Shown: positions 1-64,000 of the stretch, one piece after another
How the letters are laid out: every line of letters starts with the position of its first letter
Position numbering within the stretch: position 1 is the stretch's first letter
Assembly: GCA_017506865.1 (NCBI GenBank)
Contig: JAFCMP010000013.1
Coordinates: 1,116,001-1,180,000, forward strand
DNA length: 64,000 nt
Reading direction: 5' to 3'
Source of the DNA: Tribonema minus
Lineage: Eukaryota > Sar > Xanthophyceae > Tribonematales > Tribonemataceae
Notes under the pieces: generated by a model
Database searches by the model: none
Told to the model about the DNA's origin: nothing
What the model saw: only the letters and a program-made list of their open reading frames with translations
Position numbers and translations under genes: made by a program

Positions 1-962
1 CCTGCTGCTTTGACCTTGCTCTCTGAAACTGAAGCAGGACAGAAAAATTTGCACTGCTGATGGGCCTAACGGCACTTGCAGTGGTGTCACATGGTGCTGC
101 AGGTGTGTTGATGCCTGCCTATGGTTCTTTAGTGCTGCCAAATCATATATTGCAATGCATGCATCTGTGCGTGTTCAGGGCATTTATTGATGTGTTTGCG
201 CTACTACGCCATGATGCTAGGGGAGTGAAGCCATATGCTTATAAGCTGCAGCGGCATGTATGCGCGCGTGCACCACCCTCATACGCCATCATGTACGGAT
301 GTTGGACAGTTTATACGCAGTATGTCGATGTATGCGTCATACGGATGTACGCCATACATGATTGGCGCATGTACGTTTTGTCGCAACCCTAGCAGAACGT
401 GTGCAATTGAAGCAGCACCAGTCTGCCACATTATGGTTCCGCAATGGTGAGTGTTTATTGTGTTGCGAAGCATTCGCGCACAGCACTGCAATGCGCATTT
501 ACTATGCACACTCCATGTTACCAATACAAGAGTGATTGATTGTTTGCAGAAGCAGAATGCTTTGTAGGGCAACATCCATTCCCTTGTGCATCACATTGGC
601 CCCTGCCAGCATGTAGCACATCCGCACCATTGCTCCGAGACCAGAAATCAACACATGGTGATCAGTGACATGAAAATCAAACATGCGATGAAAACTCAGC
701 ACTTGCTGCACAACAGCAAGTGCACCTTGCAAGCCAACATGCAATACAAGAGGAAGCCACGCAGTTCAGTGTCACACGGTGCTTTCGCCCCAAGCAAGCA
801 CCGCGCGCCGCGCGGCCGCTCACATCCACCAGGCATATGGTAGGCTGTGACGGCCGGAAGCTTGCGTGCGCGCTGCAGACAATCCCATTATGCCGCGGAC
901 TGTATGTGTACCACTGCTGCTAGCTGCCTGCAAGCAATGCGTGTGCGCACTGCATCCAGGCA

Positions 963-1193
963 TCATGGGCGGCGCTGCAAACGTACGCCGCCGCTGCATG
1001 ATGCGTCGTTGCCGGCTTCATGTTGAATGGTCAAAGCACTACTGCACACCATATCCAGCTGTATGTATATGGCCTGTGGGAACTCAGAATACAACAGCTC
1101 GCCGTAGACATCAGTGCAGGCGCACAGTACTTCCAGTCCAGCAGCTGCAGCAGACCGCATCTCCTGCGCTGGCTGCACCTGCGGCAGGAGCAC
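963..1193 (-). other. Conserved open frame in LRR-unit flank, copy 1
   Basis: A 76-codon minus-strand frame beginning MLLPQVQPAQEM. The aligned frame in the second unit (within 5924-6445) begins MLLPEAQPAKEV and also keeps SEFPQA, IQL.MVC and ASC blocks, with the only early indel being one whole codon. That pattern could mean a coding exon or its remnant in both units. No start context, splice sites or homologue are recognised, and two copies with moderate divergence are weak evidence, so this may be chance. Confidence 0.25.
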
Positions 1194-2643
1194 CTCACTG
1201 CGCAGCAGCTTTCATGCTTCCTCTGCGCATCCACATGCTCGTGTTGCGTTGTGGTCCTTTATTGTCATCAATTCCCAGCGCTTGATGGTCTCCCTGGCAT
1301 CAAGCCGCAGCTTGGCAACTGCAGAAGCGGCCGCGCCGCACGGTAACACCCAGTCGTGAAGAGCTGCGCGCGCCTGCTCTTTCACACTGGTGCATATCAA
1401 ATTGCAGAAAAATCTGAAGCTTTGCTAACATCTGCTGCCTGCAAGATGCGCCAGCAAGAACGCTAGCCCCATTGCCGTGACTGCAAGTGAAGGCCTTGAG
1501 TGGCAAATCCGCCGCCAGGGCTGCCATGTACTTAGTGCAACAAGGAGTACTTATTGCAGGTCCTCCTTTGGCGATTCTTCAAGTTGGCTGTAAGTGCTGT
1601 GTCAAGTGCCCACATTATCTTCAAACTCATCAGTCCTTCAACAGTGCATGGCCCTTGGCAGTGGCATCGGGGGGACGCTGTTGACATAGGTCAAATTCTG
1701 CTGTGAAGGTGAAGAAACAATGAAAGTGCAGAAAGAATAAGCGAGGACAAGCTGCCGTGAAGCAAGCTCAGGACTTTCCGCTGCTCCTCGCACGCTCGTG
1801 CCTATGTACTTCATTCTGTTAGCATACCTCTACTCGCGCTTTGAAGGTGGCATCCTCTCTTTTCAGAAACACGGCATTGCACAACATAGCGAAGCATGCT
1901 GCATCATGCACGAACCATGGGAAGAGGAGTTGCTGCCTGCCACAACTACTCGGGACGTGCAAGAAATGGCACTCCTGTAAAAGGCTATGACATTTACATT
2001 GAGGGAAAAAGCAATTGCCGCATGCACCACCACTGACATCTCCGTTGACTGCAAAGGATCCAGAATGAGGCAATCAGCATGCCATTCGTAATGATCATCT
2101 GAAACAGCAACACGCAGCGCGGCATAGACTGCTGCACAGTCACTATCAATCAACGTAGCATTGCATGGCCATGAAATCCCCTGCCCGTAGATGCTTTGTG
2201 CACACAATTGTCGTTGCTGTTGCTCCATATGTACCAGAAACCGCTTGCGCGCATACCTGCCGAACGCTCCAGTACACTTGGAAGAGGAAGGAGCGTCCCA
2301 GTCCTGCTGCCAGAGTGGCAGTGTCAGAATTGTTGTCTGAGTACTGGCAGAGCCAGCTCCTCCGAGTTGTTGTCTGATCTGATGCTTCATTGTGATTGCT
2401 TGCCAAGTGGCCGTCAATGCGGTGAACCCCAATCAATCACAGGTGAATGTGGTGGGTAGCACTCTGCCACCTTGCCGATGGCTTTCCTTGGCTACTTCCG
2501 CGTGCGGTTGATCAACTTCATATTTTCGACTTGAACCTCTCGAGAGAAAAAGATCGACAGCCAGTGCAAGGTCCATCGTAGTGCAACCATGGAACAGCGG
2601 TACAGCAAAACAGTCTAGATTCAAGAAACAGCAAGCAGTCAGC

Positions 2644-4523
2644 ATGCTTACATCGAAGCGGGGTAGACGTCACAATGGTTCCAACAGTGAACGGGACCTG
2701 ACGCTGGAGGGAAGTCCTACGGTGGAGATAGTCAAGATCCTAGCATCACTGTCGCTGCTGCCCAAATCCGCATGGGGCCTCAGCAAAGAGCTGCATCGGG
2801 AAGTGAAGGTGGCGGTGAAGATCATCGTCCGCACAGATATGCCTGCCGCCGTCTTTCGCGCACTGCTGACCACCAGGACAGTCAAGCACCTGGTTGTCCA
2901 CGGTGCAATGCCGCGAGTACACGTCGTGCCGGACACAATCGAGGCTCTGGAGCTGCACGGAGTTCGTGGCAGGGTTAAGGACATGCCGCAGCATCTGCAC
3001 TCCCTGACGCTCGTGCTGCCGCAAGGAATGGGCAGCGCATACGCAGCGGCGTACCTCAGCATGCTGCCAGAGACTGTGCACAGCCTGGCTCTCGACGCCA
3101 GTCAGTGTCAGGCAAATAACAGACTGACGGACCTTACACTGCCCGCCCGCTTGCAAACGCTGAGATTGACGCACCTGCGCCAGCTCCCCGCTCTGCCCAC
3201 CTCTCTCACCAGCATCACGTTGGAGTCGTGCTCTCTTGAGGATATTGTACAGCTGCCGCCATCACTGACGGAAGCCAACCTCAGTGAAACCTCGTGCTGT
3301 ACCGAGCACTTCACCAGCACAAACGTTGCAGTCACGGGCCCGTCGCTCCGCCGCTTGCGGCTGGCGGGGCTGCAACCTACATGGGCAGTTCAGCCACTGC
3401 CGCAGGACCTTACCGACCTACACATCCACTTCCAATGTGACAGCTGGGGACGAGAGAAACGAGAGATTCCCGTGGCCCTGTCAGTGCTGGCGCAGAGCCT
3501 GGAGGTGCTGACGCTCTCAAGCGGCTCTAGACGCCTAAATCTCAGGCTCGGCGCGCTGCCGCACAGCCTTAGAACGCTTGACGCAAGCCGCTGCGCCAAC
3601 TTCAACAACGCCCTGGGCCCGCTGCCCGAGAGCCTTACCTGCCTGAGCCTTGGCGGGAGCTTCAACCACGCTTTTGGGACGATACCATCTGGCCTGGTGG
3701 AGCTGCGCATCCACACGGGGACCCCGTGGGGCATCTGTGACTTCAACCAGCCCCTCGGCAACCTCCCGCCGTCGCTGCGGATGCTTGATTTGCATCAGTG
3801 CTACCGCTTCAATCACCCGCTGGGCCGCCTGCCGCACACGCTCCGCAAACTGCGCCTCGGCGTCGCCTTCAACCACCCGCTGTTGCCGCAGCATGCATCG
3901 CTCCCCGCCGTGCAGGGCCAGCCGCAAGCACTGGATGCCGGGCTGGCGGAGGACTGCTGCAGCCAGCGCCTGACGTGCTTGCGCGGCTGCCCAAGACCCT
4001 CACTGTACTGGACGTTGGCGAGGCCTTTGACCACCCCCTGGGGCCGCTGCCCGAGAGCCTGACGGAGCTGCGGGTGGGCAGGTGCAGCTGCGACTGCTGC
4101 TTCAGCCACGCCCTGGGGCCACTGCCTGCTGCACTGCGCATACTAGACCTGTCGACATGTGCCATGTACAATCATGCGCTCAGTAGCCTGCCAGACACGC
4201 TACGCGAGCTGCGCCTTGACAGCGACTTTGACCAGCCACTGCCGCAGCTCAATGCGTGCCTCGAGGTGCTGGCGCTGGGGGATGCATTCGATGCGGCTTT
4301 GCCAGCGGTGCTGCCGCGTGCGCTGCGCGAGCTGCACTGGGGGAACGGCTTCAACGCACCGCTGACGCTGCCGCCAAGGCTGAAGGTGCTGACCATCGGC
4401 ATCAGCTACACGCATCGGCTTGACCTGGCGGCGCTTTCGCTGAAGGAGCTGCGCGTCGGCCGCAGCTACGCGAATGCGCTGCCGCCGTTGCCAGGGACGC
4501 ATGTCACTCGGGCGCACTGGTAG
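2644..4523 (+). pseudogene. FNIP-like LRR-repeat gene A, frameshifted
   Basis: This gene would encode a protein of roughly 625 residues: a short basic N-terminus (SKRGRRHNG), a ~60-residue unit with VKVAVKII and AVFRALLTTRTVKHL, then ~22-25-residue leucine-rich repeats of the FNIP type, for example FNHPLGRLPHTLRKLRLG. FNIP/LRR repeats form solenoids and usually bind proteins; the partner is unknown. The start at 2644 is chosen because all four paralogues begin there (M-x-x-S-K-[R]G-R-R). An open frame continues upstream to 2581. At about 3953 one base is missing relative to paralogue B (tgctgcag versus ccgctgcag), so the frame ends at 4062 while the remaining repeats continue in another frame to a stop at 4523. 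It is either a pseudogene or carries a sequencing error; the rest of the coding sequence looks well preserved. Confidence 0.75.
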
Positions 4524-5923
4524 GGCGCAATTGCACTACGATATCGCGTGCAGGGAGAGCTTTTTGCGGGCCAGCCGCTGTGCTGCAGCGTTGTGCGTCC
4601 TGCAGCGTGTGTGACAGCGCTCAGAACGTGCAACACACGGAGTGCTGCAGTGAGCGGCTCAGGTGCACACTTCGAGCAGGGCGCGCGGTGCTGGTGAGGT
4701 GCGCTTGTGTCACAGCTTGAGTTGTTGGCTACTTGATTGCAGGCTCACAAGCGGTAGGGTCACTTGACGAATGTAGAGCAGTGCAGTGTTGTGATTTGCC
4801 TTGTGGAGCATGTGCAACCCACAAAGACAAAGACTTGTATAGTGGCGCTGTGAAATGCACGCATGCAACATCAAATCCATGTTGTGTTTGACTGCTGCGC
4901 ACGCCCTCTTCTACGTCTACCTGCGTCATTTGCGCTGCCTGCTGGCACGTGGCTGTGCATCAGATGTGCATTCAGTGGCTGTGCCTGAACAAGTGTTGCT
5001 TCGCATATTGTAGCAATGGCAATTTTGCTGTGTAGCAAGTGACTTCTAGCAACATCAGCATGTTGCGGTACATGCTCCCAACAATTGACATTAATCCTCA
5101 TGTATGCGGCCTGGTTGACTTCTGCATACGAGCAAGACAAGGCACTTGTTCAACAAGTTGTTCCAACCTGCGTATGCTCTGGGTGCGCCTGCTGCTTGCT
5201 GCCACCTGCTGCTTCGACCTGGCTCTCTGACATTGAAGCAGGATGGAACAAATCCCAGTGCTGGCGGGCCTAACGGCACTTGCAGTGGTGTCACATGGTG
5301 CTGTGTGCTGATGCCTGCCTATCATGCTTTAATGCTGTCGATTCTTCTGCTGCAAAGCATGCATCTGTGCAAGTTCAAGGCATACTGATGTGTTTGTGCT
5401 ACTACGCCATGATGCTAGGGGAGTGATGCCATATGCTCATAAGCTGCAGCGGAGTGTATGCGGGCATGCACAACCCTTATACGCCGCCATGTACGGATGT
5501 ACGACAGTTTATACCATGTAGTACGCATATACGCCAACATATGCGGTGTACAGATGTACGCCATATATGATCGGCACATGTGTGTTTAGTAGCAACCTAG
5601 CAAAATGTGCCACAGTGTGCACAGCAGCACCAATCTGCCACATTATGGTGACGCATTCGTCCGCAATTGTGAGTTCATGGTGTTGCAAAGCATATGCGCA
5701 CAGAACCTGCAATGTGCATATACAATGCTACCAGTACGAGAGTGATTGATGTGTTTGCAGAAGCAGAATGCTGCTGAATCAGACCCTAATTGTAGGGCAT
5801 CATTAACTCCCTCATGTATCACAACGGCCCCTACCGGTAGCACATCCGCACCATTGCTCAGAGATCAGATGCCAACCAACGCCTGGTGATCAATGAGGTG
5901 AAAGTCAGACATGCCATGCAAAC

Positions 5924-6445
5924 TCAGCACTTGGTGCACACTAGCAGCTGCACCTTGCAAGCCAGCATGCACACCAATAGCAAGCTACGCAGTGCAGTGT
6001 CACATGGTGCTGCCGCCCCAAGCAAGCCTTGCGCGCTGCGCGGCGCCCGCTCACGTCCACCATGCATCATGATGCATGTACTACTGGTAGGCTGTGAAGG
6101 CCGGAAGCTTGCGTGTGCGCTGCAGACACACCCATATGCCGGGGACTGTATGTGTACCACTGCCGCTAGCTGCTGCAGCATGCTGACAATGCGTGTACCC
6201 ACTGCATTCAGAGATGATTGCAGGTGGCGCTGCAAATCTTCGGCGTCGCCACAGGATGCGTCATCGTCGGCTTCATGTTGACTGGGCAAAGCACTACCGC
6301 ACACCATATTCAGCTGTATGCATGTGGCCTGAGGGAACTCAGAATGCAACAGTTTGCCTAAGTCATCAGTGCAGGCGCGCGGTAGTTCCAGGGCAGCAAC
6401 TGCTGACCGCACTTCCTTTGCTGGCTGCGCCTCCGGCAGGAGCAC
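5924..6445 (-). other. Conserved open frame in LRR-unit flank, copy 2
   Basis: Counterpart of the frame at 963-1193. The first ~65 codons align with that copy; the remainder of this 173-codon frame is not open in the other unit. No family is recognised. If coding, it would lie upstream of and antisense to the LRR gene in each unit. Confidence 0.25.
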
Positions 6446-7897
6446 CTCACTGCGCAGCAGCGGTTACGCTTCCCCTGCACCTGCACATGCTCACGTCGCG
6501 TTTTGCTCCTATTATTACATCATTCCCAGTGCTTGCTGGTCTCCCTGGCCGCGACTGTCAATGAAGGTCTTGAAAGTGGCACAACCGCCGCCAGGGCTGC
6601 CAGGCAATGCAACAAGGAGCGCCAGCAGTTGCTCGACTCCCTTGCCATCACAAATGTAAGTAGAGGATAAAAGCCTCCTGCTCCTCCTGTGTGCGCCCCA
6701 ATGTCTCTCAGCTGCAGGTCAGCGCCAATTCAATGCAGCTCAAGTTCCAGCATCCATTCTTTTTGTTTTTGCGCCCGCAGCGGAAATACTGCCCCCCCAG
6801 AATTGCCAGAATTGTCAGCTCAGGTGCGCTGTGTCTGACATCAGTTTTTTTTCTTTGTGATTCTTGGCTGTAAGTGCTGTGTCAAGTGCCCACATTATCT
6901 TCAGACTCATCAGTCCTTCAACAGTGCATGGTCCTTGGCAGTGGCGTCAGGGGGACGGTAACAAAACTCTGCTGCAGCTTGTGAAGGTGAAGAAAAGATG
7001 AAGGTGAGCAATTCCAACAAGGAATTCATTAATGAGCAAGGACACGATGGCGTGAAGCAGGCCCAAGACTGTCCGCTGCTCCTCGCACGCTCGTGACTGT
7101 GTACGTCATTCTGCAAGCATACCTCTACATACTCGGGCTTGCAAGGTGGCATCCCCCGCAGTTCAAAAGCACGGCATTGCACGACATAGAGAAGCATCAT
7201 GCACGAACCATGGTAAAAGAAATCGCTGCTGCGACTAGTAGTGATATGCAAGGAACGGCATTACTGTCAACGCGCTATGCTGATGCTGTATACGTAGGTG
7301 GGAAAAAGCACTATGCCTGTAGCCGCATGCACCACCACGCGACATCTCATTTGACTGCAAAGAATCCAGAATGAGGAGATCAGAATGCCACTCTGTAATC
7401 AGTCATCTGATACAGCAACACGCAGCGCGCGGCATGGACTGCTGCACACTGTACAGTCACTACATCAACGCAGCATTTGCATGGCCATGGAATCAGTAGT
7501 GGATGCTGTGTGAAAACAATCATCGTTGACTGTTGCTGTCCATTCCAGAACGGTTTGCACACAGCACACCTGCCAAAGGATCCGGCATGTATGGGTCACC
7601 AGCCCTCAGGCTGGTGCCAGGATGGCAGTGTCAAGCTCCTCTTGTCTGGATCTGATGCACGTTGATTGCTTGAACGTCAATTATGTTCAGCTCCCGATCA
7701 TAGTTCCTCAATCAGAAGACAGTTTTTTGGCACTCACACTTCAACTTTCAAGTGTGCACTTCAACTATTTCGCGAAGAACAGACGCTCGAAGACGGCTAG
7801 GAATCTAGTAGCGGCGGCGGCAAGGTCCATCGTAGTGCAACCATCGAAGTTCGTTACAATAAAACAGTCTAGATTCAAGAAACAGCAAGCAGCCAGC

Positions 7898-9767
7898 ATG
7901 GTGCGTTCATCGAAGCGGGGTAGACGCCGCAATGGTTCCAGCAGCCGTGATGACCGGGACTTGACGCTGTACGGTGGAGGTTTTTAAGATCCTGGCATCA
8001 CTTTCGCTGCTGCCTAAGCCCGCATGGGGCCTTAGCTGCAGCGCGAAGTGAAGATGGCGGTGAAGATCCTCGTCCGCACAGAAATGCCTGCCGCCGTCTT
8101 TCGCGCGTTGCTGACCACCAGGACAGTCAAGCACCTGATTGTCCACGGTGCAATGCCGCGAGTACACGTCATGCCGACCACAATCGAGGCTCTGGAGCTG
8201 CACGGAGTTCGTGGCAGGGTTAAGGACATGCCGCAGCATCTGCACTCCCTCACGCTCTTGCTGCCGCAAGGAATGGGCAGCGCATACGCAGCGGCGTACC
8301 TCAGCATGCTGCCACAGACTGTGCACAGCCTGGCTCTCGACGCCAGTCAGTGTCAGGCAAGTCTGGCGGATCTGGCGCTGCCAGCCTGCCTGCGGACGCT
8401 GAGATTGACGCACCTGCGTGAGCTCCCCGCTCTGCCCGCCTCTCTCACCAGCATCACGTCGAAGTCGTGCTCTTTCGAGGCTCCGGCACAGCTGCCGCCA
8501 TCGGTGACGGATGCCACCCTCAGGGACTTCTGGTGCCGTATCGACCACTACAGGAGAACGAGCGTCGCAGTCATGGCCCCAATCTCTGCCGCTTGCGGCT
8601 GATGGAGCTGCAACCTTGGTGGGCAGTACAACCCTGCCACAGCGCCTCACTGACCTACACATTGAGTTTGAGCATGACAGCTGGAGAGAGGATTCAGTGA
8701 CCCTGACAGTGCTGCTGCAGAGCCTGGAGGTGCTGACGCTGTCAAGCGGCGGCTACATGCGCCTAAACCTCACGCTCGGCGCGCTGCCACACAGCCTTGA
8801 AACGCTGGATACAACGTGCTTCGCCAACTTCAGCAGCGCCCTGGGCCAGCTGCCCGAGAGCATTACCTGCCTAAACCTCGGCGCGAGCTTCAACCAAGCC
8901 CTCGAGGCGCTACCAGCTGCCCTGACGGAGCTGCGCATCCACAACGGGACCCCGTGGGGCAATTGCTCCTTCAACAAGCCCCTTGGCACCGTCCCGCCGT
9001 CGCTGCGGACACTTGATTTAGACCAGTGCTGCCGCTTCAATCACCTACTCGGCCGCCTGCCGCGCACGCTCCGCAAACTGCGCCTCGGCGCCGCCTTCAA
9101 CCAACCGCTGCTGCTGCAGCACGCATCGCTCCCCGCCGTGCAGGGCCAGCAGGCAGCGGCGCCTGCACTCGATGCCGAGCTAGCGGCAGACCCGCTGCAG
9201 CCAATGCCTGACGCGCTTGCGCGGCTGCCCGAGACCCTCACAGTGCTGGATGTTGGCGAGGCCTTTGATCACCCCCTGGGGCCGCTCCCCGAGAGCCTGA
9301 CGGAGCTGCGGGTGGGCAGCTTCAACCGCATCTGCTCCTTCAGCCACGCCCTGGGGCCACTTCCTGCGGCGCTGCGCATATTGGAGCTGGCGACGTGCGC
9401 CGAGTACCACCATGCGCTCAATCGCCTGCCGGACACGCTACGCGAGCTGCGCCTCGGCGGCGCATTTGACCAGCCACTGCTGCAGCTCCCTGCGCGCCTC
9501 GAGGTGCTGGAGCTGGGGGATGCGTTTGAAGCGGCTCTGCCGGCGGTGCTGCCGCGTGCGCTGCGCGAGCTGCACTTGGGGAACCACTTCAACGCACCGC
9601 TGACGCTGCCGCTGGGGCTGCAGGTCCTGATGCTGGGCGGCAGCTACAGGCACCGGCTCGACCTGGCAGCGCTTTCGTTAAAGGAGCTGCGCGTCAGCAG
9701 CAGCTACGCGCACGCGCTGCCGCCGCTGCTGGGGACGCGTGTCACTCGGGCGCCCATCTATTGGTAG
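7898..9767 (+). pseudogene. FNIP-like LRR-repeat gene B, multiply frameshifted
   Basis: Paralogue of gene A in the second direct unit, starting MVRSSKRGRRRNG. Compared with A it lacks about 11 bases after the DLTL codons (~7970) and about 7 near 8033; together these restore the frame, but the stretch between is shifted and hits a TAA at 7985. A further single-base loss near 8585 shifts the frame again, after which a long 3' frame runs to 9767 with clean repeats such as FDHPLGPLPESLTELRVG. With several lesions this copy is a decaying pseudogene, although the 3' two thirds (8511-9767) could still be translated from an internal start. It preserves the C-terminal LPPLLGTRVTRAP end of the family. 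Confidence 0.8.
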
Positions 9768-10405
9768 GGCACACAACGTTGCACCCCGCGTACGACGGCG
9801 TGCAGGGAGGGCTTGTTGCGGGGCGGTGGCTGTGCTGCAGCGGCGTCCTGCAGAGTGTGCGACACCGCTCAGCACGCCGTGCAACAAGCGGAGCGCTGCG
9901 CCGAACAAGCGGAGCGCTGCGCCGAGCGGCTCAGGTGCGCACTTTGAGCGAGACGCGAATTGCTGGTGTGTGCTTGCGTCAGAGCTCGAGTTGTTGGCTG
10001 ATTGATTGCAGGCTCACAAGCAGTAGGATCACTTGACGAACGTAGAGCAGTGCAGTGATGTGATACGACTTGTGGAGCAATTGCAACCCACAAAGACAAA
10101 GACTTGTATCATAGTGGCACTATGAAATGCACGCAACATCAGATCTATGTTGCGTTTGTCTGCTGCGCACGCCCTCTTCTACGTCTACCTGCCTCATTTG
10201 CGCTACCTGCTGGCACTTGGCTGTGCATCAGTTGTGCATTCAGTGGCTGTGCCTGAGCGAGCGTTGCTTCGCATATTGTAGCAATGGCATATCCGCTTGC
10301 GTGGCACTGCAACACCAGCATATTGCGGTAGATGCTCCAACAATCCTCATGTAGATGGCCGTGTTGACTACTGCATGCGAGCGGGGCAAGGTTATTGTTG
10401 CTGCA

Positions 10406-11128
10406 AGGTGCCTATGCTGCAGAAGGACTTCTACATTCGAAAAGCAACTGAATCAAGATCTTCAAGGACTTCAAGTTGTTTGTGATTGTGCAAGTGATGA
10501 AGCAGCAATCCTCACGTATAGCCGATGTTGCCATGCCCAGCTTTTAGCGCTTTGATGGTAAAGCCTGAGTGCATTGGACCCGCTTCGATCTTGCAGCAAG
10601 CTGGGGCTGGCGCCCGAGGATTGAGACCATCTGATTTTGATGATGCACATATAGGTACATACACCTATTGTACGCTGCGCGCCAAAGACTTCAGTGAGCG
10701 CCAGTTGACGGTCACACGACGCCAGTTGCAATGGCTCAGGGAACGCCAGAAGCAGTGCCTACTCTTGAATCAAGTCATCGCAGCGCATGCGTGGCATGGC
10801 ATCCCTCAACGAGCCCCCCCCCCCCTCCCCCCCACCCCGGGGCCCCCAACGGCCATCGCAATGGAATCCATTGAATGGATGGAATGTCTAGGAGGCTAGC
10901 GCGTTGACATTTGCCACCCACGGTGTACCGCAAACGTGTAGACTCAAGTTGAGTGACCACCCGCCCTATGCCTTTTGCAGGTGTGTCTTTTTTTTCGCTT
11001 CTTCAGGATCCTCCAAGTTCATGTGAAGTTCAATCGTGTGAGACTCGGACTCTGCTTTTGGGACTCTCTGGACAGCTGCAGGCGGCCTGTGCATCTGCCA
11101 CCCTACATTCATCACCCCAGTCAGAGGC
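10406..11128. other. Intergenic region upstream of the isomerase gene
   Basis: About 0.7 kb between the LRR duplication and the isomerase start. It contains a C-rich run at about 10806-10840 and no open frame I can support. It should hold the promoter of the isomerase gene, but I do not see a clear TATA element or other recognisable site. Confidence 0.4.
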
Positions 11129-16985
<5,857 letters not shown>

Positions 16986-17759
16986 GCGCTGCTGCCGCCG
17001 CTGCCGCCGCCGTCGTTGAGCGCCGCCGATGCCGCGGCGGCGCAGCTGCAGCGGCGGCGGCGGCCGGCGCGGGCGAATCGGCGCGCGCCTGCCGCTCGCT
17101 GCCAGGCGGTTCTGAGCGCTGCCACCGCAGCGGCGGCGCGGCGGTGGGGGCGGCAGTCGCGGAGCGTAGCGTAGCGCGTGCGCACCAGACACACAACCAA
17201 AAAATTATCGATTTTGGGGGGGAGAGGAGGAGGAGGCGAAGCGGGGGGAGAGCCCCTGCGAGGGGGGCCCAGGTCAGGGGGGAGGGGGGAGGGGCAATTC
17301 AGGGGCCCTGAATGGGGGGTCCCTCATAGGGCCCGTATAGATGTGGGCGGCACCCGCGGGGTCCAGGGGGCAGGGGAACAATGAAACGCAGGGTTTCGCC
17401 CCGCCCGTCCCTGGTACTTGTGCCCCCGTTAGACGCTGCATTTCGTCATGAATTTACCAACTCCAATCAAAAAAGTGCTGCCGTGCGTGGGTTTGCTGCG
17501 GTGTGCTGCCCTGTTTCTATCAGTCTTGTCGCTGCGTGTGGCTCGTCAAGTGATTGACTATCTCGTGGTGTGCTTCCCAGGGCAAGGGTTTTGACAGGTT
17601 CAGAGTATTTCGGCACAAACAGCTGTCTTCCTGGAAACGAAACGTGGTTGTCATGTGTCATCTGCCTGTGGCCTGTGGAGCTTGGTACACGGCGCAAGTG
17701 CCCCCTTGGGAAGTCGGGTTGGGTGTTGTAGACTGCCGGGGGGGGCGTTCGCGCGGCCG

Positions 17760-18533
17760 ATGGTGCCGCCCGCGCTGGCGGCGGCGGCGGCGGCGCTCGC
17801 GGCCATGTTCCTGGGGAGTGGGGAGCGGCGCCGCACCGCGCACCACAGGAAGAACCGGGGTGAGTCCGTAAGGGGGGGGGGGGGGGGCGGGGGGGGGCTG
17901 TGCCAAAATGGGCTTTGTGCCAAAATGGGCTTTGTGTGCGTGTAGCAGATGATTCATTAGGAAGGGGACAGCGTGTGCTTGTGGAGCAGTGATATTACCT
18001 GTGGGAGCACGACAGCAGTGGTGGCTGCAGCGGGCGTGCGCTGCGGCGTCGTGCGCTGCGGCGTCGTGCGCAGAGGGAGAACGCAGACGAGATGGCGACT
18101 GGTGATGGCGTTGTCACGTGTTCGCTGCCAGTATTTGAAGGCTGTGTGGTAATTCAAACCATGCAGCGAGGCGAGGCAAAGTGGTTTTTGCATGCCACAT
18201 TCTGAATTACGGCGGCGGCGGCGGCCTCAACATGATAACATGCTGCGCGAAGGGCGTATTTGTGGGGCACGTGGCGAGTCTGCTCGATTCCTGGCATCCA
18301 GTCCACCGCAAAGAGGCACTTGAACTCAGAAATAACTTCAATATACGCTTTCGCACACCACTACATCAGACCCACCGTCTCACCCTGCCGCTCCGCATCA
18401 CATGCGTGTTCCGCGTGCTGACTCGGCAGGGTACGCGGCGCTCGACGCGCGCAACGCGACGGTCGCGAACCACGCGCTGGACCCCGCGGCAGCGCTCCAC
18501 CGCACGTACGGCGGCGCAGGGTCGACGCACTAG
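17760..18533 (+). CDS. Possible small single-membrane-span protein, two exons
   Basis: A candidate gene of 67 residues. Exon 1 (17760-17859) encodes MVPPALAAAAAALAAMFLGS, a hydrophobic Ala-rich segment that could be a membrane anchor or leader, then a basic stretch GERRRTAHHRKNR. It ends at a good donor (G|GTGAGT). Exon 2 (18430-18533) follows a CGGCAG acceptor, joins in phase and encodes YAALDARNATVANHALDPAA and a short tail before TAG. Phase compatibility, the strong donor and the sensible peptide are the support. I recognise no family. An upstream exon is possible because the frame is open before the first ATG. It lies 0.8 kb downstream of the isomerase on the same strand. Confidence 0.4.
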
Positions 18534-19557
18534 GCGCCCTCTCAGAGTCAACGATCGTGCGGTCAGCCCCATGGCGGTGCCAACTTGGCCCACTAGGCGC
18601 GTTCTCTCGGCGGCGCCTCACGCGGTCGGCGCGCAGTGACCTCAGCGGTCACGCAGACTGTGTAGGGGGGAGGCGTGTAGGGGCCAGTTGTGGGGCGTCG
18701 TATGGAGGGTTCTGTACGGAGGACCCTCTGCAGGGGGTGGGCGACGGCGCACGCCGAGGCGTTGTACGGTCAGCGCGGATCGCTGCGCGGCATTATTTCG
18801 AGGCATTTAAGCGTTCCATCACTGGACCCTTCCTCGTGTTCAGGACGTAGCTGTTCCCAGCTTTCATCAACAGCAGGATTATCGCACCATGCCTGGCTAG
18901 GGGGCACTTGCCCCCCCCCCCCCCCCAGGGGGGCCTGCTGTCCAATCAGAGCCCTGCCCCAGGCACCCCCGAATAGCACCCCCAAATAGCACCCCCGATC
19001 ACATGCAGGCCGTCCCCGTGCGCCTCGCTATGATATTTGGCAGTCTCAAAGAGCATCGTTTGTGTCAGTGTTTGCAGTGTGCAGCACTGCTGCCCGTCGG
19101 CGGCAGTGTCCGTGAACTAGTTGTACGCAGCAGCAGCGTGCGCTCGTGAGCAGCAATAATAGAGTCGCGGCGGCGGCAGCGGCGTATAGGCCTCCACAGT
19201 TGGCAATAATGGATACGATGCTCTTACCCCCTTCTCTGATGAATCTCTTCTCTCTACGCGCTGTTCAAATGGTTGCCGCCCCTGTGCGTGAGAAAGAAGG
19301 CGTCGCCATGCCTCGCACGGTGTGCACTTGCACGACATGTCACGGCCCTGCATTGCGCTGTGGCCTGCTGTTCCAGCGCCATGCGGGCCCTGCAAGTGGA
19401 GCGGCGTCACCCGCCAAGTGCCTACGTACAAGAACCTGTCAATGGACTTGTTAAGCTCTGTCCTGCAAGCCTTGCCGATTGCTTTGCGTTTTACGTACAG
19501 AACCTGTCGATGCTCTGTTTTTGAAAGCTTGCCAATTGCTTTGCCTTTGTACTTTTT
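18534..19557. other. Gene-poor region with C-run
   Basis: About 1 kb with no supported gene. It contains a C-run at about 18910-18926 and short repeats of AATAGCACCCCC type near 18972. The longest frames here have no recognisable protein character. Confidence 0.4.
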
Positions 19558-19950
19558 ATTTATTCTCGCTCAGGGCGCAAAAATGCCCAGATGAATGGCA
19601 TCTAACTTGAAGCTTGCTGTACGGAATCTACATGTCGTGTGACAGTCTGAAAGTGTCTCAACGACAACCACTCAAACGCCGCCGCCGCCAAATGGCATCT
19701 CGGCATCCTCCCCTACGTCCTCCTCCATGTGCCCCCCCCTGGATTCTGCCATGTGTGTCATGACACGGCCAGAGTACGCCATGTGGGGCGCTGCCGACAG
19801 TGCCGAGCGTAAGCGCGCCAGGGCGATGCCCTTAAGTGCTTTAGGGCGCGCTCCTTCGGGCACTGACATCCTGCTGGCATACTCCGTCGCCACAGCCTCC
19901 AGCAGCTTCCGCCCCTGCTCCCCGATGCTGCCAAAAGCCCCGATTGCCAA
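19558..19950 (+). repeat. Inverted repeat, left arm
   Basis: About 390 bases that match, in reverse complement, 23965-24605. Shared blocks include the outer ctcgctcagggcgc end, the GCC-rich tract gccgccgccgccaaatggca, the ggattctgccatgtgtgtcatgacac block and the inner cccctgctccccga end. On the minus strand it contains an open frame (19672-19965) that is also open in the other arm. A third, weaker copy in the same orientation as this arm lies at about 26105-26290. It resembles a short dispersed mobile element present in several copies; no transposase is visible. Confidence 0.85.
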
Positions 19951-21138
19951 AGTGGTTTGTAGCAATTCTGGTCATAATGACCAGAACTTTGTACTTGCGT
20001 CCCAAACTACATGGCTTGCAGTGCCAGGAGCAGACGAACAGTTCCGCAGACGACTGTTGACGCAGAGTTTGGTGGTGAGAGGTGGCACTGGGATGGGTGT
20101 GAGGTGTCTCAACAGCTGCTGTGTCTGACAACAACTAAATGGAGAGTTAGGAATCCCTTACAATTCGTAGTGTGTCTGTATACATGCCGGTGGCCAGTGG
20201 GTTCATTTGCACCACAATGGGCGAGAACTGGATGAAATGGAAATCAGAAACAAGTGCATCAGACAGCAGCCGCAATGCGAAGACATGTTCGTCAAGCAGC
20301 TTCCAGTGCAAAACTTTCAGCGCTTGCTATACTATTCAGCACTATGATTTAATGCTGTTGCGTTGAAAGTGACCAGCAGCTGGAAACGCTAAAAGCAAGT
20401 GCAAGAGGAGGAGTCATTGTTGTAGGCAAAACAGAGCACGGAACATGAAAGTCTTGGCTGCTAGCAGAGGCCGAAAATGTATTGATTTACTGCTGCAGGC
20501 TCATGAAGACCTGCCGCCAGTACTAGAAGTAACAGCACCTCAAGGGGCTCGTGAAAATCACACAACACTCATGGAAATCACAACACAGCACCTGACTTCA
20601 GGCATTGTATGTACATGCACACACACCTGCAAGTCTGTGTTGCTGAGCGGTGCCTCAAAACTACTACCCCCCCCCGTCCCGCCCCACCCCCGTGGGCCAT
20701 ACCTGATGCAGACCAGGAGAACAAACTCTGGCAACTGTCAATATACACAATATGTGATGGCACACTGAATAAGGAGAGCCTGGTCAACTCCGCCGAGTGC
20801 AACGCTTGCCCTCTGCTTGGTAGGAATATACATTACCCAAACATAACTCAAGAAATTCCAGCACTATCTTACAGTAGTCGGACATGTGGCCAAGGAATCC
20901 CGTCCACTGCCGTTTGAAATATGCAGCAGGGCCGCATTGTACACACTGAGGGCACTCCTACCCTCTCTCTGGGCCTGAGGTTGCCCAGTCTGCAGCCCCC
21001 CCGGGCCACATGTCAACAGTGCTCATCCGAATACCAGCTGCTGCCTCACAGAAGGGAACTTCTTGAAGGCTCAGGCTGAGCCTTGGCTCTGACCCTCACC
21101 CTATCACAGAACTTCAAGTACTTAGTGGGCAGTGGCCT
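19951..21138. other. Region between left arm and cysteine-rich gene
   Basis: About 1.2 kb with no supported gene. Short frames are present but lack codon or family signals. The 3' end and polyadenylation region of the minus-strand cysteine-rich gene should fall near 21.1 kb. Confidence 0.35.
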
Positions 21139-24100
21139 CTACGAGCTGCCATTCTTCACGCACGCCGTCGTATAGCCCGGGAAACCACCGGGGTCAACGG
21201 ACTCGCACTTCTCATTGACGGCGCAGCACACGTTATTGGGCCTGGTGTAGACGAAGCCTGGCAGGTAGTAGTCGCCGAGCGGACCTTCGAGTTGGAGGCC
21301 CACGAGACTGTTGCCGCAGGCTTGATGGCCCTTGGCGCACTTTGCTGGCTTCTTGCACCTGTGGGATGCGGCACGGCTCGAACAGTTAGCGTGCTAGCGC
21401 AATGCTGCTGCTGCTGGTGCAAAGAGAGCCGCTAGGCCAGAAAGTGTCCACAGGAGTCAATCGCAAGAATTATTGGCCAAAGTCGACCACTGGAAAGCAT
21501 TGGGACTGCTGACATTTCGTATAAGTCGCGTGGTACGTGACTGATCAGCTGTGTGACAATTTTCTGTGGACATTTGACGTCGGCACAACCACCACATGCG
21601 GTTACCCTGGCATACTTGAAGTGCTCGGAGGTATTTCATTAGTAAGCCTTGAAACCACCTGCATAGCCACACTGCGTTGCATTACAACGATAATCACTTC
21701 AAAGGTCATCGTTGATGCCTTGAAGTTCGATGCATCATCGCGGCACTTCGCAAAAGTTCAAATGGCATGACGTTGTGCTTAGCTCAGCGCCCTCACATGC
21801 TGAAAGACGCATAGCCCATTTGCATGGCGTACCATCATTTGCGCTACTTTACAGTACAATTGTTACAGCGCTGGAGCTGGTGGAGCGCATCATGGCATAC
21901 ACACGCGGAGCGCGACTGCTGGGCTGTGTCGCAGTGCCGGAATTCGAGCTCCTAGGGCGCAGTGCCGACTAGGCTGCTGCGTTGAAGCTAGGTGATTGCA
22001 TAGGCAACCCGGCCTCCTGTGGTGTACCCTCATGCGAGAGCTAGTACTTCGATACAATACAGTGTTGCAGCATATTTTCAGTCCTGGCACACACCTGCTG
22101 ACGTTGTCGTAGCCGAAGTGGCACTCCTCGCCATGCGCGCAGCACACGTCATCGGGCGTCTGCTCCAGGTAGGACCCGTGCTTGTTGCTGAGTATCGAGA
22201 TCACGCGGCCGCACGCCTGCCTGCCCTTGGCGCACGCCAACTTGGTGCACTTGGTCTTGTGCGCTGCGCCGCTGTCAGGGTCGACTGAGCACTGCTCATC
22301 CGCGGCGCAGCACGTGGTAGACGCGGTCGTGTAGGCGCCCGAGCGGCTGTGACCGCACGGCGTGGTGTTCTTCTTGCAGTCGAGGAGCTTGGAACACTTC
22401 TTGGGCGCCGTTGCGGTTGAGCCGCCGCCACGTGTGGCCAGGCACACTTCTGCGAACAGTTTGAGCATGTAACAATAGATAAAAATCAGCAGACAGCTCA
22501 AGTGGTGTACTGCAATGATGGTACAACAGTTACCATCAGCGACGAGGAATGAAACCTTGTAGCACTGCAAGGCTGTGTAGATGGTTATGCGCGGTAGTTT
22601 GCAACTGTACCATACCATGTATGCACATCCCCACTTGGGGCTTGCTTCTGGAGCTTACCGGTCGTACGTGTACCACGTGCGTGTACCACAAACTCACAAC
22701 AACTGCCAAGAGGGCAGAACCGTTTCGTCATATTTGGATTGAAATGAGTCTCGTTATACATATAGCATTGAAATGAGTCTGGAAATCTGGGCCAGGATGA
22801 ATTGCACCAACTGTGAGAGTGACCTTGCAGGCTCCTGCAACTCTTCAATGAGAATTGTTAAGATCGTGTAACAGCACAAAAACCTAAATTGTCTCATAGT
22901 CTGAGAATGTCAAACGATAGACACACACACAGGGGACAGGGGCACTGCACATACAAATTTTGGCACTTTGGAGGTGAGGGAAACTGCGCCGCCGCATGTG
23001 TGGTCAGGTATGCTGTTACTAGGCTACGTGGCATGCGACAAAGAACGCATCGGTGATGCCCCTCAAGAGACGGAATTGGAGAGCGAACGAGTGTGTGTTT
23101 GTGTGTGCGTGTGTGGTTTTCTCAGAACCACGTCAGGACTGATTGATGGATCCATGGCTAACATGTAGGGTTGCAAAAAAGCGCATTTTGAAGTTTATTT
23201 CGGTGTTCAAGTGCCCCTTTTGTGGCAGACTGTATGCTCGGAATTGAGCAGACTCGCCGCATGCCCCACAAATACGCCCTTCACGCAGCATACTATCATG
23301 TTGAAGTTTGCTCACGACGTATTCCTGGTTGCCAAATACGCCCCAAATACGCCGTATTTGTGTGGCCAAATACGTTTTTTTGCAACCCTACTAACATGCA
23401 GACACTGCTTTCAATACAATGTCAAGTGGGTTTTCGTTTCTTCATGGCAATGACTGCCGTGGCCCACACAGTGACCAATTCACTCCAACTACCCTCGAGT
23501 AAGTCTTATGCGGTAGTCTTGCCTGAGTGTGCGCAGCAGTCGGCCTTGGCTCCGCAGGGGTAATTTCCATCAGAGGAGCACTTGCACAAGCCCCGACGGT
23601 TCTTGTACGAGGAGTACTCCCATTCGTACTGGCCGCCCTTGCAGCGGCACTCGCTGTTCTTGTTGCACACGACGTCCAGCGTGTGCGTCTTCTCAACGCA
23701 GGTCTTGCCGTTGGGGCACTTTGCAGTGAGGCCTGAACCAAGACAGGGCACAAAAAGGAGATGCATACGAGTAGAAGCAGAGAAGATTGCGTGAGCTGTA
23801 CTCTATGGAGTGCATGGCATCAGCGATCTAGTGGTGCTGAGCGTTCCACTGGTGCAATTTCAAGTTAAAGGTCCTTCGAATTGAGACTTTTGTGAATTTC
23901 ACGAACAAGGGCCAGCAATGTACCGGATGAGCAGCACCATTAAACTGATGGTAGAAGTACACTTGCGATAGGGTCATTTGGCAGCGTCGGGGAGCAGGGG
24001 CGGAAGCTGCTGGAGGCTGTGGCGACGGAGTATGCCAGCAGGATGTCAGTGCCCGGAGGAGCGCGCCCTAAAGCTCTCAAGGGCATCGCCCTGGCGCGCT

Positions 24101-24981
24101 TACGCTCGGCACTGTCGGCAGCGCTCCACATGGCGTACTCTGGCCGTGTCATGACACACATGGCAGAATCCAGGGGGGGGGGGCACATGGAGGAGGACGT
24201 AGGGGAGGACCCCGAGATGCCATTTGGCGGCGGCGGCGTTTGAGTGGTTGTCGTTGCGACACTTTCAGACTGTCATACGACATGTAGATTCCTTACAGCT
24301 AGATGCCAATCATCTGGGCTTTTTCGCGCCCTGAGCGAGAAGTAATAAAAGTACACTTGCATTTCCACAGCCACAAGTGGAATATAATAAAAGTACACTT
24401 GCGAAGCGAAATCAATAAAAGTACATTGGGCCTTCAAATGCAAACTACAAGTCCACAAGTACATACCCCGAGATGCCATTTGGCGGCGGCGGCGTTTGAG
24501 TGGTTGTCGTTGCGACACTTTCAGACTGTCATACGACATGTAGATTCCTTACAGCTAGATGCCAATCATCTGGGCTTTTTCGCGCCCTGAGCGAGAATTA
24601 ATAAAAAGTACATACGCAGCGTCCACAGCTGATTGCGACAGCACAGCGTTCAACATTGTGCAGGGGCTGGAATCAGAAAGAACAGTTCTCCTCACAACGT
24701 ATGTAGAACTCATGCAAACACTATCGCAACGCAAAAGTCATGAATCGGCTCTTGATCATGCCGCTCATGTCGAGACTGAGGTTCTGCAAGGATTGCAGCG
24801 ATGTTCAGTGATGCTTACATTCATTGCCAGGCACCAAGCTGATGCATGGCACAGCTGAGCTGAAGCCTCAAACTGCTGAACATCCCACAGCACATCCCAC
24901 TGAGTGGCAACACTAACCTGCGGCGCTAGTGCCCAGAGTCGCCATCAGCACTGCCATGCAGAGAGCTTGCACGAACACCAT
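21139..24981 (-). CDS. Secreted cysteine-rich protein, four exons
   Basis: Exons on the minus strand: 24981-24918, 23732-23523, 22449-22095, 21358-21139, giving about 282 residues with all phases matching. Exon 1 is a classic signal peptide (MVFVQALCMAVLMATLGTSA). Exon 2 encodes a Cys-rich module (KCPNGKTCVEK, CNKNSECRCKGG, CGAKADCCAH). Exons 3 and 4 contain repeated modules with the pattern C-A-K-G-[RH]-Q-A-C-G ... NNVCC or DDVCCA ... E-x-C; a further CGHS ... TTCCAADEQC unit precedes them. The paired cysteines suggest disulfide-bonded extracellular modules. Intron 2 appears to use a GC donor (TCAG|GCAAGA); otherwise exon 2 would end at a stop at about 23506. Intron 1 hosts one arm of the inverted repeat. 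The function is unknown; secretion to the cell surface or wall is inferred. Confidence 0.8.
23965..24605 (-). repeat. Inverted repeat, right arm, with internal duplication
   Basis: Reverse-complement partner of 19558-19950. It contains an internal direct duplication: about 120 bases starting gagatgccatttggcggc occur at 24214 and again at 24470, separated by three short tandem units ending aataaaagtaca (about 24340-24430). The arm lies inside intron 1 of the cysteine-rich gene. The plus-strand frame 24019-24243 is nearly identical in protein to the frame of the left arm. Confidence 0.85.
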
Positions 24982-26104
24982 CTTTGCGATTGCTGCCGTG
25001 TTTGCGCCGACTGCTGCTTGTTGTGATGCTTTCCCCAACGTTGCCCTGCCAGCGGCGCCGAGCGCTGGTTTCCTTGCGGCACGACGAGCAATTGTCGCTG
25101 GAGAAAATGGGGGGCTGGTTGGGCGAAATTTCCATGCAGGTGGTTGAAGATGAAGTTAGCTATGATCCGTTGTGCTTCCTCCTCGAGCTTGTGCTGGCGC
25201 ATTGAAGAATACCCCCATCATTGCATTTGTGACTTCACAGCTCTTTTGTGCAACATCCACCGATAATTACGTTTGTGTGTGTCTTCAGCTCTTCTTGTGC
25301 ACTGCCGGCCCGCATGTATGCTAGGCATGTCCAGCATCATGTCGACCACTTTGTACGTATCATGTGTATTTCTTGATAGCCCTGCATCGCATCAACTTTC
25401 ATCATGTCGTGGTGCTGCCCGGTATTTTATTACAGGCGCTTCTGTCATGTGATGTACATTCGTATCAGTTGCAACATGTTCACTCCCGTGGAGTTGTTTA
25501 GGTGCACACTCAGCCCGAAGGGCGCATGGACACGCTGACGTGTACTCTGGGTCGCACTGATGCTCGCATGAAGCTGAAGCTGTAGTAATACAACCCCCTG
25601 ACCTATGCTAGCCCTAACCTCAAGTTCTGGCCCTACCTTCATCTGTCACAACTCTTAGGTTAAGGCTAGCTGCACTGCCACCATGATGTTGAGGTAGCAG
25701 CAGAGGTAGCAGCGCTCACCCCAACCCCTGCACCATTATAATGGGTGACCTTCATGAGCATTACTGTCAGAATTTGAAGCTGTGCATCAGCAGGTTTTGG
25801 TGCAGGCAACCCAGCAGCGACTCTGACAGGCTATTGATGTAATAGACCTGTCACTGTTGCTGGCAGCAACATGAGGTGCGGCAAGGAAAAAGGTGATCGA
25901 CACACTATGTTCCTGCATGACCTGTGCCGATGCGTCCAAGGACATAACTGCAGGCCTTTCCTCAGGTCCTAATAGGCTAGTAGGCTAGCCGCCTTCCCGG
26001 CAATATGCACATGCGCGCACGGCCTAGATTCTGGCTGCCTTGCCGAGATGATTGATGCCAGGCTATCATAATCTACATGACATAGTACATAGTACCTCTG
26101 AGTA
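24982..26104. other. Gene-poor region upstream of the cysteine-rich gene
   Basis: About 1.1 kb with no gene I can support. It should include the promoter of the minus-strand cysteine-rich gene that starts at 24981. Short gtagcagcagaggtagcag and ctaataggctagtaggctag repeats occur near 25700 and 25970. Confidence 0.35.
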
Positions 26105-26290
26105 AATCTCGCTCAACGAGCAAAAACGCCCAGATGGTGGAGGTCCAGCTTGCTGCCAGAATCCACATGTATCTTCTGAACAACCTGAAAGACTTGGTGT
26201 CTCAGTGCGCATTGGCAATCACTATCAAACGACATCGCCAAAAAATGGCATCTTCCCCCCCTTTGGGTCCTCGTCCATCTGCCTCTCCCC
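26105..26290 (+). repeat. Third, degenerate copy of the inverted-repeat element
   Basis: Shares ctcgctcaacgagcaaaaac, gcccagatg, ccacatgta, aaagacttggtgtctca and aaacgacatcgccaaaaaatggca blocks in order with the left arm at 19558. It is more diverged and shorter. It suggests the arms belong to a dispersed family rather than being the two ends of one element. Confidence 0.65.
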
Positions 26291-26454
26291 TAGACTCCGC
26301 CAAGTGCTGCCATAAAGAAAGCCAATGCCGATACTATGCACGCCGGCGGTGCATTCGTGCTACCAAGCATACTGCTCAGATCATTGGACAGCAAAGTTGG
26401 ATGACCAAGTGGAGCGAGCAGTCAGCGTAATCATATGTAGCCAATGGCAGAATA

Positions 26455-29430
26455 CGCAGTATTGCCTAGTTCTCCCGCAAGAAGTGGTAAACCAGGCCAC
26501 ATACGTGAGGATCGTTGAGGCATGTGCCCGACAGCTGATGTCATTACGCAGCTGGTGCGCCATTGCATTACGCAGCAGATGAGCCATTACCTACAAATGC
26601 AAGGCGACACTCGTTCAAGCACAGCCACAAAATGCACACCTCATGCAAAGCCAGGTGGCAGCAGGCAGCGCGAATGAGGCAGGCAGACGCGAAAGAGGGC
26701 ATGCGCAGCAGACACACGCAATGTTGAGTTGATGTTTCATGGCATTGCGTGCATTCATGGCGCCACCATTCAAGTCTCAAATGTGTCCGTGTGGATTGCA
26801 CCTACTCCACGAGGCTCATCACATCACTGCACTGCTCTACATTTGTCCAGCGTCCCAGTAGGTACTATAGTATACTGCGTGTGAACCTGCGATCAAACAG
26901 CCAACGACTTGATCTTTAACGCAGGCCAGCAGTGCGGGTCTCACTTGACACATCGCAGCACGCCATATCACTTGGGGATGTGGCGTACCGTGCCTACAAC
27001 CACGGGGGCGACCAAGTGACAACCGTACCTGGCAGCGGCGGCAGTGCGTGCGCATAGCGACGGCCGACGGCAAGCTTCTTCAGCGGCAAGGCCGCCAGGT
27101 CGAGCCGGTGCGTGTAGCTGTCGCCGATGATCAGGACCTCCAGCCTTGGCGGCAGCGCCAGCGGCGCGTTGAAGCCTCTCCCCATGTGCAGCTCGCGCAG
27201 CGTGCGCGGCAGCACCGCCGGCAGAGCCGCATCAAACGCGAACCCCAGCGCCAGCACCTCGAGGCGTCCGAGGAGCTGCGGCAGTGGATGGGCAAACACG
27301 CGGCTGAGGCGCAGCTCGCGAAGCGCGTCCGGCAGGCGACCGAGTGCATGGTCGAAAGGGCCACACGCCGCCAGATCGAGCACGCGCAGAGCTGCGGGCA
27401 GCGTCCCCAGGGCGCGGATGAAGCGGCAGCTGCCAGTGAACCTGTGCGTACGCAACTCCGTCAGGCCCTCTGGAAGCGGTCCCAAGGGGTGGTCAAAGAA
27501 CTCGCCGATGTGCAACACTGTGAGGGCCTCAGGCAGCCGCACAAGCGCGTCGGGCGGTGGCTGCACCGCCTCCGCCGCTAGCTCGGCATCGAGTGCAGGC
27601 AGCACTGCCTGCTGGCCCTGCACGGCGGGGAGCGACACTTGCTGCGGCAGCAGCGGGTGGTTGAAGGCAACGCCGAGGCGCAGCTCGCAGAGCGCGCGCG
27701 GCAGGCATCCCAGCGGGTGATCGAATTCGTTGCACCGTCGCAGGTCGAGCACCTGCAGCAACGGCGGGAGGGCCCCCAGGGGCTGGTTGAAGGAGGCGCA
27801 CCCCAGGCTGTCGCCGCGGATGCGCAGCTCTATCAGGCCAGCTGGTAGCGCCCCGAGGGCGTGGTTGAATTCTCTGCCCAAGCTGAGGTGAGTGAGGCGC
27901 TCAGGCAGCGGGCCCAGTGCGCTTTTGAAGCTCGTGAAGTGGGCTGTGTCGAGCGTCCTCAGGCTGTGCGGCAGAGCGCCGAGCGTGAAATCTGGAAATC
28001 CCAAGCTGGATGACAGCATGAGCGTCTCCAGGCTTTGCGGCAGCACTGTCAGGGCCACGGGGGTCCATTGTGCCCAGCCATAGGGCGTGTTGTGGAGCTT
28101 AAGGTCGGTGAGGTCCTGTGGCAGCGGCTGAGTTGCCCATGTGGGTTGCAGCCCCATCAGCCGCAAGCGGCAGAGACTGGCGCCCGCGACAGCGATGCTC
28201 GTTGTGAGGAAGCTGCCGGCACGGCAAAAGGTCTCATTCAGGTTGGCTTCCGTCACTGACGGCGGGAGCTGTACGATGGCCCCAAGAGAGCACCAGTCCA
28301 ATGTGATGCTGGTGAGAGAGGCGGGCAGCGCGGGGAGCTCACGCAGGTGCGTCAATCTTGGCGTCCGCAGGTGTGCAGGCAGCGCAAGATTCGTCAGTCT
28401 GGTAGTACCCTGGCAATACATGAAATCCAGCGCCAGGCTGCGCACGGTCTCTGGCAGCATGGTGAGGTACGCCGCTGCGTATGCACTGCCCATTCCATCT
28501 GGCAGCACGAGCGTCAGGGAGTGCAGATGCTGTGGCATGGCCTTCACCCTGCCCCCAACACCATGCAGCTCCAGAGGCCCGATTGTGTCCGGCATGACGT
28601 GTACTCGCGGCATTGTGCCGTGAACAACCAGGTGTTTGACTGTCCTGGTGGTCAGCAATGCCCGAAACACGACGGCAGGCATTTCTTTGCGGACGATGAT
28701 CTTCACCACCACCTGCACTTCGCGCAGCAACTCCTGTTGAGGCCCCAAGCGCATTTGGGCAGCAGCAACAGTGACACGATTTTGAACACCTCCACCGTAG
28801 CACTGCCCTCCAGCGCCAGGTCTCAGTCGCGGCTGAAACCATTGCGGCGTCTACCCTTCGATGAAAGCACCATGCTGGCTGCTTGCTGTTTCTTGAATAA
28901 GACTATTTTGCTGTACCGGTGTTTGATGGTCGCTCTACGATGGACCTTGCCGCCGCTAACTCGGTTCACTGACTGAGCTCGAAAAATAAGTTGAAGTAGG
29001 ATAGGAAAGTTCAAGTGCAGAGAGGTTCCGAACCCGGAACCAATGCTCGCAAAATGGCGTGTAGGCTCAAGCGCGAGAGTAGCGGAGGAGTAACGGAAAG
29101 CCTGAGCTTGCATGATCTTCATCTTACACAAGCAGAGAATTTCGGGGCGCTACGTTACCTGAGGAGCCGTCAACATCCAACCGCTTCATTCACTGAGTGA
29201 TGACTTACTGTTTTGGAGATATGATCGGTGGGTCGAAACCTCATTTACCACAACGTACCAGCTTTCAGACGACGAGGACGTGACACTGCCATTCTGGCAC
29301 CACTGTCAGCTGGTGCGCCGATCCACATACTGGATGCTTTGGCAGGTGTGCAGTCTTCAAGCTATTTCGGAATGGACAGCAACACAAAACAAGAGCTTCA
29401 AGCTTGTAGGTACTCCAGCGTTCAGGTGTT
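26455..29430 (-). repeat. FNIP/LRR segmental unit, inverted copy 3
   Basis: Matches the units at 1-5150 and 5205-10405 in reverse complement. It spans the gene at 26994-28873, its 3' flank (the tagagcagtgcagtgatgtgat block near 26835) and part of the 5' flank (peptide-level match near 29265-29420 to the region before gene B). Divergence is higher than between the two direct copies. Confidence 0.75.
26994..28873 (-). pseudogene. FNIP-like LRR-repeat gene C, damaged 5' end
   Basis: The main frame of 586 codons (28754-26994) is open and encodes about twenty FNIP-like leucine-rich repeats (for example FDHPLGPLPEGLTELRTH) ending LPPLPGTVVTWSPPWL. The homologous start of the family lies further upstream at 28873 (MVLSSKGRRRNGFSRD), but that frame meets a TGA at codon 17, and a one-base loss near 28755 separates it from the main frame. 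The gene may still work from the internal ATG at 28754, with loss of the basic N-terminus and about half of the conserved N-terminal unit. I call it a probable pseudogene with an otherwise well-kept body. Confidence 0.7.
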
Positions 29431-30829
29431 GTGTGGGCGACCACCTCTGCAGGAAGCGTCAAGCCCGACCTGAACGGCTGTGCCAAAGCAGTTGACGTTG
29501 CACCAATGCTATGCCTGCTATACTTTTGGTTGCAGCACAATCGGGCACAGCAACTCAAATACGGCCCAGCCGCAAATGTTGCGTGAAAACAGCGGGGTAC
29601 TGCCGTGCATTCAAACGGAACTTTGGACTACTAGTCAGCTCTGATGTTGTTGCAGTAAGAATGAGAGCGTGCTTGCTTAGGGTGATGCTTCAATGTCGTG
29701 CGTACGCTTGATCATCATGATGGTGTGTAAGACATACCAAAGTCTCTGCATTCAGCTGTAACAAAAGACTGTCTGGACTGCACCGACACTGCGGCCGAAG
29801 CGCTGTGTTGTCCATCTTGCCCAAACGTCTCACAGGCCCAGTAGGGCTCCTGTGCACCGATGCCTTTTGAATAAGCGCCGCAGCTATAGCATACGCACGC
29901 GCCCTGAGCAACAATTATAGAAAGTTCACGGCTATGCGCGTGGCACCAGTTGGTCACAAGGTTAGTGACGCAGAGCGACTTGTTAACCACTGTCAGATAG
30001 CGGATGCATGAAGCTTTTGAGTATGAATAGATCGGGTGCTTTTGTACTAGGGAGACCTTAGTAAGAGCTACATGCACAAACACGCGACTTATATAGTATC
30101 TGTGGGACGTTCTACTAGTATATTCAAACAAACTGCAAGTGCTACCGTACTGGAGGAGCTATAGTATACCCTGGAGTTAATGTGGATCTGACCTTAAGGT
30201 ACCTTTTTTTTGGCAGTCAACCATGCCTGGTGACGGCAGGCCAGCTGGACTCATACGATAAGCTACTTATAAAGTAAATGAAGTAAGTGCAAGTTACTGC
30301 TGTACTAGCAGGGTTAGGGTAGCATGGGCCTGAAAAGGGGTTTTGCTGCTGCCTGGGACACCGGATTAATCCAATTGCCAATAGGTCAGAGGGTGGCCCA
30401 GGGGCTGCAGGTACTAGCTACCAGCCAGCCAGCAGCGCCCAACCAAGACTGCTCACTCAGTCGCAACATCAAACATGTTTTACTGGCTTAGGTCCTTTGG
30501 ATCTCAGTATACTCAGCAAGGCTCATAACAATTGAGAAGTCCTGTAGCACTGGCAGTCATGCCGGTCTAGAGCCCCAGAAGAGAACATGTTTGATGCCGT
30601 GGTGCACCTGCAAGTCCACAACCGAGGGAGTCTGCTGTAGGTAAAGTCTAAGACGTGGTGGTTCACAGCATAGGCAGAGCTCAGATATGGAACTTGAAGA
30701 GTCAAGTTGGAGCAGCAAGTGTCGCAGCGCGCAGCAGGCGTAATCATAGCATAGGCAGCTGCTACTTACTAATAGAATACACAGGCCTGGGTTGTCTCGC
30801 ATCGCACGCATGCAGCGGTCAATTAGGTC
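29431..30829. other. Spacer between the two inverted LRR units
   Basis: About 1.4 kb without a supported gene. No clear repeats other than short similarity to flanks of the units. The frames present are short and lack family features. Confidence 0.35.
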
Positions 30830-33310
30830 ACACAATGTCATACATGATGATCATTGAAGCATACACCGCAATATGCTGATGTTGTTAAGCAGCAGACTCT
30901 CGGATGTGCCATTGCTCGAAACAGATAGCTGCGAACACGTTCAGGTACCAGCCATGGAATGCACATGTAATTTAAAGCCAGGTGACAGCAGGCAGCGCAA
31001 ACGAGGCAAACAACATCAAAAGAGCGTGCGCAGCGGCCGAATGCAACATTGAGTTGCTGATTCATGTATGCCTTTTGTGACGCCACCATACAAGTCTTTG
31101 TGGGTTGCACTTGCTCCGCACGGCTCATGACTGCACTGCTCTACGTTCATCGAGTGACCCTACCGCGTGACCCTGCGCTCAAAGACTCTCGGAGCAGACA
31201 GCTCGCACACTGACGCAAGCGCAACTCACCAGCGATGCGCGCTTCGCTCGGAGTGTGCCCGGCCGCTCGGCGCAGCGCTCCGCGTATCGCACGTTCTGAA
31301 CGCTGTCGTTCGCGCTGCAGGACGCACGCCACCGCAGCACAGCGGCAGCCTCTGATAAGCCCCCCCCCCCCCCATGGCACCACCGTCGAAAGCGGGGCGC
31401 TGCGCTTTGTGTCCTCCTGTGGGCACCGTGCTCAGCGACGTCCGTGGACACGCGCTCCCGGCAGCGGTGGCATTGCATGCTTGTAACTCCGGCTGACGTG
31501 CAATGTCTTCAGCGACAACGCCGCCAGGTCAAGCTGGTGCGTGTAGCTGTCGCCGATGATTAGAAACTCCAGCGCCGCCGGCAGCGTCAGCGGCGCGTTG
31601 AAGAGGTGCCCCATGGTGAGCTCTCGCAGCGTGCGCGGCAGCGTCGCTGGCAGAGCCGCACCAAATGTGGTCCCCAGCACCAGCACCTCGCGGTGCGCGG
31701 GGAGCTGCGGCAGGGGATGGTTGAAGTCGTGGCCGAGGCGCAGCTCGCGTAGCGCGTCCGGCAGGTCATCGAGCGCATGATTGAACATGCCGCACGCATC
31801 CAGGTCCAGTACGCGCAGCGCCGCTGGCAGTGGCCCCAGGGCGCGGCTGAAGGAGCTGCCCGCGATTCTGCCCACCCGCAGCACCGTGAGGCCGTCTGGG
31901 AGCGGCCCCAGGGGGTGGTCAAAGGACCGGCCAACATGCAGCACGGTGAGGGTCTCCGGCAGCCGCACGAGCGCGTCGGGCGGTGGCTGCACCGGCTCCG
32001 CCGGTAGTTCGGCTTCGAGTGCAGGCGCCGCTGCCTGCTGGCCCTGCACGGCGGGGAGCGATGCGTGCTGCAGCAGCAGCGGGTGTCTGAACGCGTCGCC
32101 GAGGCGCAGCTCGCGGAGCGCGCAGGGCAGGTGGCCCAGCGGGTGATTGAACTGATTGCACGCGCGCAGATCGAGTACGCGCAGCGACGGCGGGAGGGCC
32201 CCCAGGGGCTGGTTGAAGAAGCAGCCGCCCCCCAGGCCGCTCACGCTGCGGATGCGCAGCTCAATCAGGCCAGCTGGTAGTGCCCCCAGAGCGTGCTCGA
32301 AGCTCTTGCCGAGGCTCAGGCGGGTAAGGCTCTCGGGCAGCGGGCCCAGGGTCACGGTGCTGTTGTAGGTGGCGAAGCGGGTTGCGTCGAGCGTTTTAAG
32401 GCCGTGCGGCAGTGAGCCGATCGTGAGATCTAGAAGTTCTGCGTCGCATGACAGCGTGAGCGTCTCCAGGCTTTCCGGCAGCACTGTCAGGGCCACAGCG
32501 GTTCTTTGTCTCCAGCTGTGGGGCTTGTAGTGGAGGTGGAGGTCGATGAGGTCTTGTGGCAGCGGCTGAACCCCCCATGAAGGGTCCAGCCCAAGCAGGT
32601 GCAAGCGGCGGAGAGCCGGGCCCACGACAGCGATGCTCGTTGTGGTGTGGTCGCTGGTGCGGGCCGAGGTCTCACTGAGGCTGACATCTGTCACCGATGG
32701 CGGCAGCTGCACGAGGGCCTCCAGAGAGCACGACTGCAACGTGATGCTGGTGAGAGAGGCGGGCAGAGCGGGGAGCTCACGCAGGTGCGTCAATGTCAGC
32801 GTTCGCAGGCGGGCGGGTAGCGCAAGGTCCGTCAGATCCGCCTGGCACTGGCTGGCGTCAAGTGCTAGGCTGCGCAGAGTCTCTGGCAGCATGTTGAGGT
32901 ACGCCGCTGCGTATGCACTGCCCATTCCGCGTGGCAGTACGAGCGTCAGGGAGTGCAGATGCTGCGGCATGTCCTTCAACCTGCCCCCAACACCATGCAG
33001 CTCCAGAGCCCCAATTGTGTCCGGCATGACGTGTACTCGCGGCATTGTGCCGTGAACAACCAGGTGTTTGACTGTCCTGGTGGTCAGCAATGCCCGAAAC
33101 ATGGCGGCAGGCATTTTTTTGCGGACAATGATCTTTACCGCCACCTTCACTTCCCGCTGCAGCTCTTTGCTGAGGCCCCAAGCGGGCTTGGGCAGCAGCG
33201 AAAGTGATGTCAGGATCTTGAAAACCTCCACCGTAGGACTTCCCTCCAGCGTCAGGTCCCTGGACCCATTGCGGCGTCTACCCCGCTTTGATGAAAGCAC
33301 CATTTAAGCA
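30830..33310 (-). repeat. FNIP/LRR segmental unit, inverted copy 4
   Basis: Reverse-complement match to the direct units. It covers the intact gene at 31432-33303 and its 3' flank down to about 30835, where gcatattgcggt and the following bases match 10318-10345. The 5' flank shared by the other three copies is missing: sequence just beyond 33310 is unique and leads into the ankyrin-like gene. Confidence 0.75.
31432..33303 (-). CDS. FNIP-like leucine-rich repeat protein D, intact
   Basis: The only undamaged member of the four-gene family: 623 codons in one frame with no introns. Order: basic start MVLSSKRGRRRNGS; residues ~20-80 with a conserved unit (VEVFKILTSLSLLPKPAWGL, VKVAVKIIVRKKMPAAMF); then from about residue 80 leucine-rich repeats of 22-25 residues, many in FNIP form, for example FNHPLGHLPCALRELRLG and FNQPLGALPPSLRVLDLR. 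FNIP repeats are known from Dictyostelium and other protists. They build an elongated solenoid for protein binding, so an intracellular scaffold or recognition role is inferred. No signal peptide or membrane segment. Being intronless next to intron-rich genes suggests the family spread by DNA duplication of an intronless ancestor or a retrocopy. It is head to head with the ankyrin-like gene, 263 bases apart. Confidence 0.85.
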   Translation of the reverse strand: MVLSSKRGRRRNGSRDLTLEGSPTVEVFKILTSLSLLPKPAWGLSKELQREVKVAVKIIVRKKMPAAMFRALLTTRTVKHLVVHGTMPRVHVMPDTIGALELHGVGGRLKDMPQHLHSLTLVLPRGMGSAYAAAYLNMLPETLRSLALDASQCQADLTDLALPARLRTLTLTHLRELPALPASLTSITLQSCSLEALVQLPPSVTDVSLSETSARTSDHTTTSIAVVGPALRRLHLLGLDPSWGVQPLPQDLIDLHLHYKPHSWRQRTAVALTVLPESLETLTLSCDAELLDLTIGSLPHGLKTLDATRFATYNSTVTLGPLPESLTRLSLGKSFEHALGALPAGLIELRIRSVSGLGGGCFFNQPLGALPPSLRVLDLRACNQFNHPLGHLPCALRELRLGDAFRHPLLLQHASLPAVQGQQAAAPALEAELPAEPVQPPPDALVRLPETLTVLHVGRSFDHPLGPLPDGLTVLRVGRIAGSSFSRALGPLPAALRVLDLDACGMFNHALDDLPDALRELRLGHDFNHPLPQLPAHREVLVLGTTFGAALPATLPRTLRELTMGHLFNAPLTLPAALEFLIIGDSYTHQLDLAALSLKTLHVSRSYKHAMPPLPGARVHGRR

Positions 33311-33566
33311 GCCCTTGCTATTGTTTGAAAGCTCCAGTGTTGTGCTGTGAAGCAGTTCGTATTGCTGACTGCGAAGACAATACTTGGGGCGACCAGCCCG
33401 CTCGTTGCGCGCTGTCTCTGTCGCTCTCCAAATCTTTTGAACTCTTTTTCGAAGTTCAAGTATGGAAAAAGCTTGAAGTAAAGAGTTCATGAAATGATTG
33501 AAGGCCCCATCTCAGTAGTACCGAACTCAGTACCTCTCGTGCAGAACAAGAGCACAAGCCCGCACG
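33304..33566. promoter_or_regulatory. Shared intergenic region between divergent genes
   Basis: 263 bases separate the start of LRR gene D (minus, 33303) from the probable start of the ankyrin-like gene (plus, 33567). The arrangement would allow a bidirectional promoter. I see no defined element, only short ttcaag/cttgaa palindrome-like pieces near 33450-33480. Confidence 0.35.
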
Positions 33567-34884
33567 ATGGCAGAGCGCGAGCCCATGTGCATGGGAAGCA
33601 GCGCAGCAGCAGATCACCCAGTGCTCACGCTGGCTTCGCACATCCTAGCCTTCCTGCCTCCCTCCATTATGGTCAGGACCACATGCCGCACCTTTCTTGG
33701 CGTCACAGAGCAGAACTGCGAAGCGAAAAGGAGGCGCTTGACCTTAGCAGCGCATGCTGCCGCCAGCGCCACCCTGCTTCGGTGGGCCGTCAGGGCAGCA
33801 GGCCTGCAGCCCGAGATGGCCCAGAGCTCTGCGTATGCTGCGGCGAGCTCAAGGGCCTGCGTCTGGTCCATACCACATACCACCTGCCTCTTCTGTCACG
33901 TCACTATTGGCTAGCTGCTGCCGGAGGACACCTGGAGGTATTGCAGTGGCTGCGAGGCCGCGGTTGCCCATGGACCTCGAGCATAATGTGCTGCGCCGCT
34001 GCGCGCAGCGGGAGCCTTGCGGTGCTGCATTGGGTGCGAGCCAATGGCTGCCCATGGAGCGAGGAGGCTTACAGGTGTGCTGCAGAGTTTGGACGTCTCG
34101 AGGTGCTGCAGTGGGCACTTGCAAATGGGTGCCCGGGGAGTATCCACATCAGTAGAGGCGCTGCCTGGGGGGGGCAGTTGCAGGTGCTGCAGTGGGCGCT
34201 GGCCAATGGCTACCCATGGAATGAGAGAAGCACTTGCCGCACAGCTTCTGGCGCCGGGCACCTACATGTGCTGAAGTGGTTGCGCGCCAACGGGTGCCCA
34301 TGGGACGAGGAGACTTGCAACACTGCTGCTTTTAGCGGACACCTCGAGGTGCTTCGTTGGGCCCGTGCAAATGGCTGCCCATGGGATGAGGGCGCTTGCA
34401 GCAGAGCCGCCCATAACGGGCACCTCGATGTGCTGCAGTGGGCGCGCGCTAACGGTTGCCCCTGGGACAGCCAGACGTGCTGCGAAGCTGCGGAAGGGGG
34501 CCAGCTGCAGACCCTAGGTTGCAGCTGCAGTGGGCGCGCGCCAACGGCTGCCCCTGGGATGAGGCCGTCTGCGCCAACGCCGCCGCGCAAGGGCATTTTG
34601 ACGTGCTTCAGTGGGCACGTGCCAACGGGTGACCCTGGGACGAGGAGGTCTGCAGCGCAGCGGCCGAGGCCGGAGACCTCGAGGTGCTGCAGTGGGCACA
34701 TGCCAATGGGTGCCCGTGGGACCAGGAGACTTGCAGCGGCGCTGCGTCGGAAGGGCATCTCGAGATACTGCAGTGGGCCCGAGCGAACGGGTGTCCCTGG
34801 GACAAGGTCACATGCAGCAGGGCTCAGGAGGGCGGGAACCAAGAGGTGTTGGACTGGGCACGTGCGAATGGGTGCCCGGAGTAG
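33567..34884 (+). pseudogene. Ankyrin-like repeat gene, broken by two frameshifts and a stop
   Basis: Encodes about twelve repeats of ~27 residues of the form AAxxGHLEVLQWARANGCPWDEETC, an ankyrin-like type abundant in stramenopile and other algal genomes and in some of their large DNA viruses. The likely N-terminus starts at 33567 (MAEREPMCMGSSAAA) with an F-box-like stretch HILAFLPPSIM. The frame shifts near 33880. It shifts again near 34510, where ~11 extra bases repeating gttgcagctgcag sit inside one repeat. A TGA replaces the conserved Cys codon at 34630-34632. The final repeats run to a TAG at 34882-34884. A frame starting at 33494 covers the middle but its N-terminal part looks spurious. 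An intron near 33880 instead of a frameshift cannot be excluded. Confidence 0.75.
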
Positions 34885-35370
34885 CACTGAGTCAACAACA
34901 GGATGGCTTAGGTGCGCGAGAGGGGGAGGGGAGGAGCAGCAGCGGCGACAGCGATGGCAGTCTCAGGTGATTCAGTGCGTATGGGTGCAAATTATTTAAG
35001 TGCGGGTATCAACTTGTTTCAAGTGCTCGATTTGCGCCCGCTGGGTGTATAGCATGCCTGTTACGACAAACATCGCTGCTACAATTATGACAGCTGCTTG
35101 CACATGATGCTGAAGTTCAGCTACGCACCTCATGCTCCCTAACAGTGGCGCGTGCAGTGTCCACTTCGGTGTCAAAACTGCAAGTTTTGCATGCTGCAAA
35201 AAATTTGCAGAGCTGATCATGATGCATTTGCCGCCTGCCGCTCTGCTGTGCAAGCAGCCAGCATGCCTGCTTGCTATACATATGTTGAAGTTCAACAAGT
35301 TCTGAATTAGCTCCGTCTCTTCATTGCAGTGTGCGCCTTTGCCTTGGCTCCAAACAAATTGTGATTGCAG

Positions 35371-35478
35371 CTGCGAACGTGCGCGCAGCCGATCATGACG
35401 CTTTTGCCGCCGCCGCCGCTTTGCTGCGCAGCAAACCGGCAGAGACGGCAGTACGCCATGGCCGATGTGATGGGCAAG
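35371..35478 (+). CDS. Orphan exon candidate, 36 codons
   Basis: Bounded by an acceptor (gtgattgcag) and a donor (GGCAAG|GTGCGA), exactly 36 codons without a stop, starting LRTCAQPIMTLLPPPPLCCA. A degenerate copy of its acceptor side (tttgcag, gctgatcatgatgc, ttgccgcc) lies at about 35205-35275, the same border-copy pattern seen around real exons elsewhere in this window. A shorter exon-like piece (35736-35777, ending NMTGK) follows. The product is not recognised and no gene can be assembled. Confidence 0.3.
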
Positions 35479-37447
35479 GTGCGATCAAATCCTACCTTCA
35501 CTTTTGACCCTAGTTCTAATTCTAAGCCCTCACTCAAGGTGCCAGATGATGCAGCGACGCATGACGAAGTACAGCGGTGACTGGACCGAATTTGCCCCTC
35601 TGTGGCTGAGTCTAGGTCTGCGTCGTGGTGGAAACTGTGGCCGCGGCCAGATGACAGCAGTTCTTGACACGCTCTGCCAGAGTACATGTACGCTAGATCC
35701 GGCAGTGGGCATTGCGATCATCATGCTCATTTCAGCACGGAGCCCGCGCGTTCATCGTCGGCAACATGACCGGCAAGGTGTGCCTAAGACCCAGTCTTAA
35801 CCGGGTACGCCCAGCGAACATGGGGGACCGAACATGAGGAAGTCGCCTTTTTCGTGTTGACGTGGCCGAGTACTTGCCTCAAATCTTGTCAACAAAGTAC
35901 AGCAACGAACAGTTTTTGCACTCTGCTCGTTAGCACCGAGAGGTGCGGCAGCGCTCGCGGTGGCGCTGATGGTGGCGAGGGTGCATCAGGCAGCAAGGGG
36001 ATGGGAGATGCTGGCTGTGAGCAGGAGCTGCGGAGTCGCGTGTGGTGAGGATACGGCTTTGGGCAGCAGCAGGGGATATTGGAACATGGGGATACGGATA
36101 GCATCAGGGCACACTGTAGATCGTTTGCTTGAACACGCAAGAAAGAGAACCTCGGCCAGGCACGTCAGCGGCGTGCTTAGGCAAGGAATCGAGGACCGGG
36201 CGCCTCTGGCCCAAATGTATACTAGAGGCATAACCGCGGTCCTCCGGCGTTTTCGCTCAAGAGATGGAGACATCGGCTACGATAGGTGTGGCTCAGACTG
36301 GGTGCCGCTGTGTCCGCCCCCCATGAGTCTAGTACAAGCCTGCAACGCAGGGCTCTTAAGGGCCCGTCCGATGTTAGTTTTTTGCAATCTTATCCAACGC
36401 ATCAAGCCCACCTTGGGGCTGCTATAACCACAAGATCATAAGTACAGCAACGAAAGGCAAGCTAAATTGGGTAAACAGGCTCTGGGGACCTGACGTGTAC
36501 CAAAGGTCGCGAACAGAGGCTTCTAATTGGAGGAAGAGGTGCGCGCGACGCCCGCGAGGCACGAAGTAGTGATGAGCTCGAGCAAAAGCAGTGCCGGTTA
36601 ACCAAAACATACTCGGGAATGTGGCCTTTGGTCGAATCCGGTTACGACTGGGCTAAACCCTAGCTATTGTAAAACTCGCTGTTGAGCCCCATGGCACAGC
36701 AAGCATTTGTGCAGCGGATAGCACTTTGGCGATTTGCTCAGTCCGAATTTCATGCGGCCATGTCTCAGTCAACTGAGCCTGAATTGAGGGAAATTTGCAT
36801 GTTGGGTGCGCGCAGCCGTAGCGACAGTGTTAGATGTAGGATGGGGTTGCGTTCAAGCACCCCTTTGCATTAATTTTTATGTAGCATGCGGCAGGTGCAG
36901 ACGTGCGTGCTCTGAAGACGGGCTGACGTGCGCACATTCAAGTCAGTGTGCTCAGATCTCGCAGGTCACGCCAGCTGATGTTGAAGTTTCATGGACTGCA
37001 CTGAAACCTGGTTGCATGCCAGATGTTTCTCCTCTTGAACCCCCCACCTTCGGGCCTCGCGGACACCTGGGAGGAGTTCGAGAATCTGCTGCCAGTGTGT
37101 GTGTATCGGCGCGCTTGTGAAAGAAGTAGTAGGAGATCGTGCTAGTAGGTCCGGCACGCGCAGTGCGGTGTAGTGGCCGGTGATGCCACACCATAGTGGC
37201 AGTCCGAGTTTAGCCTAGTGGATAGCCCTGCCTGAGGCACCAGCGCACCTCAACCTTTAAAGCACGGCAATGCCTGATCCACCCCGTGCAAACACGAATC
37301 CAATCGCAACATCTACAATCACATGGTATGATGCGCGTTCTATGTTTTTTGATCAACCGCAACTTCACTCTCTGCCCACCTTGTCATTGCGCAGATGCGT
37401 GCATCTCACGCATTAAATGCGCGCGCACGTGTCGCTGCCACCAACAG

Positions 37448-37544
37448 GGTGCAGCTGCATGAGCTCAAGAACGGCCTTCTGGAGAACCTGACGGGCCAGG
37501 GCCCCATTGAGCAGATCTACGCCGGCCACGTCAACCCTTTCGGC
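37448..37544 (+). CDS. Orphan exon resembling the C-terminal part of a light-harvesting protein
   Basis: Acceptor caccaacag, one base plus 32 codons, donor GGC|GTAAGT. The peptide contains HELKNG and TGQGPIEQIYAGHVNPFG. Chlorophyll-binding light-harvesting proteins carry ELKNGR in their last helix and a TGKGP-x-E-N-L-x-x-H-x-x-[DN]PFG stretch near the C-terminus. The helix normally lying between these two motifs (about 16 residues) is missing, and no upstream exons with the other helices were found. It may be a pseudogene fragment, or the likeness may be coincidental. Confidence 0.3.
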
Positions 37545-39872
37545 GTAAGTTTAACTGCTCTCAAAAGTATACCTCAAGTGCAGACTGTAGCCACTAGTGT
37601 TGGGGCCAACAGCTGAGCCTTGTCTGGCTTTCAAGTAGTGCGAATGCTGCGCAGCATGAATTCGTAGCCAAGGTGAAGTGTCGAGGGGGGGCTGGCAGCA
37701 TGGCAGCATGGTCTATTTCTGCTTCTATGTAGCGTGTGGAACACTTGTCCTTTTCTTTGGTTTGATGGCTTCTTCAGCATACTGGTATGTATGTATGCAT
37801 ATAGTCTGCATGTGGTGGCAACGCGCGCAGTAGGGACAGCACAGCCTGGATGTGAGTGCTTAAGCCGGTTGCCGTCAGGCTGGCACTATGATTTTGGCTT
37901 GCCGGGCATGCGACTGTAGATTGGCCCCAATGGGCAATTGATTGTAAACGTACACAGACCTTGTAAACCTTCTGCACCACAACCTCTCTCGCACATGCCA
38001 CTGGCAATTGACATGTCATGCAGCACATTCACTTTACCCTCTGCTGTGCGCTGCTGCTGCTCACAGGATGGACCAGGCGTGTTCGAAGCTCAAGCATCAC
38101 ACGAAACAAGGGAACATTGCACATGACATGTGCGCGCTGCACCAGAGCCTCCCTCCGTTGCAAATTTTGGGCGAAGATGGACAAGTTGCGACGTATTACA
38201 GTAACTGTCAGTGCTCGCCGCACTCAATGTATGGTTGATGTGACCGCGTGGCCTCTTGAGCGTCATGCTCCCCTTCCATGCCTCTGATGTCATTGCTTGC
38301 TCGTTCCTTGTCTTGTCGTGATGCACATGCACTGCAAAGCGTACGAAATGTGGAGCGCTGCCGAGAGATAAGCTAGAGTCCAGGCCATGTGCTAAAGCGC
38401 ATGGAGAAGGAAGTCAATTAGCTATACTTTGTGCCAAGTATATGATACTTCTACTTTGCAAATGCTTCAAAAGTATTGATGTCAAGACGCAAAGGCAGGC
38501 TGTGCTGGGTTCGCAGTCTCGGCATAAAAGCAGCAAGCACAATGAACCAGGCTTACACCGAGCGCTGGCAGCAGCCAAAAGGACACATCGTGCGCACAGT
38601 CACCAGTCAAGCATGTCGCATTAAACGCTGGCTGAAAGTAGCCGTGGGCGTCACCAGCCGCCCGCGCGACATGACGCAGAGACCCCCGTACGCATGGGCG
38701 AGACCGGTGCGCGACGCAGTGCGCCGCGTTTTTCAAAAAAGCATGGCTGTCACCAGCCGTGTTTGACCGTGTGCACCGCTTGTGTGGAACATGCGCTTCA
38801 GCGTCGCAGCAAAGGCGCCTTCTGTCGCCGCCAAGCTGGGCTCGGCACGTCACGGCTTGAAGTGCGTCGTTCCAGCCGGATCAGCGGGAGCCCGCGCGCA
38901 CGCACGCTGCACGCGGTCTCCACCTGCCCCACTTCCGACACTCGAGGAGCTTTCACTAGGTGTGCCGCTGTTGTACACTCCCGCCGTTCAAACCAGTCTC
39001 CGCCTCATGACAGAGCTACATGTGTGTGTGTGTGCTACAAAGGCGATGCAAGATGCAAGGGGTGGTTACGGTTTATGGCACCGATCCTCCCTGCCATGCG
39101 GCGCCACTGACTTTAGCTGGCCCCCGCATCGTGAAGAGCATGGTATGCCGTGATCCACAGGTAAAGCTACAGGAAGGCGCGTACGTATAAAATGGCGACC
39201 ATGTAGGTGGCGTGCACTTGAGCGCGAGAGCCGCATGGGGCCTCAGTCTTGCGCGGGGATGGCAGCTGGGGTCCAGACAGCCCTGCAACAACGCAAGCAC
39301 CGGCGACAGAAGGTAAGGGGTCAGTCTTGTGCTGCCTTCGTTCACACCATCTTTGGAGGGGAGCAAGGAGCTGAAGTTGGCGAAATGTCGACACAAGCAG
39401 CCATATAGGCAATGCTTCAATTCAGGACTGTGCGATCTGCATCACTGCAGCGGTTCCATGTGTACTTGGCCTATGGTTGTTTCGTAGATAGGCGATCGAA
39501 TGGCTGAGAAGAAGTTGGTCAGCACCGCCCCAAAGTACTGTGTGCCACTCCACGGGTGCTTGCAAGGTGCGCGAGCAAGTACTCTTGGAGTACGAGAACA
39601 ACTCGGCACTGCCTAGCTTGTCATACTACAAGACAGTTGAGATGCGCACACGTCCACCTACTGTCAAGTGGACCCCATTCATCAACTTACACCTCACTTC
39701 AACGTTCATCATTGATCACCACTCACTTGAGTTTGATGGAGCCCACGGCCTTCTCGCCTTGCAGCGGCCACTCCTCAAGTGTGATTGAAAACGTGTACAC
39801 TTTTGCTTATCGCAATGTGGACCCTATTCATCGAGAAGATGACTTACTTCAACACGCATCATGAATCACCAC

Positions 39873-41619
39873 TCACTTGAACTTCATGGAGCCCACGGCC
39901 TTCTCGCCGAGCAGCGGCCACTCGCGCTCCAGGGCGTTGTCGTTGCTCACAATCTCCTCGATGCGCAGCTTGACGCGGCCGACCTGCGTATGCGCAGCAG
40001 CAGCGCGCAGCATTGGCGTGGTGGCAGTAGAACCCATCAGAATGCAGTACTTGAAGATTTCGGTAGTTGACGGACGTCTGTACTTCGCACGACGGCCGCA
40101 GCGAGCAACGGCACAACACACACGGTGGCATGAGCGGCTGAACCAGCACACTGACTTGTACAACTTTGATAACTGCAATTTTCGGATGCTTAACATGAAG
40201 AATTCAGCAGGAAACAATTGTGGAAGGAGCCGGAGCGCACCTAGCACCATATGCACAGTCATTCTTCATGAATGACGAAATGCAAGTGTTGTGAACTTGT
40301 ACAAAAAAGAGCACATGTCTGCCAGGCTGGGCTTATGGCAATGTGAACATGGTGCAGGCTGGTGTCTTCGAGTGCGTGCATCAGCTGGCGCAACTCAGAA
40401 GGTACTCTGAACTCTTGCTCTCTTGAAGGGGCGTTAATTTACAGACGCTAACACCAGCCGCAGGTCCTTGACTACACACTTTAAGGTCGTGGCGACCTGT
40501 ACACCTTTTCGCGGTTTCCATGAACAAGGCTGCAGCTTCTTGAGGCGCCAGATTGTCACTAGCTGGCAGTCATCAGGGCCAGACACAACGCCAGGTGATG
40601 GAAAGCACTTGCGGCAAAAGAGCGCTGCCAAACAACAAGCTGGGCGTTGCTGCAGCCCTGCAACAGCGCTCCGCTGTTGTCTCTGTTCAGCGTCATCACG
40701 CCGTAGCTCTGGTGTGCGTTGGCCACCACTGCTTCCATACGGTCTCTGAGCCTTGACGGATATACAGCACCCAGATTTGAAGGCGAACTGTGCAGCCATT
40801 GCCCAGCAATGTTGTAGTGTACGGTGCTGCCTGTGTAGGCATTGCTCAGCGGTGTTGCAGCATGCGGTGCTGCCGCCCCTGTCATCGCACCGTATTCACC
40901 TCACTAGGGTCGAACTAACCGGGCACCTACGCATATGAACTTCACAGATGCAGCAGACGGTGGTATAGCGTGCAGGGACACATGTGAAGTGGCGTGTAAA
41001 GGTAAACAGGTGACGCACCTCGGCGTCGGAGGCCGTCAGGCCGCCCTTCTGCATGACCGCAATCTCCACCTGCGCAGTCTTGGATCCACGAATCTGCAGC
41101 ACAGAGGCACAGAGCGCTGACTGGTGGGTACGCCAGACTGAGCATAGCATTGTTTGTTCATGTCTTTTCTTTTTGTTTTGCCCAGATGTTTGTCGAACCA
41201 CAGATTGGGGATTTGAAGGACAATGACAACTGTGTCAGGTGCGCGCGTGCCTGGCCCCATTAGACGTGGCAATGGCAAACGTGAAGGTGGCTACACGGCG
41301 CGCGCTCGTGCAAGCAGTTTGCAACGCTTACACGCCATCTCTGTCGAGGCACGCTTCACTCCTGAGTATGCTTTCGACAGAAGTACCAGCATACCTCACG
41401 CAGCGCAGCGTATTTCACGCAAATTCACAAGTACGGGGCAAAGCCGCACGCACCATGATCATGGCAATGAAGACTATGCGCATGCTTTTCAAGTTTCAAG
41501 CAGCGCGTCGTTGATTTGGAGCAGCAGCAAGGACGTTGATTCTCTCACCAGCATGTGCACTGCCATCAGCCAGCTCGCCTCTGTGGCCTTCTCCGACATC
41601 TGCGGGGCAGCAGCGGCGT

Positions 41620-41651
<32 letters not shown>

Positions 41652-44600
41652 GCGCCAGCAGCATCAGCAGCAGCGGCACGTTGCCATGGCACACATGTCA
41701 GCTGAATGGTGCCTGTGTCAGCGTGGCCAGTGCTACCATTTGGGGGCCTAAACAATAGCAAAATGGAGTTCGTGAGGAAAGGCGCGATTGTTGCGAAGGC
41801 AGCCCTGACGAGGCCACCCGCCAGCGGACTCAAGCACTCTACGCGTAGCCAGCGTACACTGCAGGTGCGCTGCACCGTCGTTGGACACTGGGGAAACACT
41901 CAGCGCCGGCGAACCCCGCAGCGCACATCACAGAGTCAGGAGCTATGTATGTACGCCGCAATGCAGCTCCGTGCGCATTGGCCTGTGCACACACACCGCC
42001 AGACAACGCCGTTGCATGGCATGCCGCCGCACCGCGCAAAGCGCGGCGGCGCTGGCGTGGGTGTGTCAAGGCAGCTACACGAAGCAGTGAAGTGCAGCGG
42101 GCAATGCGCTGACACCTGCATGGAGGTGAGTGCTTCAGGAAATGGGTGAGCAGAGAGCCTCTCGCCTGGATCTCGCGCTGAGCGATGCCCTCCCTCACAG
42201 TGCTGTACACACTAGAAGTCCAAGAACGATGCACCTTTTCTTTCAAAAAATAAGTAGAACAACACTCAAAACCGATATCGTGAGGTGATCAATTTCGGGT
42301 GCCCCACTCCCTCACCTGCGTCTTGCGCTGCGAGTTGCCCTGCTGCACGATGCAGTACATCTTGGCGGCCTTGACCTTCGACACGGATATGTTCTGTACC
42401 GTCACCATGCCCATGCTGCTGTCACATCAATGACTTGGGTCTGAAACTCAAGTCAAAACAGCAACTTCAAGAGGCAATTAAACTCGGGTGCCCCCCCTCT
42501 CACCTGCGTCTTGCGCTGCGAGTTGCCCTGCTGCACGATGCAGTACATCTTGGCGGCCTTGACTTCGGACACAGAGATGTTCTGTATCGTCAGCACGCCC
42601 ATGCTGCGGTCGCTTGGGTCGCTGAAGGCCATGGGCTCCGCGGGAATGTCATCGCCGCCCAGCGCGCCCAGGGTCACCACAGCGGACACGGCCTGCGCGG
42701 CAGCGAGAAAACGTTTATACGGTAGACAGAAGGTACGGATATACTTGTTCATGGAACGAAGGTAAACCATGTACACGGTCAGCAGTTGGTATAGGTAATA
42801 CGTTATGTACGCATGATGCGGATGCGATGGTCAGCTGTTGCCGCCGAGCGCGCCCGGGGACACGGCCTGCCCGCCGCATCGGCGTATCTCTCAGGGCACA
42901 TGCTACGCGGTGTGTGTGGGTGGCACGGACGCCGCATCGGTGACCACAGCGCAGGCGGCCCACCCGGTAGGCGGTACGTGCACTAAAGGTACACGTCTCG
43001 TAGTACAGTATTGAAAGACGTGGGTGAACCGCACAATAAAATGTGTCGATCACACCGGAGACGGCGCGCTGGGCACACAGGCTGTGCACGTAGCAAGCCC
43101 GCACACGCCATCGCGTGCGGCGCGCATGTGGGGTTAGGGTTAGGGTTAGCCTAACCCTACACAGGCTGTACACGTCGCGAGCCTGCACACCGCATCGTAT
43201 GCTGCCATCATGCGGGCAACGCCGGCGGACACGCGCGTGCCGCTGCTGGCGCTTGCGCTGGGGCAGCAAGTGCTGAGGGGGAGGGGGGGGGGTGAGGGGG
43301 GTCAGTCATTGCGGCATCTGGAGCTCACTCCGCATAAGCGATAAAACCAGTTGCTCACTTTCATTAGTTCACATGGTGTGCGCATCACTGCTCTGCTGCA
43401 AGGCACGCGAGCCAACGCTCTTGCTGGCTTGCGCAATCACCGCTACGTCTCGTGACACTGGCCGCCACTGGGTGATTGGTGCTCACCTTGAGAGCGCCGC
43501 CCAGCTGCTTTGTGGGTATCATCTTGAGGCCCTTGTTGAACATGGATCCCCTGCAGCAGCGCAAGCAACAGAGGGCATTGAGAGCAGGAAGTAGCACTGC
43601 AGCAGAGGCAGAGGGCACCGAAGAGCGACTGCAGGCGCAAAGTGAGCCATATCGAAGCGAAGCATAAGAAACTGCACAGTTCCATAAAAGGAGACAAGGA
43701 GACAACGTCATTGTTCTAAAATGCGAAGATACTCAGCACGGCGTGCTCTCCGCATATTCTTTCGAAGTATTGACCCGAATGCTGTTGTGTGTGTCACAGG
43801 CATGCGTGCTCGGCAGGACTCGCTGATGCCGCAGGGTTGAATTGGCGCAATAACAATGTCACCAATCACTACTGGCGCGCTTGCCTCGCAGCGGTGGGCT
43901 ACACGAGACTTCAAACTATAGCTTGAAGTGGCCATTCCAGTAGCATTGGGGCGCTGACGGCGTGCCTGTGGCCTACGTTTACCGGGGTGGCGCCCCGCCA
44001 CAGTTGACAGCATGAGCATGTCGTAACTTCTGTGCTAATTATTCTGCACAGCACATTGTGTTGCACAGTATCAGCTCCATGTGCGTCAATTAGCTCACAA
44101 AGATACGCAGATCGCCCGTGCTGTCTATTGACTCTCATGTGATGATTGTGTGATAGTTGGGAGTGATGACGAACTATCCAACCATGCTCATGCGTTCCTC
44201 ATTTGCCAGAAGCAGCTCATTTACACGGTCTATTGGCTCTCACACGAAAGCGTCGCTTCACCAGAAGCATATGCTTGTAAATACTTTGAAGTACTTTGAC
44301 GTATGATTGCCGACATACGTCCAGCGGAAACAGCTGTCCCCCCGGGGCTATCATCCCTCGTGCGTGTATCCTGCAGCACTGTACGCTATGAAGTACTTCG
44401 GAATACTACTGTTAAAAAACAAAAATATATATCATAGACATTAAGCTGTTTAACAGCGTACTTCCGTTGCTCCTCCACCGGAAGCACCCCACACGTGGTG
44501 CCTATTGGCCATCTCGTGTAGCGCGCACATCTACTGAGAACGTAGTACTGCATAAGTATAGTCCAGTCAATACGCACTTGCGCGGCTCCTTCTCCAGGAA

Positions 44601-47600
44601 CACCTTTCCCGTACGTAGAAAGTAGTACCGTAAGAGTGCAGTGTTTTCGGCTGCTAAATACTTAAAGAGTAGTACTGCAGGAGTACAGTGTACTTTCAAC
44701 ACTTGAAGTACGCACTTGCGCTGCTCAATCGCCGGCAGCAGCTTCCCCATACTTCGAGAGTAGTACTGCAGGATTACAGTGTTTACAGCTGCTACATACG
44801 ACAGTACGGCAAGAGTACAGTGTACTGTCAATACTTGAAGTACGCACTTGCGCTGCTCCTTCGCGGCAGCTCGTTTATGCTGCTTATCAGCTCTCAATGC
44901 CACGCATACATCTACTGAGAGCGTAGTACTGCATGAGACCGTAGTATTGCACAAGTACAGTCCGTGGTACCGCATGAGACCGTAGTATCGCACAAGTACA
45001 GTCCATTCAGTACGCACTTGCGCTGCTCCTTCGCCAACAGCAGCTTCAGCATGCTCAGAGAGTACTGTAGTACTGCAGGAGAACAGTGAATTCCGCTGCT
45101 AAGTACATACTTAGAGAGCAGTACTGCAAGAGTACAGTGTAATTTCAATACTTGAAGTACGCACTTGCGCTGCTCCTTCGCCGGCAGCAGCTTCCCCATG
45201 CTGTCGGCGCCCATGTTTGCGAGGTCAAAGTCGGGCGTCTCGTCGAGCATCGGCACCTCCTCACTGGCCACGAGCTCATCCGTGAGCTCCTCAGGCGACT
45301 GGTCAAAGACCACGTCGGGAAGGTCCTCCTTCTCCGTGCCCGGCGCCGCCTGAGCAATGCCACGAGCAGCGTAAGGGGTATGTATAAGTTTAAATTCTAA
45401 GTGATGCGGTTTTATGATAGGGCGCAGCACGTTGGGGAGGTCCCCCTTCTCCGTGCCCGGCGCCGCCTGAGCGATGCCACGAGCAGCGTAAGGGGTAGGT
45501 GTAAGTTTCGGGGGACGAGGGTTGGATTCTCCTTCCCTGGCGCCGCCTGAGCAAAGCCACGAGCAGCATAAGGGGCAAGGACGTATAAGTGTAGGCTCGG
45601 GATGACAAGGGTTGAGGTGGCAGGGGGGACCACATCGGGGTCCTCCTAATCCGTGCCCGGCGCCGCCTGAGCGGTGCCACGCGCAGCGCAAGGGGTAGGT
45701 ATAAGTGTAGACTCGGGTGACAAGGGTCGGGTGACAGGGGGCAGCACGTCGAGAAGGTCCTCTTTCTCCGTGCCCGGCGCCGCCTGAGCGGTGCCACGAG
45801 CAGCGTGAGGGGTAGGTATAAGTTTAGGGTGACGAGTATTGGGTTCTCCTTCTCGAGCGCCGCCTGAGCGGTGCCACGAGCAGCGTAAGCGCTAGGTATA
45901 AGTTTAGGCTCGGGGTGACGAGATTAGGTGATAAGGGGCAGCACGTCGGGGAGGTCCTCCTTCTCCGTGCCCGGACGCCTGAGCGGTGCCACGAGCGATC
46001 GGCAGCGTGAAGGCGTAGTCATGGCACCAGGGCTTGGGCATTCAAGGATACGGTGACACGGGCATCAAGACATGCATACACTTCTGTATACCGCAGAGTA
46101 GTAATCAAGTTGCAGAGCAGACAGAAAACAACCCGTTTACTCACTGCCGGACAGTATTCTGAGCGCCGTTGCGAACCATGGTGCATCAATACATGCATAC
46201 ACTTCTGTACACCGCAGAGTAACATTACAAGTTGCTGAACAGACAGAAAACCTATACATATCGTGCATCAAAGAGTAGGACAGGACTCTGAGCGCTGCTG
46301 CCTCACCTGCAGCGGCACGTGCCAGAATAACACAAAATACTGACCAGACAGAAAATTTAAAACGTGTATCAAAAAGTAGGACAGGACTCTGAGCGCTGCT
46401 GCCTCACCTGCAGCGGCACGTACTCCAGCTTGAGCAGCAGGCTGCCGGTGGGGGTGCTCGTGAGCGGCACGTTGAGCGCCGTGATCTTGAAGTCCAGCAG
46501 CGCGGACAGCGGCACCTCGCACCTGCCCAAGTGGTCGTCGTTGTCGGCGAGATCCTCGTCGTACACATCGAACGTCACCACCTGCGCGGCGGGGGCACCG
46601 GAAGCACGGAGAGAGAGTGTGTGAATTGAAGTTTTGAGTTGAAGTCGTGCACTTGGCTGAGTTGGGGAGGTTCTCGTGGTACTGCGCGGCGGGGGCACCA
46701 GAACCACAACAAGAAGCGACCATGAGTTGAAGTTGTTTTGAGTTGAAGTTATGCGCTCGGGCTGAGCTGGCGTACACGTCGAACCACCTGCGCGGCGGGG
46801 GCACCGGAACCACGACGAGAAGCGACCATGAGTTGAAGTTTTGGGTTGGAGTTGTGCGCTCGGCTGAGTTGGGGGATAGGCCAGGCACCTCTCGTTCGGC
46901 GCCCTTGCTGGACGCGCTGCTTGCGCTGAGGCAGCACTGCAAAGAGAACACGACGGCAACTTGAACACTCAACTTGGATGCCGCGCCTCGGTCGCCGGTT
47001 TTTGTGCAACGCGCATGCACGAGCGCACAAGGCCCGGGTGCAAGCACCGACAGGGCACGCTGTCTCGAGGCACCAACGCCACGGGCTGAAACTAATCTTT
47101 GTATTTTAAAAGAAATCTACCCCTTAGAATTTCATCTGCTTTACCACAAAGTTGAAGAACTCATGAACCGGCCAGCGGCGGTGCTCGAGTGACATGCGCT
47201 GCGCGTCGCGAGATGCGACTGCAATATCATAGGGTACGCATCATTGGAAAAAAAAACGTGTCCGTGCGCGATGCTGTCTCTGAGCAGGGCCTCGTCGTGG
47301 ACGAACATGTCGATCTTCTGGGTGTGACGCACCTGTGCAGCCCTGTTGTGAATGAGCAGTGTCAAACTCTCAGGTGTGACTCTCGTCTGCGAGGCCTTGT
47401 CGTTGACGAGGATGTCAAACTTCTGAGTGTGACTCACCTACGAGGATGTCAAACTTCCAGGTGTGACTCACCTGCGAGGCCTTGTCGTGGACGAGGATGT
47501 CGAACTTCTCGCCCCAGCGCGGGTTGAGGTTGGAGTTGATGACCGACGTCTGCGGGCGCAGAAATGCACGAAGGCAGAGACCACGACGGCACGTTACGGC

Positions 47601-50600
47601 TTGAACTTGTGTTTGATACATGTCTGTAAGGATGGAACATAAATTTTCTGGATGGAACATACATTTTCTAGAAGGTGGAAGGTGCACCTGTGAAGTATAG
47701 GCGTGCAATGCTGGCCAAAAGTATGGGAGTAGGTTTACTGACCCGAGCAGATCATGTGACAGATGTAGTTGGCACTTCGCAAAAATGCGTGAAGGACATT
47801 TTAAGTGCAAGCAGCGCAGCAAGCAGTTGCCCTGGACACATCACGAAGCCTTCGCAAACAACAGCACCATGTTGTACCAGAAGGGCCACTCGTGCAGCCA
47901 GGCCTTGAGCAAAACCTCAACATTGTCAGCGGCGTAAAGGCCACGAAAGCCCCAGATGTGACCGCATTGATTCAGTGCCAGGGTAAACGTGCAGGCACAT
48001 AAACCCCAGATTTGAACACATTGATGCAGTGCCAGGGTAAACGTGCAGGCGTGATTTGCGGGCGCTGCTGCTGCCATTTTTCTAATTACCGTAGAAGGGC
48101 TACTCGCCCAGCCAGGGCTCAGGCAAAAGTTGAACCCTGTCAGAGGTTGAGCTACTTGAACGCATCGATTTCAGTAGGTTTCAAGGGAATGTGCAGGCAC
48201 AATTGCAGACGCTGTTGAGCACTGCTGATGTTTGTCAAAGGTACAAGTCACCTTGTTCTCCTCCTTCAGAGGCTTCTTCCAGCCACTGAAATGATCAGTG
48301 AAATCCTAGATCTGAACGCATTGATGCAGTGCTAGGGTAAAAGTGCAAATGCGATTGCAGGCTGCTGCTGTTTTCTTGTTACCTTGTTCTCCTCCTCCCC
48401 CAGTTTGATGACCACGTAGGGGTCGCTCTTGCCCATGAGGTCCGCCTTGCGCAGGTTGTCGGCGCCGACCTGCGTGCAGCAACGCTCAGCAGTTCAGCAC
48501 AAACAAGCATCTTCTGTCCGCTACTCTGCCATGATGACGCATGTACGCAGGTGGGCTACCTGATAAAACAGGCAAGATTTAACTGGCAGGACCGGTGCAG
48601 GCACCGCAACGCACGGAGAACAAGAGGACTGTTGTCTTTCCTTTAAGGTACGTATGCCCATTCCCTCTTGTAGTGTAGGAAAAGAAGGTACATGGAGGAA
48701 TATGCACTGAAGCAGATAAGCCAGTTGTCAGCGCCAGCATGCAGAACACAGCAGCAGAGACATACAATGAGGGGAGACTTGTTTTTGTGTTCAATGCAGA
48801 ATTATCCGTTGCCCAAAGCGATGTGCAGGACCTTCGAACAATCCCGGGCGCACGGGCAATAGCGCCGACGGGGCACAGACTGAGCACTGCGTAATCACCT
48901 TGTGGCAACTGCGGCGCAGTGCAGTGCCTAAACTCTTAACCTTAGCCCTTACCCTAGCCGTAACTGTAGCAGTGGAGCGCGTCACCGAGCGCCGCGTCGT
49001 GCCTGATGCGGGGCAGACACTCGCAACAACGCTCAGCGCATGGTCCAGCACACTGCTCAGGGCCACAGGCGCCGCGCTTCTCTGTTGTAGCTGAGCCCGC
49101 GTGGCACACTGCGTGGCATGACAAGCCTCGTTAGGGTACATGGCGCCTTCTTCAAAACCTAGTTTCAACTTCCAAGACTCTTGTTCCTGCGACTCATCAC
49201 TTCCACTTGCAGTGCGCTGGCGGGTACGCGCGCCAGACCAACTTCAACCCCTATTTCCAACTTGCTCGTCCACATTTCTTTGAAAAACAGTTTTACGATT
49301 ACCTCTCAAAAGCAGAAAGTAGCGGTAATTAATAGGGGACAACTGTGTCTTGATCAAAACTGCTCTTTTTTAACAATTGATTGGTACTGTAACTCTAAGA
49401 ATACTGCTTTACTATCAAACCTTCAACATTTGACTCACCACTTCAAGTTGAAGTACGCCGGTGCGCGCAGGCGCCGCGAGGCCCGCGAGGTCCTTGGGCT
49501 CGCTGATCAACTTCAACCCCTATTTTCAACCTCCACAACTCACATTCCTTTGACTGATAAGATTGAAATACATGCAACTCGCCACTTCAAGTTGAAGTAC
49601 GCCGGTGGGCGCGGGCGCCGCGAGGCCCGCTAGGTCCTTGGGCTCGATGATCAACTTCAACCCCTATTTTTAACCTCCACACCCCACATTCCTTCAAACT
49701 TATAAGATTGAAGGACATGCAACTCACCACTTCAAGTTGAAGTACGCCGGTGGGCGCGGGCGCCGCAAGGCCCGCCAGGTCCTTGGGCTCGATGATCGGT
49801 ATGACCATCTTTTGGGGGTACAGAACGGGGACAATGTCTTGCAGCACCATCTTGGTGACGGCGGACACGGCCGACGCAATGTTCAACTCCGCGGGGCCCA
49901 GCGACATCAGGTCCACGGCTCCGACCTGCGCCGTTGCGATTTTGGAATGGACGAATCGACTCTCAGGGGTGTTTTGCTGGGGCTGCCGGAGCCGCAGGCA
50001 GTGCATTGCCAAAGGCACAAGCGGTACATGTAGTCTAGATGAATCGGTGCAGTCAAAGTTCAACAATGTTCAACTTGGCGGGGCCAAGCGACATCAAGTC
50101 CACGGCTCCGACCTGCGCCGTCGCGATGGAAAAATGGCAGAGGGGTCTCAGGTGTGTGTTTGCTGGGGCGGGCAGTGCGTTGCCAACGGCACAGGCGGTA
50201 CATGGACATGAATTGGTGCAGTGAAAATTCAGCTATGTGCAACTCGGCATGCCGCTGCGACATCACATCCGCAGCCCCGACCTCTGCCGTCGCGACAAAA
50301 CAGCGGACCAGTACAGCGACTTACAAGTTCCTTCATTATGGCATGCCAGAATCATAAGAACCATCGGTTTTGGTGACCAGCTTATTTCAAGCCTGACGAG
50401 ATGGCACCTTAACCCTAGGGCACGTGGGCGTAAACGCACCTTGAAGGTGAAGTCGACGTACGGGCGCTCCATGAAGCAGACGGACAGGTTGCCGAAGCAG
50501 GGCACCTGGGGGGGGGGAAGGCGCGGGGGAAGGCGTGCAAGGGGAAGGGGGGGTTAATACTGTCGGCAGCGCGCGCGTCAAAGCAAGAGGAGCGCAAGTG

Positions 50601-52296
50601 TGAGCGAGGCGAGCTGAGCAGTGCGCATGCTGAGCACAAAATTCAGTTTTTCCCTATGAATTACTGGGGTTGTCCTGGATTAAAACTAAGGTGTGAATAG
50701 CTTTCAAATCATTTACATTCCACAGATAAATATTGTGTGTGTGCGCATGGAGGACAGTCTGCTCAAAATGCGGCTCGATCGAGGAGGCTGTGCGCGTAGC
50801 AATGCACAGCGATGCAATGTGCACACCATGCCCTAACCCTGGCCCTAGCCCTAAGCCGCACAGCTGCAGACGCTGCGAGCGGCACGCAGGCCGACACGGG
50901 AGCACCACTGCGCCCATTGCAGCAGCCCAGCAAGACACGCGCGCGGTTGCAGGACGCGCACCGGCTAAACGCAGTCATCACGATAGCGGGCTGCACAGCA
51001 GCGCTCATCATGGGGACCAGCGCGCTAGGGGTAGGGTAAGTAAAGAAGCGCTTGCTCACGAGGGGGGGCCCGGCGGGCATGGGTTAGGGTAAGAATTAGC
51101 GCAGCAGTGCTCACCAGGGACACGCTCAATAGGGGATGCGCAGCACGCGCACCGGCGGTTTGCAGCCACCGCAACAGGGGGGTGCACGGCAGCGCTTACC
51201 CTGGGGGACCAGCAGATTAGGGTTCGGGTTGGGGCTAGGGTTTGCGGGGCAGCGCTCACCAGGGGCACCAGCGGGCTAGGGTTAGGGTTAGTAAGGCAGC
51301 GCCTGCCCACGAACCAGCGGGCTAGGGTTAGGGTTAGGGCCAGGGCAAGCGAAGCAGCGCTCACCAGTGGCACCAGCGGCGACAGCTCCGCGCGGACCTT
51401 GCCGCTGAAGCGGATGTTGCTGAGCGTGATGGTGATTGGCAGGGGCGAGCGGCCGACCTCGATGACGATCTTTGGGTTGCCGTTCCACTTCATCTGCGGC
51501 AACGGGGGGGGCACACATTGGAATTGTTTGGGCTGCAGTCAGGGCTGGAGGTGGTTCAAAAGCGGGTGTGTGCTGCAGAGTTTGCGCATCCTTACCCTAA
51601 CCCTAGACCTCACCCTTATCCTAAGTGCGGGCGCGCTTGCACGTACGCGGCGTCTCATTCCCATGACTGCAATACAAGGGTATACACGTGCGCGCCGACT
51701 TGTGCGTTCTCGAAGCGTGCAGCTGTTGCCTGTGCCTGGCCGCGCCCATGAAAGCAGATGCCGCGCACGTGAGCCAGCCTGTGGATTCTGCTAAATGTGT
51801 CCAAAATTGGCTGCGGTGGCACTGCACTGCTATGCTACGGCAAGCCACAATACTCAACAAACGTCACAACACATGTGACAGTGACAGCCGTTGCTCGCTG
51901 CCACCGGCCACGCAGCTTCTCCTCGTGACTAGTGCACCAATCATCTGGCAGCGGCGACTGTCAGCGCGTGCGAGCACGCCACCAACTGGCACCAAACGCA
52001 AGAGCACAAGCATTGAACTTGACATTTTCAGCATGCGCCCATCGCCTAGCCGTGGTGACCGGCGGCGCGCGAGGGCACGAAACCAACTGCACTCAAGAGC
52101 GCAAGTGTTGAAGTTGACAACTTCAATAGCGCGTGCTCAGCGCTGCTGACCTCCATGTCCAGCACCACGCAGCTCTCGTTGCTGTCGAAGGTGCGGATGC
52201 CCACGACTCGCGGCGCGATGGTGCCGAGCGATATCACGCGGAAGCCCAGCTTGTCGATGGCCTGGGGTGGCAGCGATCAGCACCAGCAGCAGCGCT

Positions 52297-52367
<71 letters not shown>

Positions 52368-55300
52368 TTGAGCGGCAGTTTCAAGCCAGCAGCAGTCCAG
52401 CAGCAGCAGCGACGACAGCAGTACCGCCGCTGGCAGCAGCAGCAGCGATCAGCAGCAGCAGTGCTCATCAGCAGCGAGCACTTGAAAGCAGCAGCAGTAG
52501 TGATATGCAGCGGCATCAGCGCTCAGCAGCAGTCATCAGCAGCAGCAGCGACAGCAGCAGCAGCAGCATCGGCATCAGCACCAGCAGCATCAGCAGCGGC
52601 GGCAGCAGCAGCATATGGCCATGGCATGCATGTCAGCTGCAGCAGCAGCAGCAGGGGGCAATGGGTGCGGGGCGTGCATGCTTCAATCAGAAGTACCGTG
52701 CTTGCTGAAGTTGAAAGGCACCATACTCCTGCAGTAAACTTTAACGCTGCGGCATCTCACCGCGGCTTGTACTCGGCAAGCGCTTGGCTGACGACCTCAC
52801 TTCGCGCACCAGCACCGGTTGCTGTACCTACAGTATGTTGGCACCCCCACTCCTATCTGAGTACCATTTTGAAATCTCATACTTCGAAGTACTTCAAATG
52901 ATTTTTATCATTATCAAAGTAATTTCTATTTGGAAATCTCACCAACACGAGCAACATGAAATTTGGCGGAATGCATTCACATTCCATCTCACCGCGGGCT
53001 TGTACTCCGCGAGCATCGGGTCGACCATCTCCCTGACCATGGCGTCCGTGGCGCCCGACGCGTGCGGCCACATGTGCTGCAGCAGCTTGTTGAGCCACTC
53101 CACGCGCTCCGTCTCGCTGTCGGAGAACCACTTGGGCAGCTCGCGCGCGATTAGCGCCTTGATCTGAGCGATGGGGGAGGGGAGGTGAGGGGCGGTGAGG
53201 GGGGGGGAGGGGGGGAAGAGGGGGGGATCGGAAGAGGCAACAGATATATATATATTTTTTAGCATGAAGTAACGGTTGATTACAATGTCATCAACGCGCT
53301 GTCAGAGAACCATGTGGGCGGCTCGCGCGCGATGAGTGCCTTGATCTGAGCGATGGGGGTGGGGGGAGGGGGTAAGGGGGGGAGGGGAGGGGGGGGGGGG
53401 GGGGGTAGAACGATCGATGAGTTCTCTGTTGGTGAGCACGAAGTCGTGGTGTATGAAGTGGGGGTCAATTGTATCACAAAAAGCGCCAACAGACATCATG
53501 CGGGATCACAGCATGCACGAAGCGCTCACGGACTAACCAAAACCTACGCCAGTGGCCAAGCTGCCCTTGTGCTTCCCGTGCGCGCTCATGGACTGATGAG
53601 GATCCAGGCCATACAGAAGCATGCACGTCCACTCACAAATGAATTGTGGATCACGTCGGTGATCATGCCTGTATCACACCCTAACTGCACAGTCATGGAT
53701 GGATCGTGAATCACGCCTGTGGCCAGGCCAACGTCACCTGTCCTCCTCGCGTACATCTTCAAATCAAATTATGGATCGCGTGCAGTACACGCACGACAAT
53801 TGAACACTCACGGATGAATTGTGAATCTCGCCAGTCGTCAATCCCACATGCCCCTCGTGCACATGCACGAATCGAATCATGCAGCACGCGTATTACACAA
53901 TGCATGTACACTCACGGATGAATCAGGAATCTCGCCGGTGGTCCTCCTTGCGCACATGCATAAATGAAATCATGAACAACACTTATTCACACAATGTATA
54001 ATCACTCACGGATGAATCGTGAATCTCGCCGGTGGTCAGGCCGACCTCCGCCTTGTCCTTCTCGTGCTGCATGTAGCCGACGATCATGGCCGCGAGCGGC
54101 ACCGCCCACATGTAGTCCATCCCATACGCAGACACCATGTAGGGCAGCGCGATCAAGGCTGCATACCACATGGGGTTGAAGCTCCATGGCTCGCTGTGGA
54201 ATAGGAGAAGGAGGAGGGGGGGGGGGGGGATCAGCAAGCGATTGAAGTGTATGGGGAGGGGGGGGGGTGCGGTAGGGCCGCGCGATCAGGGCCGCATACC
54301 ACATGGGGTTCAAGCTCCACGGCTCGCTGTGGGGGGAGGGGGGAGGGGGGGGTCAGTAAGCAATTGGTGTGTGTGGGGTGGAGGTGCAGTAGGGCGAAAG
54401 ATCAGGGCCGCATACCACGGGGTGGAAGCTCCACAGCTCACAGGGCGCGGGGGGGGGGGAGTGTCTGTAAGCATCAGTGTGGGGGGGGGGGGGGAAGTGC
54501 AGTAGGGCGCTAGTGGTAATGTAAGGGGGTGGAGGGTGCGGTAGGGCGCTAGTGGTGAAGAATCACGGGCACGTACCACATGGGGTTGAAGCTCCACGGC
54601 TCGCTGCCAAAGGGAATGCATCAGGGAGGGGGGAAGGGGGGGGGCGGGGGGGTCAGTAGGCCAACGGTGTGTGTGGGGGGGGCAGGTGCAGTGGGGTGCT
54701 AGTGGTGAAGAATTAGGGCGGCATACCACATGGGGGTTGAAGCTCCATGGCTCGCTGTGGAGGAGGGGGGGGGGGAGGTCAGTAAGCAATTCGTGTATGG
54801 GGGGGGGGGGGAGGGAGGAGGTTCAGTAGAGTGCTACTGTAGTGGTGAGGAATTGAGACCTCATGAAATTGAAGCTCATAGCTCGCTGCCAATGGCAACG
54901 CATCAGGGAGGGGGGGGCGGGGATGGGGGGGGTCAGTAGGCCACCGGTGTCTGGGGGGAGGTGCGGTAGGGCGCTAGTGGTGAAGAATCAGGGCCGTGCA
55001 CCACATGGGGTTGAAGCTCCATGGCTCACTGTGGACGGAGGGGACGAGGGGGGTAGGGGGGTAAGTAGGCCACTGGCGGTGGGTGGGCGGGGGTTCAGTC
55101 GCAAGCTAGACACCCGGGTACAGTTACACGCGCGCAGTGTTACCCTGTCCATATCATCATTGTCGTTAAATTGCGTGAGCACAATATGGAATTCGCCGCG
55201 AGGCGGCGGCGCTCACCTCTCGCTGCGGAACTTGCGCAGCGCAGCGATGGCGTTGTTCCTCTCCGCAACGTACTTCGTAACGAAGACTAGATAGTTCAAG

Positions 55301-58300
55301 AAGTACGTGCCCTCGTGGTGTGCCATTCAAGCTTCATTGTTTAAAGCACATGTACTTGAAGTTGACGCCAGCGCTCACCTCTCCTTGCGAACTTTGCGTA
55401 ACGCGGCGATGGCGTTGTTCCTCTCCACGACCTTCGGGTCTTCAACTATGGGGGGTGGCTCCTTCATGCCGGCCGCAATGAGGCGCAGCCGCTTGGTCGT
55501 GTCACGTTCTTCCAACTGTGAACACGGCGAGTGTTAGGGTAGAATTTAATGAAGTTAGAGGCGAGTCTGAAGCTCATTTTGTTTGGCGCTGGATTGCACC
55601 CTGGTGCCAGATGAGGCGCAGCCAACTGTGAACACAGCGAGTGTTGCAGTAGAACTAGGTCATGAAGTTGAAAAAAACGTGATGAAGCTGCCATGCATAA
55701 CGGCCCGGTGACAGATGAAGCGCAGCCGCTGGGTGGCGTAGCGCGTCTCCAGCCGCAGCGGCGGCGCGATGCAGCGGAAAGCGCAATTTGAACCTGAAGA
55801 AAGAAGTGTGAATGTGATACCTGGACTGCGATCCTCTAGCTGCGGTGCGGCGCGCAAATAGCGGCAGATGACAACGTGGCATGTTTGCAGGACAAATTCG
55901 TTCTGCAGCAGACTCAGAGCTGTGGTCGATGGCGCACTACTGCTGAAGGTGAAGTAGGTCGGGTATAAACGCAGTTGCCACCGCTTCGCATACGCCCTGG
56001 CGCCATGACACGCTGTTGCAATGGCAGTACTCTGGCGCAAGGCAACAACACAACGCTGCATGTGCACGGCCATTTGCCACATAACATAAACCCTTGATTA
56101 ACCACAAAAGTTAACCCTGACACTAACCCAACCTCTGTCTTGGCCAGCCAGCATCTGCTTGACATGCAGCGACACGGATTGTGCACAGGCAGGAATTTGC
56201 CACGTAACCCTAGCACTGAACCCCACCTTCAACTCTAGATGAAATCCAAACCCTAACCCTAACCCCTACCTCCTTCTTCGCTCTATGTTTGCTGCACAGG
56301 AATTTGCCACGTCACCCTAGCCCTTACCTTCGCACCCTATTTCTAGCCCGAAACCCAACCTAACCCTAACTCTGACCCTGACCCTAATACTAACCCTAAC
56401 CCTAACCGTACCTCCTTCTTGGCCAGTGCCTCCTTGACCCACAGTGGCTCGTCGTCCACGACGCCCGCCAGTATGAACTTGACGGCCAGCAGGATGTGCT
56501 CCATGCCCAGAGCCAGCAGGGCCCGCACCTCAAGCCTGCACACGCACGCAGCGCGCAGCGTCGTTGGCTGCTGTGAACTGACTAGGGCTACAGCGCTATG
56601 TCGTTGGCCACTATGACCTGATTGCTGTAAGGAGTGAGGGTGAGGTTACAGTAAGGCAAAGGGTTAGGGTTGCTCCATGCCCAGGGCCAGCACGGTCCGC
56701 ACCTCGAGCCTGCGCATGCATGCAGTGCGCAGTGTTGTTGCTGCTGTAGATCGGCTAGAATTATGGCGCCATGTCGTTGGCCACTATGACCTAGGCAATT
56801 GCAGCAAGGTTATTGCACCAAGGGGCAACAAATTATATTACAGTAATGGCACAAGAATTAGAGTGCTCCATGCCCAGGGCCAGCAGGGCCCGCACCTCCA
56901 GCCTGCGCACGCGACGTACGCGCAATGCCACGGCTCAGCTGCCGCGCTGTGACAGTTTCAAACGAAATGCAACGCCCGCTCGGACATCACAGACGTGAGC
57001 GTGGAAGGGCAGATGTCCGCCGACGCTCGCATGAACACCGGTATCCCCGTGTTGCGCGCAGCATGCAACGCCTACTTTAAAGGCTGATGTACAGCGCAGT
57101 AATAACAAAGAAGCGTACGACATAACGGGTCCAGCCTCCGGCTGTGTCACTAGTCAGCGAGAGAGAGAGAGAGCGTGTCAGCGTCTGCACCATATGATGC
57201 ATCTTGTCAGCATGCCGACGCAGCCTCTGGCAACCATCAGAGCAGACGCCTATGAGCACATGCGCGTACGCGTACGTCCCCCCTTTTGCCCTTTTGACAT
57301 TCGGGTACAGGTGCGCACGCGGGTGGGGGGGGGGGGGGGGGGGGGCAGTGCTCACCTGTCGAGCGCGCTGTGGAACTCTTCGGGGAGGAAGTGGTCCATG
57401 GAGCGGCCGAGGAAGACCATCAGGCAGCTGCAGCAGAAAAACCAGCAGCGCGCACGTTATGCGATGTTTTCTTGGTCATGGCAATGGACGCAGGTCGCAA
57501 GCCTTGTTGCTGATGGTGGTGGAGCGGCGCATGCCGTTCGGCGGCACGCCACGCATGGCCACTGTAGATGGTGGCTGAGGGCGAGTATGTTCTACTTCAT
57601 GTTGAACTGATACTTACTACTCTGAGTGGGCAGAGTTGAGCGTGCACGCGTGACGCAACTACACAATAGAGGATGATAATGAGCGTGGTAAGTAATTTGT
57701 ACTGCGCTGCACTTCTGTACTGCCACTGTACTGCATCCTTTCTGCCAGGCATCAAGCCCTTCAGTAGTGCACAGATCACCCGAGCTGTGTTACACCCGCA
57801 AATTGACAACCAGACAAAACGCGCTTTCAAAGCCGCCGCTGCCGAGGACACACCTCAGCAGTGCGCGCCATAACCCAAACCCTAATCATAAGGCTAGCCC
57901 TCATCCTCACCCTCACCCTAGCCGGAGGCATGCGCGGTGTCACACAAAACCCCAGGTGGTTCAGCCAAATTGAAGCACCATGCAAACTTGAGCTTGAGCT
58001 TCTGGCGACGACCGCGTCACTTACCAGTTGGTGAACGTGGCAAAGAACCCCATGGCCTCCAGGCACGTGATCCAGGTGCCGATGGAGCTGGCGACGACGG
58101 GGGTCGGACGCCGGGCCTGCGAACGCCAGCGGAGGAATGCGTAAAATTGCAGCTGATTCTCTGTGTTGGGCTGCCGGCTGGAGCTGGCCTACCGAACACG
58201 TGAGACCTGTCCATACTGAACACCCATGCCTCGAACGCTAAGAAGTTTGCACACAGATGTCTTTTTGCCTACTGTGGTTTTAGTGGCACTGTTTGACTTG

Positions 58301-61300
58301 TGGCCGATGACTGCAGCAGCGGCGACCACGGTTATTGGTGGAAGGCAGTTGCGGCTAACCATCCCTTGTCACCTGGAGCTCTACGATCTTTTGATTCGTT
58401 TTTCATTACTTCAAAAGCATGTTCTGTTGTGTGCACGTACTTGCCGCTAAAGTACTCCAGTACTAGCGCATTGACAGAAGAACTGGCCTTTGGACGCCGG
58501 GCGGAGGGGTGCGTATAAGTGTTACTTGCTTGAGTTGCACGTACTTGATACCGCTGAGGTACTACTACCACCACGCTTGACAGAAGAACTGGCCTGTTGA
58601 CGCCGTCGTAGGGTAAGCGTAAAATGACTGTTTTCTTCTTCTTTTAAAATCTTGTTTCTTCTAAACACGAAGCTGATACTGCTGGGGCGCTGCTACTTTC
58701 ACTCTCTCGACAGATTAACTGCTGCTTTACTTGTGCACGAGATACATGCGCACGCCATGGGAGCTTATAGGCTTGGACAAAGGCTTGGACTGAGGATTGA
58801 ACCAAGGAATACTTTCGCCCAAGCAGCGCGCGTTTGCCCTGCTGCCCGGGGCAGTGAGAATTGACTGGGAGCTCCGCGCGTCTTGTTATGTCTGCAAGCG
58901 TGTCAGGGTTCGTGCCAGTTGTTTTAGAACTTGGTCTGACACAAAATACATGCATGGCTACAACGAGTACTTTCCCCCATATATTTCGAGAATTAAAAAA
59001 GAATAGAAAATGGTAGCAAAAAGAAAATAGCAAAAGCCAAGGTATTTTCCATTACTGTCCAAAATGAAACAAGTGGCTGAAACGAGTTGAATCATAGTTA
59101 TTTTCCCCACTCGATTCTGTTTCGAGAATTGAAAAAATAGAAACTGGTAGCCAAACAAAAGAGAATGATTAGCACAAGAAGTTCTAGTATTAGAAAGTCT
59201 CGCGTGCCTCCAGATGGCTCAAAGTAATCACGCACATGGCGTTGAATGGCCAGTGCAGCGCCACGTCGTGTCAACATGTCACCTTACCTCGCGGCAGCGG
59301 CGTGCGCCCCTCATGCAAGCACGGCGTATCCACAGCAGGCGAGGCGCGCACATAACGATTCCGTACGGCAGCATCGCGAGGCCGGCAGCGCGCGGTGCGG
59401 AGCCGCTGATGCGCGCACATGACACCAAGCCTGATCCCAACCCTATTCCTAACCCCCAAGTATTTCTTCTGGCCGGCCACAAAAAAACAGAGACGGGTCA
59501 GAGCCGTCAGATGTTGGCAAGGGGCACGTTTATACAGCACTAAAGCATGATCTGAAGTCGTTCACTGACCTGCTTGAGGGCGTGCAGGTCGATCTTGTAC
59601 TCGGCCACGTTGTTGACGTAGGCAAACAGGGGGGCCAGGGGGAACGCCACCGCGAACATGGTGCTGAAGCCGAACTGCAAGAGGGAGCGAGTGTGGTATG
59701 GCAGGGCGTCATTCAGTACCACGCTCGCCTGATGCAGTCGTGCCTGACTTAGAGTTGATAAGATGAGGGCAACTCATATCTTCAATTGGCCTTACTTCAA
59801 GTGTGCTACCCTACAGATTATCTCGTCCAAGACCTCCATGCACATGATGACAGCACATTTGAGAGCTTCACTACACGTTTTGCATTTCTGGAGCGCTGCA
59901 GATGTATTTCTGGAGCAACTCTGAAACTACCAGAGGGCGAGTGGAGTGGCTGCATGGCGCGGTCCAGGCGCTCATCAAAAGTGTTGAGCCGTGACTTCAT
60001 CCCTGGACTTCATTCCGAGGCGTGTACCACCGCCACAGGTACTCATCGGAGATGACAAACCGGTCAGCGACGAGCTGCACCTCATACCTACTTGCCTGCA
60101 GAACCGCACATCACAAAATGTTTTTTGCACATGTGCGCACGCACCTGAATGGCGAGCTCCAGGTAGATAACCAACTGGTCAGCCATCAGTTGATGTGGGC
60201 TCACATTATTGTCCATGTAGAAGAAGGGCTAGAGAACAGCAGTCCTGACACTCACCCTGACCCTAAACTCTGACCGTCGCCCTACTACCAGATCATCCGA
60301 CGCACCTGAATGGCGAGCTCGAGGTACTCGTCCGAAATCACAAACTGGTCCGCGACGAGCTGTCCCTCGAAGTCTGCCAGCGACAGAACCTCGTCGTTCA
60401 GCACGATGGGGCCCAGCTGCCCCGGCGCAGCGGCGGCAGAGGTGGCGACGGCGGTGCTGCTGCCGCTGGCGCCGCGCGCTGCGGCGGACACGGGGGCGCG
60501 TGCAGTGTTGGGGGGCAGGGGGGGGGGGGCTTTAGGCATTGATGCTGCTGCAGGGTCGGCCGCATGCGAGTGCAAACAACAGCGTGTGTGTGAGGGGGGG
60601 GGGCGGAGGTACCTGTGGTCATTCGGGAAGGGGGGGGTGAGGGGGGCAACTTTGGTCATTCATGATGCACGTGTGCGTAGATGCTGCCGGCACTGTTGAC
60701 ACTGGAGCGCGGCAGTGCGTTGGGAACTTGGGGTGGAGCCGTCGCAGCTGAGGGCTAGGGTTCAGACTAGGGTTCCGGTCCAGTATGAAGTGATGGGGCT
60801 GCCGCAGCGCGTCAACAATCGCAGATGCGCAGATGGAGCTTGCAGCGCTGTGCAGGTGCGAACGCATGGCGATGATCACCGGGTGCTTGACCAAGGCGCG
60901 GGAGTGACCCTAAACCCATCTTTTGAAAGGTAGCGCTGGCGCTGATTTGAGAGGCGCACTGAGGGTAAGAGTTAGAGTACATGCGTGCATAGAGCATTGC
61001 TAGATGCCGCCCTCAGCATCATACCTCCGACACCATTTATAGGCAACCAGCACTTCACAACTTAATATTTCAATTACTGAAGTATAAACATCTTCCCTCA
61101 TTTCCTTAGTTACATACCATCATCTGTGTCCAGAGGCGGCGCAATGGCCTGCTGAGCATCGCTGGGCGCTGCCGCCTCCATCATACCCCTGAAACTACTT
61201 GTAGATGACCAGCACTTCACAACCGAACACGTCAATTGCAGTACTACGAAGTAAAAACATTTTCCCTTGTCTCCGTACATAGCCACTTGAAGTACATACC

Positions 61301-63820
61301 ATCGTCGGTGTCCAGAGGCGGCGCGATGGGCCGCTGAGCATCGCTGGATGCTGCTTGAACACTGACTCTTCATTTCACCAAAAGACAACTCATCAACTTT
61401 TTTGCTCATGTTGAATTATTGAGCCTGCTCTTGATAGCTACATACCGTTGTCTGAAGGCGGCTTGATGGCATGCTGAGCATCATCGCTGTGTGTGCCGCG
61501 CTCACCAAACCCCCTGACAGTATGTACTTACTACCAGTGCTGCGCAACTCTACACTTGTGTGAAACGTTTTCCTAGTCTCCATTCATAGCTACATACCAT
61601 CATCCGTGTCCGGAGGTGGCGCGATGGCCCGCTGAGCATCGCTGGGCGCTGCCGCCGCAGCCTGCGCGGCCTTGAGCTCCTTCTGCGCGCGGTACTCTGC
61701 GTACTTCTGCCGCAGCAGCGGCAGCCCCACCTCGAACGCGTTGCCCGACAGCTGCGGGGGCAAGTTCGCACACACAGCACACGTCAATCGTCAGCGCCAC
61801 GTTGACCGACAACTGCAAGGGCCAATTTGCGAAGCGCACGTCAATTATGTGCGCGATATGGATCTGCGAACAGCAAGAGGTGTGCACACGGCGGAGAGCA
61901 AGAGGTGTGCTCACGGCGGTGTGGCGAAGGCGCGCTTCTGCGGCGCGTAGTGAGGACAGGCAGGCGTGCGCACGTCAAACCCTAACCCTTACATTAACCC
62001 CAAAACGCTAACACGAGAAGTCCCCACAGCCCGCGCATTGTGATTGTGATGCGAGTCATTGAACAGCACAGAGACGCTGCGGTGCCACCAAGGGAAGGGA
62101 AGAGGCTGTGGAAATGCCGCTTGACTCGGCAAACAGAAGACAGGTGTGCACCCAGCCAAATGTTGGATGCATTGCGCGGCAGCCGTCGGGAAGCAGTTTG
62201 CAGCCGATACACGATGGTGCGATGCAATGGCCATGCTCAACAGCGCGTACGGCAAGGGTGCAAGACCTGAAGTCACGGCGCGCTTGCCTGCGTGGTGACG
62301 CACGGCGAGAACAGCACGCCGCTGAAAGCCGCGGCACGTCGCGCTTTCTATGCTAGCCTGCCAGCTAGTACGCTGCTGCAGCTACGTGCCCGCACTTGCT
62401 GGCCGATGCCAGTAGCAGATAATGGAAACAAACAACGCTCACCTGATCGTAGCTTGATTCAAGCAAACTTCGATGTTTTGTAATTGATTGACAAAATTGT
62501 GATGACGCACGTGCTGCTTCCCCCCCCTCGACTCTCCGCAAAACGTACACATTCCCAAGGCCTGCTGTCCGTACGGCGCGATAGCGAAATAAACAAAGTC
62601 GCGGCGCGCTTGCCTTGTGTCTGCTCGGGTCCCTTGGTCGTCCATCTCTGCACTGTGGTGAGCTATATACTCTTGTACGGCAAGCGTGCAAAAGCTATTA
62701 ATGTTTCTAAGTCACGACTGGCTTGCCTGCTTGGTGACGCACAGCAAGAACAGCATGCTGCTGAGGCACCGCAGGTTGCACGCAGCGGCACTTTGCACGG
62801 GCAGTGAGCATCATCGGCTAATCCTAGGGTTACTTCACACATGGGGTCGGGGTTGGCTCACCTAAGAGTAGGGTTAGCATGCCCTAATTACAGACATATA
62901 TGGGGATTGAGCACTGACCTGCTTGGTGACGCACAGCGAGAACAGCATGCCGCTGAGGCGCGGCATGTCGCGCAGGAAGAAGCCGATGTAGAAGAGCGCG
63001 CAAAAAAAGTTGACAAACTGGAACGCGAACAGCTGCGCGGCGCGCGGAACAGGGAACAGAACGTGAAGTTTTTGCGGAGAGAGTCAGGGAAGCAGCAGCG
63101 TAGTGCCACCACTTGTTGTCTGGCACAGGCCAACACTTGAGCGCGGCACATGCAACACGGGTAATTGGCTGTGATCGTAAACTTGTGCTTGGTAGGATAC
63201 TGAAGTAGCTACTGGAAGCTTGCGGCCCTCGCGGGCTCTGCGCTTTGCAAGCGCTCGCGAGTTCACAAGACCGCATTGACGCGCTCGAGGCTTTGTCAAC
63301 TGTGTCTGCCTCAGGTCGCAAACAGATCGCATACCTCCACACTCATCTTCAACTTCAGTGCAGGCTGGAGGCCCTGTGCCAACAGCGTCAACTGTCACCG
63401 CCTCAGATTGGAAACAGATTGCGTACTTCAATGTTCAACTTCAACTCAAATGCGATGCTGAGCACACTCGCCTTGAGCGTGAGCGCCTTCTGCTTCTGGC
63501 GCTCGGTGATGTGCCCCTCGTAGTCGTTGAGCGTCAACTATGACCGCCTCAGATTGGAAACGGATTGCATAACTTCAACATCAATTTCAAATGCAATACA
63601 GATCAGGAAACAGGTTGCACAACTTCAAAGTTAACTTCAACTTCAAGCAGGACAAGCACTCGCCTTGAGCGTGAGCGCGTTCTGCTTCTGGCGCTCGGTG
63701 ATGTGCCCCTCGTAATCGTTGAGCCGGTTCGCCAGCTTGCCGTACGCCTGCGAGCACGCGATCGGCACGAGCGAATACGCGCCCACCGGCAGGAACCGCA
63801 GGATGCTGCCGGCGCCGTAC
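39873..63820 (-). CDS. Anoctamin-SMP-C2 fusion protein (TMEM16 plus extended synaptotagmin), partial at its 5' end
   Basis: Twenty-four exons (minus strand): 63820-63664, 63032-62919, 61751-61598, 60478-60306, 59674-59570, 58116-58025, 57427-57356, 56535-56412, 55515-55379, 54193-54010, 53163-52993, 52261-52151, 51493-51365, 50505-50440, 49925-49728, 48469-48383, 47549-47472, 46581-46408, 45349-45165, 43550-43487, 42692-42504, 41599-41549, 41093-41019, 39983-39873. Every junction is in phase, with no stop across about 1,000 residues. Exons 1-9 encode the C-terminal half of a TMEM16 scramblase/channel, exon 10 a membrane hairpin, exons 11-15 an SMP lipid-transfer domain, exons 15-18 a Ca2+-type C2, exons 19-21 an acidic linker, and exons 21-24 a second C2. 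Exon 1 uses a GC donor. Expected site: ER membrane at plasma-membrane contacts, as for yeast Ist2 and tricalbins. The N-terminal TMEM16 half lies beyond the window. The last codons read AAG TGA or could be a donor AA|GTGAGT. Confidence 0.9.
41605..41680 (+). repeat. CAG trinucleotide tract in a fusion-gene intron
   Basis: Interrupted CAG/GCA tract. On the transcript it is a CUG-rich tract just upstream of the acceptor of the 17-codon microexon. Confidence 0.9.
42316..42424 (-). repeat. Duplicate of the C2 exon 42692-42504
   Basis: A ~105-base copy of the 3' part of the exon with its donor (ACGCAG|GTGAGG), preceded by a possible acceptor (gatgtgacag). It stays open and encodes MGMVTVQNISVSKVKAAKMY and then the same CIVQQGN end. 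Changes are few and partly conservative, so it could serve as an alternative exon or be a recent border copy. Confidence 0.8.
43130..43162 (+). repeat. Interstitial telomere-like repeat
   Basis: Three TTAGGG-type units meeting CCTAACCCTA in opposite orientation, inside the intron between exons 43550-43487 and 42692-42504. Confidence 0.85.
44458..45060 (-). repeat. Donor-side ladder below exon 45349-45165
   Basis: Five degenerate copies of the exon end (plus-strand signature gtacgcacttgcgctgctcc and variants) at about 45010, 44840, 44705, 44570 and 44458. Each has a copy of the AA|GTGCGT-type donor or a decayed version. Spacing is 110-170 bases. Confidence 0.8.
45430..46010 (-). repeat. Acceptor-side ladder above exon 45349-45165
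   Basis: Six copies of the exon start and acceptor (plus-strand signature gtgcccggcgccgcctgagc followed by a gccacgagcagcg block) at about 45440, 45533, 45644, 45762, 45850 and 45960. Spacing is 85-120 bases. Together with the donor-side ladder this exon is flanked by border copies on both sides. Confidence 0.85.
46665..46805 (-). repeat. Acceptor-side copies above exon 46581-46408
   Basis: Two copies (46665-46700 and 46765-46805) of the cctgcgcggcgggggcacc acceptor region, the second with the neighbouring acacgtcgaacc exon bases. A donor-side copy of the same exon end lies at 46285-46325. Confidence 0.7.
47290..47455 (-). repeat. Donor-side copies below exon 47549-47472
   Basis: Three degenerate copies of the KFDILVHDKASQ codons at about 47436-47455, 47380-47425 and 47290-47330, some with the donor. 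Confidence 0.75.
49430..49645 (-). repeat. Donor-side copies below exon 49925-49728
   Basis: Two clear copies (49436-49500 and 49580-49645) of the exon end, with cacttcaagttgaagtacgc, a GCG-rich stretch and gaggtccttgggctcg. A weaker one may start near 49200. The palindrome-like cttcaagttgaag is coding here (VLQLEV). Confidence 0.85.
50070..50300 (-). repeat. Acceptor-side copies above exon 49925-49728
   Basis: Two copies (50070-50125 and 50230-50300) of the exon start and acceptor (plus-strand signature gacatcaggtccacggctcc then gacctgcgccgt), separated by ~160 bases. Confidence 0.85.
50996..51330 (-). repeat. Donor-side ladder with telomere-like motifs below exon 51493-51365
   Basis: About five copies of the exon end (plus-strand signature gcagcgctcaccagtggcacc) at about 51297, 51249, 51190, 51105 and 50996. 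Copies are interleaved with gctagggttagggttagg tracts, i.e. TTAGGG-type arrays of one to three units. Confidence 0.8.
52265..52640 (+). repeat. CAG/TCA trinucleotide tract in a fusion-gene intron
   Basis: A pure CAG run at about 52314-52365, preceded by a short TCA run, followed by ~270 bases of interrupted CAG repeats. On the transcript it is a CUG-rich tract ending beside the acceptor of exon 52261-52151. Confidence 0.9.
53290..53355 (-). repeat. Acceptor-side copy above SMP exon 53163-52993
   Basis: Copy of the exon start (plus-strand gcgcgatgagtgccttgatctgagcgatgggg) including the acceptor. A donor-side copy of the same exon end lies at 52740-52790. Confidence 0.85.
53582..53945 (-). repeat. 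Donor-side ladder below the membrane-hairpin exon
   Basis: Copies of the exon end (plus-strand signature cactcacggatgaatcgtga then tctcgccggtggtc) at about 53910, 53808, 53694, 53632 and 53582, progressively more diverged. The true border is at 54010. Confidence 0.8.
54281..55032 (-). repeat. Acceptor-side ladder above the membrane-hairpin exon
   Basis: Six copies of the first ~35 bases of the exon at 54193-54010 plus its acceptor (plus-strand signature accacatggggttgaagctcc then tggctcgctgtgg) at about 54281, 54403, 54575, 54718, 54864 and 54985. G-rich runs on the plus strand (C-rich on the transcript) separate the copies. Spacing is 115-170 bases. Confidence 0.9.
55225..55290 (-). repeat. 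Donor-side copy below exon 55515-55379
   Basis: Copy of the exon end with ERNNAIAALRKFRSE codons and the donor AG|GTGAGC. Acceptor-side copies of the same exon lie at about 55595-55640 and 55700-55760. Confidence 0.8.
56240..56411 (-). repeat. Telomere-like repeats directly after a donor site
   Basis: The intron that follows exon 56535-56412 begins GTACGGTTAGGGTTAGGG and continues with degenerate TTAGGG units; further units lie near 56250-56265. Confidence 0.85.
56680..56910 (-). repeat. Two acceptor-side copies above exon 56535-56412
   Basis: Copies at 56680-56720 and 56865-56910 of the exon start (LEVRALLALGME codons) with their cgcag acceptors; spacing ~185 bases. Confidence 0.88.
60030..60190 (-). 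repeat. Two donor-side copies below exon 60478-60306
   Basis: Copies at 60140-60190 (ends ELAIQ codons plus GTGCGT donor) and 60030-60095 (QLVADRFVISDEYL codons, donor lost). Confidence 0.85.
61111..61489 (-). repeat. Donor-side ladder below exon 61751-61598
   Basis: Three copies of the exon end (plus-strand signature cataccatcatccgtgtcc, gaggtggcgcgatgg, gctgagcatcgctgg) at 61441-61489, 61293-61348 and 61111-61179. The donor GTATGT is retained in two and altered to GGTATG in the third. Spacing is 150-190 bases. Confidence 0.88.
62280..62775 (-). repeat. Donor-side copies below exon 63032-62919
   Basis: Two copies (62716-62775 and 62280-62345) of the exon end (CVTKQ codons). In both, the donor has become GC (CAG|GCAAGC) while the true exon uses GTCAGT. 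Confidence 0.82.
63470..63540 (-). repeat. Donor-side copy below exon 63820-63664, with GC donor
   Basis: Near-identical copy of the last ~55 bases of the exon (YEGHITERQKQ ... ALTLK) followed by the same GC donor (AAG|GCGAGT). The frame is kept. Confidence 0.88.
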
Positions 63821-64000
63821 CTGCGCACGCGCACGCGAGAGGCGGGCAAACAGCAGAGAAGATTGGCAGGAATGCCGTTGTGTGAGCGCCTGCGGAGAAG
63901 TTTGAGTTGCGGTTGATACTCGATCAAGGCACTCAATTCTATGGGGTGCTGCTGCTCTGTGGTGTTGAAGTACGCTGCCGCCGGCAGGGAACAACCCAGC

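Follow-up and report, generated by a model that had tools for sequence, protein, structure and literature searches.

A Tribonema minus gene joining an anoctamin to a putative SMP-C2 lipid-transfer tether in one chain

A single minus-strand gene of Tribonema minus (Xanthophyceae) encodes, in one reading frame, an anoctamin (TMEM16) domain followed by a putative membrane hairpin, an SMP domain and two C2 domains, and this fused architecture is real, transcribed and conserved. We propose, with a probability of roughly 0.6, that the product is an ER-anchored, Ca2+-gated scramblase covalently joined to an SMP lipid-transfer tether, that is, two lipid machines placed in series in one protein. What is new is the single chain; both halves belong to known families.

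The gene lies in a 64,000-nucleotide stretch of contig JAFCMP010000013.1 (the window), where 24 exons run from 63820 down to 39877 and are followed by exon 25 at 39282-39243 (Table 1). When the 24 exons were spliced, they gave 998 codons free of stops in one frame, the remaining two frames having 11 and 22 stops. All of their acceptors are AG and their donors GT, except for a GC donor after exon 1. The residues encoded by exon 25 and its TGA are identical to the C-terminus of two database proteins, P0001 and P0002; a short exon near 39630, considered as the gene end, was ruled out by these two proteins, which end with exon 25. The 5' end of the gene lies beyond the window edge, past 63820; of the anoctamin domain the window therefore contains only the C-terminal two thirds, from profile position 159 to 459 of 460. 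An earlier sequence-only reading had placed the gene at 39873..63820; its 24 exons in phase stood, but its limits did not, since exon 24 ends at 39877 and the gene runs both to 39243 and off the window. The single fused frame that it claimed was borne out by the splicing and by the detection of Pfam Anoctamin, SMP_LBD and C2 on one chain, all above their curated cut-offs in the domain check that it had called for. Its order of parts also held: anoctamin, predicted hairpin, SMP, Ca2+-type C2, acidic linker and a second C2, which is degenerate.

Table 1. Exons of the fused gene and the intron at the join between its halves (positions in the window)
Feature	Position	Strand	Basis and remarks
Exon 1: anoctamin domain, mid part	63664..63820	-	Pfam Anoctamin; GC-AG intron next; outside P0001/P0002; P0020 similar by eye
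Exon 2: anoctamin domain, FVNFFCALFYIGFF helix	62919..63032	-	Pfam; in P0002, not in P0001
Exon 3: anoctamin TM6, Ca2+-site Glu (GNAFE)	61598..61751	-	Pfam, alignment; only later part matched by P0001
Exon 4: anoctamin TM6-TM7 loop and DEYLE Ca2+-site motif	60306..60478	-	Pfam, alignment, P0001
Exon 5: anoctamin TM7-TM8, NNVAEYKID Ca2+-site motif	59570..59674	-	Pfam, alignment, P0001
Exon 6: anoctamin	58025..58116	-	Pfam, P0001
Exon 7: anoctamin	57356..57427	-	Pfam, P0001
Exon 8: anoctamin last TM helix (MEHILLAVKFILAG)	56412..56535	-	Pfam, P0001
Exon 9: anoctamin cytosolic tail, into the join	55379..55515	-	P0001 runs on into exon 10
Intron 9, at the join; 1185 bases	54194..55378	-	Copies of exon 9 donor edge and exon 10 acceptor edge
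Exon 10: putative hydrophobic hairpin (WYAALIALPYMVSAYGMDYMWAVPLAAMIVGYM)	54010..54193	-	Two short hydrophobic stretches; helix pair in P0020 model
Exon 11: SMP domain start (ERVEWLNKLLQHMWPH)	52993..53163	-	Pfam, E-Syt2 alignment
Exon 12: SMP	52151..52261	-	Pfam, E-Syt2 alignment
Exon 13: SMP	51365..51493	-	Pfam, E-Syt2 alignment
Exon 14: SMP	50440..50505	-	Pfam, E-Syt2 alignment
Exon 15: SMP end, first C2 start	49728..49925	-	Pfam, E-Syt2 alignment
Exon 16: first C2, loop 1, two Asp (KADLMGKSDP)	48383..48469	-	Pfam, alignment
Exon 17: first C2	47472..47549	-	Pfam
Exon 18: first C2, loop 3 (VYDEDLADNDDHLG)	46408..46581	-	Pfam, alignment
Exon 19: acidic linker	45165..45349	-	Corresponding P0020 stretch at pLDDT <50
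Exon 20: linker	43487..43550	-	P0001
Exon 21: linker and second C2 start	42504..42692	-	P0001
Exon 22: second C2	41549..41599	-	P0001
Exon 23: second C2	41019..41093	-	P0001
Exon 24: second C2	39877..39983	-	P0001
Exon 25: last 13 residues (KAVWTPAAIPAQD, first codon split with exon 24) and TGA	39243..39282	-	P0001/P0002 C-terminus

Evidence that the two halves are transcribed together came from P0001, an EukProt open reading frame carrying a Trinity transcript name, in which 875 of 882 residues were identical to residues 117-998 of the spliced model, with one two-residue insertion. P0001 continues from exon 24 into exon 25 and thus crosses 22 junctions, 3/4 to 24/25, including the exon 9/10 junction between the halves. 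Exons 1 and 2 are not covered by it, and where it begins, in the alignment to exon 3, it deviates from the model (14 of its 21 mismatches). Given the 99% identity, its source should be Tribonema or a very close alga. A transcript across the 9/10 junction had been named as the decisive check by the sequence-only reading, and transcripts stopping before the join and restarting after it as the refuting outcome; P0001 runs through unbroken and contradicts the latter. The NCBI gene model for T. minus, P0002, is likewise fused, agrees with the window at 945 of the 950 residues aligned, and is named after its chloride-channel domain only. It contains five in-frame insertions resembling copies visible in the window introns; because P0001 is without all five, they are probably annotation errors.

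Copies of this kind recur along the gene. Of its 24 introns (within 39283-63663), 14 contain a second copy of an adjoining exon edge, splice site included, that matches at 28 or more of 36 bases; donor edges compared with other introns, a control that covers donor edges only, reached 19-23 of 36 at most. Intron 9 carries a copy of its donor edge (28/36, control at most 20/36) and of its acceptor edge (34/36), and with both edges copied it resembles the other introns of the gene, not an intergenic spacer. Such copies are a trap for gene prediction in the T. minus genome, and perhaps a trace of intron growth. Two further features of the introns were seen: intron 1 (63663-63033, donor GCGAGT) is the sole GC-AG intron among the 24, and imperfect CAG/CTG tracts lie at 52278-52613 and 41607-41678, immediately upstream of the exon 12 and exon 22 acceptors. 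Elsewhere in the window there are an FNIP-repeat protein at 31435-33303 (minus strand; Pfam 7.1e-31), which the frames at 26994-28754 (minus), 2581-4062 (plus) and 8511-9767 (plus) resemble by eye; an ankyrin-repeat frame at 33494-34996 (plus; Ank_4 1.8e-15); and a partial triosephosphate isomerase in the frame at 15232-15948 (plus; TIM 2.7e-17, profile 133-193 of 245).

A different account of the join is that two neighbouring genes, one for an anoctamin and one for an E-Syt- or plant-SYT-like protein, were merged by a gene predictor or by a rare read-through transcript. Methionines at the start of the hairpin would allow exon 10 to hold the beginning of an SMP protein that carries an anchor at its own N-terminus, and the join falls in an intron of 1185 bases; however, P0001 passes straight across the join, the identical join is found in relatives about 33-47% identical, the exon 9/10 junction is in phase, and intron 9 holds copies of both of its own splice edges, as 14 of the 24 introns hold at least one copy. 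We consider this account very improbable, and largely refuted already. The corresponding null, a separate SMP gene with a start codon within exon 10, lost to P0001, the conserved join and the intron 9 copies, and a mis-assembly was rejected on the same three observations.

Domain searches of the whole chain with Pfam placed Anoctamin at residues 5-328 (2e-63, 215.3 bits against a cut-off of 28; profile 159-459 of 460), SMP_LBD at residues 454-605 (1e-15, 58.1 bits against a cut-off of 27; profile 1-150 of 180), and C2 over two stretches scored together (6.1e-29, 100.7 bits, above cut-off), the best being 656-745. The full-length relatives P0004-P0008 and P0035 cover the Anoctamin profile from 1 to 456-460, whereas the window copy is cut mid-domain. 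By sequence, the nearest solved structure to the anoctamin half was human TMEM16K/anoctamin-10 (1.2e-35), well above TMEM16A, which itself scored above the fungal scramblases; for the SMP-C2 half it was E-Syt2 (4p42; 2.3e-44). TMEM16K was also the first anoctamin row in both fold searches, where it was tied with nhTMEM16 and TMEM16A, channels and scramblases fitting equally. With the predicted model of the relative P0020, E-Syt2 gave a domain-wise fold match to the SMP-C2 part, and C2A-C2B of 4npk aligned over residues 704-1039 (252 residues); by the VIA table, parts outside 1-386 and 705-828 are barely probed.

Exon 10, between the halves, encodes two hydrophobic stretches, which we read as a short hairpin. 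The P0020 model has helices at 437-453 and 457-483, in blocks with pLDDT of about 45-70. A 19-residue scan (threshold 1.4) missed the hairpin in the window chain and found it in all four relatives tried (P0004, P0005, P0008 and P0020); since it also flagged a stretch of the SMP domain in all five chains, it is no clean test for a hairpin.

Five acidic positions are taken here to form the TMEM16 Ca2+ site, the roles of the residues being assigned as in known TMEM16 proteins, aided by sequence alignments to solved structures. In an alignment of ten rows, counted over the rows with letters at each position, the TM6 glutamate is present in 8 of 8; the two TM7 positions are acidic in all nine (with Asp at the first of them in P0008 and in P0027), and all nine likewise keep the Glu and the Asp of TM8. 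At the TM6 site, the asparagine of TMEM16A is replaced by Gly (8 of 8). In the first C2 domain, the two aspartates of loop 1 and the first two of loop 3 were kept in 9 of 9. Judged from this alignment, the acidic residues predicted to bind Ca2+ in the TMEM16 site, and the aspartates of the first C2, are conserved.

Three protein searches, each scoring about 8000 candidates, a number that is no gauge of absence elsewhere (oomycetes, diatoms or other lineages), yielded at least ten fused proteins that carry each of the three domains (P0001-P0008, P0020 and P0035), P0001 and P0002 representing one gene. When these ten and P0027 were scanned with Pfam, Anoctamin, SMP_LBD and C2 were above the curated cut-offs in 10 of the 11, which bears out the listing but gives no rate, because the ten had been picked by precomputed domains. 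The eleventh, P0027, is labelled as a partial protein from Ectocarpus sp.; it shares 71-73% identity with P0008 but stops just before the hairpin, and so is probably a cut-off fused member. P0003 is a second, diverged fused anoctamin-SMP-C2 gene of T. minus, located outside the window and 36-38% identical to the Tribonema chain; by eye, its gene model has repeat-like insertions too. P0005, P0006, P0007 and P0035 are 75-85% identical to one another. Overall the fused relatives share about 33-47% of residues with the Tribonema chain, in an alignment that spans tail, hairpin, SMP and C2. Among the best 120 of 161 matches of the third search, a profile search, five fused proteins came first (four of them in the query profile, >2000 bits), followed by ANO8 at 324 bits; the known members P0008 and P0020 were not among the matches listed, and for nearly all ANO8 rows anoctamin was the only domain annotated. 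When viral and prokaryote contigs were scanned by pattern, no relative was confirmed.

In a tree of the anoctamin half, the fused proteins formed one clade (100/100) against ten rows of one match list, mostly ANO8 and with neither ANO10 nor fungal proteins, so that this clade is no test against other anoctamins. In the tree of the SMP half the fused proteins were not one clade; the best tree required two changes, and a single clade appeared in 18% of bootstrap trees, or in 5% when P0011, P0013, P0014, P0015 and P0024 were removed. Constraining the SMP half to a single fused clade was not rejected (p-AU 0.404). When trees were built from fused proteins only (without P0003 and P0027), the two halves agreed on the strong branches, namely the window chain with P0020 and the P0005/P0006/P0007/P0035 group, and were weakly discordant over P0008. 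A single old fusion, inherited since, would fit these sequences best, without being proved by them.

Each half has a known counterpart. The anoctamin half is like TMEM16K/anoctamin-10, the human ER lipid scramblase (5oc9, 6r7x) and its best solved sequence match; TMEM16K has neither SMP nor C2, whereas the Tribonema chain adds a hairpin, an SMP domain and two C2 domains after the last helix. Of the matches found by profile search, animal anoctamin-8 is the closest non-fused protein among those listed, and in nearly all cases has the anoctamin domain as its only annotated one. The second half shares with extended synaptotagmin-2, the tricalbins and plant SYTs the order hairpin (here predicted), SMP, C2, C2. 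In E-Syts and tricalbins the hairpin is the sole membrane anchor and lies near the N-terminus; in the Tribonema protein an anoctamin domain precedes it, and the protein is therefore not classed as an E-Syt, although its second half is E-Syt-like in architecture.

A functional parallel is Ist2-Osh6 of yeast, which also brings a TMEM16-like ER scramblase and a lipid-transfer protein together at ER-plasma membrane contacts, but as two proteins linked by a disordered tail, and with an ORP-family exchanger, Osh6, in place of an SMP domain. According to one report, transfer of PS from proteoliposomes by Osh6 is sustained by Ist2 scrambling, that is, by cooperation in trans (PMC12617493). A review from the same group describes this cooperation as unproven in cells, notes that Osh6/7 are little affected when the greater part of the Ist2 scramblase domain is deleted, and points out that a one-to-one exchanger is not expected to create a leaflet imbalance (PMC13286939). 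Direct support for scramblase-transfer cooperation is in trans only, from Ist2-Osh6. No obligatory back-exchange is known for SMP domains, in contrast to Osh exchangers; since SMP carriers are not known as one-to-one exchangers, the exchanger objection does not apply to the fused protein, and SMP carriers would be the class for which an imbalance between leaflets, and with it a role for a scramblase, is most plausible.

In the mechanism that we propose, the anoctamin half would reside in the ER and scramble lipids, and the chain, after the last anoctamin helix and a short cytosolic tail, would re-enter the membrane as a hairpin. Beyond it the SMP lipid carrier, the Ca2+-type C2, the flexible acidic linker and the second C2 would lie in the cytosol, where the C2 domains may reach and hold a second membrane, most simply the plasma membrane. 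The SMP domain would then move glycerolipids over the gap between the membranes, while the scramblase would refill or drain the cytosolic ER leaflet that supplies it, balancing the two leaflets; Ca2+ may gate both ends simultaneously.

The fusion may be real and yet serve another purpose, the anoctamin half being a Ca2+-gated channel or a mere anchor in a protein that is mainly a tether. The equal fit of channel and scramblase structures to the model is consistent with this, as is the higher sequence score of TMEM16A relative to fungal scramblases; moreover, the first non-fused rows of the profile search, among the matches listed, were ANO8 proteins, and ANO8 is an ER-plasma membrane tether. 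Ist2-type homologs are described as ER-plasma membrane tethers as well (PMC7387695). Against it, TMEM16K, an ER scramblase, gives the best match by sequence and outscores TMEM16A by a wide margin, and a mere anchor would have no need of the conserved Ca2+-site residues; we regard this alternative as unlikely, though deserving of serious consideration. Less likely still, a coupled scramblase and transfer domain might operate where the ER meets the plastid envelope or lipid droplets instead of the plasma membrane. Ochrophyte plastids sit within ER-derived membranes, which speaks for such a location. Also in its favour, T. minus is described as oleaginous (PMC7139823, PMC6290495); the first of these papers reports transformation of the alga as well. 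Against this location, the relatives of the second half, namely E-Syts, plant SYTs and tricalbins, are described as ER-plasma membrane tethers (PMC7387695).

A scramblase joined to a transfer tether is our preferred reading. TMEM16 proteins form homodimers, and so do SMP domains, so that two chains could make one complete unit. At even odds, we would extend the proposal to an old ochrophyte invention: a covalent, Ca2+-gated machine of scramblase and lipid carrier, where one pair of chains forms both the TMEM16 dimer and the SMP dimer, leaflet balancing and intermembrane transfer being stoichiometrically and kinetically coupled.

In the open-access literature, which lies apart from most subscription papers and preprints, no paper among the matches listed describes a TMEM16-SMP fusion. 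The suggestion that the architecture was undescribed has thus met no paper to the contrary in that literature, while a fused NCBI model, named for its channel domain, was already public. So far it is a hypothesis that lipid-transfer proteins require a scramblase partner. A fusion kept at only about 33-47% identity is strong circumstantial evidence that both activities belong together. A likely scramblase and a lipid-carrying tether, known elsewhere as separate proteins, are here one chain, which makes the suspected partnership directly testable and turns it into a single-protein experiment: mutate one half and read the activity of the other. If true, the dimer-sharing machine would be the natural one-piece form of the scramblase-transfer partnership that has been argued for ATG2 and for Ist2-Osh6.
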